Origin: Halosimplex aquaticum
Lineage (GTDB): Archaea; Halobacteriota; Halobacteria; Halobacteriales; Haloarculaceae
NCBI RefSeq assembly: GCF_028747785.1
Contig: NZ_CP118158.1
Span: forward strand, 3,410,001 to 3,474,000
Length of the DNA: 64,000 bases
Reading direction: 5' to 3'
A program made the translations under genes and the position numbers. Below, piece after piece: positions 1-64,000 of this stretch; position 1 is the stretch's first letter, and every line of letters starts with the position of its first letter. The notes beneath the pieces are model-generated. The model was not told the origin of the DNA. It made no database searches and saw only the letters and a list, made by a program, of their open reading frames with translations.

Positions 1-584
1 GCGACGCCCCCGCGGCGGTCAACCCGTACGACCGCGAGACCGCCGTGGCCGACGTCGAACGGTCGCTGGAGGCAGCCGCCGACCTGGGTGCAGACGCTCT
101 CATCGTCACCGTCGGTCCGGATCAGGGGGGCTTCGACCGCGACACGCAACGGCGTGCACTCGAACGCGTCCTCTCGGACGTGGCGCCGACGGCCGAAGAC
201 GTCGGCGTCACGGTCGTCGTCGAACCCCTCAACACCGTCGTCGACCATCCGGGCTACTTCCTCGAATCCTCCCGGGAAGCGTTCGACATCACGCGCGCGG
301 TCGGGAGCGACCGCGTGCAGGTGCTGTTCGACGTGTACCACCAGCAGATCACCGAGGGCGACGCGATCCGCAACCTCACGGAGAACGTCGACCAGGTGGG
401 CCACGTCCACGTCGCCGACAACCCCGGCCGCCTCGAGCCCGGCACTGGCGAGATCGCATACGGTCGGATCTTCGACGCGCTGGACGACGCCGGGTACGAC
501 GGCTACGTCGGCCTGGAGTTCTTCGCGACGAGCGACGGCACGTCGATGGACGAGGCCGTCCGGTCGACGCTCGAACTCGCCTGA
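1..584 (+). CDS. sugar phosphate isomerase/epimerase, hydroxypyruvate isomerase-like (5' truncated by window)
   Basis: The reading frame is open from base 3, so the N-terminus lies outside the window; the GTG at 45 is internal. The visible part is the C-terminal two thirds of a TIM-barrel of the xylose-isomerase-like/AP-endonuclease-2 superfamily. Hallmarks seen are VVVEPLN (metal-ligand Glu), FDVYHQQ (Asp-His pair), GHVHVADNPGR followed by EPGTGEI, and GLEFF near the C-terminus, the pattern of the hydroxypyruvate isomerase (Hyi) branch. The substrate cannot be told from sequence; a sugar or hydroxyacid isomerase role would suit the neighbouring sugar-acid catabolic genes. The IclR gene follows 147 bases later on the same strand. 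Confidence 0.85.
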   Translation, partial: DAPAAVNPYDRETAVADVERSLEAAADLGADALIVTVGPDQGGFDRDTQRRALERVLSDVAPTAEDVGVTVVVEPLNTVVDHPGYFLESSREAFDITRAVGSDRVQVLFDVYHQQITEGDAIRNLTENVDQVGHVHVADNPGRLEPGTGEIAYGRIFDALDDAGYDGYVGLEFFATSDGTSMDEAVRSTLELA

Positions 585-666
585 GCGGCGGCGTGTCGGC
601 CGTCCACGTCGGTCGAAACTCTCGCGTCAGCGGTCGACGGGCCGGTCGCGAACGGCCGACCCGCCG

Positions 667-683
667 TTCCGGTAATACCGTAC
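667..683. promoter_or_regulatory. palindromic operator-like site A (IclR promoter)
   Basis: TTCCGGTAATACCGTAC, centred on 675, with the perfect core CGGTA-A-TACCG. It ends four bases before the TATA box TTTATAA (687-693) of the IclR-family gene, where it would cover the BRE/TFB region. This is one of ten copies in the window and the only one placed directly on a promoter. Autoregulation by the IclR protein is inference. Confidence 0.7.
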
Positions 684-684
684 A

Positions 685-694
685 GATTTATAAC
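685..694 (+). promoter_or_regulatory. TATA box of the IclR gene
   Basis: GATTTATAAC lies about 42 bases before the ATG at 732. Transcription would start near 716, leaving a leader of about 15 bases. The palindrome at 667-683 abuts it. Confidence 0.6.
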
Positions 695-731
695 GATCGA
701 GTTCCCAGTATCGGACAGAGGCGACCGAAGG

Positions 732-1493
732 ATGCAAACCGAGATCGACGTTCCGGTGAAGGCGACGCGGGTGAGCTTCGACGTCGTCGAGGTGCTCCGG
801 GCACTCGACGGGGCGGGCGTGACGGAAGTCGCGGACGAGCTCGACCTCCCGCGGAGTACAGTGCACGACCACCTCCGGACGCTGGAGGAGCTGGAGCTGG
901 TCGTCAACGAGGACGGGACGTACAAGACGGGGACCAGGTTCCTGGAGTTCGGGGGGTACGCGCGCCAGCGCATGAAGGTGTTCGATGTGGCCAAGCCCGA
1001 ACTACAGAAGCTCGCCGAACAGACGGGCGAACACTCCAATCTCATGATCGAGGAGCACGGCCGCGGCGTCTTCCTCTACAAGACCGAGGGGGAGAACGCG
1101 GTCAAGCTCGACACGTACAACGGCTACCGCGTCCACCTCCAGACCACGGCGCTCGGCAAGGCGATGATGGCCCACATGGACGAGGATCGCGTCCGCGACA
1201 TCCTCGACCGCCACGGCATGCCGGCGATCACCGACCGGACGGTCACCGACGAGGACGTGCTCTTCGAGCAGTTCGAGGAGATCCGCGAGCGGGGCTACGC
1301 CATCGACCGGGAAGAGCGCGTCCGCGGGATGATCTGCATCGCCGCGCCGCTGCTCGACGACGACGAAGTGCTGGGGGCCATCTCCGTCTCCGGCCCGAAA
1401 AACCGGATGCAGGGCGAGCGCTTCGAGGAGGAGATCCCGCGGCAGGTGCTGCGCATCGCCAACGTCATCGAAGTCAACATGACCCACGCGTAA
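732..1493 (+). CDS. IclR family transcriptional regulator
   Basis: A 253-residue protein of usual IclR length. Residues about 10-65 form the winged helix-turn-helix (GVTEVADELDLPRSTVHDHL is the recognition region), and residues about 75-250 form the effector-binding domain with the family's TALGKAMMA and RGMICIAAPL segments. It is the only transcription factor in the window. In haloarchaea, IclR proteins control sugar-acid pathways such as xylose/arabinose and rhamnose degradation (family knowledge). Its promoter holds the palindrome found nine more times near the dehydrogenase and rhamnonate dehydratase genes, so I infer it is the local pathway regulator. A sugar-acid intermediate is a likely effector, but none is shown. 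Confidence 0.93.
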   Translation: MQTEIDVPVKATRVSFDVVEVLRALDGAGVTEVADELDLPRSTVHDHLRTLEELELVVNEDGTYKTGTRFLEFGGYARQRMKVFDVAKPELQKLAEQTGEHSNLMIEEHGRGVFLYKTEGENAVKLDTYNGYRVHLQTTALGKAMMAHMDEDRVRDILDRHGMPAITDRTVTDEDVLFEQFEEIRERGYAIDREERVRGMICIAAPLLDDDEVLGAISVSGPKNRMQGERFEEEIPRQVLRIANVIEVNMTHA

Positions 1494-1678
1494 CAGCGAT
1501 ATCGACGCGCCCGGCTTTCCCACGGGCGCTGTCGGCGCATCGCCCCCGGTGAGGACCGGTCGGCGCCGGTCGGCACTGGCGTCACTGGCCGTCTCAGCGG
1601 TTCGTTGCCCTTCCCCGGCCGCCGCCGAAGCGTCGCCCTTCTAAAGATTTAAGGGCCGATGGGTCGCCTTTCTCGGTG

Positions 1679-2524
1679 ATGCGATTCGTTCGGTACACAG
1701 ACGGCGGTAGCGCCACCTGGGGCGTCCGGGACGGCGACACGATCCACTCGCTGGACGGCCAGCCCACGGGCGAACCGACCTACGAGGAACTGACCAACCA
1801 GAGCTATCTCGACGAGGTGCGCCGCCGCGTCGAGGGCGGCGCGCTCTCCCAGCGCTCCGCCGAGGAGGTCTCGCTGCTCGCGCCGGTGCCGGTCCCCGGC
1901 AAGATCGTCTGCGTGGGCCTGAACTACCGCGACCACGCCGAGGAACAGGACGAGGAGATCCCCGAGACGCCGCTGCTGTTCTCGAAGGCGCCGACGACGG
2001 TGACGAATCCGGGCGACCCGATCGTCCACCCGGGCGGCGACGAACAGGTCGACTACGAGGTCGAACTCGCCGTCGTGATCGGCCGCCAGGCGAAGGCTAT
2101 CGACGAGGACGAGGTCGACGACCACGTGGCCGGCTACACGGTCCTCAACGACGTGAGCGGGCGGCGTTCGCAGTTCGACGACGGCCAGTTCTTCCGCGGG
2201 AAGAGCTTCGACACGTTCTCGCCGATGGGCCCGTCGCTCGTCGCCGGCGACGACCTCGACCCCAACGCCGTCGACGTGTCGCTGCGCGTCAACGGCGACA
2301 CCAAACAGGACTCCAACACCGAGCAGTTCATCTTCGACGTCCAGGAAGCGGTCTCGTACATCAGCGAGCAGATGACGCTCCGTCCGGGCGACGTGATCTC
2401 CACCGGGACGCCGGGCGGCGTCGGTATCTTCCGCGAGCCCCTCGACCTGCTCGAACCCGGCGACGTCTGCGAGGCCGAGATCGAGGGCATCGGCACCCTG
2501 GAGAACCACGTCGTCGCCGAATAA
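1679..2524 (+). CDS. fumarylacetoacetate hydrolase (FAH) family protein, candidate 2,4-diketo-3-deoxy-L-rhamnonate hydrolase
   Basis: A 281-residue protein. A GTG lies one codon upstream (1676), but ATG 1679 is the natural start. The N-terminal cap (1-75) is followed by the FAH core opening with GKIVCVGLNYRDHAEE. Metal ligands are visible as the two Glu of VDYEVELAVVIG and the Asp of GYTVLNDVSGR; the end has STGTPGGVG. Family members cleave or dehydrate 2-keto sugar-acid intermediates. In the haloarchaeal diketo-hydrolase route for L-rhamnose, an FAH protein splits 2,4-diketo-3-deoxyrhamnonate to pyruvate and lactate. Rhamnose mutarotase and rhamnonate dehydratase in this window make that role attractive. 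The alternative is 2-keto-3-deoxyxylonate dehydratase or fumarylpyruvate hydrolase. Confidence 0.88.
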   Translation: MRFVRYTDGGSATWGVRDGDTIHSLDGQPTGEPTYEELTNQSYLDEVRRRVEGGALSQRSAEEVSLLAPVPVPGKIVCVGLNYRDHAEEQDEEIPETPLLFSKAPTTVTNPGDPIVHPGGDEQVDYEVELAVVIGRQAKAIDEDEVDDHVAGYTVLNDVSGRRSQFDDGQFFRGKSFDTFSPMGPSLVAGDDLDPNAVDVSLRVNGDTKQDSNTEQFIFDVQEAVSYISEQMTLRPGDVISTGTPGGVGIFREPLDLLEPGDVCEAEIEGIGTLENHVVAE

Positions 2525-2666
2525 GCGCTCTCTGTTCCCCGGCGACGGCTGACCGATCGCGGTCCCGGTTGCCGTCCTTCTCTCTCCGTTCTCACCTGTC
2601 TCTCCGTTTTCGCTTCCGCGCTGTTCCGTCCGCTCCCGATCTCTCCGTCCGAGCGAGTGCCGTCCC

Positions 2667-2900
2667 TTAGCCCTGAAGGTTCCCGCACTCGGTGCAGGTC
2701 AGTTCGGACCGACTGCCGGCGAGGTCGACGCCGTGGGTCCGCTCGGTGTCACAGTCCGGGCAGTAAGCCCGCGATTCGAGCGCGTCCCAGTCGTGGCCGG
2801 CGCCGGGTGCACCGAACGCCCGTAGTCGTTCGGGGTCGCCCGCGTGGGAACTTTTACTATCGCTGCGGATCCACCGGCTGGTATGGTACTCGATTCCCAT
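2667..2900 (-). CDS. small CxxC zinc-ribbon protein (start uncertain)
   Basis: A minus-strand frame ends with CPDCDTERTHGVDLAG and CTECGNLQG, two CxxC knuckles about 20 residues apart, typical of haloarchaeal mini zinc-finger proteins. The only in-frame ATG nearby (2898-2900) gives 77 residues but would overlap the start of the divergent amidohydrolase by 18 bases. The frame is also open far into that gene, which is a shadow. The zinc-ribbon end is convincing; the N-terminus is not settled. Function unknown. Confidence 0.5.
   Translation of the reverse strand: MGIEYHTSRWIRSDSKSSHAGDPERLRAFGAPGAGHDWDALESRAYCPDCDTERTHGVDLAGSRSELTCTECGNLQG
2850..2860 (+). promoter_or_regulatory. TATA-like element of the amidohydrolase
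   Basis: ACTTTTACTAT is centred about 28 bases before ATG 2883, the spacing of a haloarchaeal leaderless promoter. Confidence 0.4.
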
Positions 2901-3755
2901 ACGCACACGTGGGGCCCGCCGAGCGACGACCACCCGTGGGTCAACGGGCCGCTCGTGGATGGTTCGGTCGACTCCTTCTCGGTCGATACGGTGTTCCGGA
3001 ACGAGAAGCTGCTCGACGAGATGGACGCCGTCGGCGTCGACGAGGCCGTCGTCGTCGGCTATCCCATCTGCGAGTGGACGGACAACTGGTACACGGTCGA
3101 GGCCGCCCGCGAGCACGACCGGCTGTACGGCGTGGTGATGCTCGACCAGTTCGCCGACGGCGCGGCCGACGACCTCCGCGAGGCGATGGCCGTCGACGGC
3201 GTCCTCGGGTTCAGACTGGGCGGGCTCTGCCCCTACGACCGCATGTGGGAGACGTTCGACCGGTCGGTGACCTGGCTCCGGGACGCGGCCGAGGAGACCG
3301 AGTTCTGGGAGGCCGCCGCCGAGACGGACGCGCTCGTCCAGATCCTCGTCCGCGGCGAGCAACTCGACCAGGCGCTCGAACTCGTCGAGCGCTACCCCGA
3401 CCTGACGTACCTCTTCGACCACTTCGCCTACGCCGAGCCCGACGAACCGCTCGGCGAGGGGGTCTACGAGACGTTCTCCGCGCTCGCCGAGTACGACTCG
3501 GTCGGAGTGAAGGTCTCGGAGATCGTCCACCAGTCCGACGAGGGTCACCCCTACGCCGACATGCACGACCACGTGCGGTGGCTGCTCGACGAGTTCGGCC
3601 GCGAGCGCGTCGTGTGGGGGTCGGACTTCCCGAACGTCTCCGACGAGGCGACCTACGGAGAGACGCTGTCGTGGGTCGACGCCGTCGACGACCTCTCGAC
3701 CGGCGATCGCAAGTGGCTCACCGACCGAGCGTTCCGCCGGCACGTCGACCTGTAA
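2883..3755 (+). CDS. amidohydrolase family TIM-barrel hydrolase, candidate sugar lactonase
   Basis: A 290-residue protein. The start MVLDSHTHTW places the HxH metal motif at residues 5-7, as in amidohydrolase-2 enzymes; an upstream in-frame codon at 2844 would add 13 residues ahead of the TATA element and is rejected. Other marks are YLFDHFAY (metal His region) and VVWGSDFPN near the C-terminus (the conserved Asp). Relatives include L-rhamnono- and L-fuconolactonases and decarboxylases. Between the FAH protein and a sugar dehydrogenase, lactone hydrolysis is the best guess, but it is inference. A decayed partial copy of its 3' end lies near 29.17-29.24 kb. Confidence 0.85.
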   Translation: MVLDSHTHTWGPPSDDHPWVNGPLVDGSVDSFSVDTVFRNEKLLDEMDAVGVDEAVVVGYPICEWTDNWYTVEAAREHDRLYGVVMLDQFADGAADDLREAMAVDGVLGFRLGGLCPYDRMWETFDRSVTWLRDAAEETEFWEAAAETDALVQILVRGEQLDQALELVERYPDLTYLFDHFAYAEPDEPLGEGVYETFSALAEYDSVGVKVSEIVHQSDEGHPYADMHDHVRWLLDEFGRERVVWGSDFPNVSDEATYGETLSWVDAVDDLSTGDRKWLTDRAFRRHVDL

Positions 3756-3834
3756 CGACCGCTTCCGTCCGGATTCGTTCCGCGTCTCGGTACCCTCAGG
3801 TCCTCCAAGACGACCGCAAGTCCGGAGCGGTGGG

Positions 3835-3857
3835 ATATTCCGGTAATGCCGGAATAT
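3835..3857. promoter_or_regulatory. palindromic site B, longest copy
   Basis: Nine-base perfect arms (ATATTCCGG and its complement) flank the five-base centre TAATG, giving a 23-base inverted repeat centred on 3846. It starts 80 bases after the amidohydrolase stop codon. The short loop would make a poor hairpin, so a dimeric-protein site is more likely than a terminator. Confidence 0.65.
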
Positions 3858-4096
3858 ATCCACGTCCGTACCGCCATCGCTGGGGAACTGTCCGGCTTGC
3901 GAACGCAGGGAGGATCCTGAAACAGGTGGTCGAATTCCCACGATCGGCGGGCCCGCAGATGACTACGACGAGAAATTACGTTTGTAAGGATGTAATGTAA
4001 GCCGTGTTACGACTACTCGGCAGTGTCTGCTGTCGCGGATTCACTTCCAGCGCGGGACCGTCGATAGCAGGCCGTCTTGCCCGTCTCGTAACGTTC

Positions 4097-4113
4097 GTAC
4101 GGTAATACCGGAA
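4097..4113. promoter_or_regulatory. palindromic site C
   Basis: GTACGGTAATACCGGAA, centre 4105, followed by GCAATATGAG. It lies exactly 115 bases from site D; the same 115-base spacing separates sites F and G beside dehydrogenase 2. Confidence 0.65.
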
Positions 4114-4211
4114 GCAATATGAGAAAGGTTGTCACAGGTGACGACGAATAGGGCTCAGAGGTATAGATACCGCCAGTACCCGGGCCCTCCCGGTGTTCTC
4201 CCCAAGTCAAT

Positions 4212-4228
4212 GTCCGGTATTACCGAAA
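4212..4228. promoter_or_regulatory. palindromic site D
   Basis: GTCCGGTATTACCGAAA, centre 4220, followed by TAAATG. All 17 bases are identical to site F at 29628-29644. Confidence 0.65.
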
Positions 4229-4420
4229 TAAATGCAGGGATCGTGCGATCCCGACGCGAGATGGCGCGGCTGCAGCCGGTTGAGAACGCGGATACCGGGC
4301 AGGGATCTTCCGAGGGCCCGATACGACAGACGGTCGGTGACCGTTCGATCGGGCGTAGCGCGCGTGAAAATCGAGATGCGCAGTAGAAACGGCGTGTCGG
4401 ATTCCGAGGGGCCGGCCGCC

Positions 4421-5455
4421 TCAGGTAGCAGCGAACGTGAAGACGGGCTTGACGACTTCGGAGTTGAGGAACGCTTCGAAGGCGGCGGTGGGGTCGGCCG
4501 TAGAGAACGAGTCGTCGACGACGGCCTCGGCGTCGATCGCGCCGTTTTCCATGAGCCGCAGCGCCTGCTCGAAGTTCGTCCAGTCCGAGCCGTAGGAACT
4601 GATAACGTCGATTTCGCCGCGGACGACCGGCGTCATCAACACCTCGCTGGGTTCGCGCGGGATGCCGACGACGACGACTTCCCCGCCCTTGCGGACGACC
4701 TCGACGCCGGTCTCGACACCCGTATAATGGCCGCTGGCGTCGAACACGGCGTCGAAGCCGACGTCGTCCGTTCTGACGTTCGCGTGAGTTTCGAGGTCCG
4801 CCTCGGAGATGTTGATCGTGTCGATGCCGAGCGATTCGACGAGGGGGAGCCGGGAGGTGGCGTCCTGGTCGAGGCCGGAGACGAGGACGTTCGCGCCGAG
4901 CGAATCAGCGACCGCCGCGGTGAACACGCCGATCGGCCCCGGCCCTTCGACCAGCACGTCGTCACCCGGATTTACCGACGACCGAGTGAGGACCGCGCGC
5001 GTCGCGATGCTCATCGGTTCGGTGATCGCCGCATCGGCCAGAGAAACGGCGTCGGGGACGGCGTGGAGGTGTTCGGGGTCGACGACGGTGTACTCGGCGT
5101 AGGCGCCGTCGCGGTGCATGCCGGTGATCGAAAAGTTCTGACAGATGTTCTCCTCGCCGTTGCGGCACTGAAAACACTCCCCGCAGTTGTGGATCGGTTC
5201 CTCGACGACGCGGTCCCCCGGGTCGAAACTCGTCACCTCCTCGCCGACGGCTTCGACCGTGCCCGAGTACTCGTGGCCCATGATGCGAGGCATGGCGATC
5301 CAGTCGTACCCGCCCTCGTACTCGTAGGCGTGGGCGTCGCTCCCACAGATACCTGCCGTGTGCACCCGGACGAGAACTTCCGCTGGACCGGGGGACGGCC
5401 GCTCTCCTTCCTGAACTTCGACGGACGCTGGGCCCGTCTGAACTATCTGTTTCAT
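4421..5455 (-). CDS. zinc-dependent medium-chain alcohol dehydrogenase, copy 1
   Basis: A 344-residue MDR enzyme of the sorbitol/threonine/galactitol-phosphate dehydrogenase group. Catalytic zinc ligands are Cys37 (AGICGSD) and His61-Glu62 (MGHEYSG). The structural zinc site is Cys91, 94, 97 and 105 (CGECFQC...C). The Rossmann motif is EGPGPIGVF. It would oxidise a sugar, sugar acid or polyol with NAD(P)+; in this context a rhamnose- or galacturonate-derived hydroxyl group is plausible. It differs from the 29904-30938 paralogue at only about 19 residues by my count, a recent duplication. A TATA-like CATAAAAATACC lies near 5509-5520. Confidence 0.93.
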   Translation of the reverse strand: MKQIVQTGPASVEVQEGERPSPGPAEVLVRVHTAGICGSDAHAYEYEGGYDWIAMPRIMGHEYSGTVEAVGEEVTSFDPGDRVVEEPIHNCGECFQCRNGEENICQNFSITGMHRDGAYAEYTVVDPEHLHAVPDAVSLADAAITEPMSIATRAVLTRSSVNPGDDVLVEGPGPIGVFTAAVADSLGANVLVSGLDQDATSRLPLVESLGIDTINISEADLETHANVRTDDVGFDAVFDASGHYTGVETGVEVVRKGGEVVVVGIPREPSEVLMTPVVRGEIDVISSYGSDWTNFEQALRLMENGAIDAEAVVDDSFSTADPTAAFEAFLNSEVVKPVFTFAAT

Positions 5456-5680
5456 GCGCTAATGGCTCCTTCTCGAACCGCGCTACTCTCGATTGGACCG
5501 TGACCGAACATAAAAATACCGGGTACCCGCCCGCCGTTTCCGGGTTGACTCCGGCGCCTGTCGGGGTTCACTCGTCGCGGTCGTGGCGCCAGACCGGGAC
5601 CTCCGCTCGGCGGATCTGCGTCGTAGTGGGCGAGTAGTCGACCTCGCCCGATGGCGCCGAACGGTGAAAACGAGACCGCG

Positions 5681-6361
5681 TTACAGGATGCCCGCCTGTC
5701 CGAGACCGGTGACCAGGAGGTACAGCGCGAGCAGCCCGGCCGGGACTGCGGCCGCCCGGCGGGCGGTATCGATCTCGAGGCTCTTGGACTCGGCGACGGC
5801 GATCGACAGCAGGTGCGCGCTCCAGACCACGAAGGCTATCCCGACCAGCAGGACGGCGGCGTACAGCGGATCCGTCAGACCCGCGTAAACGTCCTCGCCA
5901 CCGGCGGCAGTGCCGGTGAACACCGACGCGGCCTTCTCGGCGGCGCTCAGTCCCTCCGGATCGGTCGGGATGTCGACGTCGAAAAAGAGGTACGCGACGA
6001 CGAGCGAGCGCAGGAGGTTCCAGATCCCGAGGGGGATCATCGCCCACGCCGCGCCCCGCATCAGGCGGCTGATGGGACCGCGCCCGCCGCTGGAACTCGC
6101 GACGACGTGCGCGACAACCGAGTAGAGGATCCACGCGACGACGATGAGCACGACCGGCCGGAGCACCCGACCGACCAGCTGGACCTGAAACATCGAGTTG
6201 TCGGTGTTGACCACGTTGAGCGCCTCTATCATCACGTACGCGAAGCCGGCGCTGCCGGCCAGGCCGCACAGCAGGACCACGATCGTCTCCAGCGTGAGCC
6301 CGCGTTTCGGCGTCCGCTGCCGGATGATCCCGTCTGGAAGAGTCGCGATTCGACGAATCAT
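5681..6361 (-). CDS. YIP1-family-like integral membrane protein
   Basis: A 226-residue protein with five or so hydrophobic segments (about 24-48, 64-86, 105-130, 160-183 and 205-222) and the typical start MIRRIATLPDG. The opening RRI-LP and the helices with GAAWAMIPLGIWN resemble haloarchaeal YIP1-domain proteins. No catalytic motif is seen and the function is unknown. It does not appear linked to the sugar genes; the gene stands alone between dehydrogenase 1 and a PH-like protein on the opposite strand. Confidence 0.7.
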   Translation of the reverse strand: MIRRIATLPDGIIRQRTPKRGLTLETIVVLLCGLAGSAGFAYVMIEALNVVNTDNSMFQVQLVGRVLRPVVLIVVAWILYSVVAHVVASSSGGRGPISRLMRGAAWAMIPLGIWNLLRSLVVAYLFFDVDIPTDPEGLSAAEKAASVFTGTAAGGEDVYAGLTDPLYAAVLLVGIAFVVWSAHLLSIAVAESKSLEIDTARRAAAVPAGLLALYLLVTGLGQAGIL

Positions 6362-6609
6362 ATGTGTGCGTGTCTGCCAATGCTAATCAATGTTGGTGGT
6401 GTCTTGCGGATCTCGGCCCCCGTCCGGGGACCGAGATGGGGTCCCGCCGGTATCATGTCTACCCCTGTCCTCGAGGCTGCGTGGATGCTGTTCGATCCCG
6501 GTCACGCGTACGCGCGAAGGCAACCCCAGAGATCTGTTCCCGGACGGGGCGGCTTCGATCGGGCGGACAGGCGATAGTCTGAATACCGTCGCTGGGATAG
6601 GTGCGGGCG

Positions 6610-7128
6610 ATGGGACTGCTCGACCTGATCGATCGACTGGCCGCCGGACCCGATACGGACGCCGATCCGGACGTCGACGAGGAGCGCGCGGCGCGACTGG
6701 CCGCCGACGCCGCCGACCCGGCGATCACCGCGGACGCGTTGACGGCGTCGGGCGACCGCACACGGCACCCGCTGGTCGCGTACGTCGAGGATGACGAGCA
6801 GCCCGAGTACCTCTTCCGGGGCGGGACGCTCATGGTCAGTGACGGCGACTCCCTGACCCGCGAGACGCCGACTCGCGAGCTCGCCGTGGTCGTCACCGAT
6901 TCGCGGTTCCTGTTCGTCGCCGGCGGACGCCTCTCGGACTCGCTGTTCGAGATCCCCTTCGAGAACGTCGTGATGGCGTACGTCGACGACGAGGACGACC
7001 GGACCTATCTCGTGGTGGAGGCGGACCGCGACGGCGACGAGCTGACGTTTTTCGCCGACGTGACGGTGGGATTGCGCCCCGACGCCCTCCGTTCTGCCGT
7101 CGAGCACGTCGGGAATCCCCCGGAGTGA
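6610..7128 (+). CDS. haloarchaeal protein with a PH-like C-terminal domain
   Basis: A 172-residue acidic soluble protein; ATG 6610 (MGLLDLIDRL) is preferred over GTG 6601. Residues about 20-50 are an Asp/Ala-rich helix. Residues about 60-165 have alternating strands (YLFRGGTLMVSD, ELAVVVTDSRFLFVAG, FEIPFENVVMAYVDD, TYLVVEAD) that resemble the bacterial/archaeal PH-like fold (YokE or short-PH type). There are no catalytic residues and the role is unknown. The next gene downstream is a transporter binding protein with its own promoter. Confidence 0.65.
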   Translation: MGLLDLIDRLAAGPDTDADPDVDEERAARLAADAADPAITADALTASGDRTRHPLVAYVEDDEQPEYLFRGGTLMVSDGDSLTRETPTRELAVVVTDSRFLFVAGGRLSDSLFEIPFENVVMAYVDDEDDRTYLVVEADRDGDELTFFADVTVGLRPDALRSAVEHVGNPPE

Positions 7129-7210
7129 CGCCGTCCGGTCCGAATCTTCCCCATTTTTCGTTCTAGTCCCAAAACGTTAAATACTGCTATTCCGTTTGTG
7201 CGACCGTCTT

Positions 7211-9403
7211 ATGACACGCGGTAACGAGAATCGAAGGTCGGACACGGAGGTTGACCAGTACAGGCGGAAACTGTTGGCCGCGTTGGGTGCAGCCGGCACC
7301 GCCGGACTTGCCGGGTGTGGCGGCAACGACGGCGACGGCGGGACCCCCGGCGACGGCGGCGACAGTAGCGATGGGAACGACGGCGGCGGCGGAGGCGGCG
7401 ACGGAACCTCGGGCGGTGGCGGCGACGGCGGAGACGGTGGTGACGGAACTGCGAGCGGCAATGTGGAGCAGTTCCCGGACCGCAACTACGTGACGTTCGA
7501 GGGCGAACTCAGTAGCGACCGCCTCCGGTTCAACAAGTACTACCACCGGAGCCAGATGCCGCGCTTCGTGTACCCGTTCATGTACGCGAAGAAGACGATG
7601 ATGCACCAGGAGACCGCCGAGCGGATCCCGCACATCGTCAAGAACTGGGAGATCGTCGACGAGACGGAGATCAAGGTCCAGTTCCGCGACGACAGCGCCT
7701 GGGCGGTCGCGAATCCGGACGACCCCAACGACATCAACGGGACGCCGGTCAAGCCGTCCGACTGGGGGTACTCCCTCCGGCTGGCGCGCTGGAACGACCT
7801 CTCGCCCGACGAGATCCGCGATCAGAACCCCAACGGCGAACCCCTCAGCGCGTTCCAGGCCATCACCAGTATCGAGTTCGACGACGACGCTGGCACGCTG
7901 ACCGTGCGCAGCGAACCCGGCTGGTTCGACATCTTCAGCGAGACTGCGCAGATCGACATGCTCAGCCTCTCGCACCCCAACAACCAGTCGCTCGGTGAGT
8001 CCCTCGCCACGATGGCACAGGACATCAAGCCGATCCACGACAAGGCGAAGAAGCTCGAGTGGGCCCAGCCCGAGGGGACGGCGACGGCCAACAGCGGGGA
8101 TCCGTCCTACCGGACGGGGCTCATCCAGGGCGAACTCGACAAGCTCCGCCAGCGCGGCGAAGGCGAGATCCAGAAGCCCAAGAACATCCCGTGTTCCGGG
8201 CCGTTCGTGCTGCAGGAAGTCCGCGAGGACCAGGTCATCCTCAAGAAGAACCCCGAGTACTTCCTCTCGGACCAGATCAACTGGAACACGGTCCAGGTCA
8301 ACATCATCCCGAACCAGCAGTCCCAGGTGCAGGCGCTGCAGAACAGCATCCTCGACGGCGTCAACGGTCGGGTCTTGAAACCCAACCCCAGCACCATCGA
8401 CAACATGCCGGAGGAGTTCCGGCGTGTCAACCACACCGGTGGCGGCCAGTACGGTCTGTCGATGAACGCCCAGGCCAACGAGTACCTCGGCGACCCGCTC
8501 GTCCGGCAGGCGTTCAACTTCGCGATCAACAAAAAGCAGATCGCTCAGGTCCGCAACCGCTACTCCAACGAGAAGCTGCCGTACCCGGCGGGCCTGCTCG
8601 ACCCGGTTCAGCGGAGCTACGTCAAGGACGCCGGGATGGTCGACGCGTTCACCCGCTACGACCAGAACAAGAGCAAGGGGGCCGCGCTCATGAAGGAGGC
8701 CGGCTTCACCAAGGAGAACGGCTCCTGGATCACGCCCGACGGCGATCCGTTCGAGCTGACGCTGTTGACCGGTGGCTCGACGGTGCAAGTCGAATCGACG
8801 GTCATCGCCTTCCTCAACGACTTCGGCGTCAACGTCAGCCTCCAGAAGGTCGACTCGACGGTCGCCGACCAGCGGAAGGGCGACGGCGACTTCGAGCTGA
8901 CGATGTACGAGTGGCCGTTCGCGAGTACCGCCGGCATGTGGTTCCGCATGGTCCAGCAGAGCGACCGGCGCCACCGGTTCGGGAGCCTCTGGAGTGACGA
9001 GTACGTCAAGAAGTTCGCCAACAAGTACGACAACGTCCAGAACAAGGAGTACGACTGGACGATGAACCTCGAGGGCGCGACGCCCGAACAGCAGAAGGAG
9101 TTCACGCTCAAGGCGCCGCCGGTCGGCAAGCCCGACGGCGAACTGAAAGAGTACCCCGTCTGGTTCTACGACACCCAGCTCGGGCAGAACCTCGACGAGG
9201 AGACTCGCGCCAAGTACCAGCGGCGGCTCTGCTGGGTCTTCAACTACCAGCTGCCGATCGCGCCGTTCGTGCAGAGCTTCGAGATGGCCTTCCAGGACAC
9301 GGCCAACTGGACCGCGCCGGAGGACGAGTCCGAGTGGCAGATGAACCTGCCCGTCTTCCAGCTCATCCAGCAGGGCAAGATCCAGGCCACGTCGGGTAAC
9401 TGA
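7211..9403 (+). CDS. ABC transporter substrate-binding protein, family 5 (transporter 1)
   Basis: A 730-residue Tat lipoprotein. A TTG at 7196 is in frame but ATG 7211 fits better. YRRKLLAALGAAG carries the twin arginine, LAGC is the lipobox with Cys near residue 35, and a long Gly/Asp linker (about residues 36-84) tethers the domain to the membrane. The folded part has the family-5 features AQIDMLSLSHPN, CSGPFVLQEV and PLVRQAFNFAINKKQI. Family-5 proteins bind peptides or oligosaccharides. Matching permeases and ATPases occur 7 kb downstream (16369-20660) with an unrelated gene block in between. An oligosaccharide from pectin or rhamnogalacturonan is the likely ligand (inference). TATA-like GTTAAATAC lies at 7177-7185. 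Confidence 0.9.
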   Translation: MTRGNENRRSDTEVDQYRRKLLAALGAAGTAGLAGCGGNDGDGGTPGDGGDSSDGNDGGGGGGDGTSGGGGDGGDGGDGTASGNVEQFPDRNYVTFEGELSSDRLRFNKYYHRSQMPRFVYPFMYAKKTMMHQETAERIPHIVKNWEIVDETEIKVQFRDDSAWAVANPDDPNDINGTPVKPSDWGYSLRLARWNDLSPDEIRDQNPNGEPLSAFQAITSIEFDDDAGTLTVRSEPGWFDIFSETAQIDMLSLSHPNNQSLGESLATMAQDIKPIHDKAKKLEWAQPEGTATANSGDPSYRTGLIQGELDKLRQRGEGEIQKPKNIPCSGPFVLQEVREDQVILKKNPEYFLSDQINWNTVQVNIIPNQQSQVQALQNSILDGVNGRVLKPNPSTIDNMPEEFRRVNHTGGGQYGLSMNAQANEYLGDPLVRQAFNFAINKKQIAQVRNRYSNEKLPYPAGLLDPVQRSYVKDAGMVDAFTRYDQNKSKGAALMKEAGFTKENGSWITPDGDPFELTLLTGGSTVQVESTVIAFLNDFGVNVSLQKVDSTVADQRKGDGDFELTMYEWPFASTAGMWFRMVQQSDRRHRFGSLWSDEYVKKFANKYDNVQNKEYDWTMNLEGATPEQQKEFTLKAPPVGKPDGELKEYPVWFYDTQLGQNLDEETRAKYQRRLCWVFNYQLPIAPFVQSFEMAFQDTANWTAPEDESEWQMNLPVFQLIQQGKIQATSGN

Positions 9404-9614
9404 CGGCCCGGTTCCGCCGCCGCGGTCTTCGCACAGCAGACCACGTCCGACACTCGATTCCCGTCGCCGGTCGGCGTCTCACGCCGACCCGATTCTCGTT
9501 CGGCGCGGCTGGTTGTTCCGGCGCGCTCGACGCTCGTTCTCGTCTCACATCGTCAGGAGTTCGTCTCGATCGTTCCGACCCGCAGCCACGCCGATCCTCG
9601 CCGGACCGACCCGC

Positions 9615-10622
9615 TTACCGGAGCGCGTCGACCGACACCAGCGTCACCCGCGGGACGCCGTCGATCGTCGCCGTGTACAGCAGCCAGCGGTCGCCGCAGA
9701 CGAACTGCGGGCGAGGCGTCCACGCGCCGCTCACCGGAACCGGGTCCGAGAGGGTCCGCTCGCGGTCGTCGCGCCTGTCGTAGACCGACACGCGAACGGA
9801 CTCACCGTCGGCGACCGTCGCCGCCAGCAGGTCGCCGTCGCGAGTCGCGTCGGCCTCCCGCGCGGACGTCGCCCAGACCCGCTCTCGGCGTCCCGCTTCG
9901 AGGTGTACCAGCCCCACGCCCCGACGCGGTTCGACGTACCAGAGGCCCGTCCCGCCCTCGTTCCACCGGAGGTCGCTGTGGTGGTCGGGAAGCAACTGCC
10001 CGAGCGGCCGAGCGCCCAGCCCCTCGCGGGCCAGCCACGCCTCCCCGCCGACGCCGTCGGTCGCGTCTCGCGCCAGCAGTGCCAGCGACGCGTCCGAGGG
10101 GCTGAACCGGACCGTGTCGTAGCGCCGGTCGCGGGTGTGCCAGACGGCCGTCGTCCCCTCCTCCGCGGAGAGCGTCACCAGCCGCGACTCGTCGTCGGTC
10201 GCGAACACTGCCGCGAACTGCTCACCGTCGGCCGAGCGGGTCAGCCCAGCGGCGGCCGTGCCCGGAACGGTTCCGGGGTCGAACCGGCCGACCGACCGCG
10301 GTTCCGCCGGCCGCTCCGGGTCGTGCGCCGCGACGGCGTGGCCGTCGAGGACGTAGGCCGTTCCCGATTCGGCGTCGACCAACGGCGTCGGGCCGTCGGG
10401 CGTCGCGGCCGTCGCGGACTGGACGGCGCCGGTCTCCGCGTCGAGGACGCCGAGCGTCGGCGTCTCCCCACCGGCGTACAGCCAGACGGACCGGTCGGTG
10501 CTGACGGGGGCCACCCGCCGGGGGCCGACGCTCCGGGTCGGGTCGACGAGGCGATAGCGGTCGATCCCCTCGCGCGGGACGCGCCGGAAGCGCGGTGTCT
10601 CCGCGAGGCCGGGGTCCGTCAC
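9615..10622 (-). CDS. beta-propeller protein
   Basis: I place the start at GTG 10622 (MTDPGLAETP), because GGAGGTG sits about eight bases upstream on the minus strand and a TATA element (GATTTATACG, about 10682-10691) precedes it; the frame's earlier ATG codons lie before that promoter. That gives 335 residues. Repeats of the kind SVWLYAGGETPTLGVLDAETG, ADGEQFAAVFATDDES, YDTVRFSPSDASLALLARD and DLRWNEGGTGLWYVEP are strands of a seven-bladed TolB/oligogalacturonate-lyase-like propeller. No signal peptide or obvious active site is seen. A relation to the PL22 lyase at 27765 is possible but weak. Confidence 0.65.
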   Translation of the reverse strand: MTDPGLAETPRFRRVPREGIDRYRLVDPTRSVGPRRVAPVSTDRSVWLYAGGETPTLGVLDAETGAVQSATAATPDGPTPLVDAESGTAYVLDGHAVAAHDPERPAEPRSVGRFDPGTVPGTAAAGLTRSADGEQFAAVFATDDESRLVTLSAEEGTTAVWHTRDRRYDTVRFSPSDASLALLARDATDGVGGEAWLAREGLGARPLGQLLPDHHSDLRWNEGGTGLWYVEPRRGVGLVHLEAGRRERVWATSAREADATRDGDLLAATVADGESVRVSVYDRRDDRERTLSDPVPVSGAWTPRPQFVCGDRWLLYTATIDGVPRVTLVSVDALR

Positions 10623-10967
10623 CGCCAGGGCACCTCCGCCGTGCGAGCGCGACTCATTGCCGAACCAGAACCGGGGAGCGCGTATAAATCGTCCGCGACG
10701 GCGGCGGGGGCCGTCGCTCCGATCGGCTCGCAGCACTCCCCCCGACGCGGTCTGCCGATCCGGGCGCGAAGCGGCGCCCGAGAGCCGCTGCCCCGAAGAC
10801 GGCGTTTCGACGGTTCTCGGCGGGCTGTTCCCGGCCATCGGAAAAAACTTAAACAGGTGACCGCTCATTCAGTGTAGTATGAGACGCGTTACCGACAGTG
10901 CAATTATCGGATCGGACGGCACCGGCGTTCGACTCGACACGCTCGGTCACGGGGTTGGCGGCGTCGC
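10623..10967. other. intergenic region between divergent genes
   Basis: 345 bases holding two divergent promoters: GATTTATACG (minus, about 10682-10691) for the propeller gene and CTTAAAC (plus, about 10849) for the DUF4129 cluster, plus the possible leader peptide at 10879. Nothing else was recognised. Confidence 0.5.
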
Positions 10968-10971
10968 ATGA
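10879..10971 (+). CDS. possible 30-residue leader peptide coupled to the DUF4129 gene
   Basis: The ATG at 10879 lies about 28 bases after a TATA-like CTTAAAC (about 10849), where a leaderless transcript would begin. The frame encodes 30 residues (MRRVTDSAIIG to HGVGGVA) and its TGA overlaps the ATG of the next gene (ATGA at 10968-10971). The arrangement suggests translational coupling. No homologue is recognised; it could equally be a chance frame in the leader. Confidence 0.35.
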   Translation: MRRVTDSAIIGSDGTGVRLDTLGHGVGGVA

Positions 10972-11957
10972 GCCAGAGTGTCAGTCGAGACGTCGCGATG
11001 CCGCTGATCGTCGCGATCCTCTGTATCGTGGGTATCGGGATGATCGCGGCGACGGTCGACTCCGCCCAGACCATCGGCGGGGGCGGGGGCGGCGGGATCA
11101 TCGAACAGCCCGATCAGGGGGAACAGCCCGGACAGGAGAACCCCAGCGGGCCCGGGGAGTTCGGATCGGGGAACCCGAGCGACACGCCCGAGCGTAACGT
11201 CCTCCAGATATCGGCGTGTATCGAGTTTCTCAGTTCCACCCTCGGGACCCTGCTCGTCGTGGTGGGCTTCCTGGGCGTGATCGGGCTGGTCTACCACCGG
11301 TTCAACTTCTCCGCGGCGCTGCTGACCAGCTGGGCGCTCCTCCCGCCGGTGGCGCTGGTGTACTTCCTCGGGACCAACTGCGCGTCCTCGGGGCCCAGCG
11401 GACCGCCCGGGGGAGGCGGTGGTAACCCCATCCCCGGCGGCGACACCGCGCCCGTCTCGCCGCTGACGAACGTCCCCTCGTGGGCCATCGGGCTGCTGGT
11501 CGGCCTCGTCCTCGTCGGTGCGGTCGGAGCGCTCTACCGCTCGATGGGCGAGGAAGAGATCGTCGTCGTCGAGGACGACGAGATCGACGACGGCCCCGAC
11601 CTCGACCAGTTCGCCGAGGCGGCGGGCCGTGCGGCCGACCGCATCGAGGAACACAACGCCGACGTCGACAACGCGGTCTACCGCGCGTGGGTCGAGATGA
11701 CCGACCTGCTCGACGTCGACGACCCGGAGATGTACACCCCCGGGGAGTTCGCGGAGACGGCGATCGCGCTGGGCATGGCCGAAGACCACGTGCGAGAGCT
11801 CACGCGGCTGTTCAACGAGGTCCGCTACGGCGGCCGCGACGCCGCGGACCGCGAGGACCAGGCGCTCGACATCCTCCGGAACATCGAGTCGGAGTACAGC
11901 GGCGACGACCAGACCGACGGCGACCAACGGGAGGGCCAGAACGATGAGTCACAGTAA
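10968..11957 (+). CDS. DUF4129-domain membrane protein
   Basis: A 329-residue protein. Transmembrane segments lie at about 10-28, 88-110, 114-132 and 168-187. A Gly/Pro/Glu-rich extracytoplasmic stretch lies between the first two, and a second Gly/Pro-rich loop at 140-160. The cytoplasmic C-terminus (about 210-305) contains YRAWVEMTDLLDV, YTPGEFAETAIALG and LTRLFNEVRYGG, the DUF4129 signature. DUF4129, DUF58 and MoxR proteins form conserved clusters thought to assist protein assembly or envelope functions. It overlaps the downstream ATG at 11944, so translational coupling is likely. Confidence 0.85.
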   Translation: MSQSVSRDVAMPLIVAILCIVGIGMIAATVDSAQTIGGGGGGGIIEQPDQGEQPGQENPSGPGEFGSGNPSDTPERNVLQISACIEFLSSTLGTLLVVVGFLGVIGLVYHRFNFSAALLTSWALLPPVALVYFLGTNCASSGPSGPPGGGGGNPIPGGDTAPVSPLTNVPSWAIGLLVGLVLVGAVGALYRSMGEEEIVVVEDDEIDDGPDLDQFAEAAGRAADRIEEHNADVDNAVYRAWVEMTDLLDVDDPEMYTPGEFAETAIALGMAEDHVRELTRLFNEVRYGGRDAADREDQALDILRNIESEYSGDDQTDGDQREGQNDESQ

Positions 11958-12018
11958 CACGACGACGAACGGCGCGAGTACCGACGCGGGTAGTCCGGGG
12001 TGGTGCCGATGGACGTAG
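11944..12018 (+). CDS. 24-residue frame, probable displaced N-terminus of the DUF58 protein
   Basis: The ATG at 11944 overlaps the end of the DUF4129 gene, as expected for the next gene of an operon. The frame (MSHSNTTTNGASTDAGSPG...) stops at 12016-12018, just after the DUF58 start in another frame. Adding one G to the GGGG run at 11997-12000 would join both frames into one protein. Either a real one-base deletion or a sequencing error is possible; the DUF58 protein can restart at 12009. Confidence 0.45.
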   Translation: MSHSNTTTNGASTDAGSPGWCRWT

Positions 12019-14018
12019 ACGACGTCGTCCGGTTGGCGCTTGCCGCCATCGGTGCGGTCGTGTTCATCCTCGGGGCGGCCACGTACCTGCTCGTCGACCC
12101 GTTCGCGGACATGCTCCCCTCGACGTTCGCCGTCGTGGCGCTCGCGGGCCTCGTGGCGTTCCTGCTGGGGCTGTGGGCGATCCGGACGGCGTACAAGGGC
12201 GGGGTCGACCAGACGGCGATCCCGGACGTCGAGCTCCCGCGGTCGTTCCCCGCGCCGGGGTCGGACCTGGACCTGACGCTCTACCGGCTGACCCACCTCC
12301 GGCAGGGGACCTCGGAGTACCGCGACCAGATCCAGGAGCGCCTGGCCGAGGCCGCGGTGTCGGCCATCCGCCAGCGCGAGAACTGCACGCGCGCGGAGGC
12401 GGTCCACCAGCTCGAGGAAGGCGAGTGGACCGACAACTACCAGGCCGCCTCGTTCTTCGCCGGCGGCTCGCCGCCCAGCCAGTCCCGGCTCGACCGGTGG
12501 CTCGGCGACGACGAGACGCCCTACGAGCAGTGGGTCGACACCACCGTCGACGCGATCGCCGAGTACGCCGGCATCGAGACGGCCACCGAGCCCGAGGTGA
12601 CGACCGACGACGGCGACAGCGGCGGACTGCTCTCGGGGCTCCGCGGCGGCGACGGCGACGAGGGGCCGCGCGCCCAGGCCGGCTACCGCGACCAGTACGT
12701 CGACGAGAACGCCGAGCGGATCACCGACTCCATCGTCTACAACGAGCTGATCGAGACGGGGCAGTGGCGCGGCGTCACCGCCTTCGCGCTCGTGGCAATC
12801 GGCTGGGGCGTCATCACCGCGACGCCCGCCGTCGTCCTCGTGGCCGTCCTCGGCGTCGCGTTCTCGGCGTACGCTCGCGCGGCGGTGCCCCCCAGGCTGG
12901 CGGCCCTGGAGGTCGAGCGCACGTTCGACGAGTCGGACGTGACGCCCGGCGAGGTCGTCGAGGTGACCGTCACCGTCGAGAACACCGGCGGCTCGTTCGT
13001 CCCCGACCTGCGGCTGGTCGACCGCGTGCCCGGGAACATGCGCGTGGTGAGCGGGACGCCCCGGCTGGCGACCGCCCTCGGATCGGGCGACACCGCCACG
13101 TTCACCTACCAGGTCGTCGCCGAGCGCGGCACCCACGAGTGGCCGCTGCTCGCGATCGGCCGCGACTTCTCCGGGGCGCTCGAGCGCGAGGCCATCGTCG
13201 ACGTCGAGGGGGAGATCCAGTGCGTCCCCTCGCTGCGGACGACCGCGGAGATGCCCGTCCGCCAGCAGACCTCGCTGTACTCCGGCCAGGAGAACACCTC
13301 CACGGGCGGCTCCGGTCTGGAGTTCTTCGCGGTCCGCGAGTACCGCGAGAGCGACCCGATGAACCGCATCGACTGGAAGCGCCAGGCCCGCACGGGCGAA
13401 CTGGCGACCATCGACTTCCGCCTGGAGCGGGCGGCCTCGCTGGTGTTCCTGTTCGACGCGCGCGACGCCTCCTACGTCGCGCCGGAACCGGGCGAACACC
13501 ACGCTGTCGACCGCAGCGTCGAAGCGGCCGTCGAGGCCTTCGGCGCACTCTCCGACCAGGGCAACATGGTCGGGCTCGCGGCGTTCGACACGGTGCCCTG
13601 TTGGCTCGCGCCCAGCGCCGGTGACGCGCACCTCGAACGCGCTCGCCGGATGTTCGCGAGCCACCCGGCGATGTCCTCGACGCCGCCCGAGGAGGCGGAG
13701 ACCGAGGGCCACTACGTGGACCCGATGACCCACGTCAGGAGCCAGCTCTCGCCGGAGTCACAGCTCGTGTTGTTCTCGCCGCTGACGGACGACTACACGG
13801 TCGAGGTCGCCCGCCGCCTCGACTCGTCGGGCCACCGGGTGACGGTCATCAGCCCCGACCCGACGGCCGACCGGACCGTGGGCCAGCGGCTGGCCCGCAT
13901 CGAACGGACCATGCGGATCGCGACGCTCCGCGAGCGGGACATCCGCGTCGTCGACTGGGAATACGACAGCATGCTCGGACTTGCACTCGACGAGGCACGA
14001 CAGAGGTGGGCCGTATGA
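12009..14018 (+). CDS. DUF58 domain protein
   Basis: 669 residues from ATG 12009 (GTG 12000 and 12003 are in-frame alternatives). Two transmembrane helices lie near the N-terminus (about 5-25 and 35-55) and a hydrophobic pair around 255-290. A CARDB/DUF11-like Ig domain follows (VERTFDESDVTPGEVVEVTVTVEN), then the DUF58 core (GLEFFAVREYRESDPMNRIDWK) running into a vWA-like domain (LVFLFDARDAS). It is the partner of the MoxR ATPase encoded at 14700. It overlaps the next ATG by four bases (ATGA at 14015-14018). Confidence 0.9.
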   Translation: MDVDDVVRLALAAIGAVVFILGAATYLLVDPFADMLPSTFAVVALAGLVAFLLGLWAIRTAYKGGVDQTAIPDVELPRSFPAPGSDLDLTLYRLTHLRQGTSEYRDQIQERLAEAAVSAIRQRENCTRAEAVHQLEEGEWTDNYQAASFFAGGSPPSQSRLDRWLGDDETPYEQWVDTTVDAIAEYAGIETATEPEVTTDDGDSGGLLSGLRGGDGDEGPRAQAGYRDQYVDENAERITDSIVYNELIETGQWRGVTAFALVAIGWGVITATPAVVLVAVLGVAFSAYARAAVPPRLAALEVERTFDESDVTPGEVVEVTVTVENTGGSFVPDLRLVDRVPGNMRVVSGTPRLATALGSGDTATFTYQVVAERGTHEWPLLAIGRDFSGALEREAIVDVEGEIQCVPSLRTTAEMPVRQQTSLYSGQENTSTGGSGLEFFAVREYRESDPMNRIDWKRQARTGELATIDFRLERAASLVFLFDARDASYVAPEPGEHHAVDRSVEAAVEAFGALSDQGNMVGLAAFDTVPCWLAPSAGDAHLERARRMFASHPAMSSTPPEEAETEGHYVDPMTHVRSQLSPESQLVLFSPLTDDYTVEVARRLDSSGHRVTVISPDPTADRTVGQRLARIERTMRIATLRERDIRVVDWEYDSMLGLALDEARQRWAV

Positions 14019-14542
14019 GCGTCGAACAGGAGGACTTCTCGACCGTCACGGTCGACCACTCGCCGACGAGAGTCAGTTCGATCGCGGCCGTCGTCGCCGC
14101 GGTGATCGCCGGCGTGACCAGCGCTCCCTTCGCGCTGTACGCGGTCCCGCTGGGCTTCGGCGGCATCGCCGTCCTCGCGTCGGGCCTGTTCATGGGGTCG
14201 AGCCGTCTCCGCGTGACGATGGGCGCGGCCGGCCTCTTCCTCTCGGTGCTGATCGCCGGCCTGTTCGGCACCGGCCCGGAGATACTGCTGGTCAGCGCGG
14301 CCGCGACGATCCTGGCCTGGAACTTCGGCCAGAACGCGATCAGCCTCGGCGAACAGATCGGCGCCAGTTCGCGAACCCGGCGCAACGAGATCATCCACGC
14401 CTCCGCCGCGACTATCGTCGCGATGGTCGCGACCGGCGTCGGCTACGGCGTCTACGTCGTCGGGAGCGGCGGCCGCCCGATGGCGGCGCTCGGGATGCTC
14501 TCGCTGGCGCTCGTGTTCCTCATCTGGGCGATCCGGACCTGA
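14015..14542 (+). CDS. small haloarchaeal membrane protein of the MoxR/DUF58 cluster (DUF7519-like)
   Basis: 175 residues, ATG 14015 overlapping the DUF58 stop. About five hydrophobic helices lie at roughly 24-60, 66-84, 88-112, 130-150 and 155-173. No catalytic motif is seen. Its constant association with MoxR and DUF58 genes in haloarchaea suggests a shared membrane assembly; the family name is from memory and tentative. Confidence 0.7.
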   Translation: MSVEQEDFSTVTVDHSPTRVSSIAAVVAAVIAGVTSAPFALYAVPLGFGGIAVLASGLFMGSSRLRVTMGAAGLFLSVLIAGLFGTGPEILLVSAAATILAWNFGQNAISLGEQIGASSRTRRNEIIHASAATIVAMVATGVGYGVYVVGSGGRPMAALGMLSLALVFLIWAIRT

Positions 14543-14699
14543 AGCGGCCGTCGATCCGGCCGCACTCGCTCCTTTTGGACTCGCCGGCCGCTCGACGCAG
14601 TCCGTTCCGAGAACGATCCGGCCGACAGCGGCGGTGTCGTGACCGGCCGAGGTTCTGAGAACCGACAAACATAAGTCCGATCGATGGGATTGGCATGGT

Positions 14700-15674
14700 A
14701 TGAGTACGTCTACCGGAGAGTTCACCATCCAGGAGGCCAGCGAGCGGTGCGACCAGATCATCGAAGAGATCCAGTCCGCTGTCATCGCGGACCGGGACTT
14801 CCTCGAAGAGGTCCTGCTGGCCATCCTCGCGGAGGGTCACGTCCTGCTGGAGGACGTGCCGGGGACCGGGAAGACGCTGACGGCGATGAGCTTCTCCAAC
14901 GCCTTCGGGCTGGACTTCTCGCGCATCCAGTTCACCCCGGATCTGTTGCCGAACGACGTCTCCGGGACGAACATCTACAACGAGCGGGACAACCAGTTCG
15001 AGTTCCAGCCGGGCCCGATCTTCGGTAACGTCGTCCTCGCCGACGAGATCAACCGCGCACCGCCGAAGACCCAGGCGGCGCTGCTGGAGGCGATGCAGGA
15101 GAAGCAGGTCACCATCGAGGGGGAGACCCGGCAGCTGCCCGAGCCGTTCTTCGTCATCGCGACCCAGAACCCCGTCGAGCAGGAGGGGACGTTCCCGCTC
15201 CCCGAAGCGCAGGTCGACCGCTTCTTCGTCAAGACCTCGCTCGGTTACCCCGACGACGAGGGCGAACTCGAGATCCTGCGCCGCCGGGCCGGCCGCACCC
15301 AGTCGACCCCCGAGTCCGGGCGGGTCATGGACAGCCCCGAGGAGGTCCAGGCCCTGCAGGACGTCGTCGAGACGGTCCAGACCGACGAGGACCTGCTCGT
15401 CTACCTCAAGGAGATCTGCCGGATGACCCGGGAGGACCACCGCGTCCGCACGGGCGTCTCCCCGCGCGGGACCCAGCGCCTGTTCGAGTGCACTCGCGCC
15501 CGCGCGGTCATCGAGGGCCGCGACTACGCGACCCCCGACGACGTGAAGAAGATCGCAAAGCCCGTCCTCTCCCACCGACTCGTGCTCACGCCCGAGGCCG
15601 AGGTCAACGACGTCGAGAAGGACGAGGTCGTCCAGGACGTCCTCGACGAGGTCCCGGTCCCGACCGTCAGGTAA
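14700..15674 (+). CDS. MoxR-family AAA+ ATPase
   Basis: A 324-residue protein of standard MoxR length. Walker A is VPGTGKT (about residues 55-61), Walker B is VVLADEINRAPPKTQAALLEAMQE (about 108-131), sensor 1 is VIATQNPVEQEGTFPLPEAQVDRF, and the arginine-finger/lid region includes VSPRGTQRLFECTRARA. It acts as a cytoplasmic chaperone-type ATPase with the DUF58 protein. It has a separate upstream gap of 157 bases with an ACATAAG element, so it may have its own promoter. Confidence 0.95.
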   Translation: MSTSTGEFTIQEASERCDQIIEEIQSAVIADRDFLEEVLLAILAEGHVLLEDVPGTGKTLTAMSFSNAFGLDFSRIQFTPDLLPNDVSGTNIYNERDNQFEFQPGPIFGNVVLADEINRAPPKTQAALLEAMQEKQVTIEGETRQLPEPFFVIATQNPVEQEGTFPLPEAQVDRFFVKTSLGYPDDEGELEILRRRAGRTQSTPESGRVMDSPEEVQALQDVVETVQTDEDLLVYLKEICRMTREDHRVRTGVSPRGTQRLFECTRARAVIEGRDYATPDDVKKIAKPVLSHRLVLTPEAEVNDVEKDEVVQDVLDEVPVPTVR

Positions 15675-15863
15675 CTGCTCCGCTCCGCGGCCTCGCCCGT
15701 CAGGCATCGCTTTTCCGTTGCGGTCTCCCCCGTCAGACGACGCTTTTCCGCTACTGTCTCGCCGACACCGCCGGTAGTTCACGCGGGGGCTCGACCGCGT
15801 TCGTCCCCGCGCCGTCCCCGAAAAGGGCACAAATTTAAGTCCGGTCCGTCGAATCAGGCACGT

Positions 15864-16136
15864 ATGAGCGCCGACGGTAACAAGATCCTCTGCCGACGAT
15901 GTCGTGAAACTTTCCCGATCGACGCCGAGAGTTGTCCGAACTGCGGCCGGGACGTCCGGAGCAACACGCCCTACTACGTCGGGGCGGCGATCGGCGCGGT
16001 GCTCGTGCTCTCGGCCGTCCTGACCGTGGGCGAACTCCTCGCCTACGGCGTCCTCGGCGCGGTCATCGCCGTCAGTTGCGGCTACATGATCTACCAGAAG
16101 CGCCAGCGCATCGTCGAGGAAGGCGAGTCTCTCTGA
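15864..16136 (+). CDS. zinc-ribbon membrane protein
   Basis: 90 residues. An N-terminal zinc ribbon (LCRRCRETFPIDAESCPNCG, two CxxC pairs) is followed by two transmembrane helices (about 38-59 and 61-78) and a basic tail. It is typical of haloarchaeal zinc-ribbon membrane proteins of unknown function. The TATA-like AAATTTAAG (about 15830-15838) suits a leaderless start. Confidence 0.75.
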   Translation: MSADGNKILCRRCRETFPIDAESCPNCGRDVRSNTPYYVGAAIGAVLVLSAVLTVGELLAYGVLGAVIAVSCGYMIYQKRQRIVEEGESL

Positions 16137-16368
16137 GCCAGCCTGCCGTCCCGCCGGACAGTCGGCGTCCACCGTTCCACCGTCGCGATCGCTGCCAGCA
16201 CTGACGGCTGATCTCGCCGGTTCGTCACGGCAATGGAGTGGATCCGCCGCGTCGGGTCCGGTCCTCGACCGCGGACCGTTCTCACCGGACAGCTAAGCGG
16301 CCGTATTCCCGGTCCTGAGAGGGGTTACCAAACCTTTTTATCCTGCTAGCTTGTGCCATTCGATAGCA

Positions 16369-17388
16369 ATGGGATACCTGCGGAATCGATTACTGCAGGC
16401 AGTAATCACGCTGTACAGTATCATCACTCTGGGGTTCGTGTTCATACGCATGATGCCGGGGGACCCGACTGCCTACCTCCGGGCGGAGATCCAGCAGAAC
16501 CCGGGCGCCTACGGGCTGCCGCCGAACCCGACGCTGGAGGAGATAAACGAGGTCATGCAGTCCCAGATGAACTACACGCCGGGCCCGATCTGGGAGAAGT
16601 ACATCTCCTACATGCAGGGCGCGATACAGGGCGACTTCGGGACGTCGGTGATCGTCGACCCCGGCGCGTCGAACGTCCAGCTCATCCTGGAGGCGGCGCC
16701 GTGGACGATCTTCATCTCCTCGGCGGGGCTGGTCTACGGCCTCGTCGCGGGGATCGTCCTCGGGTCGCTGATGGCCTACTACGAGGGGACGAAGATGGAC
16801 GTCGGGCTGACGGTCTCGATGCTGGCCGCCAGTTCGATACCCTACTACATCGTGGCCATCCTCCTGCTGTTCCTGTTCTCCTACAACCTCGAGTGGTTCC
16901 CGACGGGTGGGCGGTTCAACACCGACACGACGCCCGGGTTCAACTACCCGTTCATCGCGGGGGTGTTCAACCACGCGGCGTTACCGATACTCTCGGGGAT
17001 AACGATAGGATTCGGCGGGAACGCGCTCAGCCTGCGCGCGAACTCGATCCGCCTGCTCGGCGAGGGCCACATCCGCAACGCCGAGCTCCGGGGCCTGTCG
17101 ACGTACACTATCTCGACGCGCTATCTCGCCCGCAACGCGATCCTCCCGATGTACACGGGGATCGTCCTGGGGCTGGCCGGCCTGATCGGCGGGTCGATCA
17201 TCCTCGAAGAGATCTTCGTCTACAGGGGGATGGGCAAGCTGATGTACGACGCGACGGTCCAGCGGGACTTCCCGCTGATGACGACGTCGCTGATCTTCAC
17301 GACGATCATATTCGTCGCGGGGACGCTGATAGCCGACTTCACGTACTCGCTGATCGATCCGCGGGCCGAGCAGTCCAGCATGGGGTGA
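16369..17388 (+). CDS. ABC transporter permease, DppB type (transporter 1)
   Basis: 339 residues from ATG 16369 (MGYLRNRLLQAVITLYSI), chosen over the in-frame upstream codon at 16351. Six helices are expected; FVFIRMMPGDP is the DppB N-terminal hallmark, and the cytoplasmic EAA loop is around AELRGLSTYTISTRYLARNAILPM. It forms the channel with the next permease. The stop is followed seven bases later by the DppC start, so they form one operon through 20660. Confidence 0.95.
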   Translation: MGYLRNRLLQAVITLYSIITLGFVFIRMMPGDPTAYLRAEIQQNPGAYGLPPNPTLEEINEVMQSQMNYTPGPIWEKYISYMQGAIQGDFGTSVIVDPGASNVQLILEAAPWTIFISSAGLVYGLVAGIVLGSLMAYYEGTKMDVGLTVSMLAASSIPYYIVAILLLFLFSYNLEWFPTGGRFNTDTTPGFNYPFIAGVFNHAALPILSGITIGFGGNALSLRANSIRLLGEGHIRNAELRGLSTYTISTRYLARNAILPMYTGIVLGLAGLIGGSIILEEIFVYRGMGKLMYDATVQRDFPLMTTSLIFTTIIFVAGTLIADFTYSLIDPRAEQSSMG

Positions 17389-17394
17389 CAAGAG

Positions 17395-18444
17395 ATGGGA
17401 ACTGGAGAAACTCCGGCCGAGAAAGACGAGGAATCGCCGTTCAGATCGCAGTCCGACTACGACGCGACCGCGATGGACGTCTACGAGGTCGTGTTCAACC
17501 GCTGGGTCGTCGCGCCCCTTCGCGTGCTCTGGAGCGACTACCGCGGGCGGTTCGGACTGCTCATCGTGACGTTCTACGTGCTCGTCGGGACCGTCGGGGT
17601 CGTCGTCGTCCCCGAGCCGGCGGTCGACCCGATCAACCGGCTCCTGAGCCCGCTCGAGCAGACGAACCTGCGGTACCTGCTCGGCGCCGACGGCGTCGGG
17701 CGCGGTCTCATGCCGCTGATGGTCCACGCGACGCCGAAGATGCTGAAGATGATGCTCGCGGGCGCCATATTCGGGAACACGCTCGGGGTCGTCGTCGGCC
17801 TCGTCAGCGGCTACACCGGCGGCAACACCGACAAGATCCTCATGACGATCACCGACGTGGTGGCGTCGATCCCGGGGCTCCCGCTGCTTCTGATCCTCGC
17901 GGCGATCATCGAGCCGCGCAACCCCTACCTGATCGGGGTCATCCTGACCGTCCAGGCGTGGGCGGGGCTGGCCCGCGGGATCCGCTCGCAGGTCCTCCCG
18001 CTCCGGAACGTCGAGTACGTCGAGGCCTCCCGGACCATGGGACAGTCGACCTCGACCGTGCTGATGAAGCAGGTCCTCCCCGACCTGCTCCCGCTGGTGA
18101 CGCTGCGGTTCATGTCGACCGCGCGCACGGTCATCTTCGCGTCGGTCGGCCTGTACTTCCTGGGCCTGCTGCCGTACACCAGCGCCAACTGGGGCGTCGT
18201 CCTCAACAGCGCCTACGACAACTCGAGCATCCTCGCGTCGTTCGAGAACGCTCACTGGCTGCTGGTGCCGGCGCTGACCATCGCGCTGTTGACCTTCGGG
18301 CTGACGCTGCTCGCGCAGGCGTTCGACCAGGTCTTCAACCCGCGGGTGCGGGCGCGCCACGAGGCTCGCAAGGCCGAGGTCGAAGAGGACATCGACGAGT
18401 CTGACATCGAAGATAGCGGCGTCTCGCAGATGGGATTCCAGTGA
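17395..18444 (+). CDS. ABC transporter permease, DppC type (transporter 1)
   Basis: 349 residues. A hydrophilic N-terminal 50 residues is followed by six helices. The EAA region is VEYVEASRTMGQSTSTVLMKQVLPDLLP, and the end has AQAFDQVFNPRVRARHE, as in other family members. A six-base gap leads to the ATPase gene. Confidence 0.95.
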   Translation: MGTGETPAEKDEESPFRSQSDYDATAMDVYEVVFNRWVVAPLRVLWSDYRGRFGLLIVTFYVLVGTVGVVVVPEPAVDPINRLLSPLEQTNLRYLLGADGVGRGLMPLMVHATPKMLKMMLAGAIFGNTLGVVVGLVSGYTGGNTDKILMTITDVVASIPGLPLLLILAAIIEPRNPYLIGVILTVQAWAGLARGIRSQVLPLRNVEYVEASRTMGQSTSTVLMKQVLPDLLPLVTLRFMSTARTVIFASVGLYFLGLLPYTSANWGVVLNSAYDNSSILASFENAHWLLVPALTIALLTFGLTLLAQAFDQVFNPRVRARHEARKAEVEEDIDESDIEDSGVSQMGFQ

Positions 18445-18450
18445 TCACAC

Positions 18451-19509
18451 ATGTCTGAATCACAATTCGCGACGGAACGACCGCAGGCGGACCGCGACAC
18501 CGTCCTGGAGGTCCGCGACGCCACTGTCACCTACGACATGGGTCGCGGGCAGGCGCGTGTCCTGAACGAGATCAATCTCGACATCTACCGCGGGGAGACC
18601 CTCGGCATCGTCGGCGAGTCGGGGTCGGGCAAGTCGATGTTCGCCTCGACGCTGATGGACGCCGTCGAGGAACCGGGCGTCCTCCAGGGGAGCATCACCT
18701 ACTACCCCGACGGGGGCGACCCGGTCGAGATCACGGAACTGGAAGGCGGCGACACCAAGCGGCTCCGCTGGGAGGAGATCGCGCTGGTCTCCCAGGGGGC
18801 GATGAGTTCGTTCAACCCGACCAAGCCGATCCGGACGCACTTCGAGGAGACCCTCTCGGCGCACAACGCCGACAAGGAGGAAGGGATGGAGCGGGCCCGG
18901 TCGATCATGCGGGACCTCAACCTCGACCCCGACGCCATCCTGGGCGAGTACCAGCACGAGCTCTCGGGCGGCCAGCGCCAGCGGGCGCTGGTCGCGCTGG
19001 GGCTGCTCCTCGAACCCGAGGTACTGATCCTCGACGAGCCGACGGCGGCGCTGGATCTCCTGATGCAGCGGTCGATCCTGCGGCTGCTCTACGACATCAA
19101 AGAGGAGTACGACATCACGCTGATCGTCATCAGCCACGACCTCCCGGTGGTCTCGGGGTTCGTCGACCGGCTCGGCGTCATGTACGCCTTCGAGTTCGTC
19201 GAACTCGGCGAGACGCGGGACGTGATGCACGAGGGCGCACATCCCTACACGCGGGCGCTCTTGCGGTCGACGCCGAACCTGGCGATGGACGTCGACGACA
19301 TCACCACGATCGAGGGATCGAGCCCGGACCCGATCAACATCCCCTCGGGGTGTTCCTACAGTCCGCGGTGCCCCATCGCCGACGACCGCTGTACCATCGA
19401 GGACCCGGACCTGATCGAACTGGAAGACGACCACGACGTGGCCTGTTTCTACCCGGACCGCGCCCGGAAGGAACTGCCCGTCAAGCTCTCGGAGGACGAT
19501 TCAGAATGA
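18451..19509 (+). CDS. ABC transporter ATPase, DppD type (transporter 1)
   Basis: 352 residues. Walker A GESGSGKS, signature LSGGQRQR, Walker B VLILDEPTAALD and H-loop ISHDL are all intact. The C-terminal oligopeptide/dipeptide-transporter extension has the Cys cluster CSYSPRCPIADDRC that binds an iron-sulfur cluster in relatives. Its stop overlaps the start of the next ATPase (ATGA at 19506-19509). Confidence 0.95.
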   Translation: MSESQFATERPQADRDTVLEVRDATVTYDMGRGQARVLNEINLDIYRGETLGIVGESGSGKSMFASTLMDAVEEPGVLQGSITYYPDGGDPVEITELEGGDTKRLRWEEIALVSQGAMSSFNPTKPIRTHFEETLSAHNADKEEGMERARSIMRDLNLDPDAILGEYQHELSGGQRQRALVALGLLLEPEVLILDEPTAALDLLMQRSILRLLYDIKEEYDITLIVISHDLPVVSGFVDRLGVMYAFEFVELGETRDVMHEGAHPYTRALLRSTPNLAMDVDDITTIEGSSPDPINIPSGCSYSPRCPIADDRCTIEDPDLIELEDDHDVACFYPDRARKELPVKLSEDDSE

Positions 19510-20660
19510 GCACGATCGACACGGACGAGGACGTGATCGACAACGACGAACCGGTGCTGTCGATGGAGAACGTCTCCGTCGAGTATCAGGACGAGTCGCT
19601 GCTCGAGTCGGCGCTCCCCGACAGCCTGACCGAGCGCCTCGGGATGGGCGAAGAGCCGGTCCACGCGGTCGACGACGTCTCACTGGAAGTCGGTGAGGAG
19701 GACGTCGTCGTCCTGATCGGCGAGTCCGGGTCGGGCAAGACGACGCTGGGCCGGACCGCCATCGGGCTCCAGGAGCCCACCGCGGGGTCGGTCAAGTACC
19801 GCGGGTACGACATTCAGGACGTCGAACGCGGCGAACACGCGGGCGAGGTGTACGCCGAGGACGTCCGTCGGGCGCTGCAGATCGTCCACCAGGACTCCGA
19901 CGCGGCGATGAACCCCTACCGGACGATCCGGTCGCAACTGGCCGAACCGCTGAAGCTGTGGTACCCCGAGATGGACCTCAACGACCGCCAGGAGCGCATC
20001 GCGACCATGCTCCGGACCACGGGCGTCACGCCCGCCGAGGACTACATGGAGCGGTATCCGCACGAGCTCAGCGGCGGCGAGAAACAGCGCGTGGCGATCA
20101 TCCGCGCGATGCTGCTCGAACCGGACCTGATCCTCGCCGACGAGGTGGTCTCGGCGCTGGACGTCTCGCTGCGGATCGAGATCATGGACCTCCTGCTCGA
20201 CCTGCAGGAGATGTTCGGCACCTCCTACCTGTTCGTCTCGCACAACCTCACCAACGCCCGCTACATCGCCGACAAGGCCGACGGCCGCATCGCGGTGATG
20301 TACCTCGGTCGGATCGTCGAGGTCGGGACGGCCGACGAGATCATCAACGACCCCAGCCACCCCTACACGCAGATCCTCAAGTGGGCGTCGCTCCCGCTGG
20401 ACCCCGACGACGCTCGCAAGACGATCACCGACGAGTCGCCGATGATGTCCGAGGAGGCGCCCGACCCGCGGAACATCCCCAGCGGCTGCCGGTTCCACAC
20501 CACGTGTCCGAAGGCACACGAGGTCTGTACCGAGGTCGATCCGGACCTCATCGGCGGCGAGGAGCGCGAGCACCGGGCGGCCTGTTTCCGCGAGGACCCC
20601 TCCCACGAGTACTGGGACAGCGAGTCGATCCACGGCGGGGACCGCGAGATCCCGCTGTAG
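19506..20660 (+). CDS. ABC transporter ATPase, DppF type (transporter 1)
   Basis: 384 residues from ATG 19506. Walker A GESGSGKTT, signature LSGGEKQR, Walker B LILADEVVSALD (Ala-Asp-Glu rather than Leu-Asp-Glu, usual for this subgroup) and H-loop VSHNL are present, with a C-terminal extension GCRFHTTCPKAHEVC. It forms the heterodimeric motor with the preceding ATPase. Transporter 2 carries both as one fused protein. Confidence 0.95.
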   Translation: MSTIDTDEDVIDNDEPVLSMENVSVEYQDESLLESALPDSLTERLGMGEEPVHAVDDVSLEVGEEDVVVLIGESGSGKTTLGRTAIGLQEPTAGSVKYRGYDIQDVERGEHAGEVYAEDVRRALQIVHQDSDAAMNPYRTIRSQLAEPLKLWYPEMDLNDRQERIATMLRTTGVTPAEDYMERYPHELSGGEKQRVAIIRAMLLEPDLILADEVVSALDVSLRIEIMDLLLDLQEMFGTSYLFVSHNLTNARYIADKADGRIAVMYLGRIVEVGTADEIINDPSHPYTQILKWASLPLDPDDARKTITDESPMMSEEAPDPRNIPSGCRFHTTCPKAHEVCTEVDPDLIGGEEREHRAACFREDPSHEYWDSESIHGGDREIPL

Positions 20661-20700
20661 CACCGCAACCACTAACTGAGATCACGACAACAATTCACAC

Positions 20701-20964
20701 ATGATACGGCACTTCGCCTCACTGCTGTCGGACTACTTCGACCACCCGATACTCGGCCTGTTGCTGCTCGTCTCGGCGTTCCTGTTCGCCGTCGCCGGCG
20801 TCCTGAGCGTCGTCGACGTGCCGGGCGTCCCGCCGATCGCGGCCGGGTGGTTCGCAATCTACGGCGTCGGCGCCGGAACGCTCGGCCTGTTCGGCTACCT
20901 CGTCCTGTACGTGTCCCGCGGCATCTCGATCGCCCGGGACAAGACCGGGCCGGGCGCGAGCTGA
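20701..20964 (+). CDS. small membrane protein next to transporter 1
   Basis: 87 residues with two or three hydrophobic segments (about 17-38, 45-60 and 58-76). It begins 40 bases after the DppF stop on the same strand, so it may be cotranscribed. Its size and helix pattern resemble the 85-residue protein at 53783 beside transporter 2. Function unknown; an accessory of the transporter is a possibility. Confidence 0.65.
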   Translation: MIRHFASLLSDYFDHPILGLLLLVSAFLFAVAGVLSVVDVPGVPPIAAGWFAIYGVGAGTLGLFGYLVLYVSRGISIARDKTGPGAS

Positions 20965-20977
20965 GGCCGGTTTCTTC

Positions 20978-21178
20978 CTACCGGAGCGGTTCGAACGGGT
21001 CCCACTCGAAGTAGAGCATCGACCCGATGATCGCCATCCCGGCGACGACGTGAATCGTCGCCAGGACCGACACGACGAACGTCGGCGTTCCCCGCCCGAC
21101 CGACAGCATCGACGCGACGAGGATCCCCTGCATGATCAGGAGGACGATGAGGATCCCCTTCCAGAACTGCCTGTTCAT
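20978..21178 (-). CDS. small two-helix membrane protein (YFEWD motif), transporter 1 side
   Basis: 66 residues. Two helices (about 7-26 and 33-57) are followed by LYFEWDPFEPLR. The 67-residue protein at 53473, beside transporter 2, has the same length, two helices and ends SYFEWDVFDIG. The shared C-terminal YFEWD-F motif suggests a family. Function unknown. Confidence 0.65.
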   Translation of the reverse strand: MNRQFWKGILIVLLIMQGILVASMLSVGRGTPTFVVSVLATIHVVAGMAIIGSMLYFEWDPFEPLR

Positions 21179-21499
21179 GCCCCCCTCTACCCCCCGATAC
21201 GTCTAAAACCCTGTGACGCGCCGTCCGCGGGGACCGGGTCGTCCGTTCGGAGCGGAGGCGGCTCGCCGCGACTACGTCTTCCGGTCACCCGGACAGCGTA
21301 CGGGCGCCTCACGGATCCGCTGAGCGCCGGTGTGAGTGGCGACCGGTGTGTACGTCCGCGTCCGTCCGTGTTCTGCCGGTGTCGAGCAGTTACTACCGTC
21401 CGCTCCCGGCCCTTCGCGTCTCGAACAACTCGGGTGAATGTGGTGTATGTTGGCAACCTGCAATTATTTGTGGGCCGGCGGTGAAGCTCAGGCCGTTAC
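21179..21499. other. intergenic region
   Basis: 321 bases between divergent genes. A TATA-like GCAATTATTT (about 21460-21469) precedes the DUF1961 gene by roughly 33 bases. No RNA gene, palindrome or coding signal was recognised. Confidence 0.5.
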
Positions 21500-22177
21500 A
21501 TGGTGGCGTACGAGACGCGAGACCGACTGTACGAGAATCCACTGGGCGGCCCCGCCGACGTCGCGGACTTCGTCTTGGAGGGCGCGGCCGCCGTCACGTT
21601 TCCGCACGGCCGCCTCCGCCTGGAGAGCGAGCGCCGGGACGGCCCCCAGTTCGTCTACTGGTGCCCGAAGACCTTCCCCGACGGCATCGCCGTCTCCTGG
21701 GACTTCTGGCCCGTCGCCGGTCCCGGGCTGAGCACGTTCTTTCTCGCCGCGGAGGGCCGCGGCGGCGAGGACCTGCTCGACCCGGACCTGCCCGACCGGA
21801 CCGGCGCCTACGAGGAGTACACCGCGGGCGACGTCGACGCCCTGCACGCGTCGTACTACCGCCGCGGCGGGAGCGCCCGCGCCGACGGCGCGCTCCGGAC
21901 CGTCACGCTCCGCAAGAGCCGCGGCGACCACCTCGTCGCCCGGGGAGCCGATCCGATCCCCGACGTCGGGGCCGCGGACCCGCCCTACCGGATCACCGTC
22001 GTCAAGGACGGCCCCGACGTGACGCTCTCGGTCGAGGACCTCCCGGTGCTGTCGTGGACCGACGACGAGCGGACGGGGCCCGTCCGCGGCGGCGGCAAGA
22101 TCGGCTTCCGGCAGACCGCGCCGCTGATCGGCGAGTACGCCAACCTCACGGTCGACCGCATCGAGACGGCCGAGTGA
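21500..22177 (+). CDS. DUF1961 family protein (YesU-like)
   Basis: 225 residues, the length of Bacillus subtilis YesU, which belongs to the rhamnogalacturonan-I (yes) locus. Conserved stretches are LYENPLGGPADVADF, FVYWCPKTFPDGIAVSWDF, GPGLSTFFLAAEGRGGEDL, ALHASYYRR, LRKSRGDHLVARGADP and GKIGFRQTAPL. The fold is a concanavalin-like jelly roll. There is no signal peptide, so it acts in the cytoplasm. Biochemical role unsettled in the family; the gene is a strong marker for rhamnogalacturonan use. Confidence 0.9.
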   Translation: MVAYETRDRLYENPLGGPADVADFVLEGAAAVTFPHGRLRLESERRDGPQFVYWCPKTFPDGIAVSWDFWPVAGPGLSTFFLAAEGRGGEDLLDPDLPDRTGAYEEYTAGDVDALHASYYRRGGSARADGALRTVTLRKSRGDHLVARGADPIPDVGAADPPYRITVVKDGPDVTLSVEDLPVLSWTDDERTGPVRGGGKIGFRQTAPLIGEYANLTVDRIETAE

Positions 22178-22198
22178 CTGCGTCGGTCGCGGCGCCGC

Positions 22199-22876
22199 TC
22201 ACTCCGCGGAGTTCGCCAGTTCCCACTCGGCGCGCTGGGTCACCGTCCTGGGATTGCGGTCGGCGACGAGTTTCAACCGGTCGGGCGTCACGTCCGCGCC
22301 GACCTCGTAGAGGATCCACCCCGCGGCCGACTCGCCCGCCGGGAGCTCGGCCTGATAGTCGCCGAGAGCGAACGTGAGGCGGTCGTAGGTCGTTCCGTCG
22401 TGCGCGTACCTGCCGCCGACGGTCAGCGGGGCGTCGCCTTCCGCCGGGACCTGCGTGAGGTTCTCGTCGGTGGGATTGCTCTTCGTCCCGCGCTTGTGGA
22501 GGTAGATCTCGCCCTCCGAGATGGCCGTCCCGCCGGGCATCGGCACGCCGAGCGGTTCGTCCGTGCCGTTCGAGAGTCGGAGGACGACCACGACGAACTG
22601 CCGGCCGTCGTCGCTCTGGACAGTCCGGCTCGCTTGCGTTCCCTCCGGCGTGCCGTCACTCCCCTCGTCGAACCGTCTGGGTGTCACCGTCACGCGCTGG
22701 CGGAGGTCACCGGCGAGGAGCGTCAGGTCGAGGCCGTCGATCGTCGCCGTGTCGCCCACGTAGTTGCTCCCGTCGTCCGTGCCGCTCCCCGACGACTCCG
22801 AGCACCCGGCCAGCACTCCCGCTCCGGCCACGCCACCCAGCGCTGTGAGGACCGATCGCCGATCGAAGGTCGTCAT
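22199..22876 (-). CDS. Tat lipoprotein with DUF4352-like domain
   Basis: 225 residues. The signal is FDRRSVLTALGGVAG with lipobox LAGC (Cys about 25), then a Ser/Gly/Asp linker. The body has an Ig-like strand pattern (TIDGLDLTLLAGDLRQ, RQFVVVVLRLSNGTDEP, AAGWILYEVGADV) like DUF4352 domains. Anchored on the outer face of the membrane. Convergent with the DUF1961 gene. Function unknown. Confidence 0.7.
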   Translation of the reverse strand: MTTFDRRSVLTALGGVAGAGVLAGCSESSGSGTDDGSNYVGDTATIDGLDLTLLAGDLRQRVTVTPRRFDEGSDGTPEGTQASRTVQSDDGRQFVVVVLRLSNGTDEPLGVPMPGGTAISEGEIYLHKRGTKSNPTDENLTQVPAEGDAPLTVGGRYAHDGTTYDRLTFALGDYQAELPAGESAAGWILYEVGADVTPDRLKLVADRNPRTVTQRAEWELANSAE

Positions 22877-23055
22877 GTAGTGACATATTCACGAGGGGTG
22901 ATATATCCGTTTCGGGACGCTCTGTTCGGTCTCGTCTCCGTCCCATGCCGTCCACTCAGCCCCGTGGCGCCGTCTCCCGGCGAACTGGCGGACGGCGCTG
23001 GCGCTCGTCGCAGGTGAACGGCACCCTTTTGTTCGGACCACGCCGACCGGCACGC

Positions 23056-24240
23056 ATGGACGAGTCGGGTCGGACTGACGACCACACGCGGCGGGCCTGT
23101 CTGCGGGCGCTCGGGGGCGCGGTCGGGGCGACGTCGCTGGCGGGATGCCAGCGGGGCGTCCTCGGCGGCGGGACGCCGACCCCCCGCGAGTCGACGTGCG
23201 CCTCCGGCGACACCGGCACCCGGGCGCTGTACGACGACTGGCTCCTGCGCCTCCGTCCCGGCGACTACGACGCGCCCACGGTCGCGTTCGTCAGCGCCCG
23301 GCCCCGGTTCCTGACGCCGCACTCCGCCCTCTACCGCGGACTGCGGCCGTACCTGTGGTACAGCCGCGAACTCGCGGAGGCCGCCGCGATGCCGTTTCCC
23401 GACCTTGACCGGGTGACCGCGCTCCGGCCGCCCAGCGAGCGCCCCGCGCTGTACGTCGTCTTCGACTACTCGGAGGAGCGCTGGCGCTGGCTCACCCGGC
23501 TCCAGGGGACCGGCTTCCGAAGTGCGGAACTCACCAAGGCCTCGGACTACCGCGGGTTCCAGCGCCGCGGCGTCTCCGACAACAAGGTCAACGCCGTCGC
23601 CTTCGACGAGGAGTACGTCGTCGTCGCGCCGAAGGCCGCCGACCCGGTCGCCGCCGACGCGGGGGGGCGCATCGAGCGACTCCTCGACACCGCCCGGGCC
23701 GACGCCCACCCCGGCCACTGCTACTCGGCGGCCGACCGTGCGCTCGTCGAACGCCTCCCCGAGGCGGACTTCGTCTTCGCGCGCTTTCGCACCGACGGCG
23801 GGACCTTCTCCGGGAGTTCCTGGGCGCCCGACGGTGCCCGTGCGGGCGGATTCGCGCTGACGGTCCGCTGGGCGGGCCGGGAGGCGATCGCTACTACGAC
23901 GCCGGTCGCGACGGCCGCTGACGCCACGGCCGGGTCGCCTCCGTCGACCGCGACCGAGGCGACGCCGGTCGAGACGCAGACCGAGACGGCGACGCCGACC
24001 GAGACGACGGCACCGGCCCCGACCGAGGCATTCGAGGACCCGGTGGTAGACCGTCGGTTCGTCGCCACCTTCCCCGAGGGAGAGGCGACCCTCGACGCGA
24101 CTCGCTCCTGGGTCGAGTCGAACTGGATCCGCGACGGCGAGCGCGACGACCCGCTCCAGTTCGTCGATCCGTCCTACGAGCGGTCCGGACGGGCCGTCGT
24201 CGTCACCGAGACCCGTCCGCTCGAAACCGCCGGGGAGTGA
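23056..24240 (+). CDS. haloarchaeal lipoprotein of unknown function
   Basis: 394 residues from ATG 23056; the upstream in-frame codons are rejected because the signal TRRACLRALGGAVGATSLAGC follows naturally. The twin arginine is near residue 12 and the lipobox Cys near 32. A Thr/Ala/Glu-rich low-complexity linker lies around 290-335 and a short strand-rich C-terminus after it. No enzyme motif recognised. Divergent from the DUF4352-like lipoprotein. Confidence 0.7.
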   Translation: MDESGRTDDHTRRACLRALGGAVGATSLAGCQRGVLGGGTPTPRESTCASGDTGTRALYDDWLLRLRPGDYDAPTVAFVSARPRFLTPHSALYRGLRPYLWYSRELAEAAAMPFPDLDRVTALRPPSERPALYVVFDYSEERWRWLTRLQGTGFRSAELTKASDYRGFQRRGVSDNKVNAVAFDEEYVVVAPKAADPVAADAGGRIERLLDTARADAHPGHCYSAADRALVERLPEADFVFARFRTDGGTFSGSSWAPDGARAGGFALTVRWAGREAIATTTPVATAADATAGSPPSTATEATPVETQTETATPTETTAPAPTEAFEDPVVDRRFVATFPEGEATLDATRSWVESNWIRDGERDDPLQFVDPSYERSGRAVVVTETRPLETAGE

Positions 24241-24300
24241 GCCGCGGATCCGCTTCCGCCGGCGCCAGCGTTATGGCAGACTCGGCCGTCTGTCGGGTCG

Positions 24301-27117
24301 ATGACCGACGCTTCGACCGACCGGATTAGCCTCGCCGATCGCTGGGAGTTCGCGCTCGACCCCGACGACGGGGGCGACGCCGAGTGTTCTCCACCGACAG
24401 TCCTCGACGACGGCATCGGGCTCCCCGGGACGACCGACGAAGCCGAGAAAGGCGAGCGCACGACCGAGCGGACGCCGGGACACCTGACCCGCCGCTACCG
24501 CTACGAGGGCGCCGCCTGGTACCGCACGACCGTCGAGATACCGGACGCGTGGGCCGACCGACGGGTGGTCCTCCGGCTCGAACGCACGCGGCCGGTCCGC
24601 GTCTGGGTCGACGGCGACCCCGCCGGCCGCGGGGACAGCCTCTCGACGCCACACGAGTACGACCTCAGCGACGCTCTCGACCCCGGCGAACACGCCGTCG
24701 CGCTCCGGATCGACACCGGCTCGGACCCGGTCGCGTTCCCGGGCGTCCAGCGCTCGCACGCCGCGACCGAACACACCCAGACCAACTGGAACGGCGTCGT
24801 CGGCGACCTGGAACTGGTCGCCACCGACCCCGTCTGGATCGACGACTGTCGGGTCTCTCCCGAGCCCGCGGCCGGGACCGCGCGGGTCGCGGTGACCGTC
24901 GGCAACCGGACCGGCGGCGTCGCCGAGGGATCCGTCGAACTCGCCGCCGAGAGCGCCGACGGGACTCACACCGTCGCTCCCGAGACGGCGTCGTTTCGGG
25001 TCGACGGCGAGTCGGCGACCGTCGAGGTCGAGTACGACCTCGGCGACCCGCTCCGGTGGGACGAGTTCGATCCCGACCACTACGAACTGACCGCGACGCT
25101 GGACGCGACAGCCGAGGGCGCAGGTACGACCGCTGCTACCGGCGCAGCGTACCGTCACGCCACCGAGACGGTCTTCGGCGTCCGGTCGTTCGAGCGCGAC
25201 GGGACGCGCTTCGCCGTCAACGGGAAGACGACCTTCCTCCGCGGGAACGTCGACTGTTGCATCTTCCCGGAGACGGGCTACCCGCCGACCGACGAGGCGG
25301 CGTGGCGCGAGGTCTTCGAGACCGCCCGCGAGTACGGCCTCAACCACTACCGCTTCCACAGCTGGTGTCCCCCGGAGGCCGCGTTCCGCGCCGCCGACGA
25401 CCTGGGGATCTACCTCCAGCCGGAACTCCCGCTGTGGAACAACGGCGGCGCCTTCGAGGACCGGGAGGCGGCCGCGTTCTACCGCGCCGAGGCCGAGCGG
25501 ATCCTCGACGAGTACGGGAACCACCCCTCGTTCGTGATGTTCGCGCTCGGTAACGAACTCGCGGGCGACTTCGCGGCGATGAGCGATCTGGTCGAATCGC
25601 TCCGCGACCGGGACCCGCGTCGCCTCTACGCCTGCGGCTCGTACAACGGCCTCAGCGACTCGACGCTGACCGAGGCGGACGACTACTGGACGACCGCGTC
25701 GGTCCCGCCGGACCCGACCGACGTCGACTCGGGCCGCGAGATGGTCCGCGGGGCCGCCATCGACGACGCGCCGCCCGCGACGACGACCGACTACCGCGAG
25801 GCCGTCGAGGACATCCCGATCCCCGTCGTCGCCCACGAGATCGGGCAGTACCAGACCTACCCGGACTTCGCGGGGCTGGAGCGCTACGGCGGCGTCCTCG
25901 CCCCCCGGAACCTCGAACTCAAGCGCGACCACCTTGAGGCCCACGGTCTGCTGGACCGCGCGGAGGCGTTCAGCGATGCCTCCGGGCGCCTCTCGGTGCA
26001 GTGCTACCGCGAGGAGGTCGAGGCAGCCCTGCGGACGCCCGGGTTCGGTGGGTTCCAGCTCCTGCAACTGGAGGATTTCCCGGGGCAGGGGACCGCGCTC
26101 GTGGGGATCCTCGACGCCTTCCGTGAATCGAAGGGGCTTATCGAGCCCGCCGAGTGGCGCCAGTTCTGCGCCGAGAGCGTCCCGCTGGTCCGGATGGACG
26201 CGCGGACGTTCGCCGCCGACGAATCGCTCGCCGCGGACGTGCAACTGGCGCACTTCGGCCCAGCGAGCCACGAGAGCGTCGCCGCCGAGTGGACGCTGAC
26301 AACCGCCGATTGGGCCGGCGATTCGGACGCCGTGATCGCGGACGGAACGCTCCCCGCCGCTGACGTACCCCAGGGGGAACTGGTCGATCTGGGGGCCGTC
26401 GAGGTTGGCTTCGGGAACGCGCTGGAGAACGCCGACGTCGACGCGCCCGTTCGTCTCACGCTCTCGGTGTCCGTCGCGGCAACCGATGCCGCCACCGACT
26501 ACGACGTGTGGGTGTACCCCGCCGACCTACCCGCGGTCGACGCGGACTCGGAGTCCTTTGGCGGATCCGCGGACGCGCCAGTGACCGTCAGCAGAGCGTT
26601 CGACGAGGAAACTCGCGAGTCGCTGGAATCGGGCGAGGACGTGATCCTCGTCCCTCGCCACGACGACGTGCGCCACTCCGTGAAGTCGGCGTTCGCGCCC
26701 TGTTTCTGGTCGTACGCGCTGTTCAAGCGCAACGCGCCCCCTGGGACGATGGGCCCGCTCTGCGACTCCGACCACCCCCTGTTCGACGACTTCCCGACGG
26801 AGGCTCACGGCGACTGGCAGTGGTGGCACCTCCTCTCGAACGCCCGCCCGATCGTACTGGACGACGCGCCGGACGAGTTCGAACCGCTAATCTCGATGAT
26901 CGACAACATCGAACGCAATCAGCGGCTCGGCCTCGTCTTCGAGACGGCCGTCGGCGAGGGGAGCTTGCTGGTCTGCGCCGCGGACCTGTTCGCGGCCGAC
27001 GACGATCCCTCGGTGCGAGCCTTCGGACGGTCACTGGTCGAGTACGCGGCGTCGGACGCGTTCGACCCCGACCGAGGGGTCAGCGAGGAAGTGCTCGAAA
27101 AGCTGCTGACGATCTAG
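24301..27117 (+). CDS. glycoside hydrolase family 2 protein
   Basis: 938 residues with GH2 order: N-terminal sugar-binding jelly roll (about 1-175, YRYEGAAWYRTTVEIPDAW), Ig-like domain (about 180-300), then TIM barrel. The acid/base Glu lies in FALGNEL (about residue 419), preceded by NHPSF, and the nucleophile Glu in VAHEIGQY (about 513). A long C-terminal region follows (about 620-938). No signal peptide, so it is probably cytoplasmic and acts on imported oligosaccharides (beta-galactoside or beta-glucuronide class). Substrate inferred from context only. Its stop overlaps a sulfatase relic on the other strand. Confidence 0.9.
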   Translation: MTDASTDRISLADRWEFALDPDDGGDAECSPPTVLDDGIGLPGTTDEAEKGERTTERTPGHLTRRYRYEGAAWYRTTVEIPDAWADRRVVLRLERTRPVRVWVDGDPAGRGDSLSTPHEYDLSDALDPGEHAVALRIDTGSDPVAFPGVQRSHAATEHTQTNWNGVVGDLELVATDPVWIDDCRVSPEPAAGTARVAVTVGNRTGGVAEGSVELAAESADGTHTVAPETASFRVDGESATVEVEYDLGDPLRWDEFDPDHYELTATLDATAEGAGTTAATGAAYRHATETVFGVRSFERDGTRFAVNGKTTFLRGNVDCCIFPETGYPPTDEAAWREVFETAREYGLNHYRFHSWCPPEAAFRAADDLGIYLQPELPLWNNGGAFEDREAAAFYRAEAERILDEYGNHPSFVMFALGNELAGDFAAMSDLVESLRDRDPRRLYACGSYNGLSDSTLTEADDYWTTASVPPDPTDVDSGREMVRGAAIDDAPPATTTDYREAVEDIPIPVVAHEIGQYQTYPDFAGLERYGGVLAPRNLELKRDHLEAHGLLDRAEAFSDASGRLSVQCYREEVEAALRTPGFGGFQLLQLEDFPGQGTALVGILDAFRESKGLIEPAEWRQFCAESVPLVRMDARTFAADESLAADVQLAHFGPASHESVAAEWTLTTADWAGDSDAVIADGTLPAADVPQGELVDLGAVEVGFGNALENADVDAPVRLTLSVSVAATDAATDYDVWVYPADLPAVDADSESFGGSADAPVTVSRAFDEETRESLESGEDVILVPRHDDVRHSVKSAFAPCFWSYALFKRNAPPGTMGPLCDSDHPLFDDFPTEAHGDWQWWHLLSNARPIVLDDAPDEFEPLISMIDNIERNQRLGLVFETAVGEGSLLVCAADLFAADDDPSVRAFGRSLVEYAASDAFDPDRGVSEEVLEKLLTI

Positions 27118-27458
27118 GCGTCGTCCGGCAGCAGGTCGCTGGGACGTGCGGGGTAGTCACCGCCGCGCACGCCGTCGAGCCGACGGAACGGGTACGAGGC
27201 CAGCGAGCCGTTCGCGACGGCCTCGTCGTACCCGCGCTGTCGGCAGTGCTCGACGGCCGCGTCGTGGAGCCGCTCGACCACTTCGGGGAACTCGTCGACG
27301 AGTTGCTCGGTCTCGTCGGGATCGGCGGCGACGTCGAACAGCTGCTCGCGGCCGCCGTTGGCGAGGTGGACGTACTTCCAGTCGCCCTCGCGGACCATCA
27401 CGGTGAGGCTCGGCGGCATCGACGGCTGCTCGTGGAACGCGAACAGGCGTTCCCGGGG
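27114..27458 (-). pseudogene. sulfatase C-terminal relic
   Basis: The translated segment PRERLFAFHEQPSMPPSLT followed by VMVREGDWKYVHLANGGREQ matches the last third of the intact sulfatase at 40800 (PRERLFGAHE..., CMVREGDWKYVYAVNGGREQ). The N-terminal catalytic part with the C-x-P-x-R site is missing. The frame stays open upstream to about 27764 but reads low-complexity Ser/Thr/Glu sequence with no start codon before the ATG at 27419. It shares a CTAG overlap with the GH2 stop. Most likely a truncated gene. Confidence 0.7.
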
Positions 27459-27764
27459 TGCGACGTCGCCGCTCGCGGTCCGTCGGCCTTCGCTCTCGGT
27501 GGTTGTCGCTCTCGGATCATCGGTCTCGGAGGCTGTCGCCGTGGACTCCCCCTCCCAACTCGTCGTAACGGGGCCGTTCCGATGGACGGGCAGTAATACG
27601 AGCGCCGGCCCGCCGCCCTCCTCGCCGACTCGTTCTCCCTCGTAGTCCGAGAACGGATAGGACCAGCCCCAGCCTCCGCTCAGGTCCGAGTCCGACGCGT
27701 TCGCAGGGGGGGAACTGTCAATATTTCCAACCTCGCCCGGAGGATCCAGCGGACCCGTCCGGGG

Positions 27765-28961
27765 TTACACTCTGTCGCTCTCGTACTCGGGCAACTCTTC
27801 GAAGTCGGGCACCTCGGCGAGATAGAGGTTGCTCGACCCGTCGTAGCGGGCGGAGTCGAACAGCACGTGCGAGCCGTCGGGACTGAACCGCGTGTGGGGG
27901 TGTGGGCCCCGGTGGTCCCAGTCGTGCGTCGCGAGGATGCGCGGCCCCTCGTACTCGCCGGCTTCGTCGTCCCACCGGTACAGCAGGCTGTGGGGCACCT
28001 CCTCGAACGTGCCGTCGCAGACCAGCAACTCGGGCGAGTTGGCATGCGTGTGTGTCAGCGCGTACACCTCGTCCGGGAGAGCGGTCTCGCGGCGGTCCGT
28101 GTCGTCGTAGCGTGAACTCCCGATGAACGGGTCGGGGTCGTCGACGCGCTCGCGGCCCTGCGGGTCCTTCAGCGAGCCGTGGTAGCCGATGCGCTCGCCG
28201 TCCCGCATCCAGTACTCGTGGCCGACGCCGCCCGCTTCGGGTACCTCCCGGACTTTCCACGTCTCGCCCGTCTCGGCGTTCACCGACCAGATGCGGTTCT
28301 CGACGGCGTCCCACGGTCCCTCCTCGCAGTAGGTGAACAGTTCGGGGCGCGTCGGGGAGGCGTTGACGTGACTGCTGGCCCAGACGTCGACCTCTCTGAG
28401 GCGTTCCGGTTCGCCGCCGTCGGTCGGGGCCGACAGGATCCGCGTGTCCGGCGCTGCCTCGAACGTCCCGGTGAGCTTGTCGTCGCGCTCGGGCACCTCC
28501 ACGTCCTCGCCGATGGCGACGTAGAGCCGGCTCCCGTCGGCGTTCACGTCGAGGGACCCGCCGTTCCAGCCGTCGGGGACCTCGTAGTGGACGCCGTCGA
28601 CGCGCAGCGTCCGGAGGTCGAGACTCACCAGTCGGTCGTGAACCCAGAAGTACACGAGTTCCGCGTCGTGGTCGATCGAGGTCCCGCCGCGGAACCCCTC
28701 AATGTCGGTGATCTGCGTGATCAGGTCCGACTCCAGGTCGATCGAGTACAGCTGGCGGGAGCCGTCCCGGTCGGAGCGAAAGAGGAGGCGGCGGCCGTCG
28801 TCGTACCAGCCGTCTTCGGTGAAGTAGAGGTGATAGTCGCCGACCTCGGGATAGCTCGTCAGCCGGCGCACGCGCGCGCCGCTCGTCGGGTCCGCGAACG
28901 TCTCGTCCTCGGCGGGCCAGTGGCTGCCCGCTCGGGGCCCCTGTTCGATAGTCTCTGGCAT
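27765..28961 (-). CDS. oligogalacturonate lyase family protein (PL22-like)
   Basis: 398 residues, close to the usual size of Ogl (about 390). A seven-bladed propeller covers the whole length. Seen are YHLYFTEDGWYDDGRRLLFRSD, GGVGHEYWMRDGERIGYHG, NSPELLVCDGT and HDWDHRGPHPHTRFSPDG, with several His residues expected for Mn binding. It would split unsaturated or saturated digalacturonate in the cytoplasm; there is no signal peptide. TATA-like GCTATATCC lies near 28991-28999. Three palindromes lie 450-800 bases upstream of its start. Confidence 0.9.
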   Translation of the reverse strand: MPETIEQGPRAGSHWPAEDETFADPTSGARVRRLTSYPEVGDYHLYFTEDGWYDDGRRLLFRSDRDGSRQLYSIDLESDLITQITDIEGFRGGTSIDHDAELVYFWVHDRLVSLDLRTLRVDGVHYEVPDGWNGGSLDVNADGSRLYVAIGEDVEVPERDDKLTGTFEAAPDTRILSAPTDGGEPERLREVDVWASSHVNASPTRPELFTYCEEGPWDAVENRIWSVNAETGETWKVREVPEAGGVGHEYWMRDGERIGYHGSLKDPQGRERVDDPDPFIGSSRYDDTDRRETALPDEVYALTHTHANSPELLVCDGTFEEVPHSLLYRWDDEAGEYEGPRILATHDWDHRGPHPHTRFSPDGSHVLFDSARYDGSSNLYLAEVPDFEELPEYESDRV

Positions 28962-29167
28962 GATGAGTACCGAAATCCTGGGCCCCGCGGCGGATATAGC
29001 TTCCCCTCGCAGAACCTCTCGCTGGATATCTCCGCCCGATCGGTCTCCGACCGGCCCCGCGCGAGATATGGCTGAAGTCGCGGCCGAGCACTGGATTTCG
29101 CTGATCGCGACTCTACAGCGGACAGCGAGTCGCTGACAGCGTCGAACACGCCAGATAGGCGGAGATC

Positions 29168-29240
29168 GGCGAGTTCGGCCGCGAACGCGTCGATCGGTGT
29201 TCGGAATCTCCGAACGTCTCCGAAAGCACCGTCTACGCCG
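29168..29240 (+). pseudogene. relic of the amidohydrolase 3' region
   Basis: Translated in one frame the segment reads GEFGRERVDRCSESPNVSES, against DEFGRERVVWGSDFPNVSDE in the intact gene at 2883-3755. Over 66 ungapped bases I count about 16 mismatches. An in-frame TAG lies just before it. It sits upstream of the palindrome trio, just as the intact gene does at 3.6 kb, so it marks the left side of the duplicated segment. Confidence 0.6.
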
Positions 29241-29412
29241 CTCGATTCCTCGGATCGTCGGGTAGACGCTATTTTACTGATGACCGTACCCGACTCACCG
29301 GGAGCGGTTTCGATGTTGCTTCGGTTTCTCGCGGCCGTTTCGTTTGCCCACGTAGCCGTCTTCAGTAGTGTTCGGTCGTTCTAACGGGACACCAGGCTTC
29401 TGACAGGCTACA

Positions 29413-29429
29413 TTCCGGCAATACCGGAC
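29413..29429. promoter_or_regulatory. palindromic site E
   Basis: TTCCGGCAATACCGGAC, centre 29421. First of three copies upstream of the PL22-like gene and downstream of dehydrogenase 2. Confidence 0.65.
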
Positions 29430-29627
29430 CCCATTCACCACGTATCAGGCCGTATCGAATGCGTCACCGTGGTTGTCGACACCTCGAATTATATTACAGA
29501 ATTAGGATTGTAATCTGTAGTGTCGTTCCGGTCTGAGGCCGCCTCATTCGCCACGGCCCCGATGCGATGAATCCACCTTCAGCTCCGACGGTGGGGCAGT
29601 AATCGGCCGATTTCGAGGAACTATTTT

Positions 29628-29644
29628 GTCCGGTATTACCGAAA
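29628..29644. promoter_or_regulatory. palindromic site F
   Basis: GTCCGGTATTACCGAAA, centre 29636, followed by TCAATG. Identical over 17 bases to site D. Confidence 0.65.
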
Positions 29645-29742
29645 TCAATGTGCCATTTACTAACAAGGGTCGGGGTAATCGTCCGCTATCTGGGTGAAAT
29701 GGGCCGGTATATCCGGCCGCCGAAACTACGGACCAAATGCCA

Positions 29743-29759
29743 TTCCGGTATTACCGAAC
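29743..29759. promoter_or_regulatory. palindromic site G
   Basis: TTCCGGTATTACCGAAC, centre 29751, exactly 115 bases from site F, the same spacing as C to D. Confidence 0.65.
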
Positions 29760-29903
29760 GAATGTCGGACTACAATGGCAGAGTGCGCCCGTTACGCCAT
29801 CGAGACGAGACGGGCATGGATTCGTCGCTGACCGGGTCTATCGGTGTCAGGGACTGAGCGTCCAGAACCGTCCGGAAAGATAGCACGTCGGCGGCTGACC
29901 GTC

Positions 29904-30938
29904 TCAGGCGTCGGTGAAGCGGAAGACGGGCTTGACGACTTCGGAGTTGAGGAACGCTTCGAAGGCGGCGGTGGGGTCCGCCGTGGAAAAGGAGTCGTCG
30001 ACGACGGCCTCGGCGTCGATCGCGCCGTTTTCCATGAGCCGCAGCGCCTGCTCGAAGTTCGTCCAGTCCGACCCGTAGGAACTGACGATGTCGATCTCCC
30101 CGCGGACGACCGGCGTCATCAACACCTCGCTGGGTTCGCGCGGGATGCCGACGACGACGACTTCCCCGCCTTTGCGGACGACCTCGACGCCGGTCTCGAC
30201 GCCCGTGTAATGGCCGCTGGCGTCGAACACGGCGTCGAAGCCGACGTCGTCCGTTCTGACGTTCGCGTGGGTTTCGAGGTCCGCCTCGGAGATGTTGATC
30301 GTGTCGATGCCGAGCGATTCGACGAGGGGGAGCCGGGCGGCGGCGTCCTGGTCGAGGCCGGAGACGAGGACGTTCGCGCCGAGCGAATCGGCGACCGCCG
30401 CGGTGAACACGCCGATCGGTCCCGGTCCTTCGACCAGCACGTCGTCGCCGGGATTGATCGACGAGCGGGTCAAGACTGCCCGCGTGGCGATACTCAGCGG
30501 TTCCGTGATCGCCGCATCGGCCAGAGAAACGTCGTCAGGGACCGCGTGGAGGAACTCGGGGTCGACCACCGTGAATTCGGCGTAGGCGCCGTCGCGGTGC
30601 ATACCGGTGATCGAGAAGTTCTGGCAGATGTTCTCCTCGCCGTTGCGACACTGGAAACACTCCCCGCAGTTGTGGATCGGTTCCTCGACGACGCGGTCCC
30701 CCGGGTCGAAACTCCGCACCTCGTCGCCGACCTCGACGACTTCGCCGGAGTACTCGTGGCCCATGATGCGGGGCATGGCGATCCAGTCGTACCCGCCCTC
30801 GTACTCGTAAGCGTGGGCGTCGCTCCCACAGATACCTGCCGAGTGTACTCGGACGAGAACTTCCGCTGGACCGGGGGACGGTCTCTCTCCTTCCTGAACT
30901 TCGACGGACGCGGGGCCCGTCTGGACGATTTGCTTCAT
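29904..30938 (-). CDS. zinc-dependent medium-chain alcohol dehydrogenase, copy 2
   Basis: 344 residues, near-identical paralogue of the enzyme at 4421-5455. Differences cluster at residues 66-76 (GEVVEVGDEVRSF against GTVEAVGEEVTSF) and at the last few residues; all zinc ligands and the Rossmann motif are kept. The two genes resemble each other for about 25 bases upstream of the ATG, but the TATA regions differ (GATAAATAAAGG near 30986-30997 here), which suggests separate regulation. Role as for copy 1: oxidation of a sugar-derived hydroxyl group. Confidence 0.93.
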   Translation of the reverse strand: MKQIVQTGPASVEVQEGERPSPGPAEVLVRVHSAGICGSDAHAYEYEGGYDWIAMPRIMGHEYSGEVVEVGDEVRSFDPGDRVVEEPIHNCGECFQCRNGEENICQNFSITGMHRDGAYAEFTVVDPEFLHAVPDDVSLADAAITEPLSIATRAVLTRSSINPGDDVLVEGPGPIGVFTAAVADSLGANVLVSGLDQDAAARLPLVESLGIDTINISEADLETHANVRTDDVGFDAVFDASGHYTGVETGVEVVRKGGEVVVVGIPREPSEVLMTPVVRGEIDIVSSYGSDWTNFEQALRLMENGAIDAEAVVDDSFSTADPTAAFEAFLNSEVVKPVFRFTDA

Positions 30939-31096
30939 AGCCTAATAGATCCCTCTCGACTTCGACACTGACAGGTGGGGCTTTCGATAAATAAAGGTAC
31001 TGGCCAGGAGGCCGGTGTGGTCGGTCCGTTTCCGGTCGAGTCGCCGCCGTCGGTCTCCCGCTTCGTGCAAGTTCGGGCAGTTCCGTGACCGGCTCG

Positions 31097-32098
31097 TCAA
31101 TCCAGGTCGACCGCGACCCGTTCGCCGGTCCGCGCGCTCTCGTAGGCGGCGTCGAGCAGCGCCGTCACGACCAGGACGTCCTCGGCGGTCGCGGGCGGCT
31201 GTTCCCCGTTCTCTATCGCCTCGGCGAAGGCGGCGAACTTGCTCGGCGCCTCGTCGTAGGCCAGGTCCGGGACCCGCTCGTCGCCGCCGGGCTCGACGAC
31301 GGTGAGTTCCCGCCGGCCCCAGCCGGTGCCCTCCAGGTACATCGCGCCCTCGTCGTCCCAGACGTGGATGTGCTCGCGCGTCGCCGAGGCGACGGCGGAG
31401 TCGGCGAAGCTCGCGACCGCGCCGTTCTCGAAGCGGACCGTCAGCGAGGACTTCGTGTCGATGTACTGCTCGTCGTCGTAGAAGTCCATCTCCGCGCTGA
31501 CCGCCGCGGGCGTCAGCCCTGACAGCCACAGCACCGACTCGACGACGTGGGTCCCGACGCTGAAGAGGTGCCCTCGCCCGCCGATCTCGGGTTTGACCCG
31601 CCAGTTCGTCCCGCGTTCGAAGTGTCCGGTCCAGTCCTGGGTCAGCTCGCCCGTCATGAACGTCGGCTCCTGCCCCTCCTCGTGATATCGGTCGTAGGCG
31701 GCGACGAAGCCGGGGTTGAGGTGGCGCTGGTAGCCGGCCATGAACACGAGATCGGAGTCGGCGACCCGGTCGCGGAGCCGCTCGGCGGCCTCCTGTTCGA
31801 TCACGACCGGCTTCTCGCAGAGGACGTGCAGGCCGCGGTCGAACGCCTCGTGGATCTGGTCGTCGTGGAACGCCGGCGGCGTCGCGATGATCACCGCGTC
31901 CAGGCCCGTCTCCTCGTACATCTCGGCCTCGTCGGTGTACAGGACCGACTCGTCGAGGTCGTGTTCGGCCGCGAGTTCGTCGAGCGCTTCCTCGTTCACG
32001 TCGACGGCGGCCGCGACCCGCCCGTCCGGGTGCTCGCGCACTTCCCGGGCGAGGTGGGTCCCGATGCCGCCGGTCCCGATGATGGCAGTTCGTAGCAC
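31097..32098 (-). CDS. Gfo/Idh/MocA family oxidoreductase
   Basis: 333 residues with a GTG start at 32098 (MLRTAIIGTGGIG). The Rossmann motif is at residues 6-13 and CEKP near 95 supplies the catalytic Lys. A C-terminal alpha/beta domain contains GGRGHLFSVGTHVVESVLWL. It reduces or oxidises a sugar or inositol derivative with NAD(P). In a galacturonate/rhamnose region a sugar dehydrogenase is plausible; substrate unknown. The GH4 gene is divergent, 168 bases away. Confidence 0.9.
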   Translation of the reverse strand: MLRTAIIGTGGIGTHLAREVREHPDGRVAAAVDVNEEALDELAAEHDLDESVLYTDEAEMYEETGLDAVIIATPPAFHDDQIHEAFDRGLHVLCEKPVVIEQEAAERLRDRVADSDLVFMAGYQRHLNPGFVAAYDRYHEEGQEPTFMTGELTQDWTGHFERGTNWRVKPEIGGRGHLFSVGTHVVESVLWLSGLTPAAVSAEMDFYDDEQYIDTKSSLTVRFENGAVASFADSAVASATREHIHVWDDEGAMYLEGTGWGRRELTVVEPGGDERVPDLAYDEAPSKFAAFAEAIENGEQPPATAEDVLVVTALLDAAYESARTGERVAVDLD

Positions 32099-32266
32099 GA
32101 CTCCCCGATTCTGGGGCCGATCGCTTGCGTCTTACGGATCCGGGGGCGGCCGCGCCGCGACCGGCCGGTTCCCCGGGAGCCGTCCCGCGACGGCGGCTCC
32201 GCAGGTGACGGCGCGATCCGCCGTGAACGGTAGGTATTTTGGGTAGCGAGGCGCTGGGTGAGACAC

Positions 32267-33730
32267 ATGCATTCGCTGCAAGCGGAGCCACCAGTCGACG
32301 GCGCGGCGACCGGCGTGCGCATCGGGTACGTCGGCGGCGGCAGCCAGGGCTGGGCGCTGACGCTGATCAACGACCTCGCGCAGTGCGAAGACGTCTCGGG
32401 CACCGTCGCTCTGTACGACGTGAACTACGAGGGCGCGGTCGAGAACGCCGAGCTGGCCAACGACGTGATGGACCGGCCGGGCGTGCCCGGCGAGTGGACG
32501 TTCGAAGCCCATCGCGAGATGGACGACGCGCTCGCCGGCGCGGACTTCGTCGTCTGCTCCACGCAGGACCCCCCGGAGGAGACCTTCGTCCACGACATCG
32601 ACGTGCCACAGGAGTACGGCATCTACCAGACCGTCGCCGACACGGTCGGTCCCGGGGGCGCCTTCCGGTCGCTGCGCTCGGTCCCGCAGTACCGCGAGAT
32701 CGCGGCGACCGTCCGCGAGCAGTGCCCCGACGCGTGGGTGTTCAACTACACCAACCCGATGACCGTCTGCACGCGGACGCTCTACGAGGAGTACCCCGAC
32801 ATCAACGCCATCGGCCTCTGCCACGAGGTGACCCACGTCCAGCACATGCTCGCGGACGTGGCCGAACGGCACATCGACGCCGCCGAGGACGTCTCGGGGT
32901 CGGAGATCGCCGTGAACGTGAAGGGGATCAACCACTTCACGTGGATCGACGAGGTGCGCTGGCGCGGCCACGACGTCTTCCAGTATCTGGACGACGAACT
33001 CGAACGGCACAAGCCGTTCCCCGGCTTCGAGCCCGGCGAACTGGCGGACGAGTCCTACTGGAGCAACCACGACCAGGTCGCCTTCGACCTGTACGACCGC
33101 TTCGGCGTGTTCGCCGCCGCCGGCGACCGCCACCTCGCGGAGTTCGTCCCGTGGTACCTCGACGTGGATACCCCCGCCGAGGTCGAACGGTGGGGGATCC
33201 GCCTGACGCCCAGTTCCGCTCGCCGGAGCGACGGCGAGGCGCCGGCGAAGATGGACAAGTTCCGCGACGACGAGGGCGAGTTCCACCTCTCGGAGTCTGG
33301 CGAGGAGGTCGTCGACATCATGCGGGCGCTGCTGGGCATCGAGCCGATGAAGACCCACGTTAACTTCCCGAACCGCGGGCAGTGCCCCGACCTGCCCGAC
33401 GGCGCCGTCGTCGAGACGAACGCCCTGGTCACCGGCGACGACATCTCGCCCGTCAACGCGGGCACGCTCCCCCGGCAGGTCCGCAGCATGGTCACGCGAG
33501 CGATCCACAACCAGGAGACGCTGATCGAGGCCGGGTTCGCCGGCGACCTCGACCTGGCGTTCCAGGCGTTCCTCAACGAACCGCTCGTCACCGTCCAGCG
33601 CGACACCGCACAGGATCTGTTCGCCGACCTCGTCGCCATCGAGCGCGACTACCTCGACGCCTACGACCTCGACGGCGCGTCGGTGCTCGACGGCTACGAA
33701 CTCGACCGCGAGGCGGTCCTCGCGGACTGA
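32267..33730 (+). CDS. GH4 family glycosidase, alpha-galacturonidase-like
   Basis: 487 residues from ATG 32267 (GTG 32258 is in frame). N-terminal NAD-binding motif IGYVGGGSQGW, then VFNYTNPMTVCTRTL and GLCHEVTHVQHML, which contain the Asn, Cys and His residues that hold the Mn ion and substrate in GH4 enzymes. GH4 uses an NAD-dependent oxidation-elimination mechanism. The sequence style matches the LplD/alpha-galacturonidase branch rather than melibiase or 6-phospho-glucosidase. It would release galacturonate from intracellular oligosaccharides, fitting the PL22-like lyase nearby. TATA-like GTATTTTGG near 32233-32241. Confidence 0.88.
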   Translation: MHSLQAEPPVDGAATGVRIGYVGGGSQGWALTLINDLAQCEDVSGTVALYDVNYEGAVENAELANDVMDRPGVPGEWTFEAHREMDDALAGADFVVCSTQDPPEETFVHDIDVPQEYGIYQTVADTVGPGGAFRSLRSVPQYREIAATVREQCPDAWVFNYTNPMTVCTRTLYEEYPDINAIGLCHEVTHVQHMLADVAERHIDAAEDVSGSEIAVNVKGINHFTWIDEVRWRGHDVFQYLDDELERHKPFPGFEPGELADESYWSNHDQVAFDLYDRFGVFAAAGDRHLAEFVPWYLDVDTPAEVERWGIRLTPSSARRSDGEAPAKMDKFRDDEGEFHLSESGEEVVDIMRALLGIEPMKTHVNFPNRGQCPDLPDGAVVETNALVTGDDISPVNAGTLPRQVRSMVTRAIHNQETLIEAGFAGDLDLAFQAFLNEPLVTVQRDTAQDLFADLVAIERDYLDAYDLDGASVLDGYELDREAVLAD

Positions 33731-33961
33731 GCGGCGCGCCACCGCCTTCCGTCACCACCCGCGTCCCGCAATCGACGACGACCCTCCCGTCGGTCCCGTT
33801 CTCGCACGCGTACTGAACTCGCAGCCGGTCCGTGCGTTCGGAAATGCGGCTCTCGACCGATTCGAACGACCCGTCCCGTGGGAAAATACGCCGACGATCG
33901 ATGCGACCGGTTCGGATCGGGGATCACCCGAACGCGGTCCCGGTCCCGTTCTCGACCGCGA

Positions 33962-36289
33962 TCAGGTGTTGTCTTCGAGGATGCGGATCTCGTCGAGGAG
34001 CCCCGTGCCGCGGGTTCCGACGCCGCCCTCGGTGTAGTCGGTCTCGAAGGAGGTCGTCCCCGTGGCGACCTCGTTCCCGTCCGGATCGTTCAGCGTTGCA
34101 GTCAGTTCGCCGTCGGCCCAGTCGATGACGACTTCGTAGAACTCGCCGAGCGTGACCGCGCCGACGGACTGCTCGATCACCTGAGTCCCGTTGCGCTGCC
34201 AGACCTGGAACCGCCAGTCGTCCTCGCCGCTCTTCCACAGGCGGGCGAAGTGGAAGGGGAACGCGGAGTCGGCGTCGAGCGACTTCGCGCTCCCGAAGGC
34301 GACGCCGGCGTTCTGGGCGTCGCTCGTGGCGCCGATCTTCGCGGAGAACTTCGTCCCCTCGGCGGGCATGCGGTCGAGGTCCGCCGCCAGGAGCTTCGAG
34401 TTCTCGCCGCCCGACCCCTCCAGCCGGTAGCTCCCCGAGGGGACCGGACTGGTCTGGTTGACCTCGTAGTCGCCGGTCGCGCCCTCGTACTCGTCGATGC
34501 CGCCGTCCTCGAAGTCGTCGACGACGCCGGGGCTGGTGTCGTAGTCCCAGGACACCTCGCCACCGTCGTCACCGCCACCGCCGTCGTCCCCGCCGCCGCT
34601 GGCGGGGTCGCGGCCGACGAGGGCCTGGGGTTGGTCGACCACGTAGTCGAGGGCGAGGTCCTCCCCGGGGTCTTCGACCCACTCGACGACGACGTCCCAG
34701 CCCGACCCGTTGTACTCGAAGCGGTGGTCGTAGGCGAACGCCGTTCCGGGCGGGTCGAACACCTTCGCGCGCAGGTCGAGCGTCGCCTGCCCCTGCGTCG
34801 TGACGTTCTCGACGCGAGCGGCGGGGTCGCTCCCCGACGAGAGCGTGACCGTGCCCGACGCCACGCCGTCGCCGACGTTGTCGCGCACGACGACGCTCGA
34901 CGGTTCGACGTTGATCGCGCCCTCTGCCCCCGAGTTCCGCACGTCGTTGTTCACTACGCGGACGTTGTTGGTGTCGCGACCGTCGCGAGGCCCTTCCGTG
35001 ACGCTGATCGCGTAGGGCATCTGCGGGTCGTCGCGGTCGTCGACGACGCGCAGGTTCGACACGGAGACCCCCTCCGCCGGCGGGTGTTGGGGGGACGACC
35101 GCGAGTCGATGCGGACGCCCTCCGCGCCGGTGTTCTTCACGAGGCCGCCGTCGACGGTGACGTTCTCGCCGTCCTGGATCAGGATGCCGTGGGAGGTGGT
35201 CCCGACGATGTTGACGCCGTTGATGGTCGCGTTCGACGAGGCCGACACCGTGAACACGCCGCGGGCGCAGTTGCGCGCGACGACCTGTCCGCAGGTGACG
35301 TCCTCGCAGCCGTTGGCGAGGCGGAAGGCGGCGTACCCGCCGCCGACGTCCAGGTCCTTCCCGACGACCGCGTTCACGGTGGCGTCGCTCGTGTCGTTCA
35401 GGAGGACGCCGCACTGTCCGCCGCCGTTGGCGATGACCTGGCCGATCTGGATCCGGTCGACGGCGTAGGTCTCGAAGGCGTGGCCCTGGACGTTCTCGAA
35501 GTAGGCGGTGTCGACCTGGACGTCCGTCGTGCGGATCGTGTCGTCGCCGCGCCCCTCGGCGAACCCGTCGATGCGGACGCCGCCGCCGGTGGCGCTGATG
35601 ACGCTGTCTTCGGGCGTCCGGATGTCGACGTGCCCGAACCGGACGTTCGAGACGCTCCGGAACCAGACCGCCGACCGGAAGTTGCCGCTGATCGCGACCC
35701 GCGGGATCTCGATCTCCTCGGCGTTCAGCGCCCGAAGCGGGCGGATCAGCGCCTCGCCCTCGTCCTCGACGTGGATCGTCCCCCGGAAGTCGACGATGGT
35801 GTAACTCGGGATGTCGATGGCGAGCACGTCGCCGTCCCACTCGTGGGGCCCCATCGTCCCCGAGCAGGCGACGACGACCTTCTCCTTGGTCGTCCGGCCG
35901 TCGGTGAGACTGTCGAGGGCCGCCTGAACTGTCGCGGTGAAGTCGTCACCGCTGTGGACCGTCTCGTCGACGCCGTCGGCGTGGTAGGTCCCGTCGGGGC
36001 CCTGCCAGACCAACACGTCCGCGTCCCGCGCGGCCGTCCTGACGTTCCCGAGCGTCGCTCCCCCGGCGTCGAGTCCCCCGACGTTCCGCAGGTCGTGGTC
36101 CTGGGCGTCGACGTCCTGATTCCACTTGCGGGTGGGTTCGTTCCCGTTCCCGTCGCCCTCCTGAGCGGCTGCGATGCCGCTGGCCCCCGCGAGCGTCCCG
36201 GCGCCCAACAGGGTCATCGCCACCCGTCGCGTCATCGTTAGCCCGTCGGCGTCGCTACTCGGTGTGCCGTGACTGTTGCTATCGCGCAT
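33962..36289 (-). CDS. Tat-exported right-handed beta-helix protein with C-terminal lectin-like domain
   Basis: 775 residues from ATG 36289. The Tat signal TRRVAMTLLGAGTLAGASG lies after a 20-residue leader. Residues about 95-510 form a parallel beta-helix (ATVQAALDSLTDGRTTKEKV then many IDG, NVTVDGG, VSNLRV type coils), as in pectate lyase-like and rhamnogalacturonase-like proteins. Residues about 570-775 form a jelly-roll domain (VVDDFEDGGIDEYEG, FYEVVIDWADGELTATLND). Paralogue of the helix protein at 38884. Likely an extracellular lyase or hydrolase acting on the polymer; catalytic residues are not certain. TATA at about 36311-36327, leaderless. Confidence 0.8.
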   Translation of the reverse strand: MRDSNSHGTPSSDADGLTMTRRVAMTLLGAGTLAGASGIAAAQEGDGNGNEPTRKWNQDVDAQDHDLRNVGGLDAGGATLGNVRTAARDADVLVWQGPDGTYHADGVDETVHSGDDFTATVQAALDSLTDGRTTKEKVVVACSGTMGPHEWDGDVLAIDIPSYTIVDFRGTIHVEDEGEALIRPLRALNAEEIEIPRVAISGNFRSAVWFRSVSNVRFGHVDIRTPEDSVISATGGGVRIDGFAEGRGDDTIRTTDVQVDTAYFENVQGHAFETYAVDRIQIGQVIANGGGQCGVLLNDTSDATVNAVVGKDLDVGGGYAAFRLANGCEDVTCGQVVARNCARGVFTVSASSNATINGVNIVGTTSHGILIQDGENVTVDGGLVKNTGAEGVRIDSRSSPQHPPAEGVSVSNLRVVDDRDDPQMPYAISVTEGPRDGRDTNNVRVVNNDVRNSGAEGAINVEPSSVVVRDNVGDGVASGTVTLSSGSDPAARVENVTTQGQATLDLRAKVFDPPGTAFAYDHRFEYNGSGWDVVVEWVEDPGEDLALDYVVDQPQALVGRDPASGGGDDGGGGDDGGEVSWDYDTSPGVVDDFEDGGIDEYEGATGDYEVNQTSPVPSGSYRLEGSGGENSKLLAADLDRMPAEGTKFSAKIGATSDAQNAGVAFGSAKSLDADSAFPFHFARLWKSGEDDWRFQVWQRNGTQVIEQSVGAVTLGEFYEVVIDWADGELTATLNDPDGNEVATGTTSFETDYTEGGVGTRGTGLLDEIRILEDNT

Positions 36290-36310
36290 CACAATCCGGG
36301 TCGGATACTA

Positions 36311-36327
36311 CATATTTATAATTATTG
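36311..36327 (-). promoter_or_regulatory. TATA region of beta-helix gene 1
   Basis: On the minus strand CAATAATTATAAATATG, centred about 29 bases before ATG 36289, the spacing of a leaderless haloarchaeal promoter. Confidence 0.5.
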
Positions 36328-36428
36328 TTCACTCAGCGTAACGATGCGGATACGCCCGCGCTACGGACAGATCTGTTGCGGATCGGTTGCGCCGTCAGTT
36401 TGATGCGGCGAGCCGTGGAGTGGAGGCT

Positions 36429-37202
36429 ATGGGCGCAGTCAGCTACGACTACGCGGACGAGACGGTGATCGTAACCGGCGGGAGTTCCGGGATCGGCCGT
36501 GCGGTAGCGGAGCGGTTCGGCGCGGCCGGCGCGACGGTCGTCGTCGCGGACGTGCGCGAGGAACCGAAGCGGGCCGACGCGCCGACGCACGAAGCGATCC
36601 GCGAAGCCGGGGGTCAGGCGACCTTCGTCGAGACGGACGTCTCCGACCCGGGGGAGATCGCGTTGGTCGTCGAGGCCGCCCGCGAGTTCGGCGGGGTCGA
36701 CGTGATGGTCAACAACGCCGGCATCTACCGCGGCGCGCCGCTGCTCGACGCCGACCCCGAGACGTTCGACCGCGTCTACGGCGTCAACGCCCGCGGCGCC
36801 TTCGCCGGGATGCAGGCGGCCGCCCGGGACATGATCGACCGCGGCGAACCGGGGTCGATCGTCAACACCGCCTCGATCAGCTCCGAACTCGCCCAGCCCG
36901 GCCACGCGATGTACGACGCGTCGAAGGGCGCGGTGATGATGCTCACGCGCGTCGCCGCGCTCGAACTCGCCGAACACGGCGTCCGCGTCAACGCCGTCGC
37001 GCCCGGACCGGTCGACACCGGCATCGGGTCGGGTGACACCGGCGAGTCCGAGACCGAGGTGCCGTCCATCGACAAGTCGGCGCCGATGGGTCGCGCGGCG
37101 CCCGCGGAGGTCGCCGGCCCGTACCTCTTCCTCGCCAGCGAGGACGCCTCGTACGTGACCGGTCACCTGCTCTACGCGGACGGCGGGTACGCGGTCTTCT
37201 GA
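36429..37202 (+). CDS. SDR family oxidoreductase
   Basis: 257 residues; ATG 36429 is preceded by GGAGG (36422-36426), so the upstream in-frame ATG at 36387 is rejected. TGGSSGIG (cofactor), NNAG, and the catalytic Ser (TASISSE) with YDASK are intact, and the C-terminus DGGYAVF is typical. Candidate L-rhamnose 1-dehydrogenase or 2-keto-3-deoxy-L-rhamnonate 4-dehydrogenase, both SDR steps in rhamnose degradation; sequence alone does not decide. Confidence 0.92.
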   Translation: MGAVSYDYADETVIVTGGSSGIGRAVAERFGAAGATVVVADVREEPKRADAPTHEAIREAGGQATFVETDVSDPGEIALVVEAAREFGGVDVMVNNAGIYRGAPLLDADPETFDRVYGVNARGAFAGMQAAARDMIDRGEPGSIVNTASISSELAQPGHAMYDASKGAVMMLTRVAALELAEHGVRVNAVAPGPVDTGIGSGDTGESETEVPSIDKSAPMGRAAPAEVAGPYLFLASEDASYVTGHLLYADGGYAVF

Positions 37203-37253
37203 GGTCGACCGCACCGCTCGTCCCACCGGTGCCGCATTCGTCGTACCGAACCC

Positions 37254-38762
37254 TTACACCGAGGTGAACGTCCAGAGCTGGTGGTTTCCTCCGTTGTCCG
37301 CCCACTGCTGGACGTTGTCGCCGTCGGCCGTGCCCGCGCTGGCGACCTCGGCGACCTTGCCGCTGTTGGCGTTGACGAGTCGGTACTGACCGCTCCCGGC
37401 GTCCTCGATGGTCCAGTCCTGGCAGGCGTGGCCGGTGTCTGCGTACTGCTGGATGTTATCGCCGTCGGCGGTCCCCGCGCTGGCCACTTCGAGGAGCTTG
37501 CCGCTGTTGACGTTCGTGAGGGTGTAGGTCCCGTCGCCGTTCGACGTGACGTTCCAGTCCTGGCAGGCGTGGCCGGTGTCGGCGTACTGCTGGACGTTGT
37601 CGCCGTCGGCCGTGCCCGCGCTGGCGACCTCCATCAGTTTGCCGCTGTTGACGTTCGCGATGTGGTAGGTGCCGTCGCTGATGGCGCCGCTGCTGCCGCC
37701 GCTGTCGCAACCGGACGGCTGGCCGGGGACGGGCGCCTGGCTGCTGGGTTCGCCGTTGCAGGCGATGACCGGCCAGTCGTTGTCGTCCCACTCGATGCGG
37801 TCCATCATCATGTAGCGCGTCTCGTCGTCGGCGGTCGCCTCCACGTGGTAGAAACACCACAGGTCCCCGTGGGGGCCCCAGAAGACGTCGTTGTGGCCCG
37901 GTCCGGTGAACTCGCTGTTGCCCTCCAGAATCGGGACGCCGTCGTGTGAGCCCGAGAGGTCCCGCAGGTCCGTCCCGTTCTGGTTGTAGTACGGCCCCGT
38001 GAACGACGTCGCGCGGCCGCATTCGAGGCGGTAGGTGCTGTCGTAGCCCTCACAGCACTGCCCCGACGAGTAGATCAGGTACCAGTACCCGTTGGCCTGG
38101 AGCATCACCGGCCCTTCGATCGAGTCACCGGCCATGTGGAACTCGGTGCCGGGGACGATGTCGTCCATCGCGTCGTTCAGCTGGACGGCGTAGATGCCCT
38201 CGTAGCTCCCCCAGACCATCCACGGCTGGCCGTCGACGATCACCGTGTCCGCGTCGATGCAGTTCGTCAGGTCGAGGTCGCTGCTCTGGATCACCGGTCC
38301 CTGGTCGGTGAAGGGCCCGTCCGGCGTGTCCGACGTGGCGAGGCCGATGCCGGCGTTGTCGCTCCCCCAGACCGACAGGGAGTAGTAGAGGTGATACTGG
38401 CCGTCGTGATAGCGGATGTCGGGCGCCCAGCAGCCCGGGTCCGACTCCGTGGGGTGCCAGCCGGGCGTCTGCGAGAGCGCCGCCCCGATGTACGACCACT
38501 CGACCATGTCCGACGACTCCGCGATCGGAATGATGTCGTTCGGCGTCTCCGTCCCGTAGGCGTAGTAAGTCCCACCGTCTTCGATGATCGAGACGTCGCC
38601 GAACCCGACGGGCCCGACCGGGTTGTGGTAGTGCTCCGAACTCGGGTCGGCCGTCACCGAACCGCTCGTCCCGAACACACCGCCCGCCGCGAGCGTCCCC
38701 GCGCCGATCGCTTTCAACACGTTTCTCCTGTTGATTTTGATGCTGTCATGACTGTCTGTCAT
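37254..38762 (-). CDS. Tat-exported GH43 protein with ricin-type lectin modules
   Basis: 502 residues from ATG 38762 (the in-frame TTG 38783 is rejected). Tat signal INRRNVLKAIGAGTLAAGG. The five-bladed GH43 propeller (about 45-350) has FGDVSI, CWAPDIRYHDGQYHLYYS and SIEGPVML, carrying the two Asp and catalytic Glu of arabinanase/galactanase enzymes. The C-terminal 140 residues hold three RICIN-like repeats (SGKLMEVASAGTADGDNVQQ, then ACQDW). An extracellular side-chain enzyme for arabinan or galactan of rhamnogalacturonan is likely. The lectin module closely matches that of the neighbouring helix protein. Confidence 0.9.
   Translation of the reverse strand: MTDSHDSIKINRRNVLKAIGAGTLAAGGVFGTSGSVTADPSSEHYHNPVGPVGFGDVSIIEDGGTYYAYGTETPNDIIPIAESSDMVEWSYIGAALSQTPGWHPTESDPGCWAPDIRYHDGQYHLYYSLSVWGSDNAGIGLATSDTPDGPFTDQGPVIQSSDLDLTNCIDADTVIVDGQPWMVWGSYEGIYAVQLNDAMDDIVPGTEFHMAGDSIEGPVMLQANGYWYLIYSSGQCCEGYDSTYRLECGRATSFTGPYYNQNGTDLRDLSGSHDGVPILEGNSEFTGPGHNDVFWGPHGDLWCFYHVEATADDETRYMMMDRIEWDDNDWPVIACNGEPSSQAPVPGQPSGCDSGGSSGAISDGTYHIANVNSGKLMEVASAGTADGDNVQQYADTGHACQDWNVTSNGDGTYTLTNVNSGKLLEVASAGTADGDNIQQYADTGHACQDWTIEDAGSGQYRLVNANSGKVAEVASAGTADGDNVQQWADNGGNHQLWTFTSV
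37260..37690. repeat. tandem RICIN-module repeat (GH43 gene)
   Basis: About 130-base units recur three times here and again at 38886-39320 in the beta-helix gene. CTGCTGGACGTTGTCGCCGT is a conserved segment near 37309, 37581 and 39077. It is coding repeat, not an intergenic array. Confidence 0.75.
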
Positions 38763-38883
38763 GCAATCCTCGTTAATAATCAATGATTGTTAATTCTTTC
38801 CATGTGTAGTGATAGCACAACCTCCAGTACGTCGCAAGGAGACGGGGACCGGGCTGGTTACGACCTCGGACTACCGCGGCGGA

Positions 38884-40632
38884 TCAGACGGAGTCGAAGG
38901 TCCACTTCTGGTTCGCGCCGCTGTTCCATGACCACTGGAGGACGTTGGCGCCGTCGCTGGTCGAGGCGCCGTCGACGTCCGCGACCTTGCCGCTGTGGGC
39001 GTTTTCGAGGCGGTAGGTGCCGTCGCCGTTGTCGACGATGTTCCAGTCCTGGCAGGCGTGGCCGGTGTCGCTGTACTGCTGGACGTTGTCGCCGTCGGCC
39101 GTCCCGGCGCCCGCCACCTCTAGCAGGAGGCCGCTGTTGACGTTCGTGAGGGTGTACGTCCCGTCGCCGTTCTCCGTCACGTCCCACTGCTGGTGCGTGC
39201 CGCCGTTGTCGCTCCACTGCTGGACGTTGTCGCCGGCGGCCGTGCCCGCGCTCGCGACTTCGAGGAGCTTGCCGCTGTTCTCGTTGGTGATCCGGTAGGT
39301 GCCGTCGCTGATGGCGCCACCGCCGCCCCCGCTGCAGTAGGTGTTTCCGCTGACGGTGGTGTTCGACGCGTAGGTCTCGACCGCGCCGGAGTCGTTCCCG
39401 CAGATCTCGTTGTTGAGGATCGCGTTGCTCTCGGTGTCCGGCCCGGTCTCGTAGACGCCCCACCCGGCGTTGTTCTCGATGGTGAGGTTCTCGACTGTGA
39501 CGTTGCGCGTGTACGGGTGGGTGTCGCTGTCCCGGGAGTCCAGCCTGATGCCGGAACTCCCGGTGTTCGTGATGGTCCCGCCGCTGATCGTCGTGTCGCG
39601 GGTGTCCTGTACGAGGTTGCCGCCGTTGCCGTCGAGGTAGACGTCGTAGATCTCGATGCCGCTGGACCCCGAGACGGTGAAGATGCCCCGGCCGCAGTCG
39701 ACCGCGTCGACGCGGTTGACCGTGATGTTCGGTCCGGCGTCGTTGGCGCAGCGGAACCCGGCGTAGCCGCCGCCCTGGTCGCAGCGGGTCGCGTCGACGA
39801 AGTCGACCGTCGCGTTGGCGGTGTCGTTGAGCAACAGGCCACAGCCGCCGCTGTCCGTCGCGGTGACCGTGCCGATGTCGATGGTGTCGACGCCGTAGGT
39901 CTCGACGGCGTGGGTGCCCGACCCGCTGACGTTCGCGGAGTTGAGCGTGACGTTCGTCGTGTCGGCCCCGTCGCGGCCGTCGATGCGGATGCCGAGGCCG
40001 CTGGAGAGGCTCATGTTGATGTCGTCGAGGATCACGCCGTCGCAGTGGGAGATCCGGATCCCGTATCGGGGATTGCCGCTGACGTTGAACCGCTGGATCT
40101 CGACGTCGTTGACGCTCTGGGCGCGAGCGGGGATGATCCACGGCTCCCCGCTGTCGTTGACGTTGATGTTGCCCGGCACGTCGAGGATCGTGTAGCTCGG
40201 CAGGTCGACCGCCTTCGTGCTCGACGCCGTCCCGGTGTCACCCGTCGCGTCGACGCGGACCTTCTCCTTGCTCGTCCGACCGGCGGTGAGGCTGTCGACC
40301 GCGGCCTGGATGGCCGCGATGAAGTCGGTGCCGTCGTAGACGACAGTCCCGCTGTCGACGTTCTCGGCCACGAACCCGGCGCCGCCGTTGTACACGACCG
40401 CGTTGTGACTGCTCGCCGACGCGGTGCCGACGAAACTCCCCAGCGCGCCCGCGACCAGCGACGAGCCCGCGACGCTCAGCGCGCGCCGCCGCGTGACGCT
40501 CGGACCGGCTCCATCGCCCGCCTCCGCGGGCCGGTCGCGCGCACCGTCCGACCGCGCCCCGTCGGCCGATTTCGATCGTTCGCCGTCGATACCACTGTCG
40601 TTGCCACTCTGTGGTGAGCCATCGTGTGTCAT
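38884..40632 (-). CDS. Tat-exported beta-helix protein with ricin-type lectin modules
   Basis: 582 residues. A 45-residue polar leader comes before the Tat signal TRRRALSVAGSSLVAGALG. Residues about 95-435 form a right-handed beta-helix (AIQAAVDSLTAGRTSKEKV, then NVTVENLTIENN coils), clearly homologous to the protein at 33962. The C-terminus (about 445-582) holds three RICIN repeats nearly the same as those of the GH43 protein. Probably a secreted polysaccharide lyase or hydrolase; the catalytic site is not identifiable by eye. The GH43 gene follows on the same strand after 121 bases. Confidence 0.82.
   Translation of the reverse strand: MTHDGSPQSGNDSGIDGERSKSADGARSDGARDRPAEAGDGAGPSVTRRRALSVAGSSLVAGALGSFVGTASASSHNAVVYNGGAGFVAENVDSGTVVYDGTDFIAAIQAAVDSLTAGRTSKEKVRVDATGDTGTASSTKAVDLPSYTILDVPGNINVNDSGEPWIIPARAQSVNDVEIQRFNVSGNPRYGIRISHCDGVILDDINMSLSSGLGIRIDGRDGADTTNVTLNSANVSGSGTHAVETYGVDTIDIGTVTATDSGGCGLLLNDTANATVDFVDATRCDQGGGYAGFRCANDAGPNITVNRVDAVDCGRGIFTVSGSSGIEIYDVYLDGNGGNLVQDTRDTTISGGTITNTGSSGIRLDSRDSDTHPYTRNVTVENLTIENNAGWGVYETGPDTESNAILNNEICGNDSGAVETYASNTTVSGNTYCSGGGGGAISDGTYRITNENSGKLLEVASAGTAAGDNVQQWSDNGGTHQQWDVTENGDGTYTLTNVNSGLLLEVAGAGTADGDNVQQYSDTGHACQDWNIVDNGDGTYRLENAHSGKVADVDGASTSDGANVLQWSWNSGANQKWTFDSV
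38886..39320. repeat. tandem RICIN-module repeat (beta-helix gene)
   Basis: Same repeat as at 37260-37690, sharing long stretches of DNA identity such as TGGCAGGCGTGGCCGGTGTC. The pair could recombine or exchange by gene conversion. Confidence 0.75.
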
Positions 40633-40799
40633 GGCTGCGGATAGTTATCACACACTCCTCGATTGATAAATATTTATGATCTATTTAGAAACGATATATT
40701 ATTAACACTTACTGCTGGACGACGTTCGCCGGTCGTCCGCCAGCAGTCGCCGCGCAGATCGGGCAATCTTGAAAGGGGGCGGCGGCGAACCGGGAGTCG

Positions 40800-42251
40800 A
40801 TGCCTGCCGACCAGCCGAACGTCCTCGTCGTGATGACGGACCAGCAGCGCTACGATACGATCGCCGCGCTCGGACACGACCACGTCCACACGCCCAACCT
40901 CGACCGCCTCGCCGACCGCGGCGTCTCCTGCACGAACGCCTACAGCAGCGCGCCGATCTGCGTCCCCGCCCGACACAACGTCCGGACGGGCCGGGACCCC
41001 GTCGCGACCGGCTTCCTGGGCAACGACAAGCGGTCCGCCGAACACCTCGAAGCCGAACACGGCGCCTTCCTGGCCCGAGCGATGGGGAACAGGGGGTATC
41101 GGACATTCGGCATCGGCAAGTTTCACGCCCATCCCAGCGGCATCGACCTCGGCTACGACACCCGATTGACTGGCGACGACTACGCCGCCGAACCGGGCGC
41201 CGACGCCGCGGAGGACACCGGGCGACTGGCCGCGATGAACTTCCTCCCGCAGTCCTGCTCGCTCCCCCCCGACGACCGCAGGATGTCGTGGATCGCCGAC
41301 GAGGCCGTGGCGGAGATCGAGCGCGACACCGACGACCCGTTCTTCGGCTTCGTCTCCTTCTCGAAGCCCCACCCCGCGTGGAACCCCTCGCCGCCGTTCG
41401 ACGACTACTACGACCCCGACGACATGCCCGAACCGATACGCGAGGACCGCGACCTCGACCACGTCGACGAGAAGATCCCGGCCCAGAACTACCACTTCTG
41501 GAAGAGCCGCGAGGACGACACCGGGGAGTCCACGATCGGGATCGCCCGCGCCCACTACTACGGCCTCGTGACGCAACTCGACCGGGAGATCGGTCGGGTG
41601 CTCGACGCCGTCGAGGCGCGCGACGACGCCGAGAACACCCTGATCTGCTTCGTCTCCGACCACGGCGAACTCCTCGGCGACCACCACGGCTGGGGGAAGA
41701 GCTCCTTCTTCGAGGAGTCGGCCCGCGTCCCGTTCCTCGTCAGTTGGCCCGAGCGCCTTCCCGCCGGCGAGACGTACGACGGGCTCGTCTCGCTGACCGA
41801 CGTGTTCGGCATCGCGACGACCGCCGCCGGCGATCCGGACCTGCGCGACGGGTCCGACGTCCTCGGCGCGCTGACGGGCGAGGCCGAACCGCGCGAGCGG
41901 CTGTTCGGCGCCCACGAGACCCCGCGCGAGACGAGCCTGTTTTCCCTCCCGCACAACCTCACGTGCATGGTCCGCGAGGGCGACTGGAAGTACGTCTACG
42001 CGGTGAACGGCGGCCGCGAGCAACTGTTCGACCTCGACGCTGACCCCCGCGAGACGGTCGACCGCGCCGACGACGAACCGGAGGTGGTCGAGCGCTGTCG
42101 CCGCGCCGCCGTCCAGTGGCTCCGCGAGCACGGCGCGACCGAGTACCTCGACGGCGACTCGCTGCTGGAGATCCCCTTCGAGCAACTGGAGATGGGTCGG
42201 TACCATCCGGGGACGTACGGGCCACCGGACGAGGCGAGCGGCGAAAACTGA
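40800..42251 (+). CDS. sulfatase (S1 family, formylglycine type)
   Basis: 483 residues starting MPADQPNVLVVMTDQQR, so Asp14 is a metal ligand. The sulfatase signature ICVPARHNVRTGR gives C54-x-P-x-R58, the site converted to formylglycine by the Cys-type enzyme. SDHGELLGDHHGWGKSSFFE holds more metal ligands and MVREGDWKYV the C-terminal subdomain. No signal peptide, so it desulfates imported sugars in the cytoplasm. Beside GH78 and rhamnose genes, a sulfated rhamnose or uronate oligosaccharide is possible. A truncated relative lies at 27114-27458. Confidence 0.93.
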   Translation: MPADQPNVLVVMTDQQRYDTIAALGHDHVHTPNLDRLADRGVSCTNAYSSAPICVPARHNVRTGRDPVATGFLGNDKRSAEHLEAEHGAFLARAMGNRGYRTFGIGKFHAHPSGIDLGYDTRLTGDDYAAEPGADAAEDTGRLAAMNFLPQSCSLPPDDRRMSWIADEAVAEIERDTDDPFFGFVSFSKPHPAWNPSPPFDDYYDPDDMPEPIREDRDLDHVDEKIPAQNYHFWKSREDDTGESTIGIARAHYYGLVTQLDREIGRVLDAVEARDDAENTLICFVSDHGELLGDHHGWGKSSFFEESARVPFLVSWPERLPAGETYDGLVSLTDVFGIATTAAGDPDLRDGSDVLGALTGEAEPRERLFGAHETPRETSLFSLPHNLTCMVREGDWKYVYAVNGGREQLFDLDADPRETVDRADDEPEVVERCRRAAVQWLREHGATEYLDGDSLLEIPFEQLEMGRYHPGTYGPPDEASGEN

Positions 42252-42296
42252 GTCCCGGTCGAGTTCGATACCGCGACGATTCTCCCGATATCGACG

Positions 42297-45056
42297 CTAT
42301 CCGCGCCGCTCGAAACTGTACGATCCCGCGCCGACTTCGACCGCGACGCCGTCCTCTCCGAGTTCGACCGACTCGATGCCCTCGGGCAGGTCCGCGACCG
42401 GCCCGTCGACGCGGAGGAGCGGCGTCTCGCCCTCGGTTACGGCATCGGGCTGTCGCTCGCCCGGCAGGACGACTGTCGCCGTCGCGTTCCAGGGCACGGT
42501 CACGTCGAGCGCGAACGCGTCGCCGTCGCGCTCCCAGTCGACAGCGACGGGGCCGCGCTCGGTCGGGACGCGACCGCTGGCCTCGTCGAGTCCGTCGGCG
42601 GGCGGCGCGATTTCCAGGGTCCCAGCCCCCGGCGACGTGACACGGACGCCCAGTAGCGTCCGCTGGATGGAGGTCAGGACGGTCGCGCCCATCGCGTGTG
42701 ACTCGCTGCGGTTGTGGCGCTCGTCGGCCGGTTCGAGCGTGCGGCAGTGCCAGGTCTCCCAGGTGAACGTGCCGCCGACGTCGAGGATGTTCGCCCAGCC
42801 GTCCGCGTCGGCGTCGGTCACGAGATCGACCATCGTTGCCGGGCGGTCGGTCCGGTCGAGCGCGTCGAGCAGCCAGCGGACCATCATCGGCCCCATCCGC
42901 ATGCCACCTGCGGCGACGCGCTCGGCCACGTCGTCGACCCGCTCGTCGGGCACCAGCCCGGTCGCGAGCGGCAGCGCGTTGGCGTGCTGGGAACTGTGGT
43001 CGCTGGCCGGGAGTGCGTCGCTGACCTCGTCTTCGCCGATCTGGTCGTCTCCGGCGCTGGGGTCGGCACCGTCCACGTAGCGGTCGCCGTCGCGGAGGTG
43101 GTCGTCGATGCCAGTCTCGATGGCCGCGCGGTTCTCGTCGTAGTACGCCCGCTCGGCGTCGGGGCGGTCGAGTTCGGCGGCGATGTCGGCCGCCCGAGCG
43201 AGCGCGTTGGCGCAGAGGACGTTCACCGTCGTGCGGGCGGGCCAGTCGCGGTCGTAGCCGTAGCGCATCTCCGGCGGCCAGTCGACGATGCCCTCGTGGT
43301 AGGGACCGCCCTCGCCGCCGGAGAGGTTGGCCACCAGCCCGGTCTCATCGTCGACGTGCTCGACGACGTAGTCGGCGACGGCGCGGACGGCGGGGTAGGC
43401 GCGTTCGAGCGTCGCGCGGTCGTCGCTCTCGCGGTAGTACTCGTGGAGCCACTGGGGGAACGTGACGGTGAAATCGGGGATGTCGCGCTTGCCGTCGCCG
43501 TTGGGATAGACGGCATTGAACCGCCCCTCGGGCGCCCAGTAGCGGTAGTGCGAGCGCAGGAACTCCCGGATCGCCTGCCGACTCAGCCGGCGCTCGCGGA
43601 AGGCCCGGGTCGTCACCGCCGAGACGTTGAACGCGTCGGCGAGGAACTGCCCCTTCTCCCGCGTGGGCGTGTCGACGAACTGCTCCTGGCTCCCGTACAG
43701 CGCGGAGTGACGTGCCAGTTCGAACACGGCCTCGACCGTCTCGTCGTCGCACTCGAAGGTGCCCGCGTTCGCGTCCGGGACCTCGTTGTGCGTCGCGACG
43801 AGCGATATCTGGTCGGCGTCGAGGGCCTCGCCGGGGTCCTCGATCTGCAGGTAGCGGATCCCGAGGTAGTTGAACGGCCGGAACGTCTGTGCGCCCTCGC
43901 GCTGGAGGTACTCGTAGCGCATGTCGGTCCACTGGGTCCCCTCCGTGTCGTCGACGCGTCCGTCGGCGGTCAGGCGGTAACCGGCGAGCAGGTTCACGCG
44001 GTGGCCGTCGTTCCCGTTCTCGAACCTGACGTTCGGGACGCCCGCGTACACCTTGCCGAAGTCGACGACGTAGGTGTCATCGTCGACGCGCTCGACCGAC
44101 TCGGGGTCGACGCGGTGGCGGACGCGCTCGCGGTCCTGCGCGACGAGGCGCTCCCACGGGTCGGTCGGGTGGGCGCCGACGACTTCTGCGGGTTCCCACG
44201 CGGCGTCGTCGAACCCGGCTTCGTCCCACCCCCGCGGGGCGACGCGGCCGTCGATCGTCTCGACCGGCTCGGCGATCTCCTCGTTCCGCAGCGGCGCGCT
44301 CACCCACTCGGCCGGGCGCGTCTGCCACTCGCCGTCGGTCGTGATCACTCGTTCGCGCCCGTCGGCGAACTCGACGACAAGTTGGGCGATGAACCCCGGT
44401 TCCGCCTCGGGGCGACCCTGCCCCTCGCCGTTCCAGTTGTAGAGCGCGCCGACGGCGTTGTCGCCCGCCGAGAGCGCGTCGTCCAGCGCGACGGTCTTGT
44501 AGTACTGGAAGTCGGGGTACGAAAAGGACTGGCCGCGGTCGACCGCCTCGCCGTTGACCGAGAGCGCGTACTGGTGGCTGGCGGAGACGTACGCTCGCGC
44601 CCGTTCGACCTCGCCGTCGAGTTCGAACTCGCGGCGGACGTAGGAGAACTCCCCGCGCTCGAACCCGTCGGTCGGCCGGCGGATCCACGAGGCCGCCCAG
44701 TCGTCCTCGTCGAATAGCGCCGTCTCGAAGGAGGCCGGCTCGCTCCACGCGCTGGCCTCCTCGCGGTCGTCCCAGACGCGGACCGTCCAGTGGTAGGCCT
44801 CGCCGGCGTCGAGCGCCGGCCCGTCGTACCTGACCGCGGGCCGCTCGCTCAGCCGTTTCCCGGTGTCCCAGACGTCCGCCCGATCGGGCGTGAGCCGGTC
44901 CGGACTCGTCGCGACGAGCACGCGGAACCCGGTCTGGCTCGCGCCCCGACGGTCTGCCGGGGCTCGCCAGCGGAGCGTCGGTTCGCGCTCGCCGATCCCG
45001 ATCGGATCGACGGCGTACGCTGTACGCAGACCTGTCGGTGGGCTCGCGTCTGCCAT
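42297..45056 (-). CDS. GH78 alpha-L-rhamnosidase
   Basis: 919 residues in the standard order: fibronectin-like domain (about 1-110, GLRTAYAVDPIGIGEREPTLRW), rhamnosidase N-terminal jelly roll (about 130-290, ASWIRRP), a second sandwich, (alpha/alpha)6 barrel (about 420-790) with VDTPTREKGQFLADAFNVSA (catalytic acid region) and GGTFTWETWH, and a C-terminal beta domain. No signal peptide, so probably cytoplasmic. Releases L-rhamnose from oligosaccharides. Convergent with the sulfatase (45 bases apart). TATA-like CTTTATTATTC on the minus strand near 45083-45093. Confidence 0.95.
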   Translation of the reverse strand: MADASPPTGLRTAYAVDPIGIGEREPTLRWRAPADRRGASQTGFRVLVATSPDRLTPDRADVWDTGKRLSERPAVRYDGPALDAGEAYHWTVRVWDDREEASAWSEPASFETALFDEDDWAASWIRRPTDGFERGEFSYVRREFELDGEVERARAYVSASHQYALSVNGEAVDRGQSFSYPDFQYYKTVALDDALSAGDNAVGALYNWNGEGQGRPEAEPGFIAQLVVEFADGRERVITTDGEWQTRPAEWVSAPLRNEEIAEPVETIDGRVAPRGWDEAGFDDAAWEPAEVVGAHPTDPWERLVAQDRERVRHRVDPESVERVDDDTYVVDFGKVYAGVPNVRFENGNDGHRVNLLAGYRLTADGRVDDTEGTQWTDMRYEYLQREGAQTFRPFNYLGIRYLQIEDPGEALDADQISLVATHNEVPDANAGTFECDDETVEAVFELARHSALYGSQEQFVDTPTREKGQFLADAFNVSAVTTRAFRERRLSRQAIREFLRSHYRYWAPEGRFNAVYPNGDGKRDIPDFTVTFPQWLHEYYRESDDRATLERAYPAVRAVADYVVEHVDDETGLVANLSGGEGGPYHEGIVDWPPEMRYGYDRDWPARTTVNVLCANALARAADIAAELDRPDAERAYYDENRAAIETGIDDHLRDGDRYVDGADPSAGDDQIGEDEVSDALPASDHSSQHANALPLATGLVPDERVDDVAERVAAGGMRMGPMMVRWLLDALDRTDRPATMVDLVTDADADGWANILDVGGTFTWETWHCRTLEPADERHNRSESHAMGATVLTSIQRTLLGVRVTSPGAGTLEIAPPADGLDEASGRVPTERGPVAVDWERDGDAFALDVTVPWNATATVVLPGERQPDAVTEGETPLLRVDGPVADLPEGIESVELGEDGVAVEVGAGSYSFERRG

Positions 45057-45216
45057 CTCGCTCCCTCGTTTCCCGTACCGAATAATAAAGCCGGCGAGTG
45101 CGGTGTGAGAGCGGTCGGCAATGACTCGAAGCCGGGAAGTCCGTCGGCCACCGAGCGCATCGAAGAGAACGGACCTGTCGCATCCCGTGAAGGGTCGGTG
45201 CCTGCGTTCCCGGCGG

Positions 45217-46203
45217 TCAGTTGAACTCGGGGATGACCTCGTCGCCGAAGAGGCGGATCTGGTCTTCGACGAGGTCTTTGGGCATGCCCGAGTGGTGGAA
45301 TCGCAGGGCGAGCTGGTTGAGTTCGAAGCGCTCTTGCATGGCTTCGATCTGTTCGACGATCTGCTCGGGCGTGCCGTAGATGAAGCGGTTGTCGGCGAGT
45401 TCTTCGAAGTCTTCGACGCTGTCTGCGGTCATCAGCGGGTGGGAGAACTCGCCACCGTATTCGTCGACGTAGGTGGTGTGGAGGTACTCTTTGCGCTCCA
45501 TGACTTCTTCTTCGGTCTCGGCGATGACCGCCTCGCGCATGAGCGGGTGGTCCATCGACTCCCAGTCCTGGTCGGTGTCTTCGACGTGGTCGCGCTGCTG
45601 GTTCTTGCGGTCCTCGACGATGTCGAGGTCGGCGACGACGCCGGGCACCCACGCGTCGGAGAACTGCACCGACCGGCGGATCTGCTTGGGACCCCACCCG
45701 CCGATCCAGAGGCTCGGACGGGGTTCCTGGATGGTTTTGGGCAGCGGCTGCCAGTCTTCGACCTCGAAGAACGGACACTCGTAGGAGATCGGTTCTTCCG
45801 AAGAGAGGAACTCGTCGATGAACTGGATGCCCTCGATCATCCGGCCCGCCCGCTCGTCCATCGGCACGCCAAAGGCCTCGAACTCTTCCTCGACGTAGCC
45901 CAGGCCGACACCGAGCGTCAGGCGACCGTCGGAGATGTTGTCGAGCATCGCCGCGCGCTGGGCGACGTGCAGCGGGTGGTACAGCGGCAGGATGAGCACG
46001 GAGGTGACGAGTTCGAGTTCTTCCGTGCCCTGGGCGATACTGGTGAGGCGCGTCAGCGGCGACGGCCAGTAGTTGTCGCCCTCGGTCGCCTGGTGGTCGT
46101 TGACCCAGCACGTCTCGAAACCGACGTCCTCGGCGACCTGGCACTGCTCGACGACACCCTCCCAGGTGTCACCGCCCTCTATCGGGAAAATACCGAATTT
46201 CAT
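45217..46203 (-). CDS. LLM-class flavin-dependent oxidoreductase 1
   Basis: 328 residues, luciferase-like TIM barrel opening MKFGIFPIEGGDTWEGVVEQ. SPLTRLTSIAQGTEELELVTSVLILPLYHP and LTLGVGLGYVEEEFEAFG are family marks. Haloarchaeal members often use coenzyme F420. It stands beside GH78 and rhamnose mutarotase; a second LLM protein is coupled to rhamnonate dehydratase at 54163. Substrate unknown. Confidence 0.9.
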   Translation of the reverse strand: MKFGIFPIEGGDTWEGVVEQCQVAEDVGFETCWVNDHQATEGDNYWPSPLTRLTSIAQGTEELELVTSVLILPLYHPLHVAQRAAMLDNISDGRLTLGVGLGYVEEEFEAFGVPMDERAGRMIEGIQFIDEFLSSEEPISYECPFFEVEDWQPLPKTIQEPRPSLWIGGWGPKQIRRSVQFSDAWVPGVVADLDIVEDRKNQQRDHVEDTDQDWESMDHPLMREAVIAETEEEVMERKEYLHTTYVDEYGGEFSHPLMTADSVEDFEELADNRFIYGTPEQIVEQIEAMQERFELNQLALRFHHSGMPKDLVEDQIRLFGDEVIPEFN

Positions 46204-46329
46204 TGCTACGCCCGATGCTGTGCGTGGCGGTCACTTACCTGTTGTGCTGTTTCGGCGTCGTGGTTGTTCAGTATCGGTTACTGCTGGTGGGTGTGTCGTC
46301 AAGGAAAGTGAACCGGGCACGACCGCAGG

Positions 46330-46600
46330 AGCCAGCAGGCATTGAAAGCCCTCGGCGCGCTCGCGGTCGCTGAGCGGGATATTCTCGCTCGCTCCGCTCA
46401 CTCGAATAGGGCCCGCTCAGACGATTCCGTTCGCTTCGCTCACCGCGAGCCCGCCTCGCCCTTTCAGTCCGCCAGGGACAGCACCGCGGCCACCCAGCAC
46501 AGCACCGCACCTCGAACCTCCCCAGCCGATTCCTTCGCTCGCTGCGCTCGCTCAGTCATCCCTCGCGCGACTACTGTCGCGAGATGAAACTCGCGCCAGC
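46330..46600. repeat. low-complexity interspersed repeat
   Basis: Recurring CTCGCTCGCTCCGCTCACTC, TCGCTTCGCTCACCGCGAG and TCGCTCGCTGCGCTCGCTCA blocks. The exact boundaries are uncertain. Confidence 0.5.
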
Positions 46601-46641
46601 GCGCGCCACTGCAATCGTTTACTCTGCGGGCTGTACTGACT

Positions 46642-46671
46642 GCTGTACAGCTGTCGGCGCCCAAAATATTA
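46642..46671 (+). promoter_or_regulatory. promoter and small palindrome of the mutarotase gene
   Basis: TATA element AAAATATTA (46663-46671) is about 31 bases before ATG 46698. Just upstream is the perfect palindrome GCTGTACAGC (46642-46651), with another CTGTAC at 46631; a possible operator different from the CGG-type palindrome. Confidence 0.45.
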
Positions 46672-46697
46672 TGCGGGAGTCGGGCGCGGTGGTGTAC

Positions 46698-47003
46698 ATG
46701 GAGCGAATCGCGTTCCACCTCACTATCGAGGACGGCCAGCGAGACGCGTACCGGGAGGAACACGAGAACGTCCCCGAGGCCCTGGAGCGGGCCTATCTCG
46801 ACTCCGACGCCGGGCTCGAGACCTACTCCGTCTTCGAGGAGGACGGCCACGTCTTCGGGTTCATGGAGCTCGAGAACCCCGAGGCCATCGAGGAGGTCAT
46901 GGAGTCGAGCGAGGCTCAGGCCGACTGGGACGAGGTGATGGACGGCATCCTCGAAGGCGACGACGGCGACATCTGGATGGACGAAGTGTACCGGATGGTC
47001 TGA
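46698..47003 (+). CDS. rhaM: L-rhamnose mutarotase
   Basis: 101 residues from ATG 46698; earlier in-frame ATGs overlap the TATA box. The fold is a ferredoxin-like dimeric alpha/beta barrel. Conserved are RIAFHLTIEDG, YREEHENVPEAL, LETYSVFEEDGHVFGFMEL and the aromatic/Trp end (ADWDEVMDG...WMDEVYRM). RhaM interconverts the anomers of L-rhamnose, feeding the sugar from rhamnosidase into oxidation. It is a direct marker that rhamnose is the monosaccharide used. Confidence 0.93.
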   Translation: MERIAFHLTIEDGQRDAYREEHENVPEALERAYLDSDAGLETYSVFEEDGHVFGFMELENPEAIEEVMESSEAQADWDEVMDGILEGDDGDIWMDEVYRMV

Positions 47004-47016
47004 CCCGAGGGCCGGG

Positions 47017-49164
47017 CTACGAGCCCTCGGTGATCGGGTCGCTCTCCCAGTAGGGGTGGTCGTCGAGCGCGCGGAAGCAGGCGCTCCGCTGGATCTGCGA
47101 CTCGTCGCCGACGTCGACGAACTCCGGGGACTCGGTCGCACAGGTCTCCCGCGCTTCGGGACAGCGGGTGTGGTACCGACAGCCCGACGGCGGGTCCTGC
47201 GCGTCGGGGATGTCGATCGTCCGGATCGGCGCTTCCTCCCGCACCTCGTCTTCGCCCAGTTCGGGCGTCGCCCAGCGCAGCGCCTTCGTGTACGGGTGCT
47301 GGGGATTCTGGATGATCCGCTCGGCGGATCCGACCTCGACGAGTTTCCCGAGGTACATGACGCCGATCCGGCCACCCGTCTTCTCGGCGAGGTACCGCGC
47401 GTTCGAGAGGTCGTGGCTGATGAACAGGAACGACGTGTCGATGGCGTCCTGCAGTTCGATCATGAGGTCCATCATCCCGACGCGCAGGCTCACGTCGAGT
47501 GCGCTGACGGCCTCGTCCGCGAGGATGAGATCGGGGTTGATCAGCATCGTGCGGATGAGCGCGATCCGCTGTTTCTCGCCGCCGGAGAGCTGGTGAGGAT
47601 ACCGCTCGACGTAGTCCTCTGGAGGGGTGATGCCGACGTACTCCAGCATACCGAGTATCCGCTCGTGGCGGTCGTTGCCGTCGAGTTCGGGGTGCCAGCG
47701 CTTCAGCGGCTGTTCGAGGATCGTCCGGACGCGCTGGTGGGAGTTCAGCGAGCTCCCGGGGTCCTGGTGGACGATCTGGAGCGCGCGGCGCATCTCCTCG
47801 TCGGCGAGCGAACTCGTGTTGCCGCTCCCCTCCCAGATGTCCCGCTGTCGGTACTCGACCGTGCCCGCTGTCGGTCGCTGGAGGCCGACGGCGGTCTTTC
47901 CGAGCGTCGTCTTGCCGCAGCCCGACTCGCCGACGAGTACGAGGACGTCGTTCTCGTAGACGTCCAGCGAGACGCCGTCGACGGCCGAGACCGTCTCGTC
48001 CTCGCCGAAGTCCAGCCACCCGTCGTTCTCGGAGCCGAACGTGACCTCGACGTCGGAGAGGGACACCAGCGGCTCGTCGGCCGCCTTCTCGGCCGCGCTG
48101 GTGAACGCCCGCTCCTCCGACTCGGCGAAGGCGACGTCGAGGTCCTCGACAGACTGCTCCCAGTGGTGACAGTGGACGTCGTGGTCCGGGCCCGCGTCGT
48201 AGGGGCCGGGATCGGTCTCGACGCACTGCTCGTCGGCCAGCGGACAGCGGGGATGGTACGAGCACCCCTCGGGGATGTTCACCGGGTCCGGGCTCTCGCC
48301 CTCGATCGGTCGCATCTCGTCAAGCGGCGCCGAGAGGTTGGGCGTCGCGTTCAACAGCGCCCGCGTGTAGGGGTGAGCGGGGTCCTCCAGGATGTCCCCG
48401 GAGGGACCGATCTCCGCGAACTCGAAGGCGTAGAGGACCGCCAGCCTGTTCGCGAGGTCGGCGACCAGCGGCAGGTCGTGGGTGATGAACACGATCGTGA
48501 GGTCGTGTTTCTCCTTTATCTCCTCGAGCAGCGAGACGATCGACCGCTGCATCAACAGGTCGAGCGCCGCCGTCGGCTCGTCCATCACGAGCACTTCCGG
48601 TTCGAGGACGAGCGACAGCGCGATGAGCACGCGCTGTTTCATCCCGCCGGAGAGTTCGTGCGGGTACGAGTCGAGCATCCGGTCGGGATCGAGGTAGAGG
48701 TCGGCGAGCAGCTCTCGCGCCCGCTCGATCCCGCGGTCGACGTCGTAGTCGTGGGCGCTGAGCGTCTCGACGAAGTGCGTCCGGATCGTCATGACCGGAT
48801 TGAACGAGCTCATCGCGCCCTGGAACACCATCGAGACCTCTTCCCAGCGGAACCGCCGGAGCTCCTCCTTCGAGAGGTCGGTGACGGAGACGGGGTCGCC
48901 GTCCTCGGGCCGGTAGATCACCTCGCCGGTCGTGACGCCCGGCTCCGGGACCGCGTCGAGCATCGCCGACGCGAACATCGACTTCCCCGACCCCGACTCC
49001 CCGATGACGCCGACGATCTCGTCGCGCCGGACCTCGAAGTCCACCTCGTTGAGGACCCTCGACGTCCCGCGGTCCATCCGGTACTCGACGGACGCGTCTC
49101 GCAACTCGATGACGACGTCGTCCGCCGTCCGGGCGGCGCGTGCGTCGGACTGCGAGAGCGTCAT
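47017..49164 (-). CDS. ABC transporter ATPase, DppD-DppF fusion (transporter 2)
   Basis: 715 residues with two complete ABC domains. Domain 1 (about 1-330): GESGSGKS, LSGGMKQR, VLVMDEPTAALD, ITHDLP, then CSYHPRCPLADEQC. A linker of about 40 residues. Domain 2 (about 370-715): GESGCGKTT, LSGGEKQR, LILADEAVSALD, ISHDLS, then GCRYHTRCPEARETC. Transporter 1 encodes the two halves as separate proteins. It is the last gene of the minus-strand operon that starts at 53332. Confidence 0.95.
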   Translation of the reverse strand: MTLSQSDARAARTADDVVIELRDASVEYRMDRGTSRVLNEVDFEVRRDEIVGVIGESGSGKSMFASAMLDAVPEPGVTTGEVIYRPEDGDPVSVTDLSKEELRRFRWEEVSMVFQGAMSSFNPVMTIRTHFVETLSAHDYDVDRGIERARELLADLYLDPDRMLDSYPHELSGGMKQRVLIALSLVLEPEVLVMDEPTAALDLLMQRSIVSLLEEIKEKHDLTIVFITHDLPLVADLANRLAVLYAFEFAEIGPSGDILEDPAHPYTRALLNATPNLSAPLDEMRPIEGESPDPVNIPEGCSYHPRCPLADEQCVETDPGPYDAGPDHDVHCHHWEQSVEDLDVAFAESEERAFTSAAEKAADEPLVSLSDVEVTFGSENDGWLDFGEDETVSAVDGVSLDVYENDVLVLVGESGCGKTTLGKTAVGLQRPTAGTVEYRQRDIWEGSGNTSSLADEEMRRALQIVHQDPGSSLNSHQRVRTILEQPLKRWHPELDGNDRHERILGMLEYVGITPPEDYVERYPHQLSGGEKQRIALIRTMLINPDLILADEAVSALDVSLRVGMMDLMIELQDAIDTSFLFISHDLSNARYLAEKTGGRIGVMYLGKLVEVGSAERIIQNPQHPYTKALRWATPELGEDEVREEAPIRTIDIPDAQDPPSGCRYHTRCPEARETCATESPEFVDVGDESQIQRSACFRALDDHPYWESDPITEGS

Positions 49165-49240
49165 TCGAACGCCTCCGGTACGGGGGCTCGTCTCTCGGTG
49201 CGGTCGCCGCGAATCGCCGTCGTCAGTGGTCGAATCAGTC

Positions 49241-50386
49241 TCATACGTTCATCATGTCGCTTGCGTCGTCCGTGGTGTCCGGTTCGAGCCGCTCGCCGTC
49301 GTCGGAATCCTGATGTCGGGCTCTGACCCGCGGGTTGAACACCCGGTCCAGCGACTGCGCGAGCAGGATGAGCCCCAGCGCGATGCCAGAGATGGCGACC
49401 ATCGGGACGAGCAGCCAGTGGTAGGCCGATGGTCGATAGAGCGCACCGGCGCTGTAGGCGTTGTTCAGCATGACGCCCCAGTTGGCGTCCGAGAACGGCA
49501 GGACGCCCAGGAAGTACAGCGCGACGGCCGCGAAGATAGTCCGCCGGGCCGCGTTCACCATGTTCACTACGATGTACGGCATCAGGTGGGGGACGATCTC
49601 CCGCGAGAGGATCCACCGGGTCGACAGGTCCATCGCACGAGCCGACTCGACGAACGACTCGCTGCGGATCGTCAGCACCTGCGATCGGATCGCCCGGGCG
49701 AGCCCCGCCCACGCCGCGATCGCCAGCAGCACGCCGAGCGTGACCGGGTTGTTGATCCACTCTTCGAGGAGCGTCGCCAGGACGATCACGAGGGGGAGCC
49801 CGGGGATGTTGATGAACACGTCGGTGATCGTGCTGAGCACGGTGTCGACGAGGCCCCCTTTGTAGCCGGTAACGACGCCGAACGCGGTCCCGACGACCAC
49901 CGTGAACACGGCGCCCGAGGCCATCATGATGAGGATCGACGGCGTCGAGTGGACCGTCAGCGAGAGGATGTCCTTCCCCGCCGACGTCGTCCCGAGCGGG
50001 AACTCCCCGTTCTGGAACGCGCCGACCAACTTCGGCCCGTCTGCGGGAGACGTCGTCTCCACCAGGGAGACGCCGACAGTCCCGACCAACACGTAGATGC
50101 TGACGATCGTGAATCCGACCAGCGCTCGCCAGTCGCCGCGCAGGATCGACCACGGGGTACGGACGAACTCGTCGAAGAACCGCTTGATCCGGTCACCGCG
50201 GGTCTCCTGGATGGACGAGGTCGTCTCGAACGGCGACTCCGATCCGACGGTCCCTCCGTCGCTCCGGACTTCCCCGGCAGCGTCGTCGTCTGCCGGGCCG
50301 TCGCGGCTCGACTCGTCCGGACGGGCCGGAACGAACTCGTCGATCGAATCCCCCGCTCGCTCTCCGGGGTCGTCAGAACGCTTCAC
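49241..50386 (-). CDS. ABC transporter permease, DppC type (transporter 2)
   Basis: I prefer GTG 50386 (MKRSDDPGERAG) because GGAGGTGA lies about five to ten bases before it; GTG 50395 and 50404 are in-frame alternatives. 381 residues, long hydrophilic N-terminus (about 80 residues), then six helices with the EAA region SFVESARAMDLSTRWILSREIVPHLMP and the end LAQSLDRVFNPRVRARH. The start overlaps the DppB stop by 14 bases. Confidence 0.92.
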   Translation of the reverse strand: MKRSDDPGERAGDSIDEFVPARPDESSRDGPADDDAAGEVRSDGGTVGSESPFETTSSIQETRGDRIKRFFDEFVRTPWSILRGDWRALVGFTIVSIYVLVGTVGVSLVETTSPADGPKLVGAFQNGEFPLGTTSAGKDILSLTVHSTPSILIMMASGAVFTVVVGTAFGVVTGYKGGLVDTVLSTITDVFINIPGLPLVIVLATLLEEWINNPVTLGVLLAIAAWAGLARAIRSQVLTIRSESFVESARAMDLSTRWILSREIVPHLMPYIVVNMVNAARRTIFAAVALYFLGVLPFSDANWGVMLNNAYSAGALYRPSAYHWLLVPMVAISGIALGLILLAQSLDRVFNPRVRARHQDSDDGERLEPDTTDDASDMMNV

Positions 50387-51368
50387 GGTCTTCACCTCCC
50401 GCACGGGGATCGATTTTCCCGTAGGTCAGGTCGGCGATCAACAGCGCGATCACGACCGCGATGGTGATGACCGTGAACGTGCCCATCATCAGCGGGTAGT
50501 CGCGCGCTCGCACGGCCTGGATCATGTAATACCCCATCCCCCTGTAGGAGAATATCTCCTCGAGGACGACCGCGCCGCCGAACATCGTGCCGATCGAGAT
50601 CATCAGTCCGGTGTACATCGGGAGGATCGCGTTTCGGGCGACGTATCGAATGGCGATCGTCCGGTCGGAGAGGCCGCGTAGCCGGGCGACGCGGAGATAG
50701 TCCTCGCCGAGCACGCGGACGCTGTTCCCGCGCATCGTCAGTGAGGCCGCGCCCGACGCGACGAACATCGAGAGGACGGGCAGCGTCGCGTGGTAGATGA
50801 TGCCCATCATGAACGGCAAGTTGAACCCGACGACGACGCCCTCGGGTCGGCGACCGCTCGTCGGGAACCACCCGAATTTGTAGCCCAGCGTCATCAACAG
50901 GAAGAGCGCGAGCACGTAGAAGGGGATCGACGTGATGGTGGTGGCGTAGCCGGTGAGCGCGCTGTCGAACTTGCTCCCCTCCCAGTAGGCCATGAGCGCG
51001 CCCAGCGCGATGCCGACTGTGAAGCCGAGGAAAACCGCCCAACTCATGACGAACAGCGTCCACGGGATGGCCTCGGCCATGATATCGGCGACCGGCGCGT
51101 TCTGGCTCATCGAGCGGCCCATGTCGCCCTGAACCATGTCCACCATGTAGTTCACGTAGGCGACGTGCATCGGCTCCTGCGGGTTGACGTTCATGTACAT
51201 CTCCGCGCGCTCGTAGGCCTCCTGGGGGTTCTCGAGCTGGGGACCGACTCGGGCGACGAAGGCGTCGACCGGATTGCCGGGCATCATCCGTATCATCACG
51301 AACGAGAGGGTCAACACCGTCAGGGCGGTAAACACGGCCTGACCGATCCTGCGTATCTTCCAGTTCAT
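50373..51368 (-). CDS. ABC transporter permease, DppB type (transporter 2)
   Basis: 331 residues, MNWKIRRIGQAVFTALTVL, with FVMIRMMPGNPVDAFV as the DppB N-terminal mark and the EAA loop VARLRGLSDRTIAIRYVARNAILPM. Six helices. Follows the binding-protein gene by 86 bases in the same operon. Confidence 0.95.
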   Translation of the reverse strand: MNWKIRRIGQAVFTALTVLTLSFVMIRMMPGNPVDAFVARVGPQLENPQEAYERAEMYMNVNPQEPMHVAYVNYMVDMVQGDMGRSMSQNAPVADIMAEAIPWTLFVMSWAVFLGFTVGIALGALMAYWEGSKFDSALTGYATTITSIPFYVLALFLLMTLGYKFGWFPTSGRRPEGVVVGFNLPFMMGIIYHATLPVLSMFVASGAASLTMRGNSVRVLGEDYLRVARLRGLSDRTIAIRYVARNAILPMYTGLMISIGTMFGGAVVLEEIFSYRGMGYYMIQAVRARDYPLMMGTFTVITIAVVIALLIADLTYGKIDPRAGGEDREAF

Positions 51369-51454
51369 TTATCTAATATCGTATTGTCGATTTCTACAGT
51401 TGTTGTCGTTCCATGCTGCCTCTCTGAATCAGTTACCGGCGCGGGAGAACCCGC

Positions 51455-53332
51455 TTACTTCTGCTTCGGGGCGAGCGTCGCGTCCGGAACCCGCACCAGG
51501 TTGAATTCCGCGACGCGGTTGTCCAGTAGCGCCTCCGGCGCGTCGACGACCCACTCGGTTGCGTTGATCGCACCGTAGTCCCGGCCGACGACGCAGTTGT
51601 ACATCGGCAGCACCTGGTTGACGAACCACGTCAGCTTCTGCAGCGGCTTCGAGCTGTCGGTGAGGGGGATCTGTTCGATGGTGTCGATGACGTTGATCTC
51701 CATCGTCTCGCTCGCGTCCGGGTTGCCGATCTCCGCGGGGATCTCCCAGGTCGTGTTGACGTAATCGGCGTGGTTCAGATTGGCGAACCACTCCCAGACG
51801 AAGCCGACGTACGTCAGCCCCGTGAGCGAGAAGATCGGGTGGTTGTCGAAGATGATGTCGTGGTCCCCGTTGAGCCGGGCCTCGCCGTAGGTGGCCTCGT
51901 CGACGGCGTCGAGGGTCACGTCGAATCCGAACTCCTTCAGCTGGTGCCGTGCGGAGTCGAGCGCGTCGACCTGGACGCTGGTGCCGGACTGAGCGATCAA
52001 CCTGAGCGAGGCGGGTTCCCCGTCCTCGCCGTACCACTTCCCGTTATCTCGCTGGTACCCGGCTTCCTCCATGAGCGCCGTCGCCTCCTTGTTGTCCACT
52101 TTGTAGTAGTCGTACCCCTCGACGTCGACCAGTCCCTCGTCGACCGTGCTCTGATTGAGGAACGTCGACGGCAGCTCGTAGAGTTCGTACTGCTGCGGAA
52201 CCGACGCGAAGATCTCCTCGCGGTCGACGGCGGACGCGATAGCGTGCCGGACCCGCCGATCCGACGTGATCGGCTGGTTCGAGGGGTTCTCGGCGGGGGA
52301 GTTGGCCCAGTCGTAGTTCCCGAAGTTGAACAGCAGCGACCAGACGTGGTTGTAGTCCCGGTTGATGTTGTGTCGCTTCGGCAGTTTGTTCATCACGTCC
52401 GGCGAAGCGGGCAGGTTGAGGCTGATCCCGTCGACCTCCTCTTCCATGAAGGCCAGGACCTGATCGCTGTGTTTCTCGAAGGCGAACTCGGTGAAGTTGA
52501 TGTCGTCTGCCTTGGGATGCCCGTCGTACACCTCGGTGACGAAGGTGCTGTCCGTGACTTCCTTGATCTCGAAGGCGCCGTTGCCGACGACCTGGTCGAG
52601 ACTCGGCGACCACTCCTGGAAGTCGGCGACGATCTGCGACGCCTCGTCGCTCTCCGCGTCCGCGTCCATGAGCCGGTCGCGCCAGTCGCCGAAGGACGGA
52701 TCGCCGACGTCCTCCTTGATCATCAGGTTCGTGGCGACAGCGTGCTGGAGCACGTGCTGCGTGCTGAAGGAGTCGTGGAGGTGAAACCGCATCGCGTAGT
52801 CGTCGACGGCCTCGTAATCACTGACGACGGAGTGGGGCTCTGCATCCGGCGAGGTGATCTCGGACGTCCGGAAGTTGAGGTCCCAGTCGGTTTTCCAGTC
52901 GGCGGTCGTGACCGGATCGCCGTTGTGCCACTCCCACTCCTCGCTCAACTCGACGAGGAACGTCGTCTCGTCTTCTTTCTCCCAGTCTTTCGCGATGACA
53001 CCCTGGCCCTCGTTGTGGCTATGATACCAGACGACCGTCGGATCGTAGATCAGCCCCGGCGGGTCGAAGTTCGCCATCGAGCCGTTGGGATCGTACGGGT
53101 TCCACGAGGCGTTGGACATCTTGTAGGTCCCGCGGTGGAGTGCCATGGTGAATCGCTTGTCGACCCGTTCCTGTACGGGCTCACCCGTTTGCGTTCCGGT
53201 ACCCCCGCTTCCGTCCCCGCCGTCGGAATTACTGCTACACCCCGCGAGCAGCGCCGCACTACCGGCGAGACCGCTCTTCAGGGCGCTCCGTCGGCTCAGC
53301 CACCTGGACTGGTGTCTGTTATCGTCAGACAT
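51455..53332 (-). CDS. ABC transporter substrate-binding protein, family 5 (transporter 2)
   Basis: 625 residues, Tat lipoprotein (SRRSALKSGLAGSAALLAGC, Cys about 32) with a Ser/Gly/Thr/Asp linker. The family-5 body has GNGAFEIKEV, YNHVWSLLFNFGNYDWANSP, DRRVRHAIASAVDREEIFASVP and LMEEAGY. It would capture an oligosaccharide or glycoside from rhamnogalacturonan breakdown. First gene of the transporter 2 operon; leaderless TATA at 53355-53368. Confidence 0.93.
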   Translation of the reverse strand: MSDDNRHQSRWLSRRSALKSGLAGSAALLAGCSSNSDGGDGSGGTGTQTGEPVQERVDKRFTMALHRGTYKMSNASWNPYDPNGSMANFDPPGLIYDPTVVWYHSHNEGQGVIAKDWEKEDETTFLVELSEEWEWHNGDPVTTADWKTDWDLNFRTSEITSPDAEPHSVVSDYEAVDDYAMRFHLHDSFSTQHVLQHAVATNLMIKEDVGDPSFGDWRDRLMDADAESDEASQIVADFQEWSPSLDQVVGNGAFEIKEVTDSTFVTEVYDGHPKADDINFTEFAFEKHSDQVLAFMEEEVDGISLNLPASPDVMNKLPKRHNINRDYNHVWSLLFNFGNYDWANSPAENPSNQPITSDRRVRHAIASAVDREEIFASVPQQYELYELPSTFLNQSTVDEGLVDVEGYDYYKVDNKEATALMEEAGYQRDNGKWYGEDGEPASLRLIAQSGTSVQVDALDSARHQLKEFGFDVTLDAVDEATYGEARLNGDHDIIFDNHPIFSLTGLTYVGFVWEWFANLNHADYVNTTWEIPAEIGNPDASETMEINVIDTIEQIPLTDSSKPLQKLTWFVNQVLPMYNCVVGRDYGAINATEWVVDAPEALLDNRVAEFNLVRVPDATLAPKQK

Positions 53333-53354
53333 TCGGAAGTACTTTCCCCGGCTA

Positions 53355-53389
53355 ATATAAATAAATTTCGCTGAAAATTATTACCGTTC
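53355..53389 (-). promoter_or_regulatory. promoter of transporter 2 with degenerate half of the palindrome
   Basis: TATA AAATTTATTTATAT (minus strand) lies about 28 bases before ATG 53332. Next to it, further upstream, GAACGGTAATAATTTT (53374-53389 region) contains one intact half CGGTAAT of the ten-copy palindrome, in the same position relative to TATA as site A. The other half is not conserved, so binding is uncertain. Confidence 0.35.
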
Positions 53390-53472
53390 AGCACTGATTG
53401 GTGACTGGTTAATCCGAGAATACGCACGTGCGGAGACAAGCTATTTGACGGTCGGTTCGGTATCACTCCCCG

Positions 53473-53676
53473 ATGGACCGCACGCGTTCCGTGTTGAAAC
53501 TGGTGTTCGGGATCAACGTCCTCTTCTTGCTCCTCCTGGGTTTTTCCTACCCGTACCTCGAACCGGGCACCGCGTCGTACGTCGTCGCCGTCATGACCGC
53601 CGCCCTCTGTCTCGCGATGCTGGCGCTCGTCGCGCTCATCTCCTACTTCGAATGGGACGTCTTCGACATCGGCTGA
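53473..53676 (+). CDS. small two-helix membrane protein (YFEWD motif), transporter 2 side
   Basis: 67 residues, helices at about 9-28 and 36-58, ending SYFEWDVFDIG. Shares length, layout and the YFEWD-F end with the protein at 20978 beside transporter 1. Divergent from the binding-protein gene and 140 bases from it. Function unknown. Confidence 0.65.
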   Translation: MDRTRSVLKLVFGINVLFLLLLGFSYPYLEPGTASYVVAVMTAALCLAMLALVALISYFEWDVFDIG

Positions 53677-53782
53677 GAGCCTCGCCGGTCCCACACGGCT
53701 GTCGAGGATCCGACCAGGTGCCGGCCGCTCCGAACGTCCGTTCCGGCGAAACAACTATCCGGACGTCGGATGATACTCCGTT

Positions 53783-54040
53783 ATGGCCGTCGACGCCAAC
53801 GAGAATCCCGGTTCAGACTCGTCAGGCTCGCCGCAGCGCTCGCTCGGCGTACTCACTCCGATCCGCTCGTCCTTCTCGCTACAACTCGCGGTGGCCGGGA
53901 TCGCGTTCATCGCGGCCGGATTCGTGCTCGGCACCGGCGTCTGGGCCGGGATACTTCCGGTCTGGGGCTTCGCGATGGTGCTGGTCGGTCTGGGCGCGTA
54001 CGCCTTTACCCACCTCTCCCAGCGCGGGTCGAAGGGCTGA
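53783..54040 (+). CDS. small membrane protein next to transporter 2
   Basis: 85 residues. A Ser/Asn/Gly-rich N-terminus of about 30 residues is followed by two helices (about 33-52 and 56-74). Similar in size to the 87-residue protein at 20701 beside transporter 1. Function unknown. Confidence 0.6.
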   Translation: MAVDANENPGSDSSGSPQRSLGVLTPIRSSFSLQLAVAGIAFIAAGFVLGTGVWAGILPVWGFAMVLVGLGAYAFTHLSQRGSKG

Positions 54041-54162
54041 CCCTCTCGGCGCGGTGAAGCGACGTAGGTGCGCAGGACTACGTACAGGCGCCAGCAGGTG
54101 GTCCCGGGAGAGAGTCGCGAAAGAGGGTCGATCTTCTCGGACGCCCGGCGGCGGCGACGCGT

Positions 54163-55194
54163 TCAGGCGAACTCGGGCATCACTTCGTCGGCGAACAGTT
54201 CCATGCCCTCGAAGTCCGGGTAGTCGACGAACCAGCACTGGAACTTCGTGACTCCGGCGTCGACGCGGTCCTCGATGGCGTCGGCGCACTCCTCTGGCGT
54301 GCCCATGACGAAGTACTCCCGGGCGTCTTCCTCCGTCTCGATGGGCGCCTGGTCCTGGTACTCCTCCTCGAACTGGATCGGCGTCATGAGGTCGAGCAGG
54401 CGGTCGAACTTCGCCTCGTCGCGGGTGCAGATGACGTGGCCGTCCCAGGAGTACTCGATGTCCGCCGGGTCGCGGCCCACCGTCTCGCAGTGGTCCTCGA
54501 TGACCGAGATCTTGTGCTCCAGCGTCGGCACGTCGCCGTTGAACACGTCGGTGTTCCACACGTCGGCGTGCTTGGCGACGAGTTTGAGCGTGACCTCCTC
54601 GCCCTGGCCGCCGACGAGGATCGGCGGATGGGGGTCCTGCACGGGTCCGGGCTCGCAGTGGGCGTCTTCGATCTGGTAGTGGTCGCCGTCGAAGTCGGCG
54701 CCCTCCCCGGGGTCGGTGTCCCACATCCGCTTCATCAGGCGGATGCTCTCGTCGAGGCGCATCAGGCGCTCGAAGCCGTCGCGGTACTCCCAGCCGTAGG
54801 CGTCGTACTCGGGCTCGTGCCACCCGGCGCCGAGGCCGAGCTGGAGCCGCCCGTTCGAGACCACGTCGAGGGTGGCGGCCATCTTCGCGACGAGCGCGGG
54901 GTTGCGGTAGTCGTTGCAGAGGACGAGCGAGCCGACGTCGATGTCGTCGGTCTCGCCGGCGAGCGCCGACAGCAGCGTCCAGCACTCGTACTCGGCGTTG
55001 TCGCGCCCGAGCATCAGGTGGTCGGGCGCCCACGCGGCGTCGAAGCCCAGTTCCTCCGCGCGGCGGACGCCTTCGAGCGTGGTCTCCCAGTCGAGCGACT
55101 CGTACGCCGGCGTGTCGCGGTGGACGGGTTCGTTCCCCTCGTCGGGGGCGCCCGCGAACACCGGCACGTTGTACTCGAAGCTGATGTCGGACAT
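54163..55194 (-). CDS. LLM-class flavin-dependent oxidoreductase 2
   Basis: 343 residues from ATG 55194 (MSDISFEYNVPVFAG). Luciferase-like barrel: LEGVRRAEELGFDAAWAPDHLML, ALAGETDDIDVGSLVLCNDYRNPALVAKMAATLDVVSNGRLQLG and PPILVGGQGEEVTLKL. The GGRLQLGLGAGWHEPEYDAYG-type region is usual for F420-dependent enzymes. It starts two bases after the stop of rhamnonate dehydratase, so both are probably made from one transcript, suggesting a role in the same pathway. Confidence 0.92.
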   Translation of the reverse strand: MSDISFEYNVPVFAGAPDEGNEPVHRDTPAYESLDWETTLEGVRRAEELGFDAAWAPDHLMLGRDNAEYECWTLLSALAGETDDIDVGSLVLCNDYRNPALVAKMAATLDVVSNGRLQLGLGAGWHEPEYDAYGWEYRDGFERLMRLDESIRLMKRMWDTDPGEGADFDGDHYQIEDAHCEPGPVQDPHPPILVGGQGEEVTLKLVAKHADVWNTDVFNGDVPTLEHKISVIEDHCETVGRDPADIEYSWDGHVICTRDEAKFDRLLDLMTPIQFEEEYQDQAPIETEEDAREYFVMGTPEECADAIEDRVDAGVTKFQCWFVDYPDFEGMELFADEVMPEFA

Positions 55195-55196
55195 GC

Positions 55197-56402
55197 TCAC
55201 TCCACGGCGTAGTTGTCGAGCGCCTCGCGGTTGAGTTCGGAGCTGAGGCCGACCCCGTCGGGCAGCGGGATGACGCCGTCCTCGGCGTCCGGCGGGTGCT
55301 CGTAGATGGCGTCGGCGTAGGTGGAGTCTTTCTCCTCCTGCTGTTCCTGGAACCACTCGGGGATGGGGAAGTACTCGGCCATCGGCGCGTTCGTCGACGC
55401 GGCGATGAAGTGCAGGTGCGGGTTCGTCCCCGAGTGGGGGACGACAGGCACGTCGTGCGTGCTCGCGAGCGCGTCGATCTTCTGGAGCTCCGTCAGGCCG
55501 CCGCAGCGGTGGACGTCCGGCTGGAGGATGTCCACGGCCTCGCGTTCGAGCAGTTCCTCGTGACCCCAGCGGGTGAACTCGTGCTCGCCGCCGGAGATGG
55601 GGATGCTAGTCGACTCGCGGACCTCGGCGTAGCCGTCGATGTCGTCGGGGATGACCGGCTCTTCGACCCACTCCATGTCGTATTTCTCCAGTCGGTCGAG
55701 CATCTTCTTCGCGTAGCGGACCGACCAGCCCATGTAGGCGTCGCCGGCGATGGCGATGTCGTGGCCAACGGCGTCGCGGACAGTCTTGACGATCTCCTCG
55801 TTCTCCTTCATGCCCGCGCGGCCGGCCTCGGGGCCGTGCCTGAAGCGGAGCTTCATCGCGTCGAAGCCCTTCTCGGCGTACTCGATGGCCTCGCGTTCGA
55901 GCGTGTCCATATCGACCGGATGCAGGTTGCTCGCGTAGCAGGGGATCTCGTCTGTGACCGGTCCGCCCAGCAGTTCGTAGACGGGCTTGTCGGCCTCCTT
56001 GCCGGCGATGTCCCACAGCGCCAGGTCGACGGCGCTGATCGCCTCGATGGCGGCGCCCTTCCGCCCGAAGGGGATCGTCGCCCGGTACATGATGTCCCAG
56101 AGCTTCTCGCGCTCCTGGGGGTCTTCGCCGACGACGAGCTTCGAGAGCGTCTCGTCGACGATGGTCTCGATGGCGCCCGTCGCCCAGTTGCCGTGGCCGA
56201 CGCCGGTGATCCCGGCGTCGGTGTGGACCTCGACGACGACGTCGCCGACCGGCCCCATCCATTTGCGGCGGGCCTGCGGGTTGTCCCCGTCGGCGTTGTT
56301 GTACTCGTCGTACTTGCTCATGACTGTGACGAGGGGGAACTCCACGAACTCGCCCCACGATTCTGTGCTCACGCTCGTGACGTCAATATCGGTGATCTCC
56401 AT
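55197..56402 (-). CDS. L-rhamnonate dehydratase-like enolase superfamily enzyme
   Basis: 401 residues from ATG 56402; TTG 56441 is rejected since it lies at the TATA box. The N-terminal capping domain (MEITDIDVTSVSTESWGEFV...NPQARRKWMGP) is typical of rhamnonate dehydratases. Metal ligands: Asp in AGDAYMGW, Glu in EWVEEPV, Glu in SGGEHEF; catalytic His in VVPHSGTN. It dehydrates L-rhamnonate to 2-keto-3-deoxy-L-rhamnonate. TATA CTTTATATAAT (56443-56453) and three palindromes lie upstream (centres 56599, 56692, 56831). Confidence 0.9.
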   Translation of the reverse strand: MEITDIDVTSVSTESWGEFVEFPLVTVMSKYDEYNNADGDNPQARRKWMGPVGDVVVEVHTDAGITGVGHGNWATGAIETIVDETLSKLVVGEDPQEREKLWDIMYRATIPFGRKGAAIEAISAVDLALWDIAGKEADKPVYELLGGPVTDEIPCYASNLHPVDMDTLEREAIEYAEKGFDAMKLRFRHGPEAGRAGMKENEEIVKTVRDAVGHDIAIAGDAYMGWSVRYAKKMLDRLEKYDMEWVEEPVIPDDIDGYAEVRESTSIPISGGEHEFTRWGHEELLEREAVDILQPDVHRCGGLTELQKIDALASTHDVPVVPHSGTNPHLHFIAASTNAPMAEYFPIPEWFQEQQEEKDSTYADAIYEHPPDAEDGVIPLPDGVGLSSELNREALDNYAVE

Positions 56403-56590
56403 AGTAGACGCTGAATGCCGTTCGTTCCATACATCGGACAACCTTTATATAATCCTTGCGTGCCCGGTCGCCGTCCCGTGGTGGACCGCTCGCCCGTCCC
56501 GGGCCGCCGGGCGTCGCTCGGAGCGAACTGCCGCGGTTCACAATCCCCGGAATTCTCTCGCCGCGTCGTTTGTCAACGAATTGCACTACC

Positions 56591-56607
56591 TTCCGGTATT
56601 ACCGAAA
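56591..56607. promoter_or_regulatory. palindromic site H
   Basis: TTCCGGTATTACCGAAA, centre 56599, about 150 bases upstream of the TATA box of the rhamnonate dehydratase gene. Confidence 0.65.
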
Positions 56608-56683
56608 CGAGGCTGCTCGTTTCTGTGATCGAAACTGGGTGCAACCGGATCTACTCCTCAATGGCCGTTTCTGCGCATTTTCT

Positions 56684-56700
56684 TTCCGGCATTGCCGGAC
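56684..56700. promoter_or_regulatory. palindromic site I
   Basis: TTCCGGCATTGCCGGAC, centre 56692, 93 bases from site H. Symmetric through CCGGCA-T-TGCCGG. Confidence 0.65.
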
Positions 56701-56822
56701 TTTGGCACCCCCTCTCTGACGGCCGGCTCGAAACCGGCTAGCCTGGGCCGTCAAGACCGTGGAATAGGACCCTTCTGATGGGAATTACAAATATACAGAT
56801 GTAATTCTAAGTGCCGATGTGG

Positions 56823-56839
56823 GTCCGGTATTGCCGGAC
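56823..56839. promoter_or_regulatory. palindromic site J
   Basis: GTCCGGTATTGCCGGAC, centre 56831, 139 bases from site I. Symmetric outer arms GTCCGG and CCGGAC. Confidence 0.65.
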
Positions 56840-57785
56840 AATTTGGTCGCCCGACGATGTCCCCGTGGTCGTCGACTCCGTTACGGTCTGCCGCCTCGTC
56901 TCTATCGGGGCCCGAGCAGGATACCAGATCCGGCCCCGAAAAGCCACAAATCAATATATGATAGAATACATATGATTATACCTCTCTGATTTCGGGGATC
57001 GCGTCGACGAAGCGTTTCGAATCGAGCGCCCGAAGAACGACGATGCCCGAGATACCCGTCGAATACGCAGCTCACCTGTCTCTCGCCGGGCGGAACTGGA
57101 TCAGTCGGAGCGGGAACGCAGATCCCGCTGCAAGCGTCGGTCCCGATGATCGGAGTCACGTGAACGGGAACGACGCCTCTCCTAAAGTTCGGTTTCAAGC
57201 CGAATCGTCCAGCAGACGCCCGACTTAGTCACTCACTCGATACCCTCGGTGACTGAACTGCTGATCGACTGCGTGGATGTGGGAAACTTTACTTTACCGC
57301 GTAATTATACATGATATGATTGTTCTGGTGGTGTCCGTGACTCCGCTGGTCTCGGTCGGACAGGATGAGCGAGGGGCGCGGCGCTGATCGGTTGGGGCGT
57401 GGAAAAAGCGGGAACCGGGACGGGAGTGACCGGTGAGCGGGCGGGAGCCCGGGGCTCGATGGGAGCGGAACGGTGGGAGCGAAGGCGGACGACGGAAAGG
57501 TGGGTTCCTACGCTCCCCCGAGCGCGGGAACGGGTGGGTGTGGACAGGGTGGGTCGCGGGTGGGGTGCATCCGTGGTGGGATGGGGCTCGCATTGGCACG
57601 AGCCATCTTGTCGTAAGGGCTGGAGACGGAAGTCCGCCGCGCCTTAATGATTAGGTGTCGGACGCGGTCGGTCCGGAGTTGTGACTCCCACGGCCGAGCC
57701 TTCTCCGGGCGGAGCGCGGCCGGGATCCCCGGACGCGGCTCGGACGCCCACAGTTATGGCGGTCCGACGCGTCGGTTCGACCGAT

Positions 57786-58751
57786 ATGCGCGCTGTTCGG
57801 CTCAACGACCACGGCGGTCCCGAAGCGCTCGCAGTCGAGGACGTCGACCGTCCGGACCCGGGTCCGGACGAACTGCTCGTCGAAGTCGCGGCCGCGGGCG
57901 TCAACCCCGTGGACACGTACTTCCGCGACGGCTCGTACGACCCGGTCGGTCTGCCGTTCACGCCCGGCGTCGACCTCGCGGGCGTCGTCGCGGCCACCGG
58001 CGCCGACGTCGACGAGTTCGACGAGGGCGACCGGGTCTTCGGGACGGGAATCGGCAACGGCGGCCACCAGGGCGCCTACGCCGAGTACGCGACGGTCCCG
58101 ACCGATCGGGTCGTCCACCTGCCCGACGGCGCGGACCTGACCGAGGCCGGCGCCGCGGGCGTCGCGGCGGTGACGGCCTGGCGGGCGCTGGTGGACCACG
58201 CCGACCTGAACCCCGCGGAACACTGCCTGGTCCACGGCGGGTCGGGCGGCGTCGGCCACGCCGCGGTCCAGATCGGCGACGCCGTGAGCGCCCGGGTGAT
58301 CACCACCGCTCGCGAGGCGTACCACGACGAACTCGCCGCCATGGGAGCAGAGACGGTCCTCGATTACGGCCGCGACGACCTGGCCGACGCCGTCACTGAG
58401 GCCTCCGACGGCGGAGTCGACGTCGTCCTCGACCACCGGCTCGACGACTACCTGCAGTTCGACGCCGACGTGGCCGCGACGGGCGCCCGCGTCGTCGGCA
58501 TCGGCGAGAACAGCCCCGACCCCGCGTTCACGAACGACGGCGCCGCCCGCTCGAAGGACGTCTCCTACCAGTTCATGACCATGTTCAACACGCCCGACCT
58601 GCGGGTGCCGCTCCGCGGCGCGGCGCACCTGATGGAGCGCGACGCGCTCTCGATCGAACTCGCGCGGACGTACGGGCTCGACGAGGCGAGCGAGGCCCAG
58701 CGCGCCGTGCTGGAGGACTCGTTCCTCGGCAAACTCGTGATCGAACCGTAG
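57786..58751 (+). CDS. quinone oxidoreductase-like MDR dehydrogenase
   Basis: 321 residues from ATG 57786 (MRAVRLNDHGGPEAL); the 35-codon upstream extension lacks protein-like sequence. Zinc-free MDR: GVNPVDTYFRDG, NADPH motif HGGSGGVGHAAVQ and GGVDVVLDHRLDDYL. Reduces quinones or enones with NADPH. No evident link to the sugar pathway. Confidence 0.92.
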   Translation: MRAVRLNDHGGPEALAVEDVDRPDPGPDELLVEVAAAGVNPVDTYFRDGSYDPVGLPFTPGVDLAGVVAATGADVDEFDEGDRVFGTGIGNGGHQGAYAEYATVPTDRVVHLPDGADLTEAGAAGVAAVTAWRALVDHADLNPAEHCLVHGGSGGVGHAAVQIGDAVSARVITTAREAYHDELAAMGAETVLDYGRDDLADAVTEASDGGVDVVLDHRLDDYLQFDADVAATGARVVGIGENSPDPAFTNDGAARSKDVSYQFMTMFNTPDLRVPLRGAAHLMERDALSIELARTYGLDEASEAQRAVLEDSFLGKLVIEP

Positions 58752-58799
58752 TCGGCGGCCGTACTCCGGACCGACGGGACCGACGGGCGCCCGGGCTTC

Positions 58800-59729
58800 T
58801 CAGAGCACCCGGTTGACCGGGTCCTCGCCGTCGGCGATCCGGCGGACGCTCTCTTCGAGGATAGCGGCCACGTGACGGTAGTAGTCGCGGGTGTAGGCCG
58901 CGCAGTGCGGCGAGACGATCACGTCGTCCATCGCCCACAGCGGCGAGTCCTCGGGGAGCGGTTCTGTCTCGAAGACGTCGAGCGCTCCGCCCGCGATCTC
59001 GCCGTCTCGGAGGGCCTCGACCAGCGCCAGCTGGTCGACGACGCCGCCGCGGGCGACGTTGATCAGGTAGGCGTCCTGGCGCATGGCCGCGAGTTCCTCG
59101 GCGCCGATCAGCTCGCGGGTCGCGTCGGTCAGCGGGACGGCGAGGACGACGAACCGCGCGTCCGCGACGGCCTCGCGGAGTCCGTCAACCGTGTACACCT
59201 GATCGACGCCGGGTTCGGGCAGCGGCGAGCGGCGGACGCCGACCACGTCCATCCCGAGGCCGGTCAGTCGGTCGACGATCCCGCGGCCGAGGCCGCCGAG
59301 GCCGACGACGCAGGCCTGTTCACCGGCGACCGTCCACCCGTCGTCCCAGCCCGGCCGGGACCACTCGCGGTCGGTCTGGTGGGCGACGTGCTCGTGGATC
59401 CGCCGGGCGAGCGCGAGGACGAACCCGGCGACCGTCTCGCCGACGGCGTCGCCGTGGACGCCGGTGCTGTTCGTCAGGACGACGCCCTCCTCGCGGAAGC
59501 GGTCGTGGGGAAACCGGTCGACGCCGGCCTGTATCGAGTGGACCCACTCGAGGTCGAGGAACGACTCGCGGTGTTCGAGGGTGACGACGGCCTGGCAGTC
59601 GGCCAGTGACTCGGGCGACCCGTCGACGATCGTCGCGTCGACGGCGGCCGCCGCGAGGCGCTGGGCGAGCGGCTCCGGCGGGAACACCGCCGCGACCGAT
59701 TCGTCGATCCCGATCCGGTCGATGCGCAT
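58800..59729 (-). CDS. D-2-hydroxyacid dehydrogenase
   Basis: 309 residues from ATG 59729. Rossmann motif VVGLGGLGRGI, catalytic Arg in NVARGGVVD, Glu in DVFETEPLPEDSPLW and His in VSPHCAAYT. Oxidises or reduces a 2-hydroxy acid such as glycerate or lactate. A sugar-acid product is possible but not shown. The MFS gene lies upstream on the same strand. Confidence 0.92.
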   Translation of the reverse strand: MRIDRIGIDESVAAVFPPEPLAQRLAAAAVDATIVDGSPESLADCQAVVTLEHRESFLDLEWVHSIQAGVDRFPHDRFREEGVVLTNSTGVHGDAVGETVAGFVLALARRIHEHVAHQTDREWSRPGWDDGWTVAGEQACVVGLGGLGRGIVDRLTGLGMDVVGVRRSPLPEPGVDQVYTVDGLREAVADARFVVLAVPLTDATRELIGAEELAAMRQDAYLINVARGGVVDQLALVEALRDGEIAGGALDVFETEPLPEDSPLWAMDDVIVSPHCAAYTRDYYRHVAAILEESVRRIADGEDPVNRVL

Positions 59730-59845
59730 GGGCTCGACTACTCGGTCTCGGACAGTAACGTTTGCTCCGAACCGGCCCGCGAGCGGCGTCGATCCGCCGG
59801 GGAACCGACAGTTGACCACTCCGTGGCCGCTCACTCCGCCACCGC

Positions 59846-61057
59846 TCACTCTCCGGTGGGGAGCTGCCCGTCGCGCGCGAGCGCGGCCATCGCGACGGTG
59901 ATGATCCCGACGCCGACGGCGTAGCCGCGGAAGACTCCGGAGTAGGTGAGGCCGAACTCCGCGAGCGCGCCGACGGCGACGCTCCCGGGCGCCTGCATCA
60001 GCATCATGACCGCGCTGTAGCCCGAGTAGGCGCTCGCGCGGTTCTCGTCGGGCAGCGAGTCGAGCAGGTAGGCGTCCGCGACCGGGAACAGGCCGTGGAC
60101 GATCAGGCTCATGACGATCGAGACGGCGGCGACCGCGACCCAGCTCGTGACGAGCGTGAACGCCAGCAGCGTGACGACGAACCCCCCGAGGATCCCGAGC
60201 AGGACCGAGAGATACGAGAAGCGGTCGGCGAGGCGGCCCGCGACGACGAACGAGGGAACGCCCGCTGCGAAGGTCACGGTCAAGAGGGTGTTCGCGGGGC
60301 CGGAGGCGATCCCCTTCGCGCCGAGGTAGGTCACGTAGAAGTTGAACACGCCCTGCCAGACGAAGCCGCTGAAGCCGACGAAGACGACGCCCGCCGCGAC
60401 GAGGCGCCACTGCGCGCGGATGGCCCCCAGCAGGTCGCGGTCGTCGACGCCCGCCTCCGGCAGGTCCGCCCGCCGGAGCGCGAAGACGAACGCGACAGTC
60501 AGCGCGAGCGCGAGCACCGCCAGCGCGCGGAACGACAGCCGCCAGGAGCCCAGCCCGATGGCCAGCGAGACGAGGAACGGGGCGGTGACGGCGGCGATCT
60601 GCGAGGACATCCCGCGCAGGCCGACCGCCAGGCCGACGCGCTCGGGGTAGAGCTCGCTCACCAGCGGGTTGGCGGCGATGAAGAAGACGCCGGAGGCGAG
60701 GCCGACGAGCAGCGCCCCGGCGACGGTGACGCGGATGTCCGGCGAGAAGGCCGTGAACCCGGCCGCGCCGGCGAGGAACAGCCCCATCCCCACGAGGACG
60801 CGGTGGCGCGCGACTTTCGTCAGGAGGTAGCCCGTCGGGAGCCGAGGGAGGGCGCTGCCGACCCAGACGGCCGTCGCGGCCAGCCCCGCCGTGGCCGGGC
60901 TGACGCCCGAGCGGATGAAGTAGTCCACCAGCGGCGCGAAGGCGATCCGGCCGAAGTTCACCAGGAAGGAGAAGGCACAGATGGAGACGAACACGCCGGC
61001 ACGGCCTCGGGGGACCGTTCGACCGGTACCGGCCGCCTCGGCCGTCGACCCGCTCAT
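59846..61057 (-). CDS. MFS transporter
   Basis: 403 residues from ATG 61057 (MSGSTAEAAG); the longer upstream frame is Arg-rich noise. Twelve helices, with the loop-2/3 segment GSALPRLPTGYLLTKVARHRVL matching the MFS signature and FVVAGRLADRFSYLSVLLG as the second-half repeat. Substrate unknown. Lies 117 bases upstream of the hydroxyacid dehydrogenase on the same strand. Confidence 0.9.
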   Translation of the reverse strand: MSGSTAEAAGTGRTVPRGRAGVFVSICAFSFLVNFGRIAFAPLVDYFIRSGVSPATAGLAATAVWVGSALPRLPTGYLLTKVARHRVLVGMGLFLAGAAGFTAFSPDIRVTVAGALLVGLASGVFFIAANPLVSELYPERVGLAVGLRGMSSQIAAVTAPFLVSLAIGLGSWRLSFRALAVLALALTVAFVFALRRADLPEAGVDDRDLLGAIRAQWRLVAAGVVFVGFSGFVWQGVFNFYVTYLGAKGIASGPANTLLTVTFAAGVPSFVVAGRLADRFSYLSVLLGILGGFVVTLLAFTLVTSWVAVAAVSIVMSLIVHGLFPVADAYLLDSLPDENRASAYSGYSAVMMLMQAPGSVAVGALAEFGLTYSGVFRGYAVGVGIITVAMAALARDGQLPTGE

Positions 61058-61246
61058 GGCGAGCGCGGCGACGGGACGAGCGACCGCGCTCGCCTGACCT
61101 GCGACGACTCGGACGGGCCGTCCGCGGGCGGACGGGCGACGATACCGCTGGGAGCGATCACGTTCCCGGATCCCGGCTACTGGCCATTGAACCCCTCGCT
61201 CCCGGTCGATGTTTCCCGTTTGCGCCGCGGTCACGGGGCCCGCGGG

Positions 61247-62026
61247 TCACCGGAGACAGCGCGTGCGGTCGTCGCGGATCCGCTGCAGGCGGTCGGCGAT
61301 CGCCGACAGGGCCGGACAGCGCGCGTCGAACTCGCCGTAGAGGAAGGTGACGAGGCTCGTCCCGGCGACGCCGGAGAGGTGGACGTCCGGTCGGCCGTGG
61401 ACGAGCGACTGGCGTTCGTCTGCCAGGTCGGCGCACGTCGCTTCGAGGTCGGCCAACCGGTCGTCCAGCCGGCTCAGCCGCGCTGTCGACGCGTCGTCGA
61501 GTTGCGGCTCTATCTCGGCGAGTCGCCGGTCGCACTCGGCCAGCGCGCCGTCGATATCGACGAGCGACTCCCGCTCGCGTTCGAGCGCGCGGCGGAACCG
61601 CTCGCGGTCGTCGCTGGCGGACTCGCTGCCGTCCCAGAGCGCGCGGTACAGCGGCGGGGTCAACTGCCGGCCGTCGACAACCTGCGTCGCCACTTCCGGG
61701 CAGAACTCGGAGGCGAGGCTCGCGCGGAGCGTGTCGCCGTACTCCGCCTCGTAGTGGGGGACGTCCATCACGGTCTCCCGGTAGGCCGTCCTGACGGCCC
61801 GGAGCGAGGCGGCGGGGCCCGGATCGCCGCCCGTCGAGACGGCCGCGGGCATCGTCGTCACGCCGGACCCAGCGGTCGCGCTCGTCGCGCTGGGCGGCGT
61901 CGGATCGACGTTCGAGAGGCGAGCGCGGAACCGGTCGAACGCCGCCCGCTCGTCGGTCGCGTATTCGATCTCCCTGTCCACGATGTCGATCGCCGTCCGG
62001 AGGGGCGCGGAGTTCGAGGCTGTCAT
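61247..62026 (-). CDS. DUF7260-like haloarchaeal protein
   Basis: 259 residues from ATG 62026. Mostly helical and coiled-coil: a long Arg/Glu/Asp-rich helix region (about 150-215, RERFRRALERERESLVDIDGALAECDRR) and CPALSAIADRLQRIRDDRTRC near the end. The start MTASNSAPLRTAIDIVDREIEYATDERAAFDRF and VPHYEAEYGDTLRASLASEFCPEVA are family features as I recall them. Function unknown. Confidence 0.65.
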   Translation of the reverse strand: MTASNSAPLRTAIDIVDREIEYATDERAAFDRFRARLSNVDPTPPSATSATAGSGVTTMPAAVSTGGDPGPAASLRAVRTAYRETVMDVPHYEAEYGDTLRASLASEFCPEVATQVVDGRQLTPPLYRALWDGSESASDDRERFRRALERERESLVDIDGALAECDRRLAEIEPQLDDASTARLSRLDDRLADLEATCADLADERQSLVHGRPDVHLSGVAGTSLVTFLYGEFDARCPALSAIADRLQRIRDDRTRCLR

Positions 62027-62250
62027 GTGCTGTCGGGCGGTCCGTGTCGGATCCGCCCGGCCGGACGGGTAAGCGGTTGCTATGAGGGATCTATACCGGG
62101 CCGTACCCGTATATAGCTCCTCGTCGGCCGGCGCGGATCCGCCACGGCCGTTTGCTCCCTGCCGCGGCAGTCTGGCCACCTCGCCGAAACTATCGGACCG
62201 CCTACCAAAACGCCATTCAGGGAACCTTTATTCGAGCCGTGCTCCGATCG

Positions 62251-62826
62251 ATGTACATGAACTGCCCCGACGTGGTCGCCGTCTGCGGCAGCCGCCGCGA
62301 GGGGAGCTACACCCGCCGCGCCCTCCGGATCGCCCTCGACGCGGCGGCCGACGCCGGCGCCGACACCGAGCTGCTGGACCTGCGAACGATCGACCTGCCC
62401 CCGTTCGACCCCGACGCGGAGGAGGGCGAGACCGTCCGGGAGTTCAAGCGGCGCGTCCGCGAGGCCGACGCCGTCATCCTCGGGTCGCCGGTCTATCACG
62501 GCTCGTACTCGGCGACGCTGAAGGACGCGCTGGACTACTGCGGCAAGGACGAGTTCACCGACACGACCGTCGGCCTGCTCGCCACCGCCGGCGGCGGTAG
62601 CTACGCCAGCACGCTCGATCACCTGCGCGTCGTCGTCCGCTCGGTCCACGGCTGGACGGTCCCCACGCAGGTGGGCATCCGCGGCGCCTACGACAAGTTC
62701 GACGGGGAGGAGGTCACCGAACCGGGCCTCGAAGACCGGATCCGCGAACTCGGTCGCGAGGTGACCGCGAACGCGGACGTCAACCCGTCCGCACGCCCCG
62801 CGGCTCCCGCCGAGTGCGACGACTGA
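62251..62826 (+). CDS. NADPH-dependent FMN reductase
   Basis: 191 residues. The TATA CTTTATT (62226-62232) is 22 bases before ATG 62251, favouring that start over ATG 62257 or earlier codons. Flavodoxin-like fold: VAVCGSRREGSYTRRALRIAL, LLDLRTIDLPPFDPD, ADAVILGSPVYHGSYSATLKDALDY, GLLATAGGGSYAS. Could supply reduced flavin to oxidoreductases; not specific. Confidence 0.92.
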   Translation: MYMNCPDVVAVCGSRREGSYTRRALRIALDAAADAGADTELLDLRTIDLPPFDPDAEEGETVREFKRRVREADAVILGSPVYHGSYSATLKDALDYCGKDEFTDTTVGLLATAGGGSYASTLDHLRVVVRSVHGWTVPTQVGIRGAYDKFDGEEVTEPGLEDRIRELGREVTANADVNPSARPAAPAECDD

Positions 62827-62898
62827 ACGGGTTCGCACTCGACGGTTTCGCCTCGACGTGTTTCGCGCTCGGCGACTTCGCCCTCGCTCGTTTCCCGC

Positions 62899-63822
62899 TC
62901 AGATCAGGTCGAGCGTCCGGAGCGTCCGTTCCAGCTGGACCTCCTGGTCGCGGTCCATCCGCTGGAGTGGCCGCCGCATCGGCCCGGGGTCGAACTCGAC
63001 CTCGGGGTGCAAGTCCAGCGCGGACTTGACGCCTCCCAGGTACGGCCCGCGGTCGATGGCCTTCCACACGTCGAAGACCGTGCTCTGGAGCTCGCGGGCG
63101 CGGCCCTCCTCGCCGCCGACGTACGACTCGTAGAGCTCGACCGTCAGCTCGGGGAAGACGTTCGAGACGGCGCTGACGAGGCCCGAACACCCGATCTCCA
63201 GCTCCGCGAACAGAAGCGAGTCCAGCCCCGCGAGGTAGGCCAGTTCGGGCTGACGGTCGATGGCCTGGCCGAGCCACGCGACGTCGCCGCTGGAGTCCTT
63301 GACGCCGACGATCCCGTCAATCCGGGCGAGGCGGTCGAGCGTGTCCAGGTCGAGCTTGTTGCCCATCCGCGCCGGGAAGTGGTAGATGTACACCGGGATG
63401 TCGACGGCGTCGGTGACCTCCTCGTAGTGTTCGACGATCGCCTCGCTGTCGATGGGGTAGTAGTAGGGGATGCCGACGACGACGGCGTCGGCGCCGCTGT
63501 CCTCGGCGTCGAGCGCGTATGAGACCGTGTTCTTCGTGCTCGGCGCGCTGACGCCGGCGATCACGGGCACCTCGTCGCCGACCTCGTCGACGACCGCGCC
63601 GATGACCGCCGCGCGCTCGTCGGGCTTGAGCATCGGGAACTCCCCGCTGGTCCCGAGCGGGAAGACGCCGTGGACCCCGCGGTCGACGACGAACCGGGCG
63701 TGGGCCGCGGTCGCGTCGAGGTCGAGTTCCTCGTCGGCACCGAAGGCGGTGATCGTCGGCGGGATGACGCCGCGTATCGAAACGTCACGTGTCGGACCTT
63801 GATCCGTCATCTGTCGATCCAT
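62899..63822 (-). CDS. dihydrodipicolinate synthase (DapA) family aldolase/lyase
   Basis: 307 residues (ATG 63822; internal ATG 63810 is possible). TIM barrel with PLGTSGEFPML (the GTTGE-type motif), Tyr in VYIYHFPARMGN and Schiff-base Lys in IVGVKDSSGD. The family includes 2-keto-3-deoxy-sugar-acid aldolases and dehydratases. Its position after sugar genes suggests splitting of a 2-keto-3-deoxy acid (galacturonate or rhamnonate branch), which is inference. No lysine-pathway genes are seen nearby. Confidence 0.9.
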   Translation of the reverse strand: MDRQMTDQGPTRDVSIRGVIPPTITAFGADEELDLDATAAHARFVVDRGVHGVFPLGTSGEFPMLKPDERAAVIGAVVDEVGDEVPVIAGVSAPSTKNTVSYALDAEDSGADAVVVGIPYYYPIDSEAIVEHYEEVTDAVDIPVYIYHFPARMGNKLDLDTLDRLARIDGIVGVKDSSGDVAWLGQAIDRQPELAYLAGLDSLLFAELEIGCSGLVSAVSNVFPELTVELYESYVGGEEGRARELQSTVFDVWKAIDRGPYLGGVKSALDLHPEVEFDPGPMRRPLQRMDRDQEVQLERTLRTLDLI

Positions 63823-63849
63823 CCCGCGGCGGTGAGTATGAAGGTACCG

Positions 63850-64000
63850 CTACAGGTCAGTAATGCGACCCCACGAGCGGACGTGGCCGGGGTCGATCCG
63901 GAGCGCCGGTCGCTCGCCGAGCGCGTGGTCCGCGTACTGGTCGTATTCGCCGCGCAGGGCGCCGACGGCCGCATCGTGGCTCGCGTCCCCGGGCGCCAGT
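63850..64000 (-). CDS. C-terminal fragment of an unidentified protein (5' end outside window)
   Basis: The minus-strand frame is open from the right edge to TAG at 63850-63852 and ends GEYDQYADHALGERPALRID then PGHVRSWGRITDL. Codon third positions are G/C-rich as in real genes. Too short to assign. Confidence 0.5.
   Translation of the reverse strand, partial: LAPGDASHDAAVGALRGEYDQYADHALGERPALRIDPGHVRSWGRITDL

Follow-up and report, generated by a model that had tools for sequence, protein, structure and literature searches.

IclR-family regulators of group 1 are described as recognizing palindromes of the consensus GKTYCRYW3-4RYGRAMC (PMC8222616), and in haloarchaea XacR, GacR, RhcR and MscR have been reported as IclR-family activators of sugar genes, RhcR serving rhamnose (PMC11519228). 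Archaeal activator sites favor the region immediately upstream of the BRE or overlapping it, with some lying far from the start (PMC7408454). Pairs of RdfA and an SMC-like protein (Sph) have been published as cell-shape determinants, and the term "DNA-binding" has 0 occurrences in the main text of that paper (PMC10869688).

We analyzed a stretch of the Halosimplex aquaticum genome (GCF_028747785.1, NZ_CP118158.1, positions 3,410,001-3,474,000 of the forward strand), i.e., the window, 64,000 nucleotides in all, which contains ten copies of a 17-bp palindrome, KTNCGG-YAWTR-CCGNAM (denoted P). A search with TTCCGGYAWTRCCGGAA, allowing up to two mismatches, returned ten matches at the positions given by the first-pass annotation (sites A to J, Table 1), and its statement that no site lies inside a gene held for all ten; shuffled windows, searched with three mismatches, yielded 0.27 matches on average and 3 at most. 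It should be noted that gene calls outside the window, and most of those inside, were made by our own script with a minimum of 60 codons and do not represent annotation. The core CGGYAWTRCCG is found at 16 places in the 5,163,082-base genome (reversed control, 6), ten of them in the window, and none of the six others extends to the 17-mer. The pattern KTNCGGYAWTRCCGNAM, written from the window's own ten sites, has no copy elsewhere in the genome, and the full palindrome with up to two mismatches has four additional places, none with the exact core. All ten strict P sites of the 5.16-Mb genome are thus confined to one 56-kb stretch, and the hundreds of evenly spread matches that had been named as an argument against a regulon did not appear in the genome-wide search. 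A matrix built from 20 sites of two species gave no further match in the window at 7 bits or more, and 12 places scored in 218 kb of other genome stretches.

Table 1. Features of the window, numbered from its first nucleotide.
Feature	Position	Strand	Evidence or remark
P site A	667..683	.	2-3 bases before TATA-like ATTTATAA of the IclR promoter; 17/17 identical in H. salinum
IclR-family regulator, RhcR-like, presumed P-binding protein	732..1493	+	PF01614, E 2.9e-39; 59-60% to Haloferax homologues
2,4-didehydro-3-deoxy-L-rhamnonate hydrolase-like (FAH family)	1679..2524	+	NF053535, E 3.5e-64, below curated cut-off; script-called start
Amidohydrolase_2, probable sugar lactonase	2883..3755	+	L-fucono-lactonase model, E 2.4e-12, below cut-off
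P site B, cluster 1	3838..3854	.	pattern match and counterpart in H. salinum
IR of cluster 1, one mismatch	3975..3996	.	pattern search
P site C, cluster 1	4097..4113	.	pattern match and counterpart in H. salinum
P site D, cluster 1	4212..4228	.	pattern match and counterpart in H. salinum
Zinc-type dehydrogenase, copy 1	4421..5455	-	cluster 1 at its 3' end
Oligogalacturonate lyase-like (Pectate_lyase22)	27765..28961	-	E 4.4e-31
Decayed lactonase-gene remnant in cluster 2 gap	29120..29281	+	tblastn, 37% over 62 aa, E 1e-6
P site E, cluster 2	29413..29429	.	pattern match and counterpart in H. salinum
IR of cluster 2, no mismatch	29493..29514	.	pattern search
P site F, cluster 2	29628..29644	.	pattern match and counterpart in H. 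salinum
P site G, cluster 2	29743..29759	.	pattern match and counterpart in H. salinum
Zinc-type dehydrogenase, copy 2	29904..30938	-	window gene
L-rhamnonate dehydratase-like (MR_MLE)	55197..56402	-	best model PRK15440, E 1.3e-74, below cut-off
P site H, cluster 3	56591..56607	.	pattern match and counterpart in H. salinum
P site I, cluster 3	56684..56700	.	pattern match and counterpart in H. salinum
IR of cluster 3, no mismatch	56784..56805	.	pattern search
P site J, cluster 3	56823..56839	.	pattern match and counterpart in H. salinum

Judging by sequence, the adjacent RhcR-like IclR protein very probably uses P as its operator. Site A lies 57 bp before the IclR start, and the arrangement recurs: the pattern TCCG-N7-CGGA is found within 110 bp before the start of the IclR match in 31 of 40 orthologue loci, versus 0.017 per 110 bp in the remainder of these loci. 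One further locus of 41 (L087) was dropped, its contig being too short upstream, and one of the 31 (L109) has its palindrome at -9, probably by chance. The 14 bases after the upstream palindrome are 62% A+T, compared to a locus mean of 37%; only 2 of the 31 loci have a strict TATA pattern after the operator. The half-sites of P fit those of group 1 (KTYCR/YGRAM), except that 5 of 40 half-sites have A at position 3, and each of the 20 sites, from both species together, has a 7-base spacer. The gene context points the same way: profile matches place rhamnose and polysaccharide enzymes around the P sites, the IclR protein stands among rhamnose genes, as do the Haloferax homologues to which it is 59-60% identical, and six of seven Haloferax loci have the order ADH-RhaD-LUX-IclR-FAH-SDR, where the labels are best matches to the window proteins.

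The proposal that P is a dimeric regulator site tied to a rhamnose/pectin locus is well supported by the confinement to the island, by the layout in the sister species Halosimplex salinum, by the 31 of 40 loci and by the surrounding enzymes; a regulon covering the whole island is more tentative, as the other promoters of the island carry no P site at 7 bits with the 20-site matrix. The nine sites other than A lie 197-1235 bp from the nearest start, and the earlier estimate of 150-800 bases for most sites fails for cluster 1, whose three sites are at 963-1235 bp. Clusters 1 and 2 adjoin the 3' ends of dehydrogenase genes.

Each of the three clusters consists of three P sites and one copy of a second palindrome, ATTACA-N4-TA-N4-TGTAAT (denoted IR), which was absent from the first-pass annotation, as was the composite architecture. 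H. salinum has exactly ten P sites in the same order and layout, with counterparts of all nine clustered P sites and of the three IRs. At site A, 17 of 17 aligned positions agree between the two species, compared to 80 of 113 outside; the corresponding values are 63 of 73 and 315 of 590 for cluster 1, and 57 of 73 and 266 of 505 for cluster 3. The gap DNA around the sites has drifted to ~53% identity in clusters 1 and 3, the gaps that aligned, and cluster 2 did not align outside the sites (the alignment is faulty, with site positions agreeing at 55 of 124). One IR per cluster is seen in all three clusters of both species, with 0.013 expected in these gaps. A single cluster in H. pelagicum repeats the order of cluster 1, with almost the same spacing. 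Site clusters away from promoters are conserved, which is what the sequence of a distal enhancer-like element should display. Neighboring P sites are 93-268 bp apart in the two Halosimplex species, and all seven P-P pairs without an intervening IR are near whole helical turns (8.9-11.1 turns); we rejected helical phasing as a general rule, with 3 of 14 hand-picked pairs outside Halosimplex and 4 expected. When locus-specific palindrome pairs were compared to shuffled sequences, the three window clusters beat every shuffle (0/30 and 0/40 in two scripts). The idea that every IR stands in an array of like kind was rejected in this form: among 19 other IR copies only that of one locus (L071) beat all shuffles, in one of the two scripts, and its palindrome family is GC-rich.

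In other genera, the claim that a plain operator model is insufficient was borne out by strict P sites in convergent gaps. These gaps hold 9 of 31 intergenic strict sites, versus 5.1 expected, an excess that we judged, rather than tested, to be not significant; we claim only that convergent gaps are not avoided by P sites. In 36 other loci, 7 of 39 strict P sites are inside genes, so single matches in other genera include noise. P-like sites and IR co-occur in Haloferax and other genera: a TCCG-N7-CGGA is found no more than 200 bp away from 11 of 16 IR copies, compared to 4.63 on average and 9 at most when positions were drawn 2000 times from the gaps (39 named loci, excluding the two Halosimplex loci of shared layout, L083 and L084). 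For example, the convergent gap at the rhaM end holds four TCCG-N7-CGGA sites together with one IR in three Haloferax species. When one mismatch was tolerated, three of seven Haloferax loci had an IR at 124 bp from a P-like site; at the same stringency no IR was found in the other four, whose examined stretches show no rhaM, or in four Haloarcula loci. It should be noted that L083, L084, L105, L109, L113, L115, L119, L120 and L123 share genomes with G005, G004, G208, G216, G015, G332, G272, G369 and G289, respectively, and the locus set and the genome set are therefore not independent.

We place the probability of the following model at about 0.7. The RhcR-like IclR protein would bind P, and its occupancy of site A, immediately ahead of its gene's TATA box, would result in autoregulation. 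The nine other sites would form three composite elements that control the flanking rhamnose/pectin genes from 197 bp to >1.2 kb away rather than on the promoter, IclR dimers on separate P sites probably joining, and IR being bound by a second factor acting genome-wide. In our reading, the clusters would combine the rhamnose regulator with a second, broader factor.

The distribution of IR bears on what that factor may be. Allowing one mismatch, IR has 22 places in the genome (control, 1) and recurs between genes. In the 10 of 21 genomes with strict IR that were counted (H. aquaticum and nine others), an IclR domain is found no more than 3 kb from 30 of 69 strict copies, compared to a mean of 1.37 and a maximum of 6 in 2000 uniform placements; two fragments of one IclR gene in G006 were merged. 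One explanation is a general carbohydrate transcription factor with no relation to RdfA, which would have IR as its site and regulate IclR loci together with the rdfA locus. This is a possible explanation, which we hold tentatively and at less than even odds. It is consistent with 29 of 63 strict copies away from rdfA lying within 3 kb of an IclR domain, and with the lack of a recognizable DNA-binding fold match for RdfA: a model from 7 sequences (mean pLDDT 68.6; other four models, 45-49) had no Foldseek match in PDB at E 0.001 or better, and the sequence had one match among solved structures, at E 0.14. Against it stand the copy of IR beside rdfA in all 8 Halosimplex genomes, with 13 or 14 of the 14 positions matched, and the variant ATAACA-N4-TA-N4-TGTTAT, which 10 of 59 genomes carry, none of the 8 Halosimplex among them, and which is within 500 bp of an rdfA in five of the nine rdfA-bearing genomes that have it.

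The location of IR between rdfA and the SMC-like partner gene (ASRP), together with the rdfA/SMC-like pair found after the rhamnose genes in all 7 Haloferax loci, suggested a different role, in which RdfA at IR would recruit its SMC-like partner, RhcR-like dimers at P would gate the process by sugar, and the clusters would serve as loop or loading anchors. As to a connection of IR with rdfA, 6 of 10 genomes have a strict IR no farther than 500 bp from rdfA (6 copies versus 0.057 expected; the IR at rdfA in H. aquaticum has one mismatch and so is outside this count), at least 12 of 14 positions are matched in 18 of 30 rdfA loci (a count without shuffled control), and either variant is present in 28 of 46 rdfA-positive versus 2 of 13 rdfA-negative genomes, counted by eye, with one of the 46 below the family cut-off. 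Conversely, the best match reaches no more than 11 of 14 positions in the other 12 rdfA loci, an incomplete rdfA-negative genome (G023) has three IR copies, and RdfA has been published as a cell-shape factor, apparently with no DNA site named (PMC10869688). The two rdfA genes of this genome lie outside the window, in which none was found. We consider this role unlikely, and equally so the wider proposal that the operator arrays and an IR anchor for the RdfA/SMC-like system constitute enhancer-like composites, by which sugar islands would be folded or insulated as units and switched distally. If true, the IR copies near IclR genes would be the anchor set of the genome, tying carbohydrate regulation to cell-shape proteins.

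Alternatively, the clusters could be decoys that soak up the regulator and set a response threshold, with no promoter needed nearby. Many sites are indeed remote from starts, and convergent-gap sites occur in other genera, too; however, decoys do not predict the P/IR order common to two species, the like layout of H. pelagicum or the IR near P-like sites in other genera, and we regard them as quite improbable. We give very little credence to the clusters being the usual promoter operators of small genes or non-coding RNAs that escaped annotation: the sites lie in long gaps and a TATA-like TATATCC follows site B, but this run is not conserved, the gaps that aligned (clusters 1 and 3) conserve little except the sites, and the window has no Rfam family at gathering score and no tRNA. 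Remnants of old promoters after gene rearrangement are close to negligible, since nine clustered sites and three IRs were kept in H. salinum within flanks of ~53% identity (clusters 1 and 3), even though the cluster 2 gap, with its decayed lactonase, points to an old copy of a lactonase-cluster-dehydrogenase unit.

Compared to known systems, the preferred model of composite distal elements has both parallels and departures. In bacterial parS/ParB/SMC systems, scattered palindromes serve as loading sites. By analogy only, IR represents scattered palindromes possibly paired with an SMC-type protein, although its sequence is unrelated, its copies are near IclR loci and SMC loading at IR is hypothetical. 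IR lies at the loci of RdfA/SMC-like (Sph) pairs in several genera. For these proteins, known through cell-shape genetics, it is a candidate DNA target, and its copies give a list of places for ChIP. The reported CsmR motif, TATCA-N4-TGATA, is another haloarchaeal palindrome, and CsmR has been tied to the expression of rdfA and sph3 (PMC13286277); P and IR both differ from it in sequence and length, and CsmR was rejected as the IR binder on account of its motif. P resembles the described group 1 IclR operators in its palindrome, its half-site and the site at the regulator's own promoter, but it has 7 bases between KTNCG and CGNAM, compared to the published 5-6; nine of its ten sites are 197-1235 bp from a start, compared to mostly -20 to -80; and its Halosimplex neighbors are 93-268 bp apart, compared to 18-22, with one 21-bp pair in the Haloferax cluster (PMC8222616). 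These results provide hints that archaea can control sugar genes at long range, and with conserved distal composite clusters, one of them between convergent genes, and a similar one in Haloferax, where the genetics is good, such control is directly testable. As with the reported XacR, GacR, RhcR and MscR, the IclR gene stands beside sugar-catabolic genes and has similar neighbors in Haloferax, a likeness by genes rather than by sites; unlike in those described systems, the sites here are gathered in distal composite clusters with a second palindrome (PMC11519228).

The palindrome P (17 bp, KTNCGG-YAWTR-CCGNAM) was recovered by a pattern search of the window at the ten positions (sites A to J) that the first-pass annotation had assigned to it, and all ten sites lie outside called genes, in agreement with the claim that none is intragenic. 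The core, CGGYAWTRCCG, occurs at 16 places in the genome of 5,163,082 bases, 10 of them inside the window, compared to 6 for the reversed control. The six core matches beyond the window are without the outer bases of P, and the 17-mer, which was written from the ten window sites, has no additional copy in the rest of the genome. The 17-mer is rare in the class sample: 28 sites were found, in 25 of the 291 genomes besides this one (compared to 2 for the reversed control). Within the family, it was found in 14 of 145 other genomes. Strict P sites led to 36 further loci; an IclR homologue is encoded in 17 of these, and the P site is intragenic in seven. No weaker P site with a matrix score of at least 7 bits was found in the window; thus, the other promoters of the island are without a P site.

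Halosimplex salinum YPL4 has exactly ten strict P sites on a single contig, in the same order as in the window: one site upstream of the IclR gene, and the other nine in three triplets. Matches in this species were found for 44 of the 50 called window proteins, 38 of them at 80-98.5% identity. The P sites are better conserved than the surrounding gap sequence: for site A, 17/17 aligned positions agree within the site and 80/113 outside; for cluster 1 (sites B-D), 63/73 and 315/590; for cluster 3 (sites H-J), 57/73 and 266/505. The gap of cluster 2 (sites E-G) gave no whole-gap alignment, yet its site order is kept.

Site A is located at the promoter of an RhcR-like IclR gene (732-1493); in excerpts of PMC11519228, RhcR is described as the haloarchaeal rhamnose activator. 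Homologues of the window IclR protein at 59-60% identity are encoded in seven Haloferax loci, six of which have the gene order ADH-RhaD-LUX-IclR-FAH-SDR. The relaxed P pattern, TCCG-N7-CGGA, was found at most 110 bp upstream of the start of the IclR match in 31 of 40 orthologue loci, compared to 0.017 per 110 bp elsewhere; this set of loci is not blind, because the query alignment was built from six IclR proteins that had all been chosen near P sites. The pattern is positioned at -35 to -60 in 30 of the 31 loci, and at -9 in L109. A P matrix score of 14 bits was obtained before IclR in 19 of the 40 loci, in 18 of these at -50 to -55. The 14 bases 3' of the pattern are 62% A+T, compared to a locus mean of 37%, though no more than 2 of the 31 loci have a strict TATA pattern there. 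From these comparisons, we infer that P is the operator of this IclR clade (probability of about 0.88). Bound at site A, directly before the TATA box of its own gene, the regulator would most likely repress or tune itself. XacR reportedly acts as an autorepressor via a palindrome located at its own promoter. A second IclR group (e.g., Natronomonas), with ~40% identity to the window IclR, has one P-like site ~40 bp before the start and another 14-71 bp past the stop.

Each of the three clusters in the window contains one copy of a second palindrome, IR (ATTACA-N4-TA-N4-TGTAAT), when searched as ATTAC-N12-GTAAT, and the same is true for H. salinum. In both species, clusters 1 and 2 are arranged as P-IR-P-P, and cluster 3 shows this arrangement in reverse. 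The chance expectation of IR across the three cluster gaps is 0.013; ATTACA-N10-TGTAAT with at most one mismatch occurs at 22 places in the genome (control, 1). In Halosimplex pelagicum, a single P/IR cluster separates a GH43-like gene from the IclR gene of this species; its P sites are weaker, and its spacing is nearly that of cluster 1. Of the 16 IR copies in 39 further named loci, 11 are less than 200 bp from TCCG-N7-CGGA, compared to a mean of 4.63 and a maximum of 9 in 2000 draws of gap positions from the same loci. In three Haloferax species, a composite cluster of four TCCG-N7-CGGA sites, two of them 21 bp apart, and one IR occupies the convergent gap at the rhaM end; IR is near TCCG-N7-CGGA also in H. 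carlsbadense, Halorubrum lipolyticum, Halogeometricum, Natrinema, Halobonum and Halorarius. No IR within one mismatch was found in 4/4 Haloarcula loci and in 4/7 Haloferax loci. At another locus of H. pelagicum, three consecutive IR copies, one with a mismatch, are spaced by exactly 61 bp.

Coordinates and loci of the features discussed
Feature	Sequence or locus	Position
Dehydrogenase, first copy	window	4421-5455
Dehydrogenase, second copy	window	29904-30938
8-base-arm inverted repeat	window	16389-16406
8-base-arm inverted repeat	H. salinum r5	26960
Possible polysaccharide island segment	window	36429-47003
Luciferase-like monooxygenase gene	window	54163-55194
Haloferax rhaM-end composite cluster	L089	341-889
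Haloferax rhaM-end composite cluster	L092	340-882
Haloferax rhaM-end composite cluster	L112	341-883
Three consecutive IR copies	L138 (G004, H. pelagicum)	2942-3085
rdfA-IR-SMC-related gene, own genome	L069, L150	C1:1881598-1884227
rdfA-IR-SMC-related gene, relatives	L148, L151, L154-L157, L160, L163, L167	
rdfA/SMC-like pair 3' of rhamnose genes, Haloferax	L088, L089, L090, L092, L096, L099, L112	
Second IclR group	L029, L031, L032, L061-L063, L118-L121	

All 19 IR copies outside the window are intergenic with respect to the called genes of this genome. Ten of the 22 copies are less than 6 kb from one of 14 IclR domains, compared to a mean of 0.81 and a maximum of 5 in 5000 random draws; when the window is left out, it is 9 of 19. 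Across ten genomes, the association with IclR genes is strong: of 69 strict IR copies, 30 are less than 3 kb from an IclR domain, compared to a mean of 1.37 and a maximum of 6 under uniform placement (2000 draws), a control that ignores the crowding of sugar genes; several copies are within a few hundred bases of such a domain.

IR is also found at rdfA, next to an archaea-specific SMC-related gene, in all eight Halosimplex genomes (six without mismatch, two with one), and without mismatch in two further genomes, G014 and G381. It is located in the short gap 3' of rdfA and 5' of the SMC-related gene. At 30 rdfA loci, 14/14 IR positions match in nine, 13 in three, 12 in six, and fewer in 12. 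A variant with the half-site ATAACA was detected in 10 of 59 genomes, all outside Halosimplex, and is less than 500 bp from an rdfA in five of nine checked. The rdfA/SMC-like pair lies 3' of the rhamnose genes in 7/7 Haloferax loci, with a P-like site 105 bp upstream of rdfA in L092 and L112. RdfA and Sph3 are presented as rod-shape factors in excerpts of PMC10869688. A bold proposal from this arrangement is that the IR between the two genes is a candidate DNA site for the RdfA/SMC-like pair.

The gap of cluster 2 in the window contains a decayed piece of a lactonase gene, which indicates that clusters 1 and 2 probably share one lactonase-cluster-dehydrogenase ancestor unit; the piece was looked for in H. 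salinum and was not detected. The two dehydrogenase copies have 92.4% and 91.9% nucleotide identity within each species, compared to 86.3-87.9% between the species, suggesting gene conversion while the cluster gaps diverged. Cluster 1, which lies between convergent genes as originally described, is 963-1235 bp from the nearest start; this distance is 460-790 bp for cluster 2 and 197-429 bp for cluster 3. The three clusters are separated from one another by ~25-27 kb. The simplest account would be action at a distance through joined IclR dimers together with a second factor at IR. The clusters might possibly be decoy sites, sites of hidden transcripts, or remnants; however, each of these readings is a poorer fit to the shared P/IR layout than distance action.

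Other features of the island were observed as well. A different inverted repeat with 8-base arms, ATTACTGC-AG-GCAGTAAT, is conserved between the two species at 44 bp upstream of an ABC transporter permease gene. As in the window, rhamnose loci of many genera contain a luciferase-like monooxygenase gene 3' of rhamnonate dehydratase; by eye, it was counted at this place in 18 of the 19 named loci that show the dehydratase. One segment of the window carries rhaM together with a sulfatase, a GH78 rhamnosidase, and GH43 and beta-helix proteins with ricin-type lectin domains, and may be an island devoted to a rhamnose polysaccharide of sulfated or pectic type.

No earlier report of the clusters or of IR was recognised in topic searches of the literature that covered few subscription papers. 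The half-sites of P match the published IclR group 1 consensus, as given in excerpts of PMC8222616, whereas the spacer of P, which is 7, differs. P represents a known operator type with a variant spacing, and the novelty lies in the composite clusters.
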